NCBI GenBank assembly: GCA_021234155.1
Contig: JAJEKV010000217.1
Coordinates: 62,001-126,000, forward strand
Source of the DNA: Isoetes taiwanensis
Lineage: Eukaryota; Streptophyta; Lycopodiopsida; Isoetales; Isoetaceae
Direction: 5' to 3'
DNA length: 64,000 bases
In this document: piece by piece, positions 1 through 64,000 of the stretch
Layout of the letters: the number at the start of each line of letters is the position of its first letter
Position numbering within the stretch: position 1 is the stretch's first letter
The notes under the pieces: model-generated
Seen by the model: the letters and a program-made list of their open reading frames with translations, nothing else
The model's database searches: none
Told to the model about the DNA's origin: nothing
Position numbers and translations under genes: made by a program

Positions 1-256
1 GAAGTGCACAACAACTCGGAAGATCACTTCTAATTACAAATTCCCACACAACTTTCTGTTGCATGAACAGGCCATTACAGATCTGCCATTACTTGAAGAA
101 CCTGTCATGTGACATAACAAATAGAAGGGTGAGAGAGAAGCCACCTTACCTGTGACATAGAGCAGCCACAACAGCAGAGAACGAAGCATGGGTCCAATTA
201 ATAAACATCAATAGTATCTATTACATTGTTATTCCTTTTCATTATGTATCATTTTC

Positions 257-1180
257 ATGCCTTTTTTTTCGAAGAGAAATGTCCGCAACGGCCTTGGCCG
301 CCGTGATAAATTTCTTGTACATATAAATCATGGATGGAATTCATGCATAGCACAAAGGGTTGAAGGAGGGCTTAAGGCACTATATTCCTTACAGTGCCAA
401 AGTAGAAAAACCCACCTATGGGCACGGGGGCTGAAAATCAAGCTCTTTTTTTTACTTGTACAGACAGTCGTACTCTATGGGTGTTAGGCTTTAGGGCCTA
501 GCATGCCCAAGGGCCTCTTGGAGGACATTGAATAGGTGCTAAGAAAATTCTTGAGACAAGGAACAGGCGTAAAAATGCAGACTCGATTCCCAATGCTCTT
601 AGTTGAATGTGGTCTTATGCCAAAAAAGGGAGATGCAATTGTGTGGTGTATCAAATATGTGAAGAGGTTGAGACAATAAGATGATGCTAGGATCTCACAT
701 AGAGCAATAGCGGCTAGTAGTGACCATAAGTGGTATGCAGATGTTAGACAATGATTGACTAGATGGAGTATATGAGAAGGATTGACTAGATGGAGTATAT
801 TGCATGCAGAAGCGATAAGATATGATGGAGACATTAGACAATAGGTCAAACAAAAAATGAAAGCAAAAATATGGTTGAATCCACAATTGAAGTTTGAGTA
901 TTTAGAAACATAATATGATGAGTATGTACAAACCGAATATGAATCCGACGTCGGCACAAGAAATACATTTGCAAGAATATAGGCATGCACAAAGTTGTCT
1001 AGGCTCAGTTCACACAAGCTTGAGGCTGAAACAAGACAATAGGAAAAAATTCCTAGGGAAAGAAGAATTTGTAAAGCATGTAAGTGGAAGTAATGTGAAA
1101 GATGCACAAGCACCATGTGATTCTGCTTACTCGATGATAAGATCAAGATATGGTATAAGGCTTGTATCAACCATTTGAAT
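257..1180 (+). mobile_element. Decayed LINE fragment (end of reverse transcriptase and C-terminal zinc-knuckle region)
   Basis: Conceptual translation gives a broken LINE C-terminal region. At 420-490 the residues KIKLFFLLVQTVVLYGC match the segment after the RT palm of plant LINEs (usually F..LV.PV.LYG.E.WG). It continues across stops to about 690. At 1010-1170 a Cys/His-poor version of the terminal knuckle region is visible, ending in YSMIRSRYGIRL. Several stops and frameshifts make it non-functional. There is no 5' part, so it is 5'-truncated or cut by the window edge. The family assignment rests on motif recognition only. Confidence 0.5.
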
Positions 1181-1718
1181 TAGATGCTATTATCATAAGA
1201 TCCACCCATGGTTCATTCTAACCGCAGTGGACACTAATTCAAATATACGAGTTCTATAACAAGGGGGCTCAAGAGTCCTAAAGGTTTCTTGAAAAGCTAG
1301 CTCTAGTTTATGAGATTGAAAATTAGTTCCTTATGAATGAGGCAACGTCCTAATTAAGACAGACAAATGGATTGGAGAGCTATTAACAGACATTAATAAG
1401 ATATGTACCTAATTCATCTTGGCAAATTAAGAAAGCCAAAATTCTGTCCATGTGCACATTCATCCATCCATCCATCCATCCATCCATCCATCCATCTACA
1501 AATCAGTTTACCCCACCAATATCAGATCCTTTGTGCTCCTAAGCGAGATAAGTTTCCCTTCCATATGAAGAGAGGTGGTCACTGGGCCATCTTCATGGTT
1601 GAGAAAAGCAAAACCCATGTTACTAGTATCAAGAAAACTGAGAAGGAGAAATCTGAGAGAAAGATCTATGTGGATTTAAATTTACAATGTGAAACAAAAG
1701 GCACCGGGTAAATACACA
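1181..1718. other. Spacer with a CATC microsatellite, downstream of the U-box gene
   Basis: No coding signal was found here. It contains a clean (CATC)n run at about 1461-1496. The right part should hold the 3' UTR and polyadenylation region of the leftward-reading U-box gene, whose stop codon is at 1719-1721. Confidence 0.5.
1461..1496. repeat. (CATC)n microsatellite
   Basis: About nine consecutive CATC tetramers. A shorter CATC run occurs at about 17607-17623. Confidence 0.95.
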
Positions 1719-4700
1719 TCAGACACGAGAAATGTCATATGCCCAGACTGATCCTAAATTAGGGGCAGAATACAGTCCTCCAATATTTGGCTTTCTCAGC
1801 GCATTATTTGGTAGCCAATGACTCTCTTTAGCATCCAAAGGACCAATCCTGCAGCATATATATGTTCAGAACAATGAAAAAATTCAAGCTTTTACGTTTT
1901 GACTTTGCATCTCAAGCAATGAACAAGTACTTACCCTCGCGCAAGAGATTCCTTATACTCAATAATTTGACCTCTAAGGTTGTGATTAGGCCGCAATGAT
2001 TTGTCAACACCTATTACATGACCTCCAGGCAAAGGTGGTAATACTTCTCCAGTTTTAGGACTTGTATCATGTGTCCTGCATATCCCATAAATCAATCCTT
2101 CAGTACATCATAATATCTGCACAACATTTAGAAAGCAAAGCCCCTGACTTAAAAATATTTTGACTTTCAAACTAAAGAGGTTAATGAACACTCAAGAAAA
2201 TGGAACTATTCACTATTTTAACTTTCTATAAACGTCAGAATGCATAGCATGCTTGACTCCACAAAGTTCTTACACTCTTGTCATCTTTCTAAAGCTTCCA
2301 TGTGACCAAGTAGCTTTAGATATTAGATCAGCTTTGTACCTGTACTTATTAATTTTCTTCTTTGCGAAACAAGGGAGGGAAGCATGTGTCCTCCTTTCAC
2401 ATGTTTCAAAAATGGCTGTGAGAGCCGATGATTTAAAGAACTCACCAGATAAAATTAGACACTATTTGGACCCCGTGGCTGTAAGAATGTTTTATGCCAA
2501 AAAAATCAGACATTGGAATGGCAGTGACCATGCAGGCGATTAGAAAATTGCAGAGCTTACTCTGTTGCTATCAGTAATGATAAATCATCAACAAACACTA
2601 TAATGGCAAGCCAAGAAAACTCAGGGGAAGAATTTTGAAATTTGATCCAGAAATAAATGGGCCAAATTTATTCATTGTCCATTTTCTATGCCATAGCTTT
2701 GACAACTGCAGAATGCAAAAGTACATGCTTTTATGGAGGAGCCATTGAGCTAGCAAGACAATTGGCCATTGAAACCTTTCCCCCTTCATTGATAATCTCT
2801 ATAGCTGCCACAGCTTGACCTCTGGGGCCCCAAATTCGAAATGGGCTACAGGTCTGGCACCATTTTTCTGGAGCCCTGAATGCACAGAGAGTTTTAAAGA
2901 TATGCGTAGCTTGTTAAGGTTCTGGATGTTTTCCTCGTGGCAAGTTGGAACAAGCAACGATCAAGGTCTCTTGACCTCTCTCACATCCATATATACAAAA
3001 ATTGGCTCTTTTCCTATTCGGCAACACGTTTTCCTAACTGCATGGAGAGAGAAACAGGGAAAAAAAAAATTCCTAACATTCACTGAATATCCGTAGTTTT
3101 TACCAAATACATACTGCATCACAAACAGGGAGGGAGGGAGGGAGGGAGGGAGAGACTTACTTCAGCCAGCACTCTATGGCGGCGCGTTCATATGAATGTC
3201 CATCTGCTGCAATGACTGGGTCATGCATTATCTCCTGTGTAATGCAATCCACAAACTCCAGTGGTATCTGCATAGCATTGTCTGAATCTTCCCATATCCG
3301 TCTTGCAGACTCAAATGCAGATTGGTTTGACCAAAGATTATTAGATTTTGAACTAGGATTGCTTAACCTATCTCCAATACTACCACGAGGATTTTCAACA
3401 ATTTCTCTGGAAGAAAAAAGACTCGCAGTATTCTCAACTTCCATAGGCTGAAGGATTGGCGATGGCATGCTGACTTGTGGAGTCTCCCACATTTGCCAGT
3501 TCCCCTTTACAAATAAATTGTCAGAGTAACTAATTGGCTGCGACATCCAATGTGGTTTATGTTGCTCATATATACCTTGGCTATTAGGAGGGGTTGGGGA
3601 AAATACCCTAGAGGTAACAACAGGTGGCAGGTCATTGACAATAGGAAAGTCATGCAAAGCAGCAGAAGAATTAAAAGAATTACTAGAAGAAACTACAGAG
3701 GAAGCAAACGCAATAGGATAAGGCGTGGAAGATGATGCAGGAATCTGTGTGAGGTTAGAAGCAACAGGCGACGATGGCTGTAGTAGAATGGAACTTGAAA
3801 ATGCAGGAAGCATATCAAAGGGACAGAGAGATGGCAATTCTTTTCTTGCTGAAGTCTCGGGTTCTACATGCATGTCCTGCTCAAAGCCATTTTCAACAAC
3901 AGCTGCAGTAGAGGTTGATTTTCCAATTATTCCTTCAGGGCTTTCCTGCAAACGATCCTGTTCCTGTAGTAAAAAAGCAAACTGATAAGCATTTTCGGTC
4001 AAAGAACTCTAAATTTATCTAAATTATTTTCTGTCACTATGCGAAAGAATCCTAGACTTAGCTGAATTCGACTTTGCAACCCTAGATCATTTACCCTAAA
4101 TTGCTTAATTCTTTACTTGGAAATTGAGCCCAACTGCCCTAAATAAATTTACTCACTTCTAAAATCTCAGTTGTTGTGTTGTCGACATCAACGGAATCAA
4201 CCTTTTCATCATTTCTAGATGAATTGCTTTTAGGACTTTTGCCCCAGACCTTTGACCAAGTCCTATTCCAAGCAGAAGGACCCTTGGTTGGTGTGACAAT
4301 TGTTCCACTTTTAAGTGGCGATATCACACTAGATGGGGCTAGCAGCTTAGAACTGGGGCTCGTTGATACCCTTCCCCATAATGAAGCAGAACTGTGCTTT
4401 GGAGTTGGAATCCCTTTGAATGTAGGCGAGCCTTTCATGTTACTTCCTTTCACATTTCCTATTGCTCCTCTGACCAAGTCATTAGTTTTTACAGAAGGTT
4501 CTCCAATATTAGCCTTAACCTTTGCATCCTTTTTTACCTCAACATTTGCTGGAAACTTGCATTTTTGTTCTTCTTTCCCATTAATGTCCTTTCGGTCACT
4601 GTGCTTCTTTGAATCATCAAAGTCACTATCTTTTGCCTTCTCCTTAAAGTTATCAACCCCCTTGTCTCTTGTATACCTCCTCCTTTCTGCCTCTTTCTCT

Positions 4701-5683
4701 TTTTTTAATTCCCTTTCTCTCTCAGCTGTTGCTTCTAACCCGCTTCGCCTTTCTGCTTCTAATTTCTCATCCCTCAACCGTCTTCTCTCCTCAACCAACC
4801 TAGCAACCTCCTCTCTTTGCCTCCTCTCCTCTGCTTCTCTTTGCTCTTTTTCTAGTCTTGCCTGTCTCTTCTCTTCAGCCTTCCTTCTAGCCTTTTCCCA
4901 TCTGCTCTCATGAGTGCCACTTCCATCATCCCCTTTCCTTTGAGCTCCTTTATGTATGCTACCTGAGATGTCGTCATCTGGCCTACCCATTTTCCATAGC
5001 TTTCCTAAGGTCCACCCAACAGAAATAACCACCAGAGATATACATCTGGCCAGTAAAAGGAAAACTGCCGAATGAGGACCCCAAAATACACAATTATCTG
5101 ATGCGGGTGCAGTACCTGCCTTCTCCCCCCAAAAACTTCCACTCCAAAACAAGCTTCGTCCCGACCATAGGCTATTACTAGCAGCTTTCTCAGACCATCC
5201 TCTTCCAAAAGTAACTTTCACATCTTTCCCAATAAAAACCTGCCCAAAACCTGAGCTGGGCATTGTCTGTACTGCTCCTGGCACATCTAATGCTGGCCTT
5301 TTGGAGACATGTCCACAATATGTACATGTGAATCTCCCCCCTGCTGGATTCTGATCCCTATAAGCAGTGAGACAATTCCTACAGCGGCGCACTGCTTCCT
5401 TCCTCCATTTTGCAGCCTCCTGTGCTTCAATTCTTCGCCGCTCTCTTATTAACTGATTTCTTCTACTTCGCCACTGAGATAACCTTGGCATCAGTATCTC
5501 GTACCATCCTAAGCTAAATAGAAGCACCCCAAGGCAAGCCAACCTTGGCGAGGTAACTTCAAACCTGAAACCAGGGGGCAATAGCTGAGACAGTGCCCAG
5601 TATATGATAAAAGGGATTATCAACCAGGGTAGCATGGTCACAATGCGCCGTGACCACCTTGAAGCCACGCACAATATGCACAT
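1719..5683 (-). CDS. Membrane-anchored, NST1-like U-box protein (putative E3 ubiquitin ligase), four coding exons
   Basis: Likely ubiquitin ligase: a C-terminal U-box would recruit an E2 enzyme, and N-terminal membrane segments would tether it. Coding exons on the minus strand are 5683-4157, 3963-3161, 2075-1935 and 1848-1719. Every junction is GT/AG (donors GTGAGT, GTAAGT, GTAAGT; acceptors CTACAG, ATGCAG, CTGCAG), and the phases join into about 866 codons ending in TGA at 1721-1719. Residues 18-36 and 47-66 are hydrophobic. A C-x2-C...C-x2-C zinc finger follows (CRNC, CTYC, about 101-122), then a third hydrophobic segment (about 205-225) and a long Arg/Glu/Lys coiled coil (about 255-350). 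The middle is Ser/Pro-rich. The U-box starts near residue 744 (CITQEIMHDPVIAADGHSYE) and is completed by exon 3, which ends with RPNHNLRGQIIEY. The start may instead be the Met at 5635. The first two exons could be misread as two genes, but splicing joins them in frame. Plant proteins annotated 'stress response NST1-like' resemble the N-terminal half; that link is from memory. Confidence 0.85.
3128..3153 (+). repeat. (GGGA)n tract inside the second intron of the U-box gene
   Basis: About six GGGA units directly beside a 5' splice donor. On the transcribed minus strand they form a C/T tract just after GTAAGT. The plus strand has the four or more G3 runs needed for a quadruplex. Confidence 0.9.
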
Positions 5684-6489
5684 TCTTCCAAGACAGCCAA
5701 CCTTTAACGGCTCAAGACATCACCGATCTAAGAACCCTGATTAAGTAAAACATACTCATTTTTCTTAAATTGCACTGGCGTTTTCCCATTTTCTTGTGGA
5801 CGGTCCTAATGGCATAATCAAACCCTGGAAGAGCAAATCCGGAGACGGTTTAGCAGAACAAAGTAAGAAAATGCAGCAAAATTGAACAGAAAACCTAAAA
5901 TGCGAATTCTGAACTCAAATTTGCTCGTGAATGACATAGAAAAATACCAGGGACCCAAGAAGCGCTATCACCGGTTGAAGCCGAGAACAGAAACAGATGT
6001 TATGGACCCTGGAGTCCCCAACAGCATCAAAGCCAGCTACACCGCAGAGAGGACCGTGTGAAAGTGCAAATCTACTATTTTGAGAATTTACTACACTTCT
6101 TTCTTTCCTTGACCTAGGCCTAAAGCAACTTATTAAACAACAACGACTAAAAAATAATGGTCAATTAAATGTCTTTGGTGCCCAAGATGAACATGATGGG
6201 AAGAGCATGTCCTATGGTTGGAGGGCAAGAAACTTACAATTTTTGGCTTTTAAGGGCAAACCCTCTTTGATGTCTCTAAGGACGAATATTCTTAAAACAA
6301 CAGCCTTCAATTCCTTGTTTTCTGGGCAATTACGTTGGCAAATGCATTTTTCAACTTTTTTTTTGGGAAAAAGGGTTTAATTGAAAAATAAGTTTTTTTG
6401 TGCGTGAATCATTGGTATAATTAAATATTGATGATGTGGCACCATTCGATTGAATGAGAGAAAACTAATAGGCCAAGCTTTTTCCTTTA
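5684..6489 (-). promoter_or_regulatory. Presumed 5' UTR and promoter of the U-box gene
   Basis: No open frame of interest. By position, the leader of the leftward U-box gene lies here. A possible acceptor (minus strand TACTTAATCAG) near 5740 hints at an intron in the 5' UTR. No core promoter element could be assigned with confidence. Confidence 0.35.
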
Positions 6490-6660
6490 TGGTTGTAATG
6501 TGGAATGGGAAGAGGGAGTCGATTCTGGTGTAGTATGGCAGGCTGGCTACTGCCAGCAGCCGGGAGCGCCGTTTAGGCGCGACCGGCTGCTGGCAGTAGC
6601 CAGCCTGTCCTGCTACATCAAAATCGACGACCTCGACCATTCCACAACGTCAAGGTAAGC
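6490..6660. repeat. Foldback (hairpin) element with long arms
   Basis: A perfect 23-bp inverted repeat (arms 6541-6563 and 6583-6605, starting GGCTGGCTACTGCCAGC) flanks a 19-bp loop that itself contains GCGCC/GGCGC. The pairing continues outward with few mismatches to about 6517 and 6628 (GTCGATT on both arms), and more weakly through a shared TGGAATGG. It could be a foldback MITE or a microRNA-like precursor. No target duplication was identified. Confidence 0.8.
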
Positions 6661-7410
6661 AGGGATTTTGGTTTCTTCAGGTTTTGGCATTTAGATTCAA
6701 GTAAGCTCGGCTTGGTTGGTGGTCAGGCTTGGAGTCCTGCCGGAGATCTGGCTATAGCTGTGGCTTGGAGCTCCGTCATTTTCCGCCTTCTTCGACTGCA
6801 CAGAGGTAAAGCGAAGGTAATGGCTTGAAAATCTGAGGCCCTGATCTAAGGTAACGGTAAAGAAAAGGCTACGGCTTGAAAATCTGTCGGAGGTCTGGCT
6901 ATGGCTATGGCTTAGGCTTGGAGCTCCGCCGTTTCCCACCTTCCTCGACTGCACAGAGGTAAAGCAGAGGTAACGGGTTGTAACAGGTTAGCCAAGAATG
7001 CTACATTGATTTTCCATTCTTGATTAGAATGGTCGTAACGTGGCAAGATATCATTGGCCAAAAAAACAAGAATCCACACCAACTTACCTTGACGTTTAGC
7101 GTTCGATCATGCCGATCTGAAGGCCAGCCGATGGAGATGGAAGCTGGGGTTGGGTATGATCAAATCGACCATCTGGCCAGTACCAGATGCCTCCAACAGC
7201 TCTACTCATGATATTGCACTATCCTGCAACAAGGCGCTCCCGGATTTTGCAGGTCAGAGGGCTGGCAAGAATGCCTGATCCCTTTCCATTGCACTACGTC
7301 AAGGTAAGCTTGACTGGATTCTGCAGGTTTCGGTGAGGCGATTTGTCATTCTGCAAAAGAATGAATCATGAAAATAACAGAAGACTCATCCACTTACCTT
7401 GACGTATCGT
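6640..7410. repeat. Cluster of short inverted and tandem repeats
   Basis: The 13-mer ACGTCAAGGTAAG occurs four times: forward near 6647 and 7295, reverse near 7083 and 7391. This makes two nested inverted pairs. Between about 6700 and 6990 an imperfect tandem duplication of roughly 150 bp repeats the text GACTGCACAGAGGTAAAGC. There is no convincing gene. The pattern fits small non-autonomous elements or their relics. Confidence 0.6.
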
Positions 7411-9415
7411 TCCAGCATACATGCACCTCGCAAACATGTTTCCTCCCGCCGGACCTGTTAGGTAAAGTAAATTCAGGTATCAAAAAATTGTTTCATTTGA
7501 AAGCAAAACATTTGAACATAGAAATTAAAATTCCTGGATTCTCCTTAAAGTGGCCTCAACTATTAAATAGAAGCATGCTATAATCCATCGCCATAGAAAC
7601 CAGTGATTCTAAAGTAAGCATCATAAATGCCAATGAATGTAAATCCAGGTATTAAAACTTTTGCCGAAAACTTTGCAGATGCCTCAAATATATTGCCAGC
7701 AAAAGCATCAGATGTTTTACCTCCATTTTTCATCTGTTAAAACATTTTTTATTAATTGAAGCTACCTATAATAGTATATCTAAGTGGCTAAAACCTAAGA
7801 ATATCACAAAAGGATGGCTTCGGATCTTGCTATTACCGAAATCACCAGCAGAGATATTTAAAATGCCTTTGAGCAGAGGCTCGCCAATAGATTGTTCACA
7901 GCTCTGTGGCATGCCACCCAAAGAACAAGAGCGTGAGGGTGTTGCATGCAATTGTAGGGCTATTTAAAATCCATGCACTTGATTCTTGCACCTGGAGACT
8001 TTCAGATGCGCATTTGTAAACTAGGAACCACTCCAAATGGTGGAAAGCAGGTTTGATGGAGACAAAAACAATTTTAAGACACATACAGGAGACAGGGAAA
8101 TGCTGCCCAATGAAGGCAATCCAAAGCAACTCCTAGTCAGCTAGACAGCGCAGACAAAAGACTCCCTTAGGCCGAGCAACGGCTGGACCTCAGGGATGCT
8201 CAACAACAATTGGTGCTATATCCGCTTGTTGTACAGAGGATATTACAAAACTGCTCAAGAAGCAACAAGAACATAATTGCAGAAGTCACATTAAGGTGGT
8301 CTGGGGCCTCTTCGAGAAGGCAAACGAGGACCTTAGCACAAAGATCCGGACATTGGTCCTTTCCAAGATGAGATTCCATGCTCCTGTGCACATTACCAAG
8401 TATCTATCTTGGTATTTATAATTTTCAGCTTTCTCGTCTCTCAATAGGACCCTTGGGCCTTTTTGTTGATCTCGTGCAGGGAAGGGCTTCTTCCTACATA
8501 GGTTATCTTTCTTGGAATTTCTTCTTGCTTCATTTCAGAGGCATTCATGATGCAGCCCCATCGCCGGTAGCATCTTTTCGATCATAATGAGATTCAAAAC
8601 TCTATTTCAAATGAAATTTGTTGTATTGGAAAGCCCTTTCAGACATTTTTCTAGAGAAATGTGATTTGCATACTTTATTAATAAGATTTTCATAGAAAAG
8701 TTGCAAAATTACTTGTATCTCCACTTCCAAGTTTGACCAGGATTTCTAAGCAAAATCAATAGATTTCTAGTTGGTTAGACTTTCTAGCTTTCTATTTATT
8801 CAACCCTTTATTTTTCTTAATAACTTTTGAATTAGAGCTCTGTTGTGGGCGAAATTAATCATTGGAAAGCTTATTCTAAGATCCTTCTTGGGATATCTTA
8901 CTTGCACATGTTTAGCCAAGATTTAAAGGGGGGATAACAAACTTGCACCTGGTTTTAAGATTTTTGGGTTTTTAACTGTTCAACATTATATATTTTCTAA
9001 TACCTATTGAATTAGTGCTCCAGTTTGTGTGGACTTTATATTATTGAAAAGTTTTTTCTAAAGTCTTTCTAGGGGATTTGCATTTGACTAGAAAAAACAA
9101 GAGTTTGGTTTTCAGCTCTAGGGCGTTTTGCTGTTCCAAGCGAGTTTAATACCTTTTAGTTACTTTGGATTCAAGCATTTGCATGCTATATTTGATATAT
9201 CCTACTTTTCCTAATTAGACATGAGATATTGTTGCTGCTCCTAGGGGGCTATTACTGCTGCTACTGGGGCAACTCCACATTGTGCTCTTGATGCTACTAC
9301 TGCTCCTCTTCTTGGGGTACTGCTACCACGCTATTGCTAATGTTGTGATACCCTTGAGGTGCTACTACTGTGATTGCAACCACACATGCCACCACTTCCA
9401 AATAGAGAATGTGCA
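7411..9415. other. AT-rich spacer without recognised genes
   Basis: Only short, random-looking open frames are present. A CTG/CTACTG-rich low-complexity stretch lies at 9230-9390. I see no domain, RNA gene or terminal repeat. Confidence 0.5.
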
Positions 9416-12400
9416 TGCGGATGGTCTCCTTGAATTATAGGGGCTTTCCATGGAAGAAGGGGAATGGCCTCCATAGCCTGGAATATGGATTTCATTTTCC
9501 TTTTGAAGACATAGGAACATGCTTGTCGAAGGATAGTAGATCTATCAAGCTATCAACACTACACATTATTCAATGATTGCACCAGTAAGAGGGGACATGG
9601 AAAATAGTCTGCCACAATATGACTGAATTATACCTTCAAAAGGCAGACATATATAATTGTTACATGTGGATATTGGTGCAGAATAAACATGGACAACCCT
9701 TTTTGTTGTGGCTGCACATTACTTCCTGCATTCAGACTCAAACTTCTATTACCTGCACTCGAAATATGGATATATTAGATCCATATATTGATATATATAA
9801 TGATCAGTAGCACAGTTTATTAGGATGCCTGATGCTAGTTGAAGACTTTAATGCACGCATAGGGGTCATCTTGTGACGTGATAGAAGGCAGTTGTCACGT
9901 GATGGAAGGCAATTGCTTATCTGCAATGGTCTTACACAATGGCCATCCTCCTCTTCCAAAACTTATCCACAGGATAATCAGGAGGACGGATCCAGCGCTA
10001 TAGATTATGTGCTTGTGGATGAGCAAGATCTACACCTTCTCACGCGTCTGCAAGTGCGAACAAACATCAAAGATGAAGAGATGGATTCAGATCATCAATC
10101 CCCCTTCTTTGAGATAGATTGGCAACCTATGCCTATCCAATATCAAGTTATGTTCCACATGCCGTAGCTACACTTGGATTACGATCGAGCATAGTCTTAT
10201 ACATAGCTACTAATAGAAGCATTATTAGAAATTTTATAGCTTCCTGCAATGGAGCAACAGACTGATGATTTGGTCAGCATCCTTCTGAATGCCACAGAGA
10301 GATGTTTCAGAAGAAATCGCTCAAGTAGACCTTCATGTTCGGCAAGCTTTCCTCGAAATAAACAGCTTGATGCTAAATGTAAAGAACTTAAATGCTTGCG
10401 TCGACATGTAATTGATCCCACGTTCAGGTTGCAGGCGATCAAATATTACGTAGCTTTCATTAAAGGCAAGAAGGCTCAATACATCGTGAAGCATTAGCAG
10501 GAAATGTTCTACCTCTCTGCTTGTCACCCCAGAACATTTCGGAGACCGTAGCAAAAGCCTATGCAACCTATGTGAAACATCTCTTAAGAACAATGGATGC
10601 CTTGATCAACACAGTACACAGACATGCCTAGCGGTGGTTATAACAGAGGCATATATCGCTAAAGGCTTGCAACATCTCACAAATGGTAAGGCTGCATACT
10701 TAGATGATATCTAGGTAGAATTGTTAAATTGGGCAGAGCCAAAGATTGTCTTGTTTTGGCTACTTTGTTCAACAGGGCACTTCGAGAAGGCTTTTTCCCA
10801 CAATGGACCATCAGCAGAAGGTTTTCATACATAAGGGATGTGATCCTTACTGCCCCGCCAACTACTGCAAAACCATGGTCAACTCATTGTTGGAAAACTG
10901 CTGGTTGGAATTATGAAGTAGCAATTGGCGTAGGGAGAGGAAATAGATGTACTTGTCCTTCCACATGCAGAGTTTAGGCCTAGAGACCCCAACATAGATC
11001 TTATTTTAACACTGTGGACCTTGAACAAAAATAAACGACAAGAATTATATTGTTGCTTTGTAGATTTTGCAAAGGAATCTAGCGAGAAGCTGTGGGAAAG
11101 ATTAATGCACTTAGGGGAATTGCAAAATATAGTAAACAGACTATGTGGAACATGCTCAACTTGAATGCTAACATCAAACAAGCTTATCAATAGTAGTGTT
11201 GGAGTCTGCCAAGGGTGTCCTCTCTCTTCCACACCGTTTGAACTATACATTAATCAGCTTGAGGATTGGCTTGCTCAGTATGGAGGCGGAGGAGCCACCT
11301 AATTCATTATATCATCCGGCAGTTGATGTACATAGATGATCTAGATCTCTTAACTTATGCATGTCAATTTGATCAAGACCAGACGACAACAAAGGCAGCC
11401 TTTCTTGATTTATCAAGGTCAAAATGTCAAGTGGTGCAGCTTTATAGAGTAGAGTACACTACTACTACATATTGAAATACTTGTATCCGACAACAAGTGA
11501 CGGCATGCTAGAAGGCTTTATATAAAATGCAAAACAACTGTTACAAAATAGAGCTTTACAACTAGTCCCGCCATTCACACTTGTTCATGGTGTGGATCCA
11601 GTTCTTGTACATGGAATGGAAGTATGGGGCTTGTGGTATCGCTTGCCACCTGAGATGACTTGAAATGGGTTCAGAAAGCCTTTTTTACTCGAGCACTTAG
11701 AGCCAAGTCCACGTTCCCATTTCAGGTTCTTCTACAAGAGACAAGGTTCTTACCTCTTCAAAGAGCTACGCTAGAATGTCATATAATAACTATCAGAGGG
11801 CGGTAAATATAGGAGACACTTGCCTTCCAAACCTTGATGGATCCGCAACACTTTAAGGCATGCTGAAAGGAGAAACGAGCCATTTGGTTCTCTAGATGGA
11901 ATGTGGAAGAACAAAGGTGCATACATGTACATAATAATGAAGACCAAAATCACCTGAATCCATACCTAGACACATGCTTCCTACGTAAGCTTTGGGGTGT
12001 TAAGGCTTTAGAACTAATAAAGACACCACACTACAAAACCCAATTTAATCCCATACTTGCTAGGGGCCCACAATGGTATATGTTAGCACATTTGCCCATG
12101 AAAAAGCCCAGAATGATTGCATCCATTTATACAGGTTTCACGACACCACACTACAAAACCCAAATTAATCCCATACTTGTTAAAGGCCCACATGGTATAT
12201 GTTAGCACATTTGCCCATGAAAAGGTCTAGAATGATTGCATTCATTTATACAGGTTTCATCCAGGTTTCATCCCGAAAAGTGCAAGAAAACACGATCTGC
12301 CAATGTTGCCAAGTGGGAGTTATTGAAGATGAGCATCACACTCTTTGTTGTCCAGCAATGGGGATGCTGGCGTCATATCTCCAGGAGGTACTGGATATGC

Positions 12401-12590
12401 GAACTTCGTTGCGTGCTTCGTCACTACATTAACATGTACAAATGTACAGTTTACCAGAGATCTATTACTGCCATAATCCTTAAGAGTAGTATATCTATTG
12501 TGTTCTTTATTTGGGTTCCATAAGCCATTTTTGTCCCTTGTAGATGATAAGTTTGATTGATTGAATTCTCCATCAATGTCTTCATTAATA
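9416..12590 (+). mobile_element. Decayed LINE with endonuclease, reverse transcriptase and terminal zinc knuckle
   Basis: Domains follow the usual LINE ORF2 order, in broken frames. The APE-type endonuclease is at about 9420-10130: it has DFNARIG at 9850, then GRQLLICNGL, AIDYVLV and DSDHQSPF near 10090, which match the catalytic Asn and SDH blocks of the family. The RT follows at about 11000-11500, with YIDDLDLLTYA at 11325 in place of the usual (F/Y)xDD. The segment at 11500-11660 contains VLVHGMEVWGLW. A C-terminal knuckle CQCCQVGVIEDEHHTLCCP lies at 12298-12355. The element ends in a non-poly(A) 3' region resembling other LINE ends in this window (GGGTTCCATAAGCC at 12508). Many stops and frameshifts show it is dead. 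Confidence 0.8.
12023..12260 (+). repeat. 120-bp tandem duplication inside the LINE
   Basis: The text starting ACACCACACTACAAAACCC at 12023 recurs at 12143. The two copies are near-identical and run through CCCATGAAAA and the following ATACAGGTTTCA. It is a local duplication after insertion. Confidence 0.85.
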
Positions 12591-12699
12591 TTTGAACCCA
12601 CCTATCCGGCGAGCATGAATATCTTTTGGCATATTGTCCATAAAAAGTCATACGATAGTTGCATCTATTCATACATGTGAACATTATCTAAGAGTCAAA

Positions 12700-13160
12700 G
12701 TAGGCAAATGGTCTTGAGTCACGTGAAAACATAATATGTCAATCAATTGTTGTAAAACGGTGGTGATTGAAGATGTAGCTCCACACTCTTTAAATTCATC
12801 CAATGATTGCAACTATAGACCTAATCAACCACTTATGTGTTTTGTAAACACTACTAGCATCTTATATTACGAAGGTTATTGACCAACGTGACCCACTATA
12901 TCCATCGAGAACACAATGAAATATATATATTCATCAGTAGGCCTGTTATTTTCCCCTTAAAAATCTTTCAGAAGGCTATGTCTACTTTGGACACATTAAC
13001 ATCTAAATATTCATTAGTAGGTTTCTTGCTTAAAGACTTTTCCCCCGAAACCCTTATGAGGAGGCGATAATTCTGCATAGTAAATTCTGAGTAATGGGAT
13101 TGTGCTCTTTTTGCATTGGATCCATAGACCACTTCTCTCTATAGATGATAAAAAGTGATT
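12700..13160 (+). mobile_element. LINE 3'-end fragments
   Basis: The stretch near 12760-12790 reads like the end of the LINE C-terminal region (GATTGAAGATGTAGCTCCACA). At 13110-13160 there is another copy of the LINE 3' end (TTGGATCCATAGACCACTT, then ATAGATGATAAAA). Both are short, dead fragments. Confidence 0.4.
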
Positions 13161-13943
13161 CAAGTCAATTTTGTACATGAGAACCATATAACTGGATTAA
13201 AACTTAAATGTAATATTTCTACTTAGGCAAGAGCATGTTAGAGTGTACCGATTTTTGTATCTATTGGGGGCCCAGTACAAAGAAAAGTACACCAACACTG
13301 GGTACATTGAGGGCTTAATAAGGTTAAGTTTGAACTTTGATACATTTATTTTAGTTTCTAACATTAATGTCTTGATTTTAAGTTCAACAATAATGTGTTC
13401 TTGATTTGTATTTCTAAGTTTTGGATTATTTTTATTTAAAAAAGCAAAAAAAAAGGAAAAAGAAAAGTACTCAGCTTCTAACTGCCCAGAATATGTAGTT
13501 TGGGGTGTGCCAAAAGTGTTACACCCTAACATGCTTAGTGGCTACCCAATGTCAACTTTTATCTAGTGCCGCATGGTGTAAATTTGCTATAAGCACATTA
13601 GATGGAGACATTGCATTCTTATTTCTTACTACGTATAACTAAGATTAATTGGTAGAAGGGTAGCACATGAATGATCATCAAAGGCCCATATTTATGCTTA
13701 GACATAACTTTAGTATAGCAGTTTTTATAGTCTACATCAAAGGCCCCAGAAAATTCTTATTTAATGCTTTCCTTAGATAGTTCTTACTGGAATGAGTTCT
13801 ACATCAAAGGCCCCAGAAAATTCTTATTTGATGCATTTTCTTATTTGATGCTTTCCCTAGACTGGAATGAGTTCTTACTGGAATGATGACTTACATCTCT
13901 CTAGGTCTAGATTGATAGCTTATTTAATGTAGCACTACTTTCC
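13161..13943. other. AT-rich spacer with a short local duplication
   Basis: No gene was recognised. The phrase ACATCAAAGGCCCCAGAAAA appears at about 13733 and again at about 13801, with similar text after each, so there is an imperfect duplication of roughly 70 bp. Confidence 0.5.
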
Positions 13944-14125
13944 ATAGAATAGAATAGAATAGAATAGAATAGAATAGAATATGATTTTATCGTCCACGGA
14001 GACCAACTGGCCTATGGGACCCAAGTACAAAGAGAGAGCAGCAGGCGTATTACTACCAGGATTAAAAAACCCCCGCCCCGAAGGGTTTTCGGGGGAAAAA
14101 CCTTAGTAGCAATAAGGATGCTGAC
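13944..14125 (-). mobile_element. LINE 3' end in reverse orientation with (TTCTA)n tail
   Basis: Read on the minus strand this is a LINE 3' UTR. It has a GC-rich stretch with GGTTTTTCCCCCGAAAACCC, then TTTTTTAATCCTGGTAGTAA, then GGGTCCCATAGGCC, and ends in about seven TTCTA units (plus strand AGAAT, 13945-13981). The same order of blocks is found, split by a hAT element, at 47460-52132. Confidence 0.8.
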
Positions 14126-15383
14126 ATACTGCACAGTTATATACATAATCACAAGTACAACTGAGGTTAATGTCGGACAGGGAGGCATAACTGAGTCCGC
14201 GTATCCATTACCTCCCGGAGGTACGATCCCAACAAGCCTACAGAGGCCGTGCTCAGTAGCTCATGCAAGGCCTGATGGGGCACAACTAACCGAGCATATC
14301 GAGCCCGGATATGCTCGTACGCCGGACAGGCCTGGAGGGCGTGACTTTCATCCTAGAGAGTTAAATATCTTTAATTTGAATAAGACTTGTTAACGGGATA
14401 GGGCAAGACCATTTCAGCTTATGAAGCTCCTGCATTAGCATTCATTATGTTGATACCGATCTTAGCCATGTACCCTAGATCTTGGCTCCCTATCCTCCTC
14501 TTTTTGTTAACACTTGAAACATATTTGGTTGTATATCATGTATGGGCGAATGCGAGACCCTTTACGGATACAGCAAGAAAATGCTCAAAACAGTGTCCAA
14601 AACAACGAAAGAGAAAAACTGCTCAAATTGACTGAGAATATATAAAGTTGACAAAGGCGCCTATTAACCCATTTTGCAGGCACGCATCCGTTTAGTTTGC
14701 ATTTCGTTCACGGTTTTCAAAGGATTAAAAAAGAATAAATTCCATAAGAGAAAACAAGGGGAGATTGGATTATGCACTCTGTTCAGCAAGAGATATTGTC
14801 TGGTTATAAGACAATAGAAAACTCTCGGAAATGCCATTCTCATGGGCCTAGTAAAACAATACATCTTTTTCTTCCTTTTTTCTCTTCTTTTCCATTTGCC
14901 TTCTGAAGGAAGACAAGGTAAGTAAGCGCTGTAAAAATCAAAGTGCACTGTTGGAAATACCGAGCTTATAGGATAACAACCATGTGAAGCCCCATTTCTT
15001 GACACTTCCAAATTCTCACTTTGCACGTCAACTTGTGACACCCTAAAAAGAAGGGATAAAAGGAATCATGGGAACTGGGTAAAAGACAAAACCAATGTCA
15101 TGGACCCAAGTAAAGGAGTTAAAGTGCCAGTGAAGATGTGACACATACAAACAAAATAGCATACAGAAACAAGAGTGCAGTCTAAGGGTTTAGTCACATG
15201 AAGATGGTTGTGCTGCTGACTACCACGTCATTCATACCAGACTACATTCCAACCTTCAATTTTGGCCATTGCCTCCCTGTATATCTTGTCCTGTTTTGCC
15301 TCCATTTCCCTTTTAAATTGCACCAATGAACATGTTTCATTCACCTCTGCATTGTTCCTTTCCTCATCAATTTTTCTCCTTGC
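14126..15383. other. Spacer upstream of the pectinesterase gene
   Basis: No gene is supported. A GC-richer stretch at 14150-14360 ends in a hairpin-like CGAGCATATCGAGCCCGGAT region whose origin I do not recognise. The last few hundred bases should include the pectinesterase promoter and leader, but no clear TATA box was chosen. Confidence 0.4.
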
Positions 15384-16921
15384 ATGACCTCCCTCATGAT
15401 GAGAACTACGTCTTTCTGCTTGCTTGCTTTCTTAGTCCTGATATTTGACACCTGCATTGCAACCAAAGCTTCCCATCAAATTGCTGAAGAAAGCTACCAG
15501 GACTGGCTCATCTATGTTGATTCTACTTCTGATCTTGGAGACAAAAAAATGATATTCCACACAGGCAAAAATGATAACCTTAATCCCAAATTGTTGAAGG
15601 CTGAACAGAATAAAAGAAAGATCACCGTAGCACAAGATGGCAGTGGACACTATATGACCATTGGTGAAGCTGTTAATGCTGTTCCTGAAAGAAACAGGAG
15701 GAGAACAGTCATCTACATCAAATCTGGGACTTACAGGTAATTCTTCAAGTAGAGACAGTTTTTTCTTATTCCCTGTTTTGAATAACAGGAACATGATACT
15801 TAACTCTAGTGATCCATATGATGATGCAGAGAAAAGGTCCATCTACCTGCTACCAAGCCTTTCATCACACTCTTTGGAGAAGACCCAGATAGGGTTATAA
15901 TTTCTGGGAATGCAACAGCTAGCAATGTTTTCAATTCCACCTTCAATAGCTCAACAGTTAGTGTAGAATCAAGATATTTCATTGCAAGGAACATTATATT
16001 TGAGGTAACATCAAATTTTCTACCTACAATAAACATTAGCTCAAAGATCTAACTGTTTTTATGTCTTTTTTGCAGAACACAGCACCTCCACCTGGTCCTG
16101 GAGAGATAGGAAAACAGGCAGTTGCATTTAGAATTAGCGCAGACATGGCAGCCTTTTACAACTGCAAATTCTATGGTGCCCAAGACACACTGTACGATCA
16201 CATAGGAAGGCATTACTTCAAGAACTGCTTCATACAAGGCTCTATAGACTTCATCTTCGGCAATGGCAGATCATTATACTCGGTATGCTAAGGACAATGA
16301 TGCATCATGACATTATATGAAATCATAATCTGCAAAAGATGAAATTTAATCTAAAAACTCTAATTGATCATATGTTTGCTATGGCAGGATTGCGAAATCA
16401 AATCGTTACCAATATCTGAAGGCTCAGTTACGGCACAACAAAGAAACGAAGAGATATTCAATTCAGGATTTTCATTTGTCAACTGCATCATAACAGGATC
16501 AGGGACTGTGTACCTGGGGAGGGCATGGGGGGACTACTCCAGAGTAGTTTATGCTTATACCTACATGGATGCAGTGGTACTTCCGGAGGGCTGGCATGAC
16601 TGGGGGGATCCAGAACGTGAAAGGTGTTTTTTTGCCCTAAAAAATCAAAACAGTGTACATGTTTCTTTTATTCATTGGTTTGTTGTTCAACATTTTGTTT
16701 ATTTGATTATTTGTTCTTCTTCTTTTTTTGCTAGTGATCACTTATTTTGGTTTTTGGTTTTGTTTAGAACCGTCTTCTATGGACAATACAAGTGCTCAGG
16801 ACCTGGTGCAAGCCTCAACAGAAGAGTTGGATGGGCACGACAATTGAATGACCAAGAGGCTAAGCCTTTCCTTGATATTGGATTCATCCATGGCAGTTCT
16901 TGGCTCCAACGACTGTACTAG
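15384..16921 (+). CDS. Pectin methylesterase (pectinesterase), five exons, apparently intact
   Basis: It removes methyl esters from cell-wall homogalacturonan; secreted to the apoplast. Exons 15384-15736, 15830-16004, 16076-16282, 16388-16623 and 16768-16921 all have GT/AG borders and compatible phases, giving 374 residues. The N-terminus is a signal peptide with a hydrophobic core ([14 protein letters not shown]). All five family signatures are present: [30 protein letters not shown] and YLGRAW. They hold the two catalytic Asp (QDTLYD and DFIFG), the oxyanion Gln residues and the substrate-binding Arg. Only about 60 residues separate the signal peptide from the catalytic domain, so there is no long inhibitory pro-domain. 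This fits the shorter 'type II' pectinesterases. An upstream in-frame Met at codon 1 or 6 could be the start. Introns are 71-144 bp. The gene shows no decay, unlike its transposon-rich surroundings. Confidence 0.93.
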
Positions 16922-18389
16922 TCTTATGCCTCATCTTTCAAGGCAATGGAACCTCTCCACAACTATGTCATTTTACGAAAATCAGTTGATACTGTCCCAA
17001 TCATTTTATGTGATTGGACTCCCTGTTCATACATATAAAAAAAAAGGAAAAAAAGAAAAGAAAAGCTATTAATACAATAAACCTTTCTTATTCGTTGTGA
17101 GAGATACTTATGAAATGGGTCTTCTATTTGCTAAACAAAGAAAAACTTTAGATCATTTTTCATAAACTATTAGAACCAAAACTTTAAGATGTTCTATATG
17201 GTCTTATCATGCATCTCCAACATTATATCATATTTCAACGATGCCACACTTGCTCTAATCCATGCATGAATGGAGTTGAAGGTCTTGGATACCAAACAAA
17301 ATGCCAAAAACACAATGTTATTCAAAAATCTGGACAAAGACAACCCACGGGAATACTCTTTGATGGTATATATTTGTTATGTGGCTTACTATATATTATA
17401 TGCTAATTTTATTACACATCCTTTTGAAGACTGCAACATTCTTTCCCATCATATGCGACAAAGTTTTGTCTATGCCTTTTTGTACGACATTCATGTGCTC
17501 TTGGTTGAAAAGGAGATCTTTGTTTTGGCGTCGTTTCTGTTGTTTTTCTCTAGTTGTTTCCAATGTATTCTAGCAACACGAAGGATTACCACAAACTTTT
17601 CTACTCCATCCATCCATCCATCAAAAGTCATATTAAAAGATTAAAGTAGTATATGTATAAAGTTATGCACTATCTATCAATTCATATACAAGGAATTTAT
17701 CGTGGCGGCTTTGGTCGCTACGAATATTTCTCTATTCTAAATATGTTATGAGGGGATCCATGTGCATAAAGGCAGTGGTAAATCAACGCAATACAACCTT
17801 GAGTTGGTAAGATTGGAACAATGTGCATGAACATTTACAACTCTATAGATTCACAACATGTAACATGTAAATGGTATGGGTAAGGAAGTGAGGTCTAAAG
17901 TTAAATGGTTCAAGAAATTTAGCGCAAGGGGCACACTTCTTTGATCGAACATGTGGTTAATCCTAATAACAATGTTCAACAGTATGGAGTTTGGTCTTGG
18001 CTGTTTAGGTGAAACTGTGAAGTATCTGTGCATGCACTTTGGATGTTGAAGATAACATATTACTATTGTTCTAATGGGATGAGTGCTTGTCACAATATGT
18101 AACATTCATAGCTTATGTTCCTAAGACAAATGCAAAATTAGGCTTCTGAAATATCAGCTCTATCGATTCAAAGGCGAAACTTCCTCTTATTTAATTCTTC
18201 AGTTTGGCAAAACTACAAGTGGACAGCCTTATGATAAAATTTTGGTGATTTCTTTGTTTACTTCTGCTTATACGTCCTACTAAGCCTTTGAAACCTAATT
18301 TTAAAATTTGTCAAAATATAGCAACTTTACGAAGTTTCACACTTTAAAGGCATCACTGGTTTGGTCATGTGGTAGAGAAACAGTTGATG
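16922..18389. other. AT-rich region downstream of the pectinesterase gene
   Basis: It contains the 3' UTR region and short non-significant open frames. No domain, RNA gene or inverted termini were recognised. A short CATC run occurs near 17607. Confidence 0.45.
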
Positions 18390-19584
18390 ATGTGGGCGAA
18401 GGAGGCAGAGGTAAGCGTCCTCACATAGGCAATATTCAAGCCCTGACACTCAACAATTGATCATATTTTTACAATGTGGACCTTGGTGCAAGAATCGTCG
18501 ACAGGGCTTGTATTGATGCTTTGTTAATTTTGCAAAGGTCTTTGACAATGTGCTTCGGAAAAACGATGTGGGCAAGATTGAGGCAGTTGGAGATCCCTAT
18601 GGATCTGTAACATGGTAACTGACATCATTAGGTCAACCATTCAATAGTAGTATTGGGGTCCATCAAGGATGTCCACCCTCTCCAACACTATTTGGCCTTT
18701 ACATTGATCGGTCGGAAGGATGGCTTGCTAAACATGGGGGCGACGAGGCTTGGCTCATTTACCAGATCATTAGATAGCTCATTTATGGCGACGATGTGGC
18801 TCTCTTAGCTTATACCCCGGATGGGACCCGGATGATATGCATCGCCATTTACATGTTGTAGATACCTTTTATCGAGCATTAGCATGTGCATTAACTTGGC
18901 CAAAACTAAGGTGTTGTTTGTCTCATCCTCCCATTAGCCAGGGTCACCCTCGTTCACTTATGAGGGACAAAAGGTAGAGATGATGACCACCTACAAGTAT
19001 TTGGAGGTGGAATTTCCTTCTACCACACATGTTGGAACACCTATCCAATTATGAGTGACATCGCGTTGAAAGGCACTATATACAATGAAGAACAACAGTC
19101 ATAAAGCATAAGTGTATGACTGTGCCCATCAGACACACTTGTTTAGGGTTTTGGTGGCACCTATTCTGCTATAAGGGGTCAAAATCTAGGGCCCGACTTA
19201 TCCTTGCCACCTGGAATGCCTTGGTGTAGGTACAAAAAGCCTTCCTAGCTCAGGCATTTGGAATAAAATCCACTGTCCCATATCAGATTCTTTTGCAAGA
19301 GGTTTCTTGCCTCTTCAGAGGGCTGCACTCGATCAACACATTATGTACTTTCAGAAGGTGCTTACATTACGGCAATGTGTCAATAGGAAGGAAAAATGAG
19401 CTCAGTGGTTCTCCCGCTGGAGTATGTAGGAGCACAGATAAATACAGAATATGAAAAGAAGAAGATCACCATAACTTGAGGCGATACCTTGATGCTTGCT
19501 TCCTTAGCAAGCTTTGGGATGCAGATGCCTTGGAACAGGTTAAGACAACAAACTACCAGTGTTAGATTAATTCTATGCTTGAAC
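18390..19584 (+). mobile_element. Decayed LINE, 5' portion (interrupted by the LTR retrotransposon)
   Basis: Translation shows RT motifs: HQGCPPSPTLFGLYIDRSEG at about 18660, then LIYGDDVALLAYTPDG at about 18780 with a YxDD catalytic core. The following LINAKTKVLL-like segment is frame-broken. It then follows the same order as the LINE at 9416-12590, up to a block equivalent to 11985-12060 there. The LTR element interrupts it at 19585. The rest of the LINE resumes at 46520 after the duplicated target TGAAC. Confidence 0.75.
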
Positions 19585-21400
19585 TGTGACGTTCCAAGTA
19601 TTTATACGGTATACGTATAAATATATTGACACGTCACCCAGTATAGATATACCACCCATGGGGCATGTTGACCTAGGGGGTTGGCCACAATGGATTTAAT
19701 TAGCTATGCTAAATTAATTATAAAGGATAATTACCTAAATACTTGCTATTAAGACACCTGATGGTGGGAAGGCGCCATTTGGCATAACCTGGGTGGCTAG
19801 CATGGGGGTTTCTAAACCAAGCCACCAAAGGCAGCGCCACCCCCCCATCTCACCCCAATTTCGACCCAACCAGCACAAGGAAGCAGCTAAGCGCTCAGAG
19901 CCCAGTTGCTGAACCTCGCCCAATCGCCAAGACACCCTTTAACCGTTGCTGCCACCCCAAGACAGCACTATGGAAGCACCCCTTGACAACGGCTCTAGCT
20001 GAAACACTGGTCAGTGGTAGCTTAACTTGCAAATTGTAGAATAATACTTTGGTGTTCTTGTCTGACTAGCTTTGGTTCAGATTAACCCTTCTTTGGTAAC
20101 TAGGAATATTGTTCAATTATGAATGATGCTCTGTTATGGAATGGTCGATGTCTCTATGAGTTAGTTCAGTAGTTTCCAGTAAACAAGGGTTAAAAAGAGG
20201 GGTAGAGGCCTCTGAGCTCAAGTATAGAATGCTCCTAGTACTTCCTATAATACCCTACTAGTCTCGGCCTGTGCACAAGAACCCACCGGGTCATAGATGC
20301 TATGGTCTGGCTTAGCACCAGACAAGGGACACAGTGGTAAGATGAGGGGTGGGGTCTTGCACGAGCATACAAGGCTCCACGGGAGACTCCTACGATGAAA
20401 TTTGGGACGATGGCACGGTCCGCGTAGAGGGCGGGTATGGGTCTGACACTCCCTGGGTGAAGTGGTGTGACCCGTATGGGGCACCATGCACTTTGAGTAG
20501 ATTTAGGGTGAGTACGTCGGGTACGGATGCGGGGGTCGCTGACAGCACTCATATAGCACCCCATATGGCAGCTTGTTTAGGGTGTTACTGGTACTAGCAC
20601 ATGGTAATTAGGTAATCAATAGAAATATGTAACAGCTCCAATGAATGACAAGTGGAATACTATGATAGAATAGTACATCCAGGGTGCTGATCTAAGTGCT
20701 GGGGCCGCGTTTTTTTGATACCCACCAGCATACTTTTGCCCGTACGTCGGGTACGGATGCGGGAGTCGCTGATGCGGCACGTATTCTCTAGCTCACCCAT
20801 GGAACCACTGTGATCCTGGAAGGGGACGCTTCCCCAACCTGCCTCATCGGACCAGGTGTCATGAACCTGGAGTAGGCTCAAAGGGTGATACCATGAGTCT
20901 GCGTCTCCGGAAGGCTATAGCGAAGCCATAGCGTGAATCGACCCATCTGCAAAGTGTGCACAGGAGGGGCGGATGGAGTGGACAACCCTAGCCGATGTTC
21001 TATGCCAGCCAACGCCATGCCAGGATTCGGTCTGCTGATCTCCTGAGACCCAGCCGTCAGTTGCTCCCCACTAGAGTCTGAGCCGGGGTAGAACCTGGGC
21101 TTTTGGGTGTTCTCCTAGTTTAGATGCATATTCTTTGCTTTTGGTATTTGGATGGATGAGCCACCCTTTGTGGTGGCTATTTGTATATGATTTATGCTGT
21201 GTGCTAACCCTTGTATTCATGTTTCGCTGACGTGGCGCTTCATGGCGTGGGCGAATGACCCCTCCGTGTCCTTCCCAGAAGCGTCTCTCGTGAAGCGGCC
21301 GGGTTAGGCGGAGAGCCACGCCCATGGCGAGATGGTCGCCATGGGGGGGAAAGTCCCCGTATGTATCACGGCCAGGGCATTATGTATTGAGGCGTCCGCG
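19585..21400 (+). repeat. 5' LTR
   Basis: About 1.8 kb, matching the right LTR along its whole length. It is about 230 bp longer because of an insertion at roughly 20544-20771. That insertion is bordered by two copies of ACGTCGGGTACGGATGCGG (near 20515 and 20743), while the 3' LTR has one. The right edge has degenerated relative to the 3' LTR end CGTCACA, so the exact end may shift by a base or two. Confidence 0.9.
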
Positions 21401-21401
21401 G

Positions 21402-21413
21402 TGGTATCGAGCC
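21402..21413 (+). promoter_or_regulatory. Primer-binding site (initiator Met-tRNA type, imperfect)
   Basis: TGGTATCGAGCC directly follows the 5' LTR. The classic plant initiator Met-tRNA site reads TGGTATCAGAGC, so this looks like it with one base lost. Position and similarity support the call. Confidence 0.7.
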
Positions 21414-22178
21414 GTGATTTGGTTGCTTTCGAAATCATAGCAGCCGCCAAACACTAACTTCGTAGCACGGTAGTTAGGAGGAGGCTAAGTTAATGTGTTG
21501 TTAGCCCTCTTTGATGTTTGGTTGGTGTTAGGTTAAACTAGGAAATTGTAGCTTTAAGAAGGATAGAGGCATTTGGAGGGCCCGTGAATTGGAAGAATTG
21601 TAAATGAGGAGGGTAGCTCAAATGACGGAGAAGGTGCGTCCATTGGATCGGACATACTCAAATTACCCTAGAACGGTCGTCTCCAGGCGAAAAATGGTCG
21701 AGGGCAGGCCCGAAAATCAACTCGGGCGCCGCTTGCTTTTAATAGATCTTGCGGTCCGCGGTAGAAGAGCGAAAAACGGTGGCGCCCGACGGTCAAACGG
21801 AGTCAACGCGGCCCGCCAGGTCAACTTCGGCGCCGCTTGCTTTTTCGGCGACCCCGCCGAGGCGGAGCATCGATAATGCGGCGGCCCGGCCAGGTATGCC
21901 TCAGCGTATTTCGCCTAGTATAATTATTTTATAATAATAAAAATTTAAAAGTTCATAGGAAAATTTTAAAATTTCAAAAGTTATCTGGCCGTTTAAAATT
22001 TCTTTTTGTTATTTGTTGCCTTGCCTTCAGCGCCTAGCCGCTGCCCGCCATCGCCACCGGACTTGACGTTGCTTCGTCGCCCTTGTGTCTAGGGGAACCC
22101 TAGCGCCTCCCTTGCCGTTTTTTTTTTTCCGCCACCAGCGCCTCACCGTTCGACTTCGTAGACCTTAGTGCTACCGCT
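21414..22178 (+). other. Leader between primer-binding site and first gene
   Basis: No long frame. A GC-rich stretch at 21690-21880 repeats GGCGCCGCTTGCTTTT twice (near 21725 and 21830). The last 150 bp are rich in GCC/CGC repeats that lead into the start codon of the H3 fusion gene. Confidence 0.5.
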
Positions 22179-23424
22179 ATGGCCAATACCAAGACTGCCG
22201 TGGACCCCTCTACCCTCACCATAGTAGAGATTTATGCCCGGATCGTCCGGCATATGGCCACCGACCCTGAGTTGGTCGACATACTTCTAGATGAGCTAGT
22301 GAACAGGTTCGAGAACAACGACAGGATTCCTTACCCTATCTATCACTTCTCCGAGCCGTTCTTGATCCGGCTGAACCTCCGTCATCTCCCTTACACAGTG
22401 GCCGAACAACCAGACATGGTCATGATGCTGATCAAGTTCTATCCTCCCGAATGCGAAGGCCATACCGAAGAGGAGGACATACGAAAGGAGACCGATAATA
22501 TAAGGAACCTGGCCCGGGAGGATGATAAAAGGCAGATAGAGCGAGCTGATACAACAGCACGAGGAAGGGAATACCGGTACTTAGGGGATGGACTTGCTGT
22601 CATAGATGGCAGGGCAATTGAAATTCCCCCGTACCAATGGCATGAAGCGTCCCAGAGCTTCATGTGGGGAGGCCAAATTCCCGATTTCAGTCTGGATTAT
22701 TTAACAACAATCCAGATTGACATGGCCCAGAGACCCAACCGGTACCACGCTGAGCTTCTTCGCCGCAGTGTAGCGGAACATTACGCGCAGATTGAAGAAG
22801 ACCTTAGGAGAGCCCGGGAGATCCGGGAAGAGCAGGAGAGGATCCAGAAGGAGGAGGAGAAAGCCCGGCAAGAGCAGCCGAACCAGCAGGATGCAGGGGC
22901 ATCTGGGAGTGGATCGGGCCCAATCCCGACAGAGCATGTAACTGTGAAGCACCGGAGGAAGGGATTGGCTCACAAGTCCGGCAGTCAATATAAGGAGAAA
23001 TTAAAGACTGTCGGCGCTTTTGGTAAGAACGCGAGCTCCAGTCGAAGGCAGCAGCGGGTGGATCAGCCCCGACCAAATGTTGGGGACAAGACCGTGCCTG
23101 CATCAAGGGGGCCGCCTACCAACCCTGCCCCGCAACGGAAGCCTCACCGATATAGACCCGGCACCGTTGCATTACGGGAGATCCGTAAATTTCAGAAGTC
23201 GACCCAGCTTCTGATACGGAAGCTTCCCTTCCAGAGGCTGGTACGGGAGATCGCGCAGGAGTTCAAGACCGACCTCCGTTTCCAGACCTTTGCTATTTTG
23301 GCGCTTCAAGAGGCTGCTGAAGCCTATTTGGTGGCACTTTTTGGTGACGCCAATCTTTGCGCGATCCACGCAAAGAGGGTAACCATAATGCCTAAGGATT
23401 TAGCCCTCGCCCGTAGGATCATTA
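22179..23424 (+). pseudogene. Histone H3 fusion gene of the retrotransposon, 3' end split by element A
   Basis: Nothing in a retrotransposon normally needs this; role unknown. The open frame runs from ATG at 22179 through about 415 codons before the insertion. Residues about 323-415 are a near-canonical histone H3 fold: [16 protein letters not shown], then [19 protein letters not shown], then [20 protein letters not shown], covering alpha-N to the end of alpha-3. The first residues, [12 protein letters not shown], faintly resemble an H3 tail (MARTKQTARKST). Residues 14-75 are a helical, acidic-hydrophobic region resembling two free-standing proteins of locus B. Residues about 200-240 are a charged coiled coil, followed by a basic linker. 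Element A begins at 23425. If element A and one TA copy are skipped, the frame rejoins at 37013 and stops at 37033-37035, seven codons later, the right place for an H3 C-terminus. The frame otherwise has no stop, so the gene was recently intact. Confidence 0.88.
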
Positions 23425-23451
23425 GGGCGGATTTGGGGTCTGAAAATGGCC
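23425..23451 (+). repeat. Left terminal inverted repeat of element A
   Basis: 27 bp, exactly complementary to 36984-37010. It lies in what would be the last codons of the H3 fusion gene. Confidence 0.93.
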
Positions 23452-23935
23452 CTTATCTTGGGCTAAAGATTTCCCGCGTCGATTCGCCGGGGACCAATCG
23501 GGGTTTGGCGCCTTTTTACGAAAAGTCGCAAGATATTACTTGGGGGTAGAAGGATGAGCAGGCTTACTTGGCATCCACATGGCGTATTTTCATAGGGGAT
23601 GCCTGCGCTTTTATTGCAACCATTTTAATGGCCCGTATTTTTCGAGAGTCGCCACGCCCAAAATAATGGTGACTTTGACCTTCTTGTCTTGCGTCACCAA
23701 CTCCCTTGTCAAATTTTGGCGCCAAACTTCATCTTTGTCACTCCGGCCTCTCGTGCATCCTCTCGCCTTCACTCCTCATCTGCAATCCATGTCTCCTGTA
23801 ATTTACGTGTTCTTGCCCCATTTCTGAACTCCCAAGGTCAAAAGTGGGAGGTTTTGTCTCAATAGGTTAGGTGGGTGAGTATGCTGCCATCAACGGGGCG
23901 AGCATAGAGTTAAGCGACAAAAAAGCGATCAGGCG

Positions 23936-24154
23936 ATGCGGACACATTGGATAGGTAGGATAAAAGAGTTCAAGTTGAATTCTAGCGGTAGGAAAGTGGA
24001 AAGTATAACAATACGACATGCATATACCCCTTCCGATATGGCCAAAGAGCTAATCTCCACCAAAAACGGCTTCCCAAAATTGCCCGCAAATGGTAACCAC
24101 CTTAAACGGATCACCACGACCTTGAAGCTAGCTGTCGCCTACTTAACTGCGTAG
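23936..24154 (+). CDS. Small ORF of unknown function in element A
   Basis: A 72-residue frame starting MRTHWIGRIKEFKL and ending just before the first GCGTCGTGTGATC motif at 24164. The beginning (WIGRIKEF..., then SITIRHAYTPSDM) has a loose look of a BAH domain's first strands, but that is weak and could be chance. The stretch from 23452 to this ORF shows no other gene; its codon-like composition may hide a frameshifted longer gene. Confidence 0.3.
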   Translation: MRTHWIGRIKEFKLNSSGRKVESITIRHAYTPSDMAKELISTKNGFPKLPANGNHLKRITTTLKLAVAYLTA

Positions 24155-24163
24155 AGATAGTTT

Positions 24164-24177
24164 GGCGTCGTGTGATC
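24164..24177. repeat. GGCGTCGTGTGATC motif, single copy
   Basis: First copy of the motif family found throughout element A. It sits just after a small ORF and before the 24440-25084 cluster. Confidence 0.8.
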
Positions 24178-24439
24178 TTCTTATCTTTTTATTTCTTTCG
24201 TTGACACGTGTTTACAAACAAATTTATTGTGCGGGGTTTATGTTTATCGGGCGTCGTGGATGTCATTCGGCCGAAAGTATTAGTAGTGTACTTGTTGGTG
24301 TATCACATAGACATCGGAATTGTCCTTTTCCAAGGTATGGATGCGTGACCTTGCGGGGTATAGGCATCTGGTTTTCTGGACATGATTATAACGTAAAGGT
24401 CAGGAAACCGAGCTTGAGGCGGTTGAATTGCCCCTTTAA

Positions 24440-25084
24440 GTGAACTTTGTAAGCCAGACTAATGAGAACAATGTAATTGCAATGAAGAAATGCATGGCTG
24501 GACGAGGTGCAAGTGGGAATGTCCGAAAACGGAGGCGTGAGGATGAGTTTCAAAATCTTCACACCGCTTTGAGGTATTTGCTAACATATTCCGGATGGAT
24601 AGAAGTTCGAAAAGCTCAAGACATATCGTGCTTTCTCCCCGCCCGATTTTGTGGATGACTTATTTTTGGTTCCGACACAGGATGTTCGATTCCACCTAAT
24701 CATCCGGTCAACTAATGAGGTCAGCGTAGTTAAGTCCTCCTTTAAGTTCAGATACTTTCTTCCAAAACAATATTTATACGTTAATTGTCAACTAGAACGA
24801 AGGAAAGCGAGAAAAAGAGAGGCTGCACAACTTTTGGGAGCCGTTTGAGGACCATAATAGACACTCCATGCGGTGGATATTCGAGTATGGAGAGGGGAGG
24901 AAGTCATTTATCGGCCACCATGGAAAGTTTAATGGCCATTATCGAGCTAAGAGTGCTAATGGAGACAGAGGAGATTCTTGGCGACTTCCATTATTTTATT
25001 GATGGCATTAGGGTTGGTTATAGGCAAGAGGGAAATGTAAAGTTTAGTGAGTTCGCGATCAACAAGAAATTGTCTATCGGCTAG
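24440..25084 (+). pseudogene. Frameshifted unknown gene in element A
   Basis: Three overlapping short frames look like one broken gene. They read from a basic segment (GNVRKRRREDEFQ, near 24510), through LVPTQDVRFHLIIRSTNEV (near 24670) and FKFRYFLPKQYLYV, to a segment ending GDFHYFIDGIRVGYRQEGNV (near 25000-25040). I do not recognise the family. It lies between the first motif copy and the H3-like pseudogene, in the same orientation. Confidence 0.35.
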
Positions 25085-25266
25085 CGCTTTGAATCTCGGT
25101 TTTTATTTGTGTTTTTGTCTCGATGTTTTTAGGGTTCCGTATTTTGTCCGATATTTTTTAGGGTTCATTACAATTATTTAAAAATGTTACCATCATATTT
25201 TACTTTAACTTCTATTTTTACTATTTATCTCTTGCCGGTTGTCTATTTTTGTCAATTTGTTCGTAG

Positions 25267-25273
25267 TATAAAG
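25267..25273 (+). promoter_or_regulatory. Possible TATA box of the H3-like gene
   Basis: TATAAAG lies 21 bp before the ATG at 25294. This is close for a TATA box, so the transcription start would fall near or after the ATG unless spacing differs. The same 14-mer TATAAAGCGCCATCC recurs at about 34272. Confidence 0.35.
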
Positions 25274-25293
25274 CGCCATCCATTTGAGAAGCC

Positions 25294-26163
25294 ATGGCAA
25301 GAACTAAGCAAACCGCAAGGATCCATCCGGTGGTGTAAGGCCGGTGATTACATTAGTCCGCCTTCTTCATCGACTCAAAGTCTCGATAGAGATTCTCCTC
25401 CTCCGACCATGCCTAACGAAGACCGGAAAAAGAAATCCGCATGACAGATCAAGGGAGAAGCAGCCCGGAGTAAGTAGGGAGGTGCACTCCTGCCGGGAGA
25501 CAGAGGATGAAAATGTGAGAGACTGGGCGAGCGTAATATGATGCCGGATTAATTATTGGGCAGCCGCCTCTTTGCTTCTTTTCCTGCCTCCCCCGTTCTC
25601 CCCGTGGGAGGTGCCAGACCTTCAAATCAAAGGAGGAGGCCCAACGCCGAAAAGGGAAGGCGCACCAGGAATGTGGGAGACGGGCGGGAAGAGTCCGCCG
25701 AGGAACGGCTACCGCAGATGCTTTGGGAGGAGGCGGCGGAAGAGTCTGGGCCGAGCAACAGGCTCCAAATGCCGGGTGGGTGAGGGTAGTGGCGGGAAGC
25801 GGAAGACGAAGCTCAGTATTAAAAGCCATGCGAGATTAAGAAGTATCAGGAAGATAATCGAGATGGTCATTCCGTCTCCCATTTGCAGGTGCTCGAGAGA
25901 GATTCCCCGCAAGAGTGTGGTGCGATACATCATACCGATTCATGTAATTCAAGCAACGCCTAAATGCTCTTCAAATGGCTTCGGGCGGTTGGTGTCGGAT
26001 CTGTTCGAGGACTCGCAGACTTTGCAGCAATACATGCCAAGCGGGTGTTGTCATGCCCAAGGACATGCGCCTCGTCTTACGCATAAGGGATCCCGAGTAC
26101 TATGGTCAAAATTTTATGGCTGAATACAACAAGAAGAAAGACCCCCCAGAAAAAAGGCCGTGA
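25294..26163 (+). pseudogene. Histone H3-like gene of element A, canonical tail start, frameshifted
   Basis: The start encodes MARTKQTAR, identical to the first nine residues of canonical H3 (including the K4 position). A one-base shift then gives RKDPSGGV, similar to the RKSTGGK stretch. A long low-complexity basic linker follows (25340-25790), not found in normal H3. The histone fold is visible in alternating frames at 25800-26110. It has a MREIKKYQ-like helix start, LPF and ARE residues of alpha-1, ALQMAS (ALQEAS in H3) near 25970, a CAIHAKRV-like stretch near 26030, then MPKDMRLVLRIRD near 26060. It ends at a TGA at 26161-26163 after a short charged tail. At least three indels and one stop break it. 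The pattern 'H3 tail, long insert, H3 fold' is the same as in the chromovirus copy. Confidence 0.75.
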
Positions 26164-26302
26164 AGTGCCTTTGTGTTTTTTTCATATGTATAATATTTCT
26201 TAATGCAATGGCTTTATAAGCTTAATCTCTTAGTCCATTTCTTTCTTAGAAGCCTAGCTTCGCACTTTGTATTTATTTTTTTTTTTTAATGTTATAACGT
26301 GA

Positions 26303-26370
26303 GGATCACACGACGCTGCACAAGCATTGTGCTTTTTGTTGCACATAGTAGTCTCGGCGTCGTGTGATCC
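26303..26370. promoter_or_regulatory. Inverted pair of the element A motif
   Basis: GGATCACACGACGC (26303-26316) is followed 39 bp later by its complement GCGTCGTGTGATCC (26357-26370). It lies between the end of the H3-like gene and the start of the WY gene. It could act as terminator hairpin, regulator-binding pair, or both. Confidence 0.8.
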
Positions 26371-26397
26371 AACCCTAACCCTAACCCTAACCCTAAA
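26371..26397 (+). repeat. Short telomere-like repeat (AACCCT)4
   Basis: Four AACCCT units plus AAA follow the motif pair directly. They are the six-base type, not the seven-base CCCTAAA usual in plants. At this length they need not derive from a telomere; they may be a telo-box-like promoter element for the next gene. Confidence 0.7.
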
Positions 26398-26524
26398 ATG
26401 TACGGACAAATCTCCCCACAACGGCCGTGGTCCCCTTTCATAATCGACAACGGCTACTTGAGTTCAAAAGTGACGCCCCATTTACGGCTCCTAAACATCT
26501 TCTTGTTTTGCGTGGTTTGCCGCC

Positions 26525-27920
26525 ATGGATTGTTATGTGAAGTTCCCGGAATGGTATGCATCCGCCCCTCATGACAACGAGGAAGTTCGCCCGACTGCGA
26601 TTTATCCGTTCTATTGCAAGGAGTTGGACATCATGGCAAACAGTAGCGAGCTTGGATGCTATCGCGAGGTTGCTTTAGCTTTCACCCGGACCGCTTGGTC
26701 TCGGCCAAGACGCCCTTTGCGAGATGTCCCTGCTCGTGGATTCCAAAACCAGCTCTAGAGGAGGCGGCTTCCCATTTGCAAGCGGGGAAGATGTTTTCAA
26801 GAATCTTTGCGAACGGGCTCCTCCTGGCTGCGTCCTTGTGCTTAAGAAGGTATCTTATTTCTCTTTGCCGTTTGCATTTGCTAGTTATTGCATTCTGCTC
26901 GGCCAAACCGAAGATACACTGGAAACAATGAAATCTTTAAGCCAAGGGGGGTCAGTTATGTGTGATGATGCTGACTATGACGTAGAAATGGAGATAGATC
27001 TACAAGAAGAAGAAGAAGAGCAAGAATGTAGGAGTTTTAGCTTCGACGCACTGGCCTTGGGTGAACCAGAGGAGGGAGATGATTCTGAAGGTGATGAGGA
27101 TGGGGATGAGGATGAAAAGAAGTTGTCTGACATAAGGCCAATTTTAGTGGAAGGCAAAGAATACTTATTGCTAAGTGATATACTGAGGAACCCGTCTTTG
27201 TTACGAATGTGTGCTAGGGAAGACGAGCTTATCAATTACCTTGGCGAATGGGTAAACTTAGGCCTAGATTTTGAAGAGGATTTGGACAAAGAGATGTTTG
27301 AAGTATCTAATTATACCGGCAATGCTATAAAGCTTAAAGAAGCATATGAGAGGCTGGAGTCTCGATTTGCTCAAGATGAGGCGAATCTACCAACGAAAGA
27401 AGAATTCCAAATCTCGTGCAAAGCTGCCAACAGGATCTCTGGTTTGGCGGGCCCTTGATCAATCGCGAAAAGCATAAGCACAGTAGATGAGGATAAATGT
27501 GAAGAAGATAATCTTGAGGGTTCTTATTTGTGGGAAGTAGATGATTTTTTCTTGCCGACATGCACGCGAGGGGACGGGGAAAGATTGAAGGACTCTACAT
27601 TGTTAAGATATATCTCAAGATTCGTTAATGGGGAGATAATCGTCTTGGCGAGAACTTTCGGTCCAAAGGGTGCGCGAGTTTGTCTATTGCCTCCGTGCAT
27701 TATGCATGTTCGGGAACCATTCCCAATTGGCATCAAAAACCGAAAGGGTGATAGCAATTCGGTAGGGATGTTGTGTTACAATATTTTGGCGACCAAGCGG
27801 TCTGCTTGGGCGAGCAATATGTTAAATTTTTTAGCTGCTGGCTTGACTCACCCAAGGTTGGAAGCTGGGGTCGATAACATGGAAGTCATTGCCTTGTTGG
27901 ATCGGTCTTGTGGGGATTGA
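26525..27920 (+). pseudogene. 'WY' gene of element A (homologue of a gene in the chromovirus), frameshifted
   Basis: Unknown function. Three frames join into one broken gene. 26525-26758 begins MDCYVKFPEWYASAPHDNEE and includes YPFYCKELDIMANSSE. 26724-27458 is strongly acidic (EEEEEQE, SEGDEDGDEDEKK) and includes VEGKEYLLLSDILRNPS and LGEWVNLGLDFEED. 27528-27920 includes LLRYISRFVNGEIIVLARTF. The same three blocks occur in the same order in the chromovirus gene at 37241-38636. There they read IAWYHDGEQ with PLLCQCLDLLANMQ, then a GQEYLLLDDIIGLITWWLDLG stretch in a shifted frame, then LTRFFLSAFRHGQVLFIGRD. The homology is by eye but covers the full length. The gene follows an inverted motif pair and telomere-like repeat. 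Confidence 0.55.
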
Positions 27921-28052
27921 AAGAGCATGAAATTGACGACGAAGCTTGAGAAATTGGAAGTTATATGTTTTCCAACTTGTATCGGTAAAATTATTTATGT
28001 ACAGATTGTCCTTCCGAAATTCCTAATAAAAATTATTTTATTTGTATTTATT

Positions 28053-28117
28053 CACATCACGCGAAATACATCATCCGATTTTTACGTCATATCTAGGTTT
28101 TTCGGCGTGGTGTGATA
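28053..28117. promoter_or_regulatory. Inverted pair of the element A motif
   Basis: CACATCACGCGAAAT near 28053 pairs with TTCGGCGTGGTGTGATATC ending at about 28119. Diverged copies. Located after the WY gene. Confidence 0.6.
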
Positions 28118-28170
28118 TCTATCTCGAAGAAATGAAATATTATTGGAAAAAGACAATTAATTTATTTATT

Positions 28171-28217
28171 CCTCACACGATCGAGAAGCAACTTCGTGTG
28201 ACTCATGTTATAAATAG
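28171..28217 (+). promoter_or_regulatory. Motif pair plus TATA box upstream of coiled-coil gene 1
   Basis: CCTCACACGATCGAG (28171) and its rough complement CTTCGTGTGAC (28192) lie just before a consensus TATAAATAG at 28209-28217. The ATG is 86 bp further on at 28303. The same layout precedes coiled-coil gene 2, which suggests a shared regulated promoter. Confidence 0.7.
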
Positions 28218-28302
28218 AAGACCGATGTCCCACTGACCTCCGATCGCCTTCCGCCTTACGCTCATCTTCTACTTCCGGCTTCCGCCTTCCACCTTACGCT
28301 CG

Positions 28303-28681
28303 ATGGCATCATCATCTTCCTCTAGCAAGCGACCACGCCAAGATAGCACTCCCCAGCCCCCAGAGCTGCCCGTGGACATCACCCTTGCAGTGGTGATGAA
28401 GAGATTCAAGGAGATCCATGATGAAAACAACCGTCTCGTCGCCGAGAACAATGAGGCGGTCGACAGATTAGCCTTCACGAGGGAGCTGCTGCACGAGCGA
28501 GACGTTGAGCTCGTGGAAACATTCGCCATGTACCAAGAGGCGGCGAGCCGTGAGAGGGCGGCGGTTGAAACTGCTCACATGATTTCGCGAGGCCTTAGAA
28601 GATATGGAGAAGAAGCTCCGAGCTGCGGAGGATGATGAACGCGACCTTCACGGCAGGCTGCAGGACATGAAAATCAGCTAG
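28303..28681 (+). CDS. Coiled-coil protein gene 1 of element A
   Basis: Starts MASSSSSSKRPRQDS, a Ser-rich and basic N-terminus that could be a nuclear localisation signal. Then comes a heptad-rich helix including VVMKRFKEIHDENNRLVAEN. The plain frame ends after about 110 residues at 28635. A one-base shift near 28590 would extend it (DMEKKLRAAEDDERDLHGRL) to about 28680, keeping the coiled coil. It is the best preserved of four related genes in tandem (28303, 29265, 30248, 31109). It is likely nuclear and oligomeric; function unknown. Confidence 0.6.
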
Positions 28682-28830
28682 AGGATCATGAAGATCCCTA
28701 GCCGTTGTAGCTAGAGGATCATGAAGATCCCTAGCCGTTGTATCTATCTATTTTTTGCTTCAAAGAAAAGTTTTCTCTATTTTTTGCTTCTATCTATCCT
28801 GTTGTTCCAATGTATGTTCTGTTTTATTAA

Positions 28831-28901
28831 AATATCACCACGGCCTTGAAATGCCTTGCTTGCAATTAGGTAGCAATCAATGGATTTCGCGTCGTGTGAT
28901 C
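28831..28901. promoter_or_regulatory. Inverted pair of the element A motif
   Basis: ATATCACCACGGCCTTGAAAT near 28832 pairs with ATTTCGCGTCGTGTGATC ending at 28901. The bases between (GCAATTAGGTAGCAATCAAT) are the same as between the pair at 29714-29780, so the whole unit is duplicated with the coiled-coil gene. Confidence 0.75.
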
Positions 28902-29064
28902 TCCATGCCGTTCTATTTTGCTTCAATGAGAAGTTCTATCTTTAGTTATGTATCAGTAAAATTACTTATGTATAGATTGTATCACCGAAATTATCAATAA
29001 AAATTATCACACGAGCTTTCTCTTGGAAGAAAAGGCGTTAGAAGAAATAACGGTCCTTTTTCCT

Positions 29065-29162
29065 CACACGACGGCCGAGAAGTAACGGTCGATTTTTTCC
29101 GACCCACGGCATCCTTGGCGTCGTGTGACTCAAGCTACTACTGAAATCCACGTTATAAATAG
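29065..29162 (+). promoter_or_regulatory. Motif pair plus TATA box upstream of coiled-coil gene 2
   Basis: CTCACACGACGG (29063) and GGCGTCGTGTGAC (29117-29129) precede TATAAATAG at 29154-29162, with the ATG at 29265. The text around the TATA box (CGTTATAAATAGAAGAC) matches that of gene 1. Confidence 0.75.
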
Positions 29163-29264
29163 AAGACTTTCTATCTTGCCTTCGACCTCCGATCCTCTTC
29201 CGCCTTCCGCCTTCTTACGCTCATCTTCTCCCCTTCCGCCTTCCCGCCTTCCGCCTTCTCCTCG

Positions 29265-29640
29265 ATGGCATCTTCATCCTCCTCCAGCAAGCGACCGGCG
29301 CCCCGGAAGCTGAACCCGCGGACATCACCCTTCTTTGTGGTGATGAAGAGATTCAAGGAGGTTCCACGAAAAACAACCGTTTACCGTCGCCCAGAAAGAT
29401 GGAGGCGGTGGGCGAGTTAGAATTCACTAGGGGCTGCTTTGCATGGCCGAGACCTTGAGCTCGCAGCAACATTAACCCAGTACCGAGAGGCCAATAGCCG
29501 AGGAGGGTCGGCGATTTTAAGCGCACACAATATTTCGCGGCGCTAGAAGATATGGAGAAGCTTCGAGCTGCGGAGGATGAGAAGCGCGGACTTTAAAATG
29601 GCCTTCTGGGGATCATGAAGATCCGTAGCCATTGTATATA
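29265..29640 (+). pseudogene. Coiled-coil gene 2 of element A, degenerate
   Basis: Starts MASSSSSSKRP and shares VVMKRFKE with gene 1, but frameshifts and stops break it within 40 codons. Nucleotide similarity to gene 1 runs through the 3' end (GGATCATGAAGATCC near 29608). It is a decayed tandem duplicate. Confidence 0.7.
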
Positions 29641-29713
29641 TATTTTTTTGTTTCAAAGAAAAATTTGCTCTATTTCTTGCTTCTATCTGTTCTCTTGTTT
29701 TGTTTTATTAAAA

Positions 29714-29780
29714 GATCACACGACGCGAAATGCCATTCTTGCAATTAGGTAGCAATCAATGGATTTCACGTCGTATGATC
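29714..29780. promoter_or_regulatory. Inverted pair of the element A motif
   Basis: GATCACACGACGCGAAAT (29714-29731) pairs with ATTTCACGTCGTATGATC (29763-29780): 18-bp arms with two mismatches and a 31-bp loop. Confidence 0.85.
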
Positions 29781-30151
29781 TCCACAACGTACACCTCGTT
29801 GTATGTATAAATTCATAATTTATTAATGGAAAAGTGTATGTAACACAAATATCTAGCTAGATTATGTGATAACTTGCAGGTAAATGCGAATTTGCATGTG
29901 GATGACAACGTCTATTCACATACGTGGCTTGTGGATGACAACATCATGCCAAGGACGTGGCATCTTGTTGCCACAATAACACTGTCTTTTTATGCGGCAC
30001 GCATACGATGCGGCTAGGATATAGCCGGATCCCATGATGCGAACATAGGCTACCGTTGCCTAATTGCATGCTATAATTTCGCCTCGTAGGATTATTACAC
30101 AACTTTATCGGATTTTCATAACCGTAGATTCCAGCGTATCTCTAGTTTTTA

Positions 30152-30700
30152 TATAAAGCGTCGGAGGCCTTTGTCTTCTCCTATCCGCCATCTTCTGTTC
30201 TACCACATCCGCCCTCAGCCATCACTCCTGTTCTCCCATCACTTTCAATGGCCTCAGCTCGGTTCCATCCTGCCCGAGATCTTGTCTCAAGTTTTGGTCA
30301 AGGAAATTGAGAACATTAGGCCGGAAGCGGAGGAGCGGATCCGCCTTCTAAAAAGAAAAAAAGAATGATGAAGGCGTAAGCCAAGCTGGTTGCGGCGGAG
30401 GAAAAGGCCGCCTTCTCTGGGGAGGTGATTTTAGTCTTGCGACAATCGGTGCGGGCTGCCTTAGACCGCGAGTGCGGCGCCCGAGATATAACCTCAAGAG
30501 AGGCTTAGGGCCATAATCGAAGCGGGAGAGGCTGCGAGCCCAACTTTCGATGGCGGGAAGATAAGGTTGCGGAATATGAGAAGCGTGGTTGCGGGGCGGG
30601 GCAATCATGTTGGAGGAGCGAGAAAAAATTATCAACGCCCTCGGGAAGAGCTTGCCCGGCGATCATAGGCATCGGGCTCCTCCTAGAGGGCCGTTTTTTT
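30152..30700 (+). pseudogene. Coiled-coil gene 3 of element A, degenerate, with TATA box
   Basis: TATAAAG at 30152-30158 precedes ATG at 30248 (MASARFHPAR...). Charged helix-like text is scattered over several frames up to about 30670 (for example KEIENIRPEAEERIRLLKRK near 30300). Position, spacing and composition match genes 1 and 2, but sequence identity is low. Confidence 0.4.
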
Positions 30701-30812
30701 TTTAATGTTTGTAATTGGTTTTATTTTTCAATGGGAAAAGTTTTTTGACAAATGTGCGAATATTACGTTTCCTATTTTTAATTTTCAATATCCGTGGTAG
30801 AGAATGACAAGG

Positions 30813-30880
30813 CAGATCACACTGGCGAAACCCTTCATAGGGTTTTAAAGCTCGTGTCTGATTCAGCGTGGTGTGATATC
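30813..30880. promoter_or_regulatory. Inverted pair of the element A motif
   Basis: CAGATCACACTGGCGAAA near 30813 pairs with TTCAGCGTGGTGTGATATC ending at about 30880. Confidence 0.65.
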
Positions 30881-31108
30881 TGATGTAGTTAGAATAGTTA
30901 TTAATGTGTTCAGTGGACGGTACCATTAATGTGTTCTAGCGGACAACCGAGAATCCGCTTCGACACGTCGCGGCGGCAGCCGAAAGTGTGTTTAATATGT
31001 TCAAAGCTAATATGTATAAATTGAGGTCCTTGCATTGTGCTCCTTCCGCCCGGTTAGAGTCTTTGCTCCTCACTTCTATAATCTTAACGTCCCTCCCATT
31101 TGTCATCT

Positions 31109-31600
31109 ATGGCCTCCACATCCTCAACCGCTGATAATGGAAAGCATAAAGAGGATAGAACTCCTTCGACATAGTGTTGCGTGTTCTAATGAAGAGGTTG
31201 AAGGAGCAAGATGATCTTCTAAAGGAAAACGCCGTTACAATTCAGCGAAAGAAGAAGAGAATGAATTCAACCTTCTCATGCCGTAGCGGAGAGGCAAATC
31301 AGGCGGTTGAATAGAAGGGTGGACGGGGATGACATGCCCCAACAAGCGCAGACCGAGGTGGTTATGGCCACAACGAGGATGCTAATTCAAGCGAAGAACA
31401 CGTTGTGCTATTGGGACAGGAGCGGGACATGTACAAAGAGATGGTGGACAGATTGGAGGAACGTTTGGATAGGGTGATTGCTCGCTTGAGGGAAGAGATG
31501 AAGGCGAAGGCGAGGGCGGAGCTGATGATGATGATGAAGATAATGAAGAAGAGCTCGCCTTTGGAGCAACAATGAGTCGTTGTATTTTGTTTTCAATGTA
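31109..31600 (+). pseudogene. Coiled-coil gene 4 of element A, frameshifted
   Basis: Begins MASTSSTADNGKHKEDRTPS at 31109. In shifted frames it continues as a charged coiled coil, including VLMKRLKEQDDLLKENAV (compare VVMKRFKEIHDENNRLVAEN of gene 1) and MYKEMVDRLEERLDRVIARL near 31430-31490. It ends near 31575. A TATA-like GTATAAATTG lies at about 31013. Confidence 0.5.
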
Positions 31601-31654
31601 ACATCTTTCACAACTTTAATCAAAAGTAACCCTTTTTATTATTATCTTGTAAAG

Positions 31655-31792
31655 CTTCACACGACCGAAGCCACATAAATGCAAGCAATAGCGAACTCCT
31701 TTATTCGCCGTATGATACAAATAAGATCACCACGGCCAGCGAAGCTCTGGTTGTGCAAACAAGGTTGGAGGCAAGTACTTCGCGTCGTGTGA
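31655..31792. promoter_or_regulatory. Cluster of element A motifs between convergent genes
   Basis: TTCACACGACCGAAG (31656), a diverged ATCACCACGGCCAGCGAAG (31725) and TTCGCGTCGTGTGA (31779-31792) lie between the 3' ends of coiled-coil gene 4 (plus) and the transposase-like gene (minus). This placement suits a role at gene ends as well as promoters. Confidence 0.65.
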
Positions 31793-31804
31793 ACATGCTA
31801 CACA

Positions 31805-34010
31805 TTACAAGTATACTTTACCGATTCTTTGTCTCTTAGATCTCCACTGTTGCGATGCTAGTGGGGCCCTAGAATTTTGCCAAGCAACTTTCCGTTTTCT
31901 CTTCAGCATTATGCCAATGGTGTTTACGACTTCTGGGTTGCTCCTTAAGCGACCTTCTTGTAAATATTTAGCCATCGCCCTTCTATAAAACCACTCGTCA
32001 TCGTCTTGAGGGTTGGTTCCCACATTTCCACCCCCTCTTTGAGTGTTACGATGAAAGGCTATTTTAGCTTGTTTATGCGACTTCTCCATGCCTTGTGCAC
32101 TCCACTTTGCTAGGCTTCCATACTTCCTAAAAAACCAAGGTGCATGAGCCCAAAAGATGTGCAAGTAGTGCGTGACCACACTCTCTCCCCATGCGTCTAT
32201 GAAAGCTTTAATAAATTTGTTATTCGTTTTGCCACGAACATTTACGCATCTTCTCTTGTGAGGTCCATTTCTCGAATGTATGGGAACAATTCGGACAATG
32301 CATCCCATCTTTTTTTTTTTCCTCAATGCGAGCGAGCGCCATGCATGCGGTCTGCTCCGCATCAACCAGCAATTTTCCAAATTCATAGACCTTTTCTCCC
32401 ATCTGGTTTCCGTTTGAGCCTCTCTATGATTCTTTATGAGGCGTCGAGCTTTCATCCCTCAATTGACACCTTACGAGGCACACTTGTTCTTCTGCCCGTT
32501 TCTCATCGAGCTCTAATCTTACATTGCCACCATGCAAACACATACGATAGAACATGTTCAACTCTACGAATTCCTTCCTCTCTTCTCTTCTTGTGCGAAA
32601 TGTTCCCACGAATCTGCAGACTCAAAAATATCATCTTGTCGATGATTCTCACAAAGCCGTGCAAAGTGCAGATATGAACCCTCTCTAATGGAATGGGGAA
32701 AATGCCATGGAACTTGGGATCTTCTTCTCCTCTATTAGGAGCATTTGCTTGGTTAAGGGACAAGGTTGAAAGCAGTCTTCCCGATTACTTGACTTCCTTG
32801 CATGATTGCAAAGATACAGACAACTTTTGCATGTTCCTTGTCCTCCTCCACTTATGTTGTACATTGCTTTCTCGGTTTTTAAATCGGGGCGCCAAGTGAA
32901 AAATTACTTTGTAAGATCCATAGTGATCTACTTGCAATTTTCCCCTCCCTCGAATCTAGATATTAGACTCGGGATGTCGGTTTGATTGAACACCCATTTC
33001 AAAACCTCGTGGGTTTCTTTTACGAACTTTAAAGAGACCTAACCACCAGGTGTCATCTTGATTGACATGAGAACCATTTTTCCGACGCTTCTTCTCCTCG
33101 TCAGTCACCTCTACATTTTTTGTTATTCTTGTTGCTCTTTGATTTAGCATGTGCAATTGCATTCTCAATTGCTCTATTCATGATGACAACGGATACCCTC
33201 TCATACTTCTCAAACTTGGTGGGTTCCATTTCATCCAATTTTATGCAAACTTCAATCTCACCATTAGTTTTACATGGCTGTTAAGTCATAATATTTGACA
33301 AGGAATTGTAAAGAGTAACGAGGTCAACCCAAAGATTATTGCGTTCATTCATTCCAACTATATCACAACAATCCTTGCCATTCTTATCTTTTATGGCTAT
33401 GGCGGGGACCGGCACATTCAGCGTGGTGCATCTCTCCTAATATGGCATACACCATCTTTGTCCTAGTAACCCTTGTATTCTCGACAATTTGTGGGCGTGG
33501 GCGAATACTTTTTTTGTGCCCATTCTTTTCAGCGCCGTGGAATGGCTTGAATAGAGAACGGTAACCAAGCCTACTGATGCCTACATCATCACAAGCAGTC
33601 ATACATCGTACGCTTCTAACTTCTTGTAGATCTCCTAGTACCATTTCCAATACCATCTTCTTGAGAGGAGAGTTGTAGGGCTGACAAATCATGTCCACTA
33701 TCTCCCTGCTCGTCGCTAGGTTCTTCACTCACGTAACCAAGATTGCTTCTAGTTTCCCCAGATCTTAAGCGGCCTTTGCTAGTGTTGTATGCGGACCTTG
33801 TGGCCGTGACCACAACGTCTGAATGCACCTGATCAAACTTCAGTTCCTCTATCGGTCGATAATGCTTCTTCCTTTCTACTTAAGCCAAGGGGTGTTTTCT
33901 TCAAATTCTTTAACCTACATTGAAGCCCAAAGTTTGCTCTTCGAGCTCTTGGATCTTTTCTTGCAGCTGCCCTATCACCAATTTGGACTTCTCCCGCCCA
34001 TTATCTCAAA
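31805..34010 (-). pseudogene. Putative DDE transposase of element A, frameshifted
   Basis: Homologous over its length to the gene at 53160-55462. Going along the minus strand: a coiled-coil start (LQEKIQELEEQ near 33960); DVGISRLGYRSLFK near 33590; CIKLDEMEPTKFEKYERVS near 33220-33250 (candidate first Asp); DTWWLGLFKV near 33050; a shifted-frame DLKTEKAMYNISGG near 32870 (candidate second Asp, then Cys residues); VHICTLHGFVRIIDKM near 32660; FIDAWGESVVTHYLHIFWAH near 32190; and QGMEKSHKQAKIAFHR near 32080 (candidate Glu). It ends in a basic tail at 31805. The D-D-E order and spacing suggest an RNase H-fold transposase that moves element A; this is inference. I cannot name the superfamily. Several frameshifts make this copy inactive unless they are assembly errors. 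Confidence 0.6.
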
Positions 34011-35597
34011 GTTTCCCTCCCCAAGCCGTCATTCCTTTCCTTCATCACGATTGGAGTAATGAAGCGAGAGAAAAAAGAGCTGCTGGTTTAAGTTATAATT
34101 CTCTTGTGACAATCGGGCGGCTCATCTCAAGGAGGCGTATTCGATTCGAATGCCTTCATCCTCTCTCAATCTCTCACAATATCCCAAGAGGCCGAGTTAC
34201 CGTCACCACAAAATCGGACTAAACTTGAAGCGTCGAAATGGCGGTTTCACGCGCCCTCAGCGGATCAATGGATATAAAGCGCCATCCGCCCGGATGTCGA
34301 CACTTTTTGAGCCTGCAAAGGCGCAACATGTCGAGTCTAAGTTCTTATTTTTAGACCTCTTTTTTTGCGATTGAAGGCTGGAGCATATTCGAGTCGGTTG
34401 GATCCTTATCCACACATCATTTGGAGCTTCCATACAGCGTGGATCATACGGCCTTGAAATGAATGTGTACAAATTGTATGCCCCAAAGACAATTAAGCCG
34501 TTTGAGGCTCAGTCCATTACTAACCTCGTTTTTTGAAATTTTAAGCGTGCATATGGAAAAGTCCATTCTCCTACAATCCATGCTTTTATACAAAAGCAAA
34601 TTCAAAATTGAATTGTAGGGGAAGGGAAGCTTTGTATTGGGATGAAGTAAAGATCCGTTCTGAACTTTTAAGGCGCAATCGCTTGGCGCCTCGAAGCGAA
34701 AAGTCTAATACAAAGCTTCAACCTACACATTCAAATTTTGAAATGTAGAAGGCGGGGAATGGACTCTAAATGAAAATAGGGCAAGACAAGAATCGGTGAT
34801 GCGCATGATTGGTATCGACAAACCAAGAGACACCGTCATGAGTTGCGGTATGCTATAATGCAAGTGGCTTTTTAGAAGCGCCACGTGTTGCGTCAATCAA
34901 TCGACAACAAGAGAATTAAATACATATGGCCATAGATATCACGATTCCCCTTATTAGGAGAATATTCCAAGCAAATCGTCGGGGGGGAAAAGGGGCGGAA
35001 ATATGGCGTGGAATGGCTGATAGGAGGCCATTTTAGTTCATAAAACATAATATAACTTGGAATGATAGATATTTTATATGCAAATGGGAGACTATTGACG
35101 AGGGACTTGTGTTTAGTTTTAATTTGACAACAAATAAGAAAGTGGATCACGATCGCGAATTTAGTGTGTTCCATTTTTGTTGCATATGTACTATTAAACT
35201 TGGTGTGATCCTTGAAAAATAATATGCTCTTTGAAAAGGGATAATAACTTATGTACTTAAGAGTGGTAACACATGTCTGATAAAAAAAGTTAGGTATTCA
35301 AATGGAATTAGAAGCAAAACTTTTTACATTCAAAATTTTTATGGCGTATGGCTTTACATCATTTTGTAAATTTAAATGCCCGGAGGCTTCAACTATTCAC
35401 AACAAAAAGCCCGGAGGCTTGCGGTCATATGGTAGAAAGTTTGGAGGCAAGCTCGACTAAGAACAAGGAAAAAAAAAAATAAGAGGTGCTCTGCCCTAAC
35501 AAATTTCATTCATCGCTTCATCATCTGCAAAAAAAATAAGAAATAACCGTTAGTTGAATGCTTAAGAAAAAGAAAGAAAACATGCATGTACCATGAA
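34011..35597. other. Non-coding part of element A with first copy of the terminal duplication
   Basis: No gene is supported. The plus-strand 14-mer TATAAAGCGCCATCC at 34272 matches the text before the H3-like gene. From about 34517 to 35031 the sequence matches the right end of element A (see the direct repeat). Confidence 0.45.
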
Positions 35598-36983
35598 CTA
35601 ACGCCATGAGCTCCTCGAAGTCAGCAGATTCGTCTTCAACTTCTTCATCTTCTTCATCATCTTGGCTTCTTCTAAATTCGGTGAATACTCATTTTCTGAA
35701 GAATCTCCTATCCGACCTTCAAGAACACGTGATGAACTCCTGCTCGAAATTTCCTCTCGATTCCTCATTCTCGATTCCTCGTCAAAGGAATCGGAGGAAT
35801 CGAAGGAATCAGAGGCATTGAGCAAGAACAGGTGGGGCGGAGGAAGCTGGGAGAGGAACACCTCTTCCGGCCGTAATAGAGCCTCTTGGAGGACACCTCC
35901 GACTCTTAGTAGCTGATCTCTTCATGGCGATGGACTAGAGAAATTGGGCGGGAGGATCTAGCGAAGATTAGGGGAGATTGGGGGAGAATGGGCCAATCTA
36001 GGCTGGAATAGATATAGGCTGGATTAGACATGAAAATCGTAGGAATGATTAAGTATTCAGTCCTATCAACCATCATTACATGCCATTATGTGCATATCTC
36101 AAAATTTGAGCCATATCTAATATCTTCCTTTTTAACCTTATACCTAAATATCAATATCTTCCTTTTTAACCTTATTCCTAAATATCAATATCTTCCTTTT
36201 TTAACCTTATTCCTAAACCTATATGATTTGAGTTTAACCTGAAAATGAACACCGGTATAATTGAATTTAACATACTATTTAATACCAAGATGCTACGTCA
36301 CACTATGTCGATAATTGGGATTTAAAAAAAAAAAACACTCAAACCCTCCTCGAGAAAACCACGTAAGTGCCGACCTCACTTGTGTTTAAGTTTAATTTGA
36401 CAACAAGCAACTTCCATCTTGTGTAGATCGCGCGGTAGCGAAATCAAGGTGTGGTATTTTTATGCCCCAATACAATTAAAGCCGTGTGAGCGAGCGTCCG
36501 TATTAACCGTTTTTGAAATTTGCAGCGTGCATATGGAAATCGAAAAGTCCATTCTCCTACAATCCATGCTTTTATACATTAAGCAAATTCAAATTTCGAA
36601 TTGTGGGGGGGAAGCTTTGTATTAGGATGAAGTGAAGATCGGTTAAAGCGCACCCATGGCCTCGAAATGAAAGTCTGATCCGATACAAAGCTTCAACCTA
36701 CACATTCAAATTTTGAAATGTAGAAGGTGGTGGTGGCGACGCTTACCAAGAGACACCGTAATGAGTTGCCGGTATGCTATAATGCAAGTGGCATTTTAGA
36801 AGCGCCACGTGTTGCATCAGTCCGTCTGACAACCAACAGAATTAAATACATATGGCGCCATGAATGTGCAATCCCCCTTATTCCGGAAGAATATTCCAAG
36901 CAAATCTGTAATTATGAGAGTTTGGTATCCTAGGTGGCATGGGAAAAAGGGAGCGGAAATATGACGTGGAATGGCTGATAGGA
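34517..36983 (+). repeat. Direct repeat of about 500 bp: right subterminal region of element A present twice
   Basis: Copies lie at about 34517-35035 and 36497-36990. Shared landmarks in order are AGCGTGCATATGGAAA, CCTACAATCCATGCTTTTAT, ACAAAGCTTCAACCTACACA, AGCGCCACGTGTTGC, GAATATTCCAAGCAAATC and AATGGCTGATAGGAGGCCAT. The inner copy stops inside the terminal repeat after GGCCATTTT and lacks the last 18 bp. They differ by many small indels. Confidence 0.85.
35598..35861 (-). CDS. Small Ser/Glu-rich ORF in element A
   Basis: An 87-residue frame starting MFLSQLPPPHLFLLNASDSF, with runs of Ser, Asp, Glu and Arg and a basic MMKKMKKLK stretch. The opposite strand is also open and Ser-rich, so this may be low-complexity sequence rather than a gene. 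It lies between the two copies of the terminal duplication. Confidence 0.25.
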   Translation of the reverse strand: MFLSQLPPPHLFLLNASDSFDSSDSFDEESRMRNREEISSRSSSRVLEGRIGDSSENEYSPNLEEAKMMKKMKKLKTNLLTSRSSWR

Positions 36984-37010
36984 GGCCATTTTCAGACCCC
37001 AAATCCGCCC
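36984..37010 (-). repeat. Right terminal inverted repeat of element A
   Basis: Exact complement of 23425-23451, followed by the TA duplication (37011-37012) and the last seven codons of the H3 fusion gene with stop TAG at 37033-37035. Confidence 0.93.
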
Positions 37011-37012
37011 TA

Positions 37013-37035
37013 ATGAAGGGGGGGAGCATCCTTAG
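37013..37035 (+). pseudogene. 3' end of the histone H3 fusion gene (beyond element A)
   Basis: When joined to 23424, the frame reads a few more codons (NEGGEHP) and stops. It shows where the H3 gene continued before element A inserted. Confidence 0.8.
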
Positions 37036-37240
37036 CCTATTGTGCTTGGATCCGCATTGTAAATATTTTTTTTTTTGTGTATTTAATAGGAAAAAAAAAA
37101 CTTTTTATCTTGTATTTTTTTTTATCTATTTCGTAATTTAATATGAAAGAATGCTGACGTCAGCCTCAAATAAAAGAACTTTTAAACTTCATTTCACCTG
37201 TTACGTTTGTTCTTCTTCCTCTCTCCTCCTTTCTAGCGCC

Positions 37241-38636
37241 ATGGCAGCCGCTGACCTTATCGCCTGGTACCATGACGGAGAGCAATGGGATCCGCAAGTC
37301 CCTTTCGACCTGCTGCGGCCCTTGCTCTGCCAGTGCCTAGACCTCCTTGCTAACATGCAGAGGCACCCGGATTACGCCGGATTTTTAGACTTCTACATGG
37401 AGGAGATGCTTCCTCTGTGTATCCCTCTTGGGGATCCTCCCCAGCTATATCTGGAGCGGGAGGTAGTCCGACAGATGTTAGGAAGAGACACTCATGCATA
37501 TGATGTCCTGAAGGGAAAGCTCCGATGGGGCAAACACCTGCCCGTTGTGCAGCATCAGGGGCGGCAATACCTTGAGGTTGCCTTTGCCCTAGCCATCCTC
37601 ATGGACCAATATGTCGAGGATGAAACCTTGCCTGTAGAGAAGGGCAACTGCGGAGTCTTCTTAGGGGGGGAAGAGCGAACACATAGGCATGGGCGACTTA
37701 AGCCCATTGGAAGCAATTAGCGGAAGAAGAGCTGCCTCAGCGCCGTGAGCAAGCCGTAGGCTTGTCGAGGCTGGATGCCCTTCGATTATTTATCACCAAG
37801 GGCAAGAATATCTTCTCTTGGATGACATTATCGGACTTATCACATGGTGGCTGGATTTAGGGCAAAGCGTAAAGACCCGTGCTTTATGAGCTTGCGAGTA
37901 TTGTATGGATGATTTCATCGACTTCACTTCTCTTGAGCTACCTTGAGGTGCAGCGGCTGCTCGGTTCCGCTGGGGAGACTATCGAACCCGCCGAGACATT
38001 GCTACGGCTTCGGGACTTCGTGATGCAGGAGCCGGCCTCACAGCCCTCACCACATGCCTTCACGCTATGGGACCTCACGTCCCGAATATCAATATGGTTG
38101 AGGTTCCCTCCGGATCAGATGACGAGGGAGAGGATTTATATCATAATCCTGCACATGTGAAGGAGGAGCAACAAGAACTTAAGGAAGAGGAGGTTTCCAT
38201 GGATTTGGATAAGGAGGTGGCCACATCAGAAACCCCGCAAGGGAAGGTATCGGGCAACCACCTTACCCGTTTCTTTTTGTCAGCCTTTCGACACGGGCAA
38301 GTCCTTTTTATAGGCCGGGATTTGGGGCCGGAGGCTGAAGCTTCATGGTGGGCCCTCCGTGCTCTATCTACACTGGCCGGGCACAAGAAGCTCCCCTACC
38401 GTACATTCACTTATGTACTCGTGCGACGGGATCTTGTCCTGACGGCCTTAGGACAGGATATTGCGCCCTGGATGAGCATGAAGCTCCTCACGGCAGCCCC
38501 ATTGGCCGTTGCCTACCCACCAGAGGTTGCATCTATTGCGGCTGCCACAGTAGACCCCGGGGTGACTCTGCTACGACACCGACCGCCTCCACCACCTCCT
38601 CGGCCTACGGATGAAGAGGGAGGACCTAGCTCTTAA
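37241..38636 (+). pseudogene. 'WY' gene of the chromovirus, frameshifted
   Basis: Second accessory gene of the retrotransposon, downstream of the H3 fusion. ATG at 37241 sits in a strong GCCATGG context. 37241-37720 encodes LIAWYHDGEQWDPQV and PLLCQCLDLLANMQRHPDYA. A frame-broken middle (37720-38070) includes AGETIEPAETLLRLRDFVMQ. 38067-38636 has an acidic stretch (SDDEGEDLYH, EEQQELKEEE), then LTRFFLSAFRHGQVLFIGRD, and ends Pro-rich (RHRPPPPPPRP). The order of blocks matches the WY gene of element A. The family is not recognised. Probably two or three frameshifts separate it from an open gene of about 460 codons. Confidence 0.6.
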
Positions 38637-38900
38637 CTAATTGTACTACGCGTTTTTGTATTGCGTATGGTTGTGGAATTTTGGGTTGGCAAATTCTTTA
38701 GCCACTTTATAATATGATACATCTTTCTTTTCATCGATTGAAATTACTATCTTTATGAATACAATTGAAAATTATTCCTTCTATCATGAGTTTTGCTGGT
38801 TATTCGAGTTGGTCTATAACAAAACTATCCAACCCTCTATATTCATTTCAATTGTCTTGCAGAAGAGACCCTTTGGGAATATGAGGAGAGGATTACAGAC

Positions 38901-39320
38901 ATGATAAGGAGGGATGATCCCGGGCCGCCCGAACAGGACTATGGCCAAAGACATGGAGAATATCCAGAATGGGATGAAGGCTATGAGATGGAACCCCCGC
39001 CACCAGGAGAACCTTATGATCCTGACAAAGGGTTGGAGATAGTTAACATCCTTAGGGACAGAGCTTTCGAGGACCTCAAGCAGACGCTGTGCCGTACCTG
39101 GGACAATTGGAGCATGTCCAGGCACAAGGCTTTCGAGGACGCCAACGACCACCTGTGGCAACTCTTCTATGCTCTGCGAAGGCTTTTCAACCTTCTCATT
39201 GTTAGTCCAACCTGGGAATACCAACCAGTGATTGTCCAAGCCTGGGCACGCTACAAGCTCGTTAGGGCTGTGCGTGAGAGTGTTCGCTATTCAATTTTGT
39301 ACCCCTTTGCGAACCCCTAA
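38901..39320 (+). CDS. Unknown 139-residue ORF of the chromovirus
   Basis: Starts MIRRDDPGPPEQDYGQRHGE, acidic and Pro-rich for 50 residues, then helical: ILRDRAFEDLKQTLCRTWDN and HLWQLFYALRRLFNLLIVSP. It lies between the WY gene and gag in the same orientation, with a 260-bp spacer before it and a T-rich 240-bp spacer after. Its intact frame and position suggest a third accessory protein or a separate piece of gag. No recognised domain. Confidence 0.55.
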   Translation: MIRRDDPGPPEQDYGQRHGEYPEWDEGYEMEPPPPGEPYDPDKGLEIVNILRDRAFEDLKQTLCRTWDNWSMSRHKAFEDANDHLWQLFYALRRLFNLLIVSPTWEYQPVIVQAWARYKLVRAVRESVRYSILYPFANP

Positions 39321-39559
39321 GCTGGATCTTTCTAGTTTCTTTTTTTTTTTTTATGATGTTTGTGAGTTCACTCTAGATTCCAGTTGTATCATGTTATCCT
39401 TGTATAAAACTTCTGTACCAACTTTTGGTGTGAAACTGGAATAGGAAAGTTTTTCCTCTTATAATAATAAATTTCCTTTGTGTTCTCTCTCTACCTCTTT
39501 GTTCGACATAATACAATTTCTAAGAATTTATCTGTTGTAAATATGCTTATACCTTTTTC

Positions 39560-40994
39560 ATGCTCGATTTAGACGGTGCCCGTAACGTCGCTTGGCAGAC
39601 ACCCTCCAACGCCAGTAGGCTGACTCCTGAACAGGAACTGATGTTAATGAAAAGGCAGTTAGGCGAATTACAGGCCTACGTATTGCATGCCAACCCACCG
39701 CAACAAAACCAGGAAGATGGACCGGAGTTACCTCCGCTACCACCGAGTCCACCTGCACAACAGTCATCTCCCCCTGGAGCTAGTCCTATACCTGCACCGA
39801 GGAGGCCTCATGCTAAGCGTCACCGAAGTTCCTCTAAGGATAGTGCCACTTCCTCACGTTCAGCCACTTCGGAATCTTCCGATTCAACGGTATCAGCTGG
39901 TGACCATGCAAGGCGCCGGGATAAGGAGTACCGTAAGACGGTTGATACCGCCATAACTAGCATATGGAAGAATAGGAAATTGGCCCAATTTGATGGAAAA
40001 TCCAGAGGCGGACTGAATGCAGAGTCCTGGTTGGACGAAATGAAGGAGTTCGGGAAGTCTTATGGCATGACGGAAAAGGATACAGGAAAGCAACCTTACA
40101 GGAGCTGCCCGTATTTGGTGGAAGGGCTATGCCAAAGCCAAGCATCTGGACAGGAGCAGATGCAACTTCAGGAAGTTTGCCAAGGCGTTCAAGTCGCATT
40201 ATGTGCCTCGTGCGCACAAATGCCAGCAGATTCAGACCTTCTATAGGTTAGAGCAGAAGGGTATGTCGGTCCGGGCTTACACTGATGAATTTATGCGCTT
40301 GAGACTGTATGTACCTGGTATGAATGAGAAAAGGGCAGTGGAAGGCTATATTGAAGGATTGGCCCCATCAATCAAACACATGGTTAAGGCCATAGACCCG
40401 AAATCAGTTGCAGAGGCGGAGGCTAAAGCATTGAGCCTCGAGGAGGACACCCCAAGGAACCGGTATCAGCGTCCTGCTCCTTACTTGCAGCCACGGCCGT
40501 CCACACCTTATAAACCCCGCTCGCCAAGTCCAGGACCCTCGCAGCAGAACTCTTATGGCCGCCAGGAAAAGAAAGTCACCTTTAGTGCGCCTGATAAGCA
40601 GAATAATGCCAGTAAGGAAGTTCGGAACCTCTTACAGTCTATTCCTAAAGAGGCCCGTGAACAGCTCCGCCGAGATAAGGCTTGCTACAGGTGTATGCGG
40701 CCAGGGCACTTCATGCAGAATTGCCCTTATGTCACGCAGACTGCCCAGCTGGCCATGGCCGACCTCGATTGGGATGACCTCGAATCAACACAACCTGGCG
40801 AAGAGGAGGCTCCTGATTACATTCACGGTGCGTCTCATATCCTTGCGGCTATAGAAACCGGCAACACTGAAAGTCAGCCTGCTGTTATTTCTACCATAGG
40901 CCAAGTAGACAGGAAGCCTTTTGTAATTCTTATGGATACGGGAAGTACACATAATTTTGCTTCTCCTAGGATGGCCCATGTCTTATGTCTATAA
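39560..40994 (+). pseudogene. gag: gag plus start of protease (chromovirus), one frameshift and one stop
   Basis: Structural protein of the retrotransposon. 39560-40246 and 40203-40994 are two halves of one gag separated by a frameshift near 40210. The N-terminal part has a Pro/Ser-rich stretch, then the gag capsid region (SWLDEMKEFGKSYG; after the shift LEQKGMSVRAYTDEFMRLRL). A CCHC zinc knuckle CYRCMRPGHFMQNC is at about 40683. The aspartic protease active site ILMDTGSTHNFAS is at about 40930. An in-frame TAA at 40992-40994 cuts the protease shortly after. Pol continues in the same frame directly after this stop. Confidence 0.85.
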
Positions 40995-40997
40995 ACA

Positions 40998-43900
40998 TTG
41001 AGGTCCCGACCGAGACCTGTCACTCTAGCCAGTGGTAAAGTCAGACATACCCATGGCCGTCGCATCAATCTCAACATGCAACTCCCAGGTGCACCGGTTG
41101 CTTTAGGTGCTGAATTGATGGATTTTGGCAAATATGACCTCATTGTTGGTATGGAATTCCTGACATCCGCAAAAGCGAACATAGACTGCGAGAAGAGAGA
41201 AGTTACCTTCAATGCAGCTAATGGAGCTCACGTAACTGTCAAAGGTCAACCTTTCAACCCTATCCTGCAGTCTATGTCCATCAGGCAGTTAGATAAGGCT
41301 ATACACAAGGAAAAGCTCCTTTGCATCGTTATGATTGCTTCCATCGAGTCAGATGCTAAGCAAAAACAAGTAATCGACGCCCTCCCAGAGGGGATTGCTA
41401 ATCTTCTCCGCAAATTTGGTGATCTTTTTCCGGACGAGATTCAGAAGCTTCCTCCTTTTAGAGGGGTGGAATGTGAAATAGCTTTAGAACCAGGTACCAA
41501 GCCTACCAGCAAGGCCCCGTACCGTATGAGTCCTCCAGAATTGGCAGAACTTAAGAAGCAACTTCAAGAGCTATTAAACCTAGGGTTCATCCGACCTAGT
41601 GTTTCGCCTTTTGGCGCTCCTATTCTCTTCGTTAAGAAAAAAGGGCGGCTCGAGGATGTGTGTATTGATTACCGACAACTCAACAAGCATACCATCAAGA
41701 ATCGATATGCTTTGCCTGCAGATGACCTAATGGATCAGTTGCAAGGGGCTAAGTATTTCTCAAAGATTGATCTACGCTCCGGATACCATCAAATAAGAAT
41801 CAAGGAGGGGGATATCCATAAATCCGCTTTTCGCACGAGGTATGGGCATTATGAATTTACAGTTATGCCTTTTGGATTAACTAATGCCCCCGCAACTTTC
41901 ATGCGATTAATGAATGATGTCTTTCGACAATACTTGGATGACTTTGTTGTTATTTTCTTCGACGACATTCTCATCTATAGTAAGACCCTGGAGGAGCATG
42001 AGAAACATCTGAGTTTGGCCCTACAAAAGTTACGGCGTCATCAGCTCTATGCCAAGTTCTCTAAGTGCAAGTTTGCCACTCCGAAGGTCGATTATCTGGG
42101 CCATATCATTTCAGCAGAGGGAATTGCTACAGACCCCGCGAAGATAGAGGCCGTAAGGGAATGGCCTATTCCGGGGAATGTTTCCGAAGTCCGCAGCTTC
42201 TTGGGATTAGCAGGATATTACCGGATTGTAAAGAATTTTGCGAAGATTGCAGCTCCTCTTACAAATCTCACCAAGCAAGGAAAGGTGAAAGATTGGATGG
42301 AGCACTGGAAGACGAAGGTCCAGCAAAGTTTCCAGCAGCTTAAGGATGCCCTAACATCAGCATCAGTTCTCACGTTACCCGATCCTGATCAGGATAAGCT
42401 AGTGGCAACAGATGCCAACAAAATTGCCACCGGTGGGGTCCTAATGCAGGAGGGGAGAGTTATTGCTTATGACTCAAAGAAAATGAACGAGACAGAGCAA
42501 CGATATCCTACCCATGATCAGGAATTGTTAGCCGTTGTCCGTGCTTTGCGCATATGGAGACACTACCTTCTTGGAAAAAGATTCCAGTTGGATACGGATC
42601 ATCAAAGTCTCCGTTATCTATCCACCCAGCCAAATCTCAATCTCCGTCAAAGAAGATGGATGGAATTCTTGGAGGAGTATGATTTCGAGATTATGTATAG
42701 GCCGGGCAAGCACAATGTGGTTGCGGATGCATTGTCACACCATCCTTTAGTGACCCGAACCCATTGTAATGCTATTTCTACGCTCACTAGTGAGTTTGGG
42801 AAACAGATAGAGCAGACCTTGGTCACGGATCGGGAGTTCTGTGACATTTGGAATAGTTTGGCTAAGGAAGCTCGCACCGATGCAGAGCGCGAGGCTTTTC
42901 GTGCCTATAAGAAAGAGGGCAACTTGTTATATCACAAGGATAAGTTGTGTGTGCCACAGACTTCAGGAGTACGGAAGCTTATTCTTCATGACACACACAA
43001 TAGCCCTATAGCTGGACACGCCGGGTTTATGAAGATCTACTTTAAGATCCGATCCAGCTATTTCTGGCCTTCCATGAAAAAGGACATTGCCAGGTACATT
43101 AAGCAGTGTCAGGTGTGTCAGCAAACTAAAGCAGAACAGTTAAGAATCCCAGGGGAGCTACAACCTCTGGATGTGCCCAACGCCAAATGGGAAGTGATAA
43201 CCATGGATTTCATTGTGGGCCTTCCAAGAACTCTCCGGGGATATGATGCCTTGATGGTTGTGGTCGACAAATTGTCGAAAATGGCTCATTTCTTGCCATG
43301 TCGTACCACGGATACAGCCTTTGATACTGCTCTGCTATTTGCCAAGGAAATCTTCAGATTACACGGAATGCCACGAGTAATTGTGTCAGATAGGGATCCC
43401 AAATTTGTGAGCGCATTCTGGAAAAATTTCTTTACCACCATTCAGACCAAGCTTGCTATGAGCACATCATATCATCCTCAAACAGATGGCCAGACAGAGC
43501 GGACCAATCGCATTATAGAGGATATGCTAAGAAGTTATGTATGGAGCAAGCAATCACAATGGGCTGACTATATTTATCTGGTCGAGTTTGCTTATAACAG
43601 CATGAAGCAGGAATCTTCCAGGATGTCTCCCTTTATGATAAATTATGGTTATCAATGCCTTACCCCAGATACATGGCATAACCCCGTCTCTAAAGTAGAG
43701 GTTTCTCAACAACTCCTCTTAGAGATGCAAGCACTGGTCGAAGAAGTTCGTGGGTATTTATTAGCTGCACGCAGTCGTCAGAAGAGTGTGGCCGACAAAC
43801 ACAGAACACCACGCATTTTCCAGGTGGGCAACTCGGTTTGGCTCAAGATTAAGGTGAAACAAGCCAAGCTTAAGATTGGCAACTGCAAGAAGTTGGCACC

Positions 43901-44345
43901 CAGATGGGCTGGACCGTTCAAAATTACTGAGCGTGTGGGAGAGCAGGCATATCGATTGGATTTGCCACCCCGCTTAAAGATCCACAAGGTTTTCCACGTG
44001 AGTCTTCTGAAACAACATACCCCTGATCCAGAGGAGGTTTTGGATACCCCAACCCTCCTAGAAATGACCGAGGAGCAGTTGGAAATAGTGCCTGAAGCTC
44101 TTCTTGATCGCGCTTATAAGCAGACCAGAAGGACTCAAATGTTGCAATACTTGGTTAAGTGGAAGCACTTACCAGTTGAGGATGCTACCTGGGTGATGAA
44201 GATGGACCTTGAGAAGCACTATCCGGACTTCATGCGGGAATCCCAAGGTCACACCATCAACGACGCTATCAACCCCGCTTCCGGCGGTAAGCTTGAAGGC
44301 TTGATTCGCCGAGAATCATGCAGTAGAGGGGTAGATGCATCATAG
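40998..44345 (+). CDS. pol: Chromovirus pol: protease end, reverse transcriptase, RNase H, integrase, chromodomain
   Basis: About 1,115 open codons, in the frame of the upstream gag-protease half and separated from it only by the TAA at 40992. Domains: rest of protease (DLIVGMEFL, about 41130); RT with [28 protein letters not shown] and the FFDDILIYS catalytic pair (about 41960); RNase H with [11 protein letters not shown] and [20 protein letters not shown]; integrase with zinc-binding His and Cys ([17 protein letters not shown]) and the D-D-E core ([33 protein letters not shown]). The C-terminal chromodomain ([16 protein letters not shown], about 44140) marks it as a chromovirus and could direct integration to methylated H3 chromatin. 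No natural ATG lies right after the stop, so expression needs readthrough, or the stop is a mutation. All catalytic residues are present. Confidence 0.95.
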
Positions 44346-44935
44346 TTGATAATAGTTACCGATGATGGGATCACTTTCATGTTCCCTAGGACGTGGTGTA
44401 CTGTCAATGTGGACATGACCGCGAACTGCTTGGAAACCATGTAGTTAATAGGCCGCGTTCATCTTGGCTACAATAAGGAACTTGACCATTCCTTATGCCT
44501 CAATGGATTGCGAACCATAGGCATGGTAGTTTTCCTTGTAGATACTTTTTATTTATTTTTTTATATAGGGGGTGGTCCCTTCAACCACAACCTACTTACA
44601 CTATCTACATACTGATGTATTGACATGTGCAGGCCAGTGAGCAGTACGTGACCTGCCCATGCATAGAGGGTTGCTGATGACCCGACTTGTCCACTTTTGT
44701 TTTGTCTACATGTTTTGTTCTTGTGTTACTCTGATGTTGATATTGGACTTCGGTCCTTGAACTTTTTCATTATCATAATCATGTGAAATGCACCTCGGTG
44801 CTTAAACTGTTTTAAACTTTAAAGTTCTAATATATTATCTTCGAAAATAAGGAATTACCTTCCTTCATAATGTGTTTGCTATAATTCTATCTAACCCCAA
44901 TGCTGAGGACAGCATTAATTCTAAGGAGGGGAGAA
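44346..44935 (+). promoter_or_regulatory. 3' untranslated region and polypurine tract of the chromovirus
   Basis: Non-coding stretch ending in the polypurine tract AAGGAGGGGAGAA (44923-44935) just before the 3' LTR. It would prime plus-strand DNA synthesis. Confidence 0.85.
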
Positions 44936-46519
44936 TGTGACGTTCCAAGTATTTATATGGTATACGTATAAATATATTGACACGTTCACCCAGTATAGAT
45001 ATACCACCCATGGGGCATGTTGACCTAGGGGGTTGGCCACAATGGATTTAATTAGCTATGCTAAATTAATTATAAAGGATAATTACCTAAATACTTGCTA
45101 TTAAGACACCTGATGGTGGGAAGGCACCATTTGGCATAACCTGGGTGGCTAGCATGGGGGTTTCTAAACCAAGCCACCAAAGGCAGCGCCACCCCCCCAT
45201 CTCACCCCAATTTCGACCCAACCAGCACAAGGAAGCTGACTAAGCTTTCGAGCCCGGTTCTTTGAACCTCAATAATCGCCAAGACACCCTTTAACCGATT
45301 CTTTGCCACCCCAAGGCGGCACTATGGAAGCACCCTTGACAGCGGCTCTAAGAAAAACACTTGGTCGATGGTAGCTTAACTTGCAAATTGTAGAATAATA
45401 CTTTGGTGTTCTTGTCTGACTAGCTTTGGTTCAGATTAACCCTTCTTTGGTAACTAGGAATATTGTTCAATTATGAATGATGCTCTGTTATGGAATGGTC
45501 GATGTCTCTATGAGTTAGTTCAGTAGTTTCCAGTAAACAAGGGTTAAAAAGAGGGGTAGAGGCCTCTGAGCTCAAGTATAGAATGCTCCTAGTACTTCCT
45601 ATAATACCCTACTAGTCTCGGCTTTGTGCACAAGAACCCAGGGTCATAGATGCTATGGTGCGGCTTAGCACCGACAAAGGGACGGTGGTAAGATGAGGGG
45701 TGGGGTCTTTGCGAGCATACAAGGCTCCCGAGACTCCTACTGATGGGCTGGACGATAGCCGGTCACGTAGAGGGCCGGGTATGGGTCTGACACTCCCTGG
45801 GTGAAGTGGTGTGACCCGTATGGGGCACCATGCACTTTGAGTAGATTTAGGGTGAGTACGTCGGGTACGGATGCGGGGGTCGCTGATGCGGCACGTATTC
45901 TCTAGCTCACCCATGGAACCCTTTGTGATCACGGAAGGGGCGCTTCCCGACCTGCCTCATCGGACCGGTGTCATGAACCCGGAGTAGGCTCAAGGGGTGA
46001 TACCATGAGTGCTGCGTCTCAGGAAGGCTATAAGCGAAGCCATAAGCGTGAATCGACCCATCGCAAAGTGTGCACGGGGAGGGGCGGATGGAGTGGACAA
46101 CCCTAACCGATGTTCTATGCCGATAGCGCCATGCGGGGATTGGCCTGGCTGATTGAGACCCAGCCGTCAGTTGCTCCCCACTAGAGTCTGAGCCGGGGTA
46201 GAACCTGGGCTTTTGGGTGTTCTCCTAGTTTAGATGCATATTCTTTGCTGTTGGTATTTGGATGGATGAGCCACCCTTCGTGGTGGCTATTTGTATATGA
46301 TTTATGCTGTGTGCTAACCCTTGTATTCATGTTTCCGCGACGTAGGCGCCCATCGAAGGCGTGGGCCGAATGACCCCTCCGTGTCCTTCCCCCGAGCGTC
46401 TCTACGTAGACGGCCCGGGTTAGACGGAGGGCCCTACTCATGGCGAGATGGTCGCCATGGGAGGGGAAAGTCCCCGTATGTATACGACCGAGGGTCGTAT
46501 GTATTCAGGGAGCGTCACA
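44936..46519 (+). repeat. 3' LTR
   Basis: 1,584 bp, starts TGTGACG and ends CGTCACA (exact 7-bp inverted termini). It aligns to the 5' LTR but differs by many scattered 1-4-base indels, often in CAC/CCG-rich spots (for example around 45630-45780). It lacks the 230-bp insertion of the 5' LTR. Confidence 0.93.
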
Positions 46520-47035
46520 TGAACAGAGTCCACAATGCCATTTGCACATATATTTGCCCATGAAGAGGCACAGACTCATCGCTTCAATTCACACAAGTGC
46601 ACACATCACCTCAGAATTGAGACATACAGATGGATTGGGGAGGCGCGCAAGGACAAGATTTATTAGTGCTGCCAACTGGAATCGGTAAGGATGAGTGCCA
46701 CACTCTTTGGAATTGTCTGACATTCGATCATGGGGTAGCTATGCTGAGTTGGTCCTGCCTAACTGGCCGCTGCATATGATATTGAACACGGCTTCAGTGC
46801 AGTTACTGGGATCATACCTTTAGAAGGTAATGGCTATGTGCACTCAGCTATGTCCTCAGACAATATCTTGACATGTATCATAATGTATTATGATGTATCC
46901 TTGTATAGTTTATCAGCATCCTTATTACTCCTTGGGGGGGAGGGTTTTTAGTCGTCTTTTGATTGGGTCCCATAGGCCTATTGGTTTGCCTAGACGACAA
47001 AAATCCACCAATTCAATTCAATTCAATTCCTATAG
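46520..47035 (+). mobile_element. LINE 3' portion, continuing the copy interrupted at 19584
   Basis: Starts with the duplicated target TGAAC and continues the LINE text (ATTTGCCCATGAAGAGGC, equivalent to CCCATGAAAAAGCCC near 12090 of the other LINE). It includes the end of the knuckle region (KDECHTLWNC near 46690). It ends with GGGTCCCATAGGCCTATTGG and an (AATTC)n tail near 47010-47030. Confidence 0.75.
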
Positions 47036-47429
47036 GCCTAATTAGCAATTTAATTAACATGGCTAACTTTCCCAGGGTAAATATTAACATGAATCATTTG
47101 CATAGCTTTTAATTAGATGGTGGCATATCATGTATTTATATGACTAGCATAAAGTACTAGAATGTCACAACCTACATGAGAATCTAAAAAGCTTACCATA
47201 TTAAATCTGAGTTTTCTGATACTCATCAAAAGTAAATGTAAATTCATTATAAGTAGGACTATAAAAAACCTCAACATGGTCTTGCTTCAACTCCGGAATC
47301 ATTTTTTGACCTTAGCATTCCATTCCACGCTTCCACAACTTCTCAGAGCACCATCTGTGCATGACTTGGCATTATACATACTTGAGGTTCTAGATAAACG
47401 TCTGCAATTACTAAGCCCTCAGTAGTCAT
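47036..47429. other. AT-rich spacer
   Basis: No gene or repeat structure was recognised. Confidence 0.5.
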
Positions 47430-47539
47430 TATATCCGCTTGTCTAGTATCATCATTACTGCAAAGGTTTTTCCCTTGAAAACCTTTCGAGGCAGGGGTTT
47501 TTTAATCCTAGTAGTAATGATTGTACTAGCCCATTATAT
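47430..47539 (+). mobile_element. LINE 3' UTR, left part (split by the hAT element)
   Basis: Carries the conserved 3' UTR hairpin region (GGTTTTTCCCTTGAAAACCT, then TTTTTTAATCCTAGTAGTAA). It breaks off at the hAT target site CATTATAT and resumes at 52010. Confidence 0.8.
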
Positions 47540-47586
47540 CATAGTTACCGAAAACGAAAACGGAATGAAAACGGCAAGTGGAAATT

Positions 47587-47617
<31 letters not shown>

Positions 47618-47887
47618 GCCAAAAAAACGGCAAGTTCAAAAAAAAATATATATATACATATGTACACTAACTCATAATATTAATATGGCATACTTAATAC
47701 AATATCATCTGAAATATGCTTGTCCAAAATAGCATATTTGCTAATTAAACAACTCATATGATAAATTCCTCATACTTAGAGCAATAAACTTTGAGATTTA
47801 CTTACTTATAACAAAGAACATGACATAATGTGAAACTAAATGATAACATGACATCAAAAAGTTCATAATGTTCAAGGTTAGAGAGTA

Positions 47888-50204
47888 CTAGTAACGCATG
47901 GAATATGGATTCGTGCCAGAATCCCTGTAGCGAACATTTGGTTGTGAAGAACGAATGTAATTCGGCGAGACATAACAAGTTGCATCCGTATCTTCCTCAT
48001 CTTCATAGTCACTATCATTCTTGTCATCATCGCCATCGTCATCATTATCTCCTTCCTCTTCTTCTACACCAATCTCATTCTCATTGCCAAGGGCCAATCC
48101 CATGCCATCCACCTCTTGCACTAGTACTTGCTCATCTACCTCTTGCTCTTCCCCATCATCATCATTCCAGTCTTGTGGTTCTGGAAGAGATGCCTTATTT
48201 GCAAAGCCAATATAAGGCTCTCTTCTCACTTGCCTATGAGATTGAATCAATTTCAAATTTGCACTTACAAATACCAAATCCGATGTTCTTGATGGAAGAA
48301 GTCTATTCCTTTTCTTACTTGCCACATGTGAAAAGACACTAAAAAGCCTCTCAAGTGGAGAGGAGGCCGCTCCTTGGCTAAGAATGCGAACCGCCATTGC
48401 TTGTAATTCAGGTGTATCCCCTCCATATTCCTCCCACCAAAGTGCGGATGCAAATTTAAAGCGAGCCGCTTGCGCATCCGAGGTTCCAAAACTCCCCTCT
48501 TTCTTCTTATAGATTGCATATTGCTCTCTTATTTTCAATCTCTTATCAGCATCATCAACCATCCTGTTAAGCACGTCATTAAAGTGCCTCGAGATAGCGG
48601 GATCCGTCCATTGCTTTTGTCCTTGGAACTCAGGATCCAAGTAAAATGCAGCAGCCTGAATTGGGGACTCATATTTATTCCATCTTTCATTGCACATTGC
48701 CACCAACTCCGCTGCTTTTGTTGCATCCTTCTCCAATTTCATAATATGTTCATTCATCCTGTCAAGCCCTTCATAAACCTTTCCAAGGCATGGATCATTT
48801 CCATCAACAAGGCGCAACATCAAAACAATTGGCTCTACAACCTCCAAGTGATGTTTAACCTTCTTCCAAAATGCATCATCAAAAACAATAGCATTACATG
48901 CCAGAGCGTCCAGGTGGACTCTTGCGAAAGACATCATCAACAAACAATGACCTCAACACCCAATGCAAATCATGCAATCTCTCAAGCATGATGAAATTGT
49001 AACCAAATCTAGTTTCACAATATTTTAGCAAAGTCTTACCGTTGTGATTTGCAAGTGTGAGCCTTTGAAAGTGTGCACGGGTAGATGTGTGCCCATTCAC
49101 AAATGTAACCAAAGACTTTCCTTTTTGCACCAAATCCGCAACTTCAGGTAGGCTGCCAATATCTTTGAGCAAGTTATTGAGACAATGTGCAATGCATGGG
49201 CAAAAGAAGATATGAGGAAACTCCGCCTCAATAATACGTCCAGCTGCACGATTGGCATTCTCTCCATCACATACAATTTGCACAACATTTTGTGCACCCA
49301 CATATAAAATGCTTTCTTTCCATGTAGATGCTAAATTTGAGGCCCCTTTTCCTGAAGCAGATATGTCATGAGACATGAGGAAGTATGCTTTGCCTCTACA
49401 ATAGGCAACCGAACCTTCAATGTGGCGCCCTTTCTTATCAGTCCATCCATCAAAGATGAGGGTGACTCCAAAATCAGCCCATTGGCTTCTAATATCAGAC
49501 AAAAGTTCATGCATAGTTTGCTTTTCCCTCTCCAAGAATGTTGTGCGAATGTCCTCGTATTTAGGTGCCTCATATCCTGGCCCATAACTCGCAATAGCTT
49601 GCACCATAGCTTCAAAAAAATCTGATCTAGCAACACGAAACGGGATGTGGTCATGATAGAACCATCTAGCAACCTGTCTATCCACTGCCTCCTTTTTTTT
49701 GGGATCGATTAGTCTCTTTATTTCCTGCTGGCCTAGCTTTTTAGGTTGAAGAAAGCGTCGTAATCCACTACTAGACGCGAGTGTGTTTCTCTTCACTGGA
49801 CTTTCACGTCGTTCTTGATCATAATGTGTACCTGTATCACGTGTATAAGGTGTAGCACGTCGATCATCAATGCCAAAAGTAGCGGCTTCCCTTGCACATT
49901 CTTTTGCTTGCTTCTTGGCGGCTTTCTTCTCATCCAATTGCCTTGCAAATTCTAGTAGTTGGTGTCGCTTCTCATCTGGAATACTTGGACAAAACTCAAC
50001 ATCTTGTCTCTCGTGAATCAAATGACCTCTCACTCTTATCACGGAAGAAATGCGTTGCTCTTTGCAATACGGACATATCCATTCTCTAGCACCTCCCGCT
50101 AATTTTTGGCCATTCAACACGATTTCTACCTCTTTCCACCAATCACTTGGATCTGGCCCTGTATTCTTGTGCTTTCTTTTCCTATTTGTGCTCATGGTGA
50201 TCAC
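47888..50204 (-). pseudogene. hAT transposase (BED finger, DUF659, hAT dimerisation domain), one frameshift
   Basis: Cut-and-paste transposase. From 50204 the first frame gives a BED-type zinc finger (WICPYCKEQ... then RVRGHLIH), a charged linker, and the DUF659-like catalytic region (LIFDGWTDKKGRHIEGS, about 49430; VQIVCDGENANRAAG, about 49270; IFFCPCIAHCLNNLLKDIG). It stops at 48894. A second frame from about 48930 continues with CNERWNKYESPIQAAAFYLD, LWWEEYGGDTPELQAMAVRI and the dimerisation motif ASSPLERLFSVFSHVASKKR, then an acidic tail ending at 47888. A single-base change near 48925 would rejoin the halves; the frames overlap by 50 bp. It is a recent frameshift or an assembly error. 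Its own TIRs lie at 47540 and 52009. Confidence 0.92.
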
Positions 50205-51992
50205 AATCTATGAAAAATAAAAAAACAAAGAACAAGTGAGCAAACAAATATATTAAACGAGCAAAGCAATAGCTCACTGTTTTTTTGTTACAGTTCAAAA
50301 AAAAAAAGGAACAAGCGAGCAAAAACATTTATCTATGGTTCCAAAGAAAACATTTATCTATTTATTTAGCAAAGAAATAGCTCATTGTGCAAAATTGTAG
50401 CTCACTGTTTTTTGTGACAGTTAAAAAAGCTTCAAAATTAGCTCACTGTGAATCAATCAGTAAGCCATTTTCTTATCAAATTCAGTAAGCCAGGGACAAG
50501 GGCATCTCTAGAGTAAGACAGTTGGCTGGCGTAAGATTAACAGTTGCTTTCCTTTTCATTGAGCTAAAGATCCATTTGCCACTTTGACAACAATGTTTAT
50601 CATGCTTCAGATCCTGAAAAACTACTGATTTTCCTGCAAAATGTTGGTAATATCTGAGTCGATTAATCAAGTATCTTCTGCTTTCAACTTCGCTGCAGCA
50701 AGATGTAAAATTTTTATCTATAATACATCAACTGAAGTCTCGGATACTTTGGCACTTAGCTCAGTCTTTGTAACTCCTTTATTTTCTTCGAGCTTTGGAG
50801 TTGGATTCAGAAATAGAAACGGTGGTATTTGAAGCAGCATTGACCAAAATATCCAAATCACTGACCTTGCACACCTCTGTTTGGCCATGTCTGTCTCTGC
50901 CTGGTCGAGAAACCCTTGGCACAAGAACCCTTGGAACTGATTCTGTTTGCCACATGAAAATTCGACTGAGAAGAGTGTGCAGCTGGGACCATTTGCGGAT
51001 TAAACTAGCTGGATTGCGGTATGCCTAGGGCTTGTGCTGGAACTGCACTTACTTTTGTCGACTTCAGTCTCAACAGCGTTCAATCAATGGGCGATACCCG
51101 ACCAGTTTGATTTGGGTGTCCAACTGTCCAAAGCTAAGACGACAATAGGGAGCCTGCAACGGCAGAATCCTTCCATTTTGAAACAGTTCATCAGCTGCTA
51201 ACATAGATTTGCCAGACTCACAGTCTAAATCTGGTATGTGCAACCCAAAATCAGTGTCCCCAGATGCACGAAAAGCATGATCTTTTCTTCAATTTAAAAC
51301 CTGAGCCCCTGCTTGCACAAAATCCTGAGAGAAAGAAAGCCTTGGACCTGGCCAACTGATCTCATTGCCACAAGAAACATCAAGATCATTTGGAATATGA
51401 TCGCCTTGCACAAAATCTTTGTAGGCCACGGCCCAATTCTTGCAACGAGCGAAGGGAAAAGGAACTCAGGATCTGCTGGACCAGGGACGACTATTTATAG
51501 TCTGTTCTATCTACTAAACAGGGCAATTTCGAAGACTAATACAAGAATCTGAGAAACAGCATGATATTTTAAGTCTGAATCGATTCAGAAATGGATAATC
51601 GAACAGATTAAAAGTGGAAAGATGAAGCAAGACAAAAAGAAAATGCAAAAATTACACGGGTTTTACGGAATGGACGATCGCTTGCGGCCGGGATATTTTT
51701 TAGTTCAATGATTGAATTGATTAAAGTATTGGATGATGCGAATGGGTCGAGTCCGACAGCTCCAGTAGGGCCGCATGAAGAACAGTGCAAGTCATTTTGC
51801 CTCCAAAAACAGAGGCCCAATTTTTGCCCCAAAACTCCACCTTACCAAAAACGGCCGTTTTTTTCTAAAAAACGGCTTGAAAAAACGCCACTTCAACGTT
51901 TTTAACATCACGTTTTTTAAACGGACGTTTTCATATTTGAATACGGCCAAAGGTAAAAAATGCAAAAACGGCAAAAAAACGGCAAAAACGGC
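50205..51992 (-). promoter_or_regulatory. Long 5' region of the hAT element
   Basis: About 1.8 kb upstream of the transposase start, without a convincing gene. It should hold promoter and leader. The outer 200 bp (51820-52009) is dense in AAACGGC and AACG subterminal repeats on both strands. Confidence 0.6.
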
Positions 51993-52009
51993 CGTTTTCG
52001 GTAACTATG

Positions 52010-52132
52010 CATTATATGGGTCCCATGACCTATTGGCCTCCGTGGACGTTAAAAAATCTATTCTATTCTATTCTATTCTATTCTATTCTATTCTATTCTA
52101 TTCTATTCTATTCTATTCTATTCTATTCTATT
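52010..52132 (+). mobile_element. LINE 3' end, right part, with (TTCTA)15 tail
   Basis: After the duplicated CATTATAT the LINE 3' UTR resumes (GGGTCCCATGACCTATTGGC) and ends in about fifteen TTCTA pentamers (52057-52132). It is the same end as the inverted copy at 13944-14125. Confidence 0.85.
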
Positions 52133-53159
52133 GCTACACAAACCCAAGAAATATGCAAGTTTACCTCTTTAAGTCCTAAACTTGCTACTAAAATCTGAAT
52201 TTAAGACTTTTATATCCACACATCTCATCAATCTTTGCCAATTGTATGAGAAAATTATGTTATGTCAATGAAGGTATGAAAAGTACCTCTTACTTGATGC
52301 TTGAACATATCCTTAGAAACTGAAAAACATGGCTTGAGACCTTGTCATTAGAGGTTTGGTGGAGTCTATTAACGCCCTTGTAAGCCCTTCCCAAATTTGG
52401 ATTTTAGTTGGTACCCGAACCTGCAGGTATGGGCAAAAAGCCCCCACGAACCTTAACCGAACCTCAGCCCTGGAGCAATCGAATCTGGTAAACGTCATTA
52501 TTACTTGTTGTTTTACTCATTATGCCTAAAATCCCTCCTCCCCCCACCTTCCCACCGAACTGAAGCTACAAGGAGTAGCTTCGAGCGGGACACCTCAAGA
52601 ATGCCTCAATTGGGCGCCAAAGCTTTGGAGGGCATTTCGAATTTAGTTTTGATGTCAATCCTCGCCCAAATCCGAAGGAATTCTCTAGTTTTCCTTCGTA
52701 TTTTGGCAAAGAATTACATCAATTTGGTCAGCCGGATTTGTGGAGCTCTGGAAGCGATCGACGACTCGAATTCGATCTATGGCGGAGGTAGCTGTTCTAT
52801 TAATTTCAGGCAATGACAATGAGTAATTCTTTTTGAATCTAAACCGAAAGGCCAATTCGGGTGGAGGTGCCCAAGAACTGCTTGCCCTACAAAAATCAAT
52901 ATAATGTCGGAAGGAGCAGTCGATGAGAATGCTCTTCGAGCTTCGGTGCAATGAATATTGATCTGCAAGCGTGGGGAATCTTGTATCCCATCGATCCGAT
53001 CACCAGAAGACATCCTGAATTTCATTCTCCATCGGGGCTTATTCATTTTGTCTGTAAGGGTAATCAAGGTCTGCTTGGCTATTGCAATAATATTTCAAGT
53101 AATTCTGATGTGCATTTGAGAACAATGTACAATCAATTGTGTGGAGTGCATTGCAATAT
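52133..53159. other. Region between the LINE tail and the locus B transposase gene
   Basis: Short frames only. Part of it may be the 5' end of the locus B element, but I found no inverted terminal repeat matching the right side (60740-60930), so the border is not known. Confidence 0.4.
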
Positions 53160-55462
53160 GATAATTTCTTAACCAACAGGTCTAAGAATACAGAAGAACT
53201 GCAAGCTTCCAATCAAAGGTTGCTTATGGAGGTGGAGTCACTTAAACAAGGATTGAAGATATGCTCTGAGGACAATGACAAACTGAAGAGGAAGTTAAAA
53301 AGACTGAAAATGACACCACTGGGCATGAGGGAGAGGAAAAAAGAACTGAAGGCCCTAAGTATACTTGCCCCTAGTGGTGGGGGCTCTAGAAGAAGAATCC
53401 ACGCTATTAAAAATCTGATGGATCCTACTATGGCTGAAAAGAAGAAGAGAAAACCTTGTAATATGGCTAGTTTGTTGAAAAAGCTTGTAACTAAAGATGA
53501 TGTTATAGATATGTTGAAGCTTCCTGGTTAACTAACCATTTAAGAAAAGCTGTTGTTGAACAGGTGCTTACTGAATTGGGAAAGAATCAAAGTGCTGATA
53601 GCATGCAAGAATTATGTGACAATGTGGGTATCAGTCGACAAGCTTACATTGCTCTCTTTAGATGTTTGCGGGGATTGTATCAAGCAGCGAGGGGTATTAC
53701 GAAGACCATCTTGCCAAGACTTCGGTTACATCGAGCAAGCGAGAACAAAAGAGGAATGCGTATACACAAACATTTGGGAGAGATGTACCGGATCACCACA
53801 TCCGTGCACTTGGGATCACTAATCTTTGGGAAAAGTAAGAAGAAGGGTGGCTCGGAAATGATCTATTTGTTCTTAATGAGAAGAATAATTGTTGGATGGA
53901 TCTCTCTAAAATGCTTCTTACATTAGTTCGCTTCTATGATATGAAAGTGGAAGAATGTGGAGGGAAACTCCAAATTGCTATAAAGTTGGATGAGATGGAA
54001 CTGATCAAAGGTGAAAAGTATGAAAGGGTTTCTTTGACATTAATGAATATGGCGTTGTCAAATTCTGATAATGAGGAAGGGAAGTTCTCTGTTCAATCAG
54101 AGGACCATATTTGGTGGATAGGGATATTTCAAAGTACGGAAGAAAATCATGGTGTTCTTGATTGGGTCTTTCAGTGAGACACCTATTCCTACTATTATTG
54201 CTGCTCATGGAGTGGGAGAGAAGCTTGGGTTCACGGCTCACGGAGATTACGAGGTTGAATGGCATTTGGCTGCTGATCTCAAAGACCATCAAGTGCATGT
54301 ATAACATGAAACATGGTTCTGGCAAGACTACCCACGCATGTCCTTACTGTTTGTATGCTAGGGTAGATGATAAGGTGAAGGGAATGAGTACTCTCGAATG
54401 TGACCGGGATCTTTGAACCAACGCGTGAGAAGGAGGACAAAACTTTGATCCCGTACTTGCAATTCTGTCGCGAGAGAGTACATATTTGCACTCTCCATGC
54501 CTTTCTAAGAATAGTGGATAAGATGGTGCACATGAGCATTCTTTTTGCTTGGAATAAGTCTCCACAATCAGCCAGAGAAAAGTGTATGAAAGATGTTGAG
54601 AACATGCTTTCTGATCTTGATCTTCATGGTGGTGACTATAAAATCTTGCAAGATCCTAAGAAGGGAGGCAAGGTTCCTTGTAAACCATCCATGGGTGGGG
54701 TGAAAGCGAAAAGATTTCTGCCTTGTACTAAATTACGTAAGAATGGATCATTGCCAACTGGAAAGTGGGAGTTGTAAACCATTCATGGGTGGGGTGAAAG
54801 CGAAAAGATTTCTGCCTTGTACTAAATTACGTAAGAATGGATCATTGCCAACCTGGAAAGTGGGAGGGTATAAGGACTTCTTTGGTAGCGAGAAGATGAC
54901 CCGTACTTTCGTGGGAGGGCAAAACTAAAGAAAATTAAAGCGTGGCGAGAATCCGAAAGCAGCACGGGTAACTTTGATGGCAGAGAAGAAAATGATGGGT
55001 GGAAAGTTAGATGAATTCAAAGTAGCAGTAACTGAATTCACGAAGTCGTTTATACAAGCATGGGGAGAATGCAATGTCACACATTACATTCATATACTTC
55101 ACGCCCATGGCTTGTGGTTTGCTAAAGAGTACGGGAGCTTGGGAATATGGAATACGCAGGGAATGGAGAAGTCACATAAGCAAGCCAAGAATGCTTTTTT
55201 CAGGTTCACACAACATCGAGGTTCGTGTGGTAACTCATTGCAACAGATGTGCCAATGGTTCTATAGAAGGATTATCTGCAAGCTAGAGAAAAAAGATGAA
55301 GCTAAACCGACCACGACGTTGGCTAGAATATTGAGGAGAAAAGTTGAGCAGAAAAAAAAAAACAGATATGGTGTAGCTCTAGTGGAGCGAGACAAGTTAA
55401 AAAAGTGGCGATCCACAAGGATCGACGGGGTAGAAGATATATACGGGGAATCAATTGTATGA
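53160..55462 (+). pseudogene. Putative DDE transposase of locus B (homologue of the element A gene), frameshifted
   Basis: Better preserved than the element A copy. In order: coiled coil (LLMEVESLKQGLKICSEDND, 53220-53290); TPLGMRERKKELK; NVGISRQAYIALFRCLRGLY near 53640; IAIKLDEMELIKGEKYERVS with candidate Asp at 53989; HIWWIGIFQS near 54115; GDYEVEWHLAADLK with candidate Asp at 54275; HACPYCLYARVDD (zinc-like Cys pair) near 54335; VHICTLHAFLRIVDKMVHMS near 54490; FIQAWGECNVTHYIHILHAH near 55060; and QGMEKSHKQAKNAFFR with candidate Glu at 55166. It ends basic, with stop at 55460-55462. At least five frameshifts and a 94-bp tandem duplication (54678-54866) interrupt it. Conservation with element A concentrates on the D, D and E blocks, as expected for a catalytic core. 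It is probably the mobility enzyme of locus B. Confidence 0.62.
54678..54866 (+). repeat. 94-bp tandem duplication inside the transposase gene
   Basis: TTGTAAACCATCCATGGGTG at 54678 recurs at 54772 with one substitution, and the copies differ by only a couple of bases. It is recent and frame-breaking. Confidence 0.92.
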
Positions 55463-55531
55463 ACAAATTCATATTAATGTATAACTATTGACCATGATGT
55501 GCAACTATAATGTTTCAAATATGTTAGGTTG

Positions 55532-55603
55532 GCAGCGTGGCCACGGTGCGAAAGCATTTGGTTTCCGTGGCTATCTTTGCCGTTTTCGCACGGTAGCAAC
55601 GGT
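55532..55603. promoter_or_regulatory. Two palindromic motifs of locus B upstream of the H3-like gene
   Basis: GCAGCGTGGCCACGGTGCGAAA (55532-55553) minus two bases of the perfect palindrome, and a diverged TTTCGCACGGTAGCAACGGT (55583-55602). The second ends a few bases before a TATATAA box at 55610-55616, with the ATG at 55723. Confidence 0.75.
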
Positions 55604-55609
55604 ACTCTT

Positions 55610-55616
55610 TATATAA
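55610..55616 (+). promoter_or_regulatory. TATA box of the locus B H3-like gene
   Basis: TATATAA, 107 bp upstream of the ATG at 55723 and directly downstream of a palindromic motif. This is the same order as before the element A coiled-coil genes. Confidence 0.55.
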
Positions 55617-55722
55617 TTATCTTTGTTATCGATGTTGTCTGCTTTTGATATTTGTTCTAAGTCATTACATTGCATATTTATCAATCTTGTCCACTCATTT
55701 GTTGCATTACAGTTCAGAGACA

Positions 55723-57058
55723 ATGGCACAGAATAGCGGTAATGCCAGATCTAACAATCCCAACAACCAAAGAACAGAAGAGAAGGCGCCGTCTGGGCGC
55801 ACACATCATGGTGAAGACAGCGAGGGCAGCGCCACTAACTATGTCAGTGCTTCTAACAACCGAGCGAGCACCGTCTTAGAGTTTAAAACATCCATCAAGC
55901 GGTGCGGACGCCAGTAGTTCAGAATGTTGCCAATGACGCAGAGGAGATTTTTAGAGACATACCTTACGAGCCAAGGCGTGTTTACCTGTTCTCTTCTGGC
56001 CATTTAGTCGGAGAAGGAACTTTTGTGCAGGCAACTGTCTGTCATGGAGTTCCTGTGCATGATGATTGCATCGTCGTTAACGTCGATGTGGTAGTTGCAC
56101 CAGACACGCAGTTGCCTGTTCCTTCGATGGGAGCTGACAACTTGCTTGAGGCACTCCATTCCTTCGTTGTGTGGCCCAGGTTGATGGCTTCTTTGGCGCC
56201 AACTCCTAAACACATTCTCTGTCTTGGCTAATGAGATAGATTACATCAGGACTTCCTCGTAGAGTGCGGAAGTTGGATTGGTGGAGATAAACCAGGGGCC
56301 AGACTTGCTTGGAGCCGACAATGAGAATGCTAAGCCCCATGAGGATGACCATCAGGATGTGCATGTCCGTAATGTTCTGTTCTTTGTTCGGAATGAGAAT
56401 GTGCCCTGCCCGTAACGTTCCTATTGCTGTTCGTAATGTATTTCAACCCCCGAATGTTATGTACGGTGGTGTCCCTATCCAGTCCCCGCGGACAGCTCAA
56501 ATCGAAGAAAATATCGTTCTACAAGAGGCAGCTGCAGTACCTGTGACGGTTGTACCTGAAACCGTAGTACCAGATGCAGTAGTGGTTCCTGTTGTTGAGC
56601 AGCCTTTAGAGGTCACGGAATCCAGTAGACGTAAGAGGAAGACTAAGCCTAAGCATCTGCAGAAGAAACAGGTTCTCTGTAAAGGCCCTCCTAAGCTGAA
56701 TAAGAAGGGCCAGCCGTTTAAGCAAAAGTTAAGATGGATTTGGGAAATCCGGCACTTCCAGAACCACGTGGAGTGGGTGCTTCCGAAGCTCACAATGGCT
56801 AGAATATGTAAGGAGGTGGTTCAGGAGAGATACACTAAGATGAAGAGGGATGGTGCAAGGTACCGGAAAGCTGGTTACCGTTTCTCAATGCCAGAAGAGG
56901 TGACTCGATTCACTGCAGATGCCCTTGATGCTCGCGACGAGGCGTGAGAATCACATGGTTGAGTTCTTCAAGACTGTGTGAAATGTGCTGTGCATTCCAA
57001 GAGAGTGACAATAATGAGGCAGGATATTGCCTTGACAAATTACTTCCGAGGCATGTAA
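55723..57058 (+). pseudogene. Divergent histone H3-like gene of locus B with DUF8039-like middle, frameshifted
   Basis: Starts MAQNSGNARSNNPNNQ, with Ala-Arg in the place of H3 A7-R8 but otherwise unlike an H3 tail. 55902-56231 resembles the DUF8039 domain seen in plant CACTA-associated proteins (VYLFSSGHLVGEGTFVQ, then VVNVDVVV, ending in the typical VVWPRLM). Then a Val/Pro-rich linker (56480-56620), a basic patch (RRKRKTKPKHLQKK) and a histone fold. The fold reads IWEIRHFQNHVEWVLPKL for alpha-1, RFTADALDARDEA for alpha-2 and, after a one-base shift at about 56945, CAVHSKRVTIMRQDIALTNY near 57040. It closes with FRGM and stop at 57056-57058. The CAVHSKRVTIM block is diagnostic of H3 ([11 protein letters not shown]). 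Two or three frameshifts are needed. Role unknown; perhaps a chromatin- or DNA-binding element protein. Confidence 0.72.
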
Positions 57059-57160
57059 AGTGTTTTATATTAATGAAACAATCTTTGTTGTATATTTTGT
57101 TTGCTTGCTAAGTATTTTGATTGTATCTATTCTCTATGTTTCTCTATGTATACTTACAAT

Positions 57161-57296
57161 GCACCGTTGCCACGGTGCGAAATGGGTATAAATTACTTTG
57201 TGAGGGCAAGTATTTTCGCACCGTGGCCACGGTGCGAAATTCCTGTAAGTTACTGTGTGAGGGCAGGCAATTTCACACCGTGGCCACGGTGCGAAA
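57161..57296. promoter_or_regulatory. Three palindromic motifs of locus B
   Basis: Copies at 57161-57182 (diverged), 57214-57239 (perfect 26-bp palindrome, half-site TTTCGCACCGTGG) and 57271-57296 (one change). They are spaced about 55 bp apart between the 3' ends of the H3-like gene and the next, convergent gene. A TATAAAT lies between the first two. Confidence 0.93.
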
Positions 57297-57433
57297 TTGA
57301 ATCATTCCATAGAAGGTGAATCACAAGATCAAAGGGAACATATTAACATGTTAGAGAATATATTAACATATTAGAGAACATTTAGAGAACGGCAAGTAAT
57401 GGCAGTATGTCCAAGTAACCTTCCCCTAGGTTT

Positions 57434-58018
57434 CTAACCTCTTCCCCTTCCCCTGCGAGGGGTAACCCCTTTGGTTGGGTTAGGAAACCAGAGCTCATGC
57501 GTATCCCAGCCTGATTCTTCCCACCATATGGGATACCTAGTCATTAGAAAAAGTAATTCCACATGATGATACTCATGGAAGAAGAGCGGACCCAACTCCA
57601 CAAAACCATTGTACTCGTTGTAGTACGCCCTAATAAGGCCATACATCTGTCCCTTACAAATTTCATGAATAAACTCTGATATGTATTGATCCAGAGAGTG
57701 TGCTAAATAACCAGCACGAAGAAGAGGCCTCAACTGCTGTAGCATCTCGTCCAGATAAGGAGGGGGTTCAAGAATTCCCCTCATTGCAAGCCTCCTATAA
57801 CATTCAGATGGATTGATTTCCATCAGTGGCTCATGATCACAATCAAATCGCTCCAGAATGAAGTTGATCAACTCCATTGCAAGCTCCTTGGTGGGACTGT
57901 GGTGCAACCTCCACTCCAAGAAATGGTCAAATAGCTCATCAGTTTCAGGCCACACAGAATGTCTGGGGCATGCTTACAGGCCTTCTGGAGTGGCCCAGGG
58001 AGGATTCGGTCCAATCAT
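57434..58018 (-). pseudogene. Helical protein gene 1 of locus B, nonsense codon near its start
   Basis: Paralogue of the gene at 58705-59271. The frame begins at the Met at 58018 (MIGPNPPWATPEGL), then has TAA at 57976-57974 exactly where the paralogue has Gln in EYLQACGR. The change CAA to TAA explains it. Downstream it is open to 57434: FDHFLEWRLHHSPTKELAME, LINFILERF, LEPPPYLDEMLQQLRPLL, LAHSLDQYI, then TRYPIWWEESGWDTHELWF. It ends with a basic Arg/Gly tail (TPRRGRGRG). Helical, probably not membrane-bound. The ELAMELINFILERF block resembles [15 protein letters not shown] in the N-terminal region of the chromovirus H3 fusion. A Met at 57955 could still start a 173-residue product. Confidence 0.6.
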
Positions 58019-58426
58019 TTGCAAAGAGCACGAAGATCAAGTAGCAAAGAACAAGGAGCACGAAGATCAAGTAGCAAGGAGCATCAAGATCAAGTAGCAA
58101 GAAGCAAGGATCAAGGATGATCAAGGAGCAAGAAGATCAAAAAACAAGGAAGATCATGGAGCAAGAAAGCAAGGAACAAGATCAAGTAGCAAGATCAAGA
58201 GCAAGGTACAAGGAAGACCAAAGACCAAGAAGTGAAAGCAAGGTGAAAACATGGAACAAAGGTGAGAAGTGAAAGCAAGCTGAAAGAATTTATAGCTACG
58301 AATCCAATAATGTTGAAGTATAATACTAATACTGTTGAAGTATAATACCAAGAATGATGAAGAATAATACCAATAATGCTGAAGTATTATACCATTCGGT
58401 GGTGGTAACAAAACGGGATCTGCGTA
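58019..58426 (-). repeat. Purine-rich repeats upstream of helical gene 1, and spacer
   Basis: At 58026-58240 the plus strand repeats AAGATCAAGTAGCAA and AGCAAGGA many times. At 58310-58390 a short unit (GAAGTATAATACCAA-like) repeats three or four times. No gene. A comparable purine-rich repeat lies upstream of gene 2 (59305-59430), so gene plus upstream repeat were duplicated together. Confidence 0.7.
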
Positions 58427-58510
58427 TTTCGCACCGTAGCCACGGTGCGAAATAGGCCCTTCAATAATTTGTAACTGAAGCGATTTCGCACCGTGGCTAC
58501 GGTGCCGAAT
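58427..58510. promoter_or_regulatory. Two palindromic motifs of locus B
   Basis: 58427-58452 (TTTCGCACCGTAGCC...) and 58484-58510 (TTTCGCACCGTGGCT..., one extra base), 57 bp apart. They lie between the two helical protein genes. Confidence 0.9.
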
Positions 58511-58704
58511 ATGACCACAAATAGAACAATCACATGAAAAAATACAAGGAAAATGGTAGAAGATATTACTGAATTACTTAATTACACGAAAATCACTTAA
58601 TTACACGACGATGTTACTTAATTACACGAAAATCACTTGCTTATATACTTAATTTCTATGAAAATCTTTATACCAGTTTATACACATATTCCAATGGAGT
58701 ATCT

Positions 58705-59271
58705 TCACCTATGATATGTACGTATTATGTGTTGTGTGCTATGTAGCCATAGGTCACGTGTATCCCAAGGAACTGTATCCCAAGTGGGGAATCTAGACAA
58801 TAACCACAGGATGTTGAAGTCAAGGGAACGGAATAGGAGCTTACCAATATCCACAAAAGATTTGTAATGGAAGTCGTAAAGTTCAATGAGGATATAAATC
58901 CTATTCTTCTCACTAGTAGGAATGACCAGAGGCGCATACTGATCCAGAGAGTAGGCCATGAAACCATGGAAAAGCATGTCCTTCAACTGTTCTAGCCTAT
59001 CTTCTAAATCTGAGGGGGGTTCAAGAAGTCCCAAAGCACTTAGAGTGAACCTTGCTTGACTCGAATTGATCTTCTCCAGTGGAGGGAGATGACGAGTATA
59101 GCGATCGATAATGAAGTTGATCAGCTGCCTTGCAAGCTCTGTGGTTGGACCGTGACGCCATCGATGCTCCCAAAAGTTGCTAAAAAATTCATCAAAAGTG
59201 CACGTATTTCTGCCGCATGCTTGCAGGTATTCCGGATCAGCCCAACGGGGATGTTCTTGCAAAGTTACCAT
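58705..59271 (-). CDS. Helical protein gene 2 of locus B, intact
   Basis: About 188 residues from the Met at 59271 (MVTLQEHPRWADPEYLQACG); an upstream in-frame Met at 59304 is possible. Blocks: FDEFFSNFWEHRWRHGPTTE, LARQLINFIIDRY, LGLLEPPSDLEDRLEQLKDM, FMAYSLDQYAPLVI, and LLSRFPTWDTVPWDTRDLWL near the end. It aligns along its whole length with gene 1 at 57434-58018, at low-to-moderate identity. The first half resembles residues about 14-75 of the chromovirus H3 fusion (LINFIIDRY with LLDELVNRF). No known domain. It is one of the few undamaged frames of locus B. Confidence 0.65.
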   Translation of the reverse strand: MVTLQEHPRWADPEYLQACGRNTCTFDEFFSNFWEHRWRHGPTTELARQLINFIIDRYTRHLPPLEKINSSQARFTLSALGLLEPPSDLEDRLEQLKDMLFHGFMAYSLDQYAPLVIPTSEKNRIYILIELYDFHYKSFVDIGKLLFRSLDFNILWLLSRFPTWDTVPWDTRDLWLHSTQHIIRTYHR

Positions 59272-59304
59272 TTGCAAGAAATTAGTGGAGCAGACAAGAA
59301 ACAA

Positions 59305-59620
59305 CTAGTGGAGTAGACAGGGAGGCAAGGAGCAGACAAGAGGCGGACAAGAGGGGGAAAGAAACAAAGAAGCAGACAAGAGGCAAGGAGCAAACAAGAA
59401 GCAGACAAGAGGGGGAAATTGGCAAAGACAATGAAGGCATAGATGCCTATTTAAAGAGAAATCAGGTATATATGCTATATACGTACATTATATTGGTGTG
59501 AATTATTGGTGTTCATTGCCATTATACGAGTACCATACAAGTATGTATATAATCCAATAATTTCTATGCATATACCATCAATAATTTTGGTGGGTACATA
59601 CCATCAATAATTTTGGTGGG
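59305..59620. repeat. Purine-rich repeats and AT-rich spacer
   Basis: GCAGACAAGAGGCGGACAAG and GCAAGGAGCAGACAAGA-type units repeat between 59320 and 59420. This is followed by an AT-rich stretch with two copies of CCATCAATAATTTTGGTGGG (59576-59620) leading into a TATA box. Confidence 0.75.
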
Positions 59621-59628
59621 TATAAATA
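59621..59628 (+). promoter_or_regulatory. TATA box before small gene 1
   Basis: TATAAATA at 59621-59628, 45 bp upstream of the Met at 59673. Confidence 0.6.
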
Positions 59629-59672
59629 TACATCAAATTGCCGAGTGCAGCAACATTGGCCTCCATCTAGCC

Positions 59673-59921
59673 ATGTGGTCTCATTCTGGTCCTGAACGTG
59701 ATTCCATTACCTGCAAGATGAATCACGAAAACTTCAAGCAGTGTCGTGAGCGAGAAATACCCATGGAAGACTGGATGACCACTGCCGCTCTCAATCCTCG
59801 CTATTATCCTGATCCCTCCGATGTTATCATCCATCTAATATGGAATAGAGAGCATCAAATGTACATGATAGAAAAGATCACTGGGGTGCCTGGTGACAAT
59901 GACTCAGAAGAGTCCCCCTAA
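59673..59921 (+). CDS. Small protein gene 1 of locus B
   Basis: About 82 residues from MWSHSGPERDSITCKM; an upstream Met at 59613 is possible but falls before the TATA box. Key blocks: DSITCKMNHENFKQCRERE, IPMEDWM, IIHLIWNREHQMYMIEKITG. Paralogue of the next gene. The chosen start aligns with the paralogue's start. Function unknown; it ends acidic (DNDSEESP). Confidence 0.6.
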   Translation: MWSHSGPERDSITCKMNHENFKQCREREIPMEDWMTTAALNPRYYPDPSDVIIHLIWNREHQMYMIEKITGVPGDNDSEESP

Positions 59922-60047
59922 ATCAATACTTGTCATCTGGATCATATTGTCAATACTTATTTGAAGAGTTCATGATCGTGTATTTTGTACATTATGCTCG
60001 TATATATAACCAATAATGCTACAGTGCATGTCAATAATTTTGTTCGA

Positions 60048-60053
60048 TATAAG
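60048..60053 (+). promoter_or_regulatory. TATA-like box before small gene 2
   Basis: TATAAG at 60048-60053, 41 bp upstream of the Met at 60094. The spacing is like that of small gene 1. Confidence 0.45.
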
Positions 60054-60093
60054 TACAGCTCCATTCATTCAATGGAGAAGGCATCCATTTGCT

Positions 60094-60363
60094 ATGTCTC
60101 GGCCTGGTTATTCTTATTACAGGGGGTCGACCTTGTCTATAGACTCCATTACTTGCACTATGAAATATAATGATCTTTATAGATGTTCTCAGAGGGGTAT
60201 CCCCCTTGATCCTTGGCTGGAAGGAGTAGCAGAGGGTCGAAATCATTCTTCCAACGGGGTTTATCGTGTTGTTATCCACCTTCATCGGGTTCCAGAGCGT
60301 CACGTCTATGAGATTAATCGCATCACTCAACTACCTGCTCATGATGATCCCGATTGCGAATGA
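60094..60363 (+). CDS. Small protein gene 2 of locus B
   Basis: About 89 residues from MSRPGYSYYRGSTLSIDSIT. It shares DSITC, a (C/R)SQRGIPLDPWL block, VVIHLHRVPERHVYEINRIT and an acidic end with small gene 1. The two are tandem duplicates in the same direction, diverged but both open, which argues that the protein is, or was until recently, under selection. No known domain. Confidence 0.6.
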   Translation: MSRPGYSYYRGSTLSIDSITCTMKYNDLYRCSQRGIPLDPWLEGVAEGRNHSSNGVYRVVIHLHRVPERHVYEINRITQLPAHDDPDCE

Positions 60364-60545
60364 TGCTATGCCTCTTATATGAGTTCTAAATTCTGTTACT
60401 AGAATATTTCAGAGATTCGCTAGTTATAAGTATGTAACCATAAGAGATAGATACATATGATCCATCTATTTACCGCACATTTTCAATTTGGAAAGCTCTT
60501 GGCCATTTTCCTTACATGTAGATTCTAAATTCAGATAAGCATTCT
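60364..60545. other. Short spacer after small gene 2
   Basis: No gene was recognised. It leads into the last palindrome cluster. Confidence 0.5.
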
Positions 60546-60743
60546 TTTCGCAGTGTGTGTGGTCACGGTGCGAAATTGTACACTCCAAAAACGTTGGAAC
60601 TGCTATTTTCGCACCGTGGCGACGGTGCGAAATAGACCTTCCCACAGAATGTGGAATAGTCATTTTCGCACCGTGGCCACGGTGCGAATATTGGTTAGTT
60701 GTAAGCACAGACAACACGGTCTTCGCACCGTGGCCACGGTGCA
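60546..60743. promoter_or_regulatory. Four palindromic motifs near the right end of locus B
   Basis: Copies at 60546-60575 (diverged), 60607-60632 (one change), 60664-60689 and 60722-60743 (nearly perfect palindromes), again about 57 bp apart. The element border should lie soon after, before the LINE at about 60880. Confidence 0.93.
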
Positions 60744-60930
60744 AGTAAAATAGAAGCGTAAAACAAATTAAAATGAAACTGAAGTTTATGTTCGATATAA
60801 CAAGAATAGAGATTTCAGGGAAGCTTCAAAATTGCAAGTAGCGAGAGAATGTTGGGAAGATGGGCGGTGGCGGACCTAAGGCGGCAGCGGCAAGCGGTGG
60901 TCTGAACGGCCGATTCTGAGCTCTGGAGAC

Positions 60931-63242
60931 ATGGCGGAGGAGCGAAGTGGGAAGAGTGATCCCCAGGGGATCAAAGCGACTACTCCTAGGCGGATTCCGA
61001 AGTTGGCGAGAGCAGCCCAGCAGACTCGGTCTGTTGGGGTTGGTTCTTCGACCCAGAAGCTTACTCCGACTTCAGCGGATCTTCTGATGGCAGAGGAGCA
61101 GGCTGTAGGGCTTGATTTGGCGATTCTGGAGACTCTGAGCCCATCTGCGGGATTCTTTGGAGTCGACGCTGCCGGCCGTGTGAGAGGGATGGTGTTGGGA
61201 GGAGCCCGGATGTTCTAGGGCCTCAGGGCCAGCCAGCGGGGCTGGGGTCTGTGATGCCCATAGACTCGGCTGCTTCAGGACCGGATGTGGTCATGTTGGC
61301 TCTGGAGGCAGGTATGGAGGGTGGCAGCGGGCCACTTCAACCTGGTGCCCATCAATCCGGCATGTGCAGGGTTCTGAGGAGCGAGGGGATAGGGCAGACA
61401 GCCTTAAGTCCCCTTCTGGAGTATGTGCAGCAGTCAGGGGCTGGGCAAGGTTTCACAGAGATCGGAGGCAAGGAGGGAGCGGCCTGCCCGCTTCGGGGTT
61501 TGGGGTTGCAGCTAGGGCCGGGGAGAGGGCCTATGGAGGTCGGTGGGATGGAGGTAGCAGCTCATCCCCCCACAGGTCATGGAGCATCTTCGATACTTGA
61601 TCTGCAGGTTGGAGCTCAGGCAGGGAGGTCTGGTGCAGTGGATGTACTGGCTGCGGGGGAGGCAGAATTTGAGGTCCCGAGTAGCATGCCAGCACTAGAG
61701 ACTGCAACTCCGTTGGCTAGTCCAAGCTCGCCTGTTTCTACGTTGCCGGAGGATCCCTTTGCGGTGGTAGAACCGATGTGTAGTTTGCCCCAGAGCAACG
61801 GGTGCAATGGTATGCCACAGCATCCGCAGCAGCCGTCAGGGCGAGACGGCCCAAGTTTGAGGAGGCGTGTGGGTGAGGGGAACGGAACCAAGGCAGCGGG
61901 TCCTGCATGGCGGACGAACGATACGGTGAGTCGGCTATCGCGGCCGCGGTTCTCGGAATGGATTCGGCATACCGTGGCCCCTGCCGATTCTTATCGGATG
62001 GAGGAGGCTTTGGCCTTCTTGAATCAGCACAATAGGAGGGAGTTGCAGGTGGACTCGATTGGCCCTCCGACGGCCATAGTCGAGTTAGATCATCAGCAGC
62101 ATCTCAAGTCTATTTCCAACCTAGTCTCGTGCGCCGTGCTGGTGTACTATACTGGAGTGCTGGACACCAGGAGAGTGGGCGGGTGGCTGCAAGCTCACTT
62201 TAAGCGGCTGGGGATCTCACCGTTTCAGTCCTTGAAGTTCCTGGGGAACAATTTTTTCCTTCTTATGTTTGATGCGCCTCCGGCAGTGGAGAGGGTAGTA
62301 GCGAGAGGGGTTGACCTCATGTGGGGGAATTATCTGATTTACCAGCATTACACCCCCGGGGTGAGTGCTCGGTCATTGTCGGCCCTGAAGATCCCGTGTT
62401 GGTTTCAGGTAATGGATCTCCCCGCGGACATGTTGTTGCCAGAGTTCATGATTGCGATGGCTAATGGGCTCGGTGGCCATATTGCGCACTCCATAGTTAG
62501 AGAGCCGAAGATCTGTGTGGCTTTACCCGCGGATAGTCCACTGCCTCCTTCAGTGACGGTTAAGAGCGGAGATTGGTATTTTCGGTTTCCTCTCAGACTG
62601 TTGAATGGGGCAGAGATCCACAGGATGTTTCCCGCTCTACGGGTCTTCGCAGGCTCGCTCCCAGATTTCGGGCCTGTTGCAGTATCAGGGGCGTCACGGG
62701 AAGCGAGGAGGGAGGTTCCGAAGGCCAGGGACCAGATTCGGCCTCAAAATCGGGTAGGGGAGGAGGTTCCATCAGCCAGGACCCAGTCGGTCCCAGCGCC
62801 GGACAGGCCACCTCAGTCTATCTCGGATAATGAGCCGGCGGCTGCGCCGGTGGAACAGGGATCAGTATCTCCTCAGATGGTGGCCCAGAAGTTGCTTCAC
62901 ATCCAGCAGCTTCAGGAGCGGGCAGAGCAGCGGCAATCACGACAGTTGGGTGCGGGACTGGTGAAGGAGCGGCCGATGCAGTCGTCAGACTCCGATGCTC
63001 CATCCACCCAAGCCTCCTCGGAGGGAATGGATCTAGATAAGGTGGCGCATGCCTTCGTGGGCGAATGGCGGATTTGGATCTTGAGGGGATTGTTCTCACG
63101 GATAACCCTTCGCTCACAGTTCCATACAACTTCGGATCGAGGCACGCTTCACCGGCAAAGGCGTGGGCGGAAGAAGAAGCATCGTAGAACCCTTCTTCTT
63201 AGTTGCGGTTATGAACAAAAGCGATTGTGGCTGGAGCGTTAG
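60931..63242 (+). pseudogene. LINE ORF1 (gag-like RNA-binding protein with DUF4283-like region), one frameshift
   Basis: It would coat the LINE RNA. The N-terminal part 60931-61218 (MAEERSGKSDPQGIKATTPR) is basic. A frameshift near 61200 leads into 61251-63242, with 663 open codons. The first 200 of those are Gly/Pro/Ala-rich low complexity. Near 61980-62500 is the conserved region: MEEALAFLNQHNR, VSCAVLVYYTG, GWLQAHFKRLGISPFQSLKF, NFFLLMF, GVDLMWGNYLIYQHYTPG, then IPCWFQVMDLPADML. This fits the DUF4283 pattern of plant L1 ORF1. No CCHC knuckle was found downstream; the C-terminal part is Gln/Arg/Ser-rich. The last 80 codons look out of frame. Confidence 0.8.
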
Positions 63243-64000
63243 AGGGTGCTTTCGTCACCCTTGAAGAGGGCGAGTAGCGATGGTTGTTCGTAAGTTGGAT
63301 CCAGATATCTTGTGTCTTCAGGAGCATAAGTGTCACAGGGGGGACTCTTGGGCATTGTTGGATATGTTTGGGCCACAATATCTTTGCTGCGGTCGCCATT
63401 TCGAGGGCCTCTAAGGGTGGGGATTTGTTATCGCGTGGAAGATGCCGCGTGCAAGTGACTTTCTCCCCGGGGCTGACCGTTGGGGTAGGTGGGTCATCAT
63501 CAAGTGGCATGAGGGGCCGCGGGAGTGGGGATTGTGAATGTTTATGCCCAACAAAGCGCGTAGAGAGGCGTTGTGGCGTCGTTAAGACATAAGGTGGCAT
63601 CCACAGGTGCGGATGTGGCTTGGTGTGGCGTTGGGCGACTTCAACATGGTTGAGTCCGTTCATGATAGGTGTGGCGTGAGGGCGGAAGTCGTGCGGGGTT
63701 TTGGCTGGCAGCAGATGGGTATTATGCTTTGGACTCCACGCATCTGGGCTGAGGCGGAAGCGGCGACTCTTCATTCACATGGTATGTCGGTGGGCCGGGG
63801 GGCGGTATATGCTTTCGGCATGGCAAGTGCTATGTTAATACCCTAGCAGCGACCGGACCGGGCGCCTCGGCTTAAGCCGGACGAACATTTTGTCCACATG
63901 ATCTCGATCATTTCCCTCGGTTAATCTCCCGGGGCGAGGCACGCCGGGCCGAATCGCCTTATGTTCAAGTTAAATACCGCTTATCGAAGGATGCGATTTC
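63205..64000 (+). pseudogene. LINE ORF2 start: APE endonuclease domain, damaged, truncated by window
   Basis: Would nick target DNA for target-primed reverse transcription. After about 63205, WSVRG is visible, then VVRKLDPDILCLQEHKCHRG near 63280 (catalytic Glu block), GDFNMVESVHDR near 63628 (DFN block), and a stretch ending near 63700. Several stops and frameshifts are present. RT lies beyond the window. Confidence 0.75.

Follow-up and report, generated by a model that had tools for sequence, protein, structure and literature searches.

Histone H3-like genes at three transposon-associated loci of Isoetes taiwanensis

Genes and borders of the three loci

The window (the whole stretch of 64,000 nucleotides analysed here) contained histone H3-like genes at three loci: an LTR retrotransposon (element A), a DNA transposon nested in it (element B) and a further locus (locus C). 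Each was represented by one copy. Element A showed the following features:

19585..21390, plus strand: 5' LTR (from the LTR alignment; right edge approximate)
22179..23422, plus strand: cH3, an orphan N-terminal region joined to an H3 core (H3 domain about 23079-23420)
37013..37035, plus strand: 3' end of cH3 beyond element B (in the TA model the empty-site join gives a frame reading ARRIINEGGEHP and ending in a stop)
37238..39320, plus strand: three orphan ORFs between cH3 and gag (37238-37720, 37947-38636, 38820-39320)
39560..40994, plus strand: gag, with at least one frame change
40995..44345, plus strand: pol (reverse transcriptase, RNase H, integrase, chromodomain), frame uninterrupted
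44936..46508, plus strand: 3' LTR (from the LTR alignment; right edge approximate)

Element A is a bounded element with the LTR pair at its borders. It has the characteristics of a Ty3 chromovirus, namely the two LTRs, the domain order RVT_1, RNase H, integrase and a Chromo domain (E=7.2e-8, Pfam). A tRNA-Met-like sequence at about 21402, after the 5' LTR, is presumably the primer binding site. The Ty3_capsid and zinc-knuckle matches of gag were weak and below the Pfam cut-off, and the three orphan ORFs had no Pfam match. A nested DNA transposon enclosing the block of cH3 and these ORFs was considered and rejected, the longest inverted match being 10 bp. The mismatches between the LTRs were clustered.

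Element B comprised:

23425..37010, no strand assigned: 13.6-kb DNA transposon with terminal repeats GGGCGGATTTGGGG... and a TA on either side (23423-23424 and 37011-37012)
25294..26163, plus strand: decayed H3 gene, its tail start (25294-25343) separated by some 400 nt from the core (25750-26099); end approximate
26724..27920, plus strand: one or more further genes (ORFs, no Pfam match)
28237..31575, plus strand: duplicated genes with intergenic repeats in common; by impression, possibly coiled coil
31805..33880, minus strand: RAG1-like transposase gene, frame broken (weak Pfam RAG1 match, E=0.024)

Element B is likewise a bounded element, its borders being located to within a few bases. The inverted repeat is perfect (33/33, 23419-23451 and 36984-37016). 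In one end model the element is flanked by TA on both sides and its termini read GGGCGG..CCGCCC. The perfect repeat continues outward (TCATTA..TAATGA), and a model with adjacent ends gives AT, others nothing or 1 bp. A target duplication of 3-9 bp was found in none of 13 end models (up to 6 bases either way), matches being 1-2 bp at most; a Transib proper, which would show a 5-bp duplication, was rejected for element B. The empty-site join places element B inside cH3, which it truncates near the 3' end: the ORF runs on to 23549 within element B, and of its 456 codons element A supplies about 414. The H3 genes of A and B are therefore neighbours because of a single insertion.

The features of locus C were:

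52905..55462, plus strand: RAG1-like transposase gene, frame broken, start approximate
55720..57055, plus strand: H3-like gene with N-terminal extension (core about 56660-57055; the start is placed upstream of 56291 by guesswork, with a stop in between)
57434..57973, minus strand: WY gene copy 1
58705..59304, minus strand: WY gene copy 2, paralogue of copy 1 (42% over 151 aa)
59640..60363, plus strand: two paralogous small genes (32% over 71 aa)
55531..60743, no strand: palindrome CGCACCGTGGCCACGGTGCG, nine copies with 0-2 mismatches

The palindrome CGCACCGTGGCCACGGTGCG occupies four intergenic places of locus C with 1, 3, 2 and 3 copies (nine seen, 0.00 expected) and is absent from elements A and B. 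Locus C also contains a 57-bp repeat array. Its ends could not be mapped: there was no TA-flanked 14-bp inverted repeat with up to three mismatches between 50.2-52.9 and 60.36-61.3 kb, and of the four pairs with three mismatches that turned up in a looser 2-bp scan reaching 63.9 kb, none was flanked by TA; we attribute them to chance. The right end may have been cut by a DUF4283-type element at about 60.86 kb. A neighbouring hAT element (8-bp duplication; inverted repeats, matching 12/12, located at 47540 and 52009) was rejected as carrier of the locus C H3 gene, which lies outside these ends. Of the claim that H3 genes reside in three mobile elements, the part concerning the genes was confirmed at A, B and C; locus C has no mapped ends.

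Histone genes of A, B and C

In the frameshift-tolerant scan for H3 the background reached 56-65 (best scores of six locally shuffled windows); among unrelated real regions the top score was 68. H4, H2A and H2B gave no signal in the window (maxima 57, 57 and 55, against 59, 51 and 50 in one shuffle), and H3 was the sole core histone detected at the three loci.

The cH3 ORF (22179-23549) matched the Pfam Histone family (E=1e-40, residues 301-414), and its top PDB match was 7ux9_E, named Histone H3.3 (E=9e-51, residues 289-414; runner-up 8e-50). The H3 core is complete from alpha-N to alpha-3, with 83 of 95 residues identical to H3.3, and alignment scores were 424 to H3.3, 414 to H3.1 and 254 to CENH3, all against reference sequences. 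C110, H113, D123, L126 and I130, residues of the H3-H3' contact, are retained. In the tail, where the HMMER alignment is loose, K9, K27 and K36 are aligned with R, K14 with D and K18 with P; K23 and K37 are kept. Transposon silencing in plants acts on K9, K27 and also K36 of H3. An in-frame ARTK start was not found in cH3, which by this and the tail alignment has no canonical modifiable tail.

For the N-terminal region (residues 1-300) none of 3827 candidate homologues was confirmed. A search with residues 270-430, limited to proteins of similar length, gave 5019 matches; among the 120 listed the names were mostly those of histones or uncharacterized proteins from animals and plants, and none was recognisable by name as a transposon fusion. 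The structure model of cH3, computed from a single sequence, was poor (mean pLDDT 43) and so assigns neither a known fold nor a DNA-binding role to the N-terminal region. The frame is uninterrupted over its roughly 414 own codons, beside an equally uninterrupted pol, which is the pattern expected of a retained gene.

The H3 gene of element B begins with an exact MARTKQTAR (25294-25320). Its canonical tail start, K4 included, is thus preserved, so that tail loss is not general among the element H3s. The core (25750-26099) is frameshifted and scored 132 in the scan. The H3 gene of locus C (56291-57055) was detected by tblastn (E=4e-10); in the scan its stronger half scored 93 and its weaker half 64, the latter without significance by itself. 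At E<=0.01 its joined fragments matched 175 distinct PDB sequences, the best of them at 1.2e-10, and among the 60 listed, 59 were named H3 and one 'Histone domain-containing protein'. Against reference sequences this protein scored 139 to HTR12 (CENH3), 135 to H3.1 and 129 to H3.3. It shares some traits with CENH3: EIRHFQ, a first loop of the core longer than in H3, and MRQD.

It might be supposed that these H3s belong to the host, as normal genes or retrocopies, and lie by chance in a transposon-rich region, as the canonical tail start in element B would suggest. This is highly improbable, since cH3 lies between LTR and gag with its extension in frame, the locus C gene too has an extension upstream of its core, and the H3 gene of element B is enclosed by perfect terminal repeats.

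As predicted, the three H3s have diverged strongly from one another: A and B scored 138, A and C 123, and B and C 79. With host sequences as references, B scored 168 to H3.3, and C exceeded its score to A with both H3.1 and CENH3; the identities of C differ little (37/97 to H3.1, 34/83 to H3.3, 33/77 to A). Since host H3 gives each element H3 a higher score than any other element's H3 does, separate captures would appear to fit better than exchange between elements.

The H3 frames of element B and locus C are broken, which would be expected if H3 had been swept up by passive transduplication and copied with the elements without any use. In the hAT elements of Pseudocercospora fijiensis the captured H3 copies are reported to be all inactivated (PMC6710886). 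Such a passive origin is a serious possibility, although we doubt it: no stop interrupts cH3, in-frame N-terminal extension included, before the point where element B inserted, and H3 is the one core histone found at each of the three loci. The broken frames, moreover, may partly be sequence errors, as the clustered LTR mismatches of element A would suggest.

Transposase family and partner genes

The transposases of element B and locus C share 54 of 128 residues in their C-terminal part and, among the matches listed, 36-43% in the three best of the remaining pieces, and on this alignment they belong to one family. The gene of locus C contains a 94-bp tandem duplication (TRF). Its product yielded 29 homologues, and the family has a homologue in Klebsormidium; no relatives were confirmed in IMG/VR or the prokaryote genome collection. 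Fold comparison revealed a RAG1-like catalytic core, and the likeness to RAG1 comes from this comparison only, the sequence profile having no PDB match at E<=10. The acidic residues D, D and E and the C(2)C motif are present. In an alignment of 25 homologue rows D411 was D in 22, N in one and a gap in two, D508 was invariant (25/25), C528 and C531 were conserved in 23 and 24 rows, and the position of E785 held E in three rows and gaps in 22. Between the second D and E the C(2)C reads CPYC in locus C; an intact C(2)C was not found in the broken copy of element B. Before the last E both copies (ORFs 31805-32458 and 54929-55462) show HxxxxH followed by ...QGMEKSH as H(3-4)H, a region in which most of the 25 rows stop earlier or misalign.

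With one transposase family in B and C and no mapped ends of C, the loci do not represent the three element types that had been proposed. The original prediction also held that partner genes are shared in pairs. This is true of the transposase of B and C. The 'WY gene', taken here as the two minus-strand genes of locus C, showed paralogy within that locus, and across elements none of 104 partner pairs was significant after correction. In three pairs one of 500 shuffles reached the observed score, and 27, 32 and 50 did so at 10,000 shuffles. The expectation being half a pair, three weak pairs are a slight excess; weak homology is still conceivable and some shared ancestry of the partner genes may exist.

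That H3 and its partners moved between element types as an exchangeable module would agree with H3 in A, B and C, with the common transposase of B and C, and with these three weak matches. Only H3 and the transposase are demonstrably common, though; none of the weak matches survives correction for 104 pairs, B and C differ in gene order, and the scores to host H3 exceed those between elements. We regard such a module as very unlikely.

Possible roles of element-borne H3

Our preferred reading, offered tentatively and at somewhat less than an even chance, is that the chromovirus-type element A and large transposons of the RAG1/Transib fold (CMCT, ESTA-like) each captured host H3 and kept it as diverging accessory cargo without passing it between them, its likeliest use being interference with chromatin. 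In element A an N-terminal region specific to the element is fused in frame to the H3.3-like core. If expressed, the element-made H3 might pair with host H4 and enter nucleosomes, and the added N-terminal part of cH3 would perhaps direct it preferentially to element DNA. Silencing based on H3K9me2 and H3K27me1 could then be diluted there, and the earlier suggestion that element H3 wraps or disguises element DNA may hold. The effect might be comparable to that of the VANC proteins of VANDAL transposons or the TET cargo of fungal transposons.

A more specific proposal is that mechanistically unrelated plant transposons carry a designer H3. Its H3.3-type core, with arginine at the positions of the silencing lysines, would be fused to an element-specific targeting region that takes it to noncoding element repeats, where it would replace host H3. 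Each family would possess its own H3 and repeats, as a histone-based counterpart of VANC, which is not known to be a histone. We consider this rather improbable.

The chromodomain, a domain that reads histone marks, is encoded in the integrase of element A, and element B inserted within an H3 gene. Both facts could suggest that H3-bearing element proteins tether the integration or transposition complex to nucleosomes, steering insertion and not silencing. A single insertion is an anecdote, however, and the H3s are fused to neither integrase nor transposase, which makes a tether unlikely.

Capture by separate elements, our preferred reading, has precedents for epigenetic cargo in several reports (PMC12730594, PMC5890265, PMC10398659, PMC6710886). 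Histone H3 is described as hAT cargo in the fungi Pyrenophora tritici-repentis (PMC3538342) and P. fijiensis (PMC6710886), the copies of the former having tail insertions and variable helices (PMC3538342). These resemble our loci in that H3 is the cargo of a DNA transposon; the carriers here are a chromovirus and RAG1-like transposons of a plant, and in element A an orphan N-terminal region precedes the H3 core. ESTA and CMCT transposons carry TET/JBP genes, with TET cargo in rust fungi (PMC12730594). By features they are comparable in the epigenetic cargo gene and in a RAG1-like transposase that has both the C(2)C and the H(3-4)H motif, and perhaps in a TA duplication; they differ from the 13.6-kb plant element with H3 in their TET cargo and rust hosts. 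Gypsy elements with Dnmt3 in Klebsormidium nitens are likewise LTR elements of the plant lineage with a captured epigenetic gene, but the methyltransferase is reported within the Pol ORF, whereas H3 lies upstream of gag in element A (PMC5890265). VANDAL elements share with our loci a plant host, short noncoding repeats and accessory genes, and the intergenic repeats of locus C resemble the VANC target repeats in placement (PMC10398659). RAG1/Transib has the same transposase core fold, yet 5-bp duplications are given for Transib (PMC4411706) against at most 2 bp at element B. A plant transposon carrying H3 did not appear among the literature matches listed, with most subscription papers outside their scope.

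Transposons are already known to have captured TET enzymes and DNA methyltransferases, and the hAT elements of fungi to have captured H3. Histone capture would extend to two more classes, an LTR retrotransposon and RAG1-type transposons of a plant, and the idea that an element counters silencing by supplying the nucleosome itself would become directly testable. The RAG1-fold transposase family, with its homologue in Klebsormidium, bears on the history of the RAG/Transib lineage. The presence of H3 in A, B and C raises the possibility that jumping genes may use borrowed histones to influence their own packaging or silencing.

Histone H3 signal across the window

Mobile elements are densely packed in the window, which is probably plant DNA to judge by the type of H3, other plant features and a borderline DUF4283 match. 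The original prediction of three H3-like genes within 22179..60743 was borne out when both strands were scanned, with tolerance for frameshifts, for similarity to plant H3.3:

23020-23432, + strand: H3 of element A, a Ty3 chromovirus LTR retrotransposon (scan score 454)
25750-26099, + strand: H3 core of element B, a DNA transposon inserted in A (132)
56857-57052, + strand: stronger half of the H3 of locus C, the third H3-bearing locus (93)
56615-56824, + strand: weaker half of the H3 of C (64)

Six locally shuffled windows peaked at 56-65, and unrelated real sequence at 21282-21434 reached 68; the weaker half of the H3 of C is therefore not significant by itself. With H4, H2A and H2B as queries the scan peaked at 57, 57 and 55, compared with 59, 51 and 50 in one shuffle, so that H3 is the sole core histone seen. 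The analysis covered one copy each of A, B and C, within the window.

Element A and its insertion

about 19585-21390: 5' LTR of A
22179-23549: cH3, first orphan ORF of A (456 codons)
about 44936-46508: 3' LTR of A

Between its LTR pair element A possessed an open pol with reverse transcriptase, RNase H, integrase and chromodomain. Four orphan ORFs, all in the same direction, lay between the 5' LTR and gag. The first, cH3, derived about 414 of its 456 codons from A while the remainder ran into B. A search with its N-terminal ~290 residues found no homologue. H3.3 is the replication-independent type of H3, and the cH3 core was identical to it at 83 of 95 positions (81/95 for H3.1); the top PDB match was a chain named H3.3 (E=9e-51). 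The core retained the residues which we take to form the H4 and H3-H3' pairing surfaces. In a loose alignment of the tail with the PDB match, K9, K27 and K36 corresponded to arginine, K14 to aspartate and K18 to proline, while K23 and K37 were retained. cH3 contained no in-frame ARTK start. A weak tail-like match in another reading frame (23020-23115), at the start of the H3 part, is perhaps a remnant of the original tail. Mismatches between the LTRs were clustered in short patches, with long runs of identity in between, a pattern resembling base-call or assembly error; any apparent frameshift in the window therefore calls for caution.

B is bounded by a perfect 33-nt inverted repeat (33/33; 23419-23451 and 36984-37016) that continues outward as TCATTA..TAATGA. 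Thirteen end models gave a 2-bp match for TA, AT and two inner models, 1 bp for one, and no target duplication of 3-9 bp; the duplication is likely TA. Under that model B spans 23425-37010, and its joined flanks give a frame ending in ARRIINEGGEHP and a stop, close to the usual H3 C-terminus (ARRIRGERA). Every end model places B inside the H3 gene of A. An H3-carrying transposon sits a few bases past the conserved H3 end of A (within 22179-37035), which may reflect chance or target preference, a single case being compatible with either.

Besides its decayed H3 core, B contained the tail start MARTKQTAR (25294, without mismatch), duplicated genes without assigned function and a broken transposase gene on the - strand. 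The ~400 nt between tail and core (25320-25750), with a GTAAGG donor-like site after the tail start, may be an intron; if real, it would mean that DNA, rather than mRNA, was the source of this H3. Part of the right end of B has a second copy inside the element (34548-35034 and 36534-36992, 82-98% in blocks). A 20-bp TTCGGCGTGGTGTGATATCT-like motif occurs four times, mostly between genes (24161, 28101, 28885 and 30862).

Locus C and its neighbours

about 52905-55462: transposase of C, a second copy of the transposase family of B

A 94-bp tandem duplication (54678-54866) lies within this gene. It is followed by the gene with the H3 core, two WY genes (paralogous, 42% over 151 aa) and two small genes (paralogous, 32% over 71 aa). 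In this H3 the first loop is extended and some residues resemble those of CENH3, but its scores were 139 against CENH3 and 135 against H3.1, so that either may be its parent. Palindromes CGCACCGTGGCCACGGTGCG occurred in nine copies at four intergenic places (0.00 expected); the motif of B is a possible counterpart. A search for the element ends of C found none. A separate hAT element adjoins C (47540-52009; 8-bp duplication CATTATAT, 12/12 terminal repeat) and encodes DUF659 and dimerisation domains. The sequence at 61116-63242 is open over 708 codons and falls just short of a DUF4283 match (26.8 bits; cut-off 27.2); it is probably a LINE abutting C.

Proposed independent capture and possible function

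It had been suggested that the elements exchanged a histone module with partner genes shared in pairs. Sharing held for the transposases of B and C, identical at 54 of 128 C-terminal positions (36-43% in the strongest other pieces among the matches listed). For the other genes, 104 cross-element pairs were scored against shuffled sequences. In three, one of 500 shuffles reached the observed score (27, 32 and 50 of 10,000), and none of the 104 was significant after correction for 104 tests. Since half a pair was expected, this slight excess means that some partner genes may be weakly homologous, which leaves exchange some support. Against it, alignment with host H3 gave each H3 a better score (A 424, B 168, C 135) than alignment with the H3 of another element (A-B 138, A-C 123, B-C 79). 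This preference rests on scores, as A-C identity (33/77) about equals that of C to host H3 (34/83 or 37/97). Independent capture of H3 by the elements is the simpler reading.

Fungal hAT elements are already known to carry H3 (PMC3538342); the literature searched yielded no plant transposon with H3. As alternatives to the mechanism proposed below, the H3 might be passive cargo without use, for which PMC6710886 offers a precedent in Pseudocercospora fijiensis, or a tether for integration. The palindromes of C are placed similarly to the noncoding repeats through which VANC proteins of VANDAL elements work (PMC10398659). In the mechanism we propose, cH3 would supply an H3.3-type core able to pair with H4 and H3' but with the lysines that serve plant silencing replaced; such element-made H3 could enter nucleosomes and, once incorporated, could dilute silencing marks.
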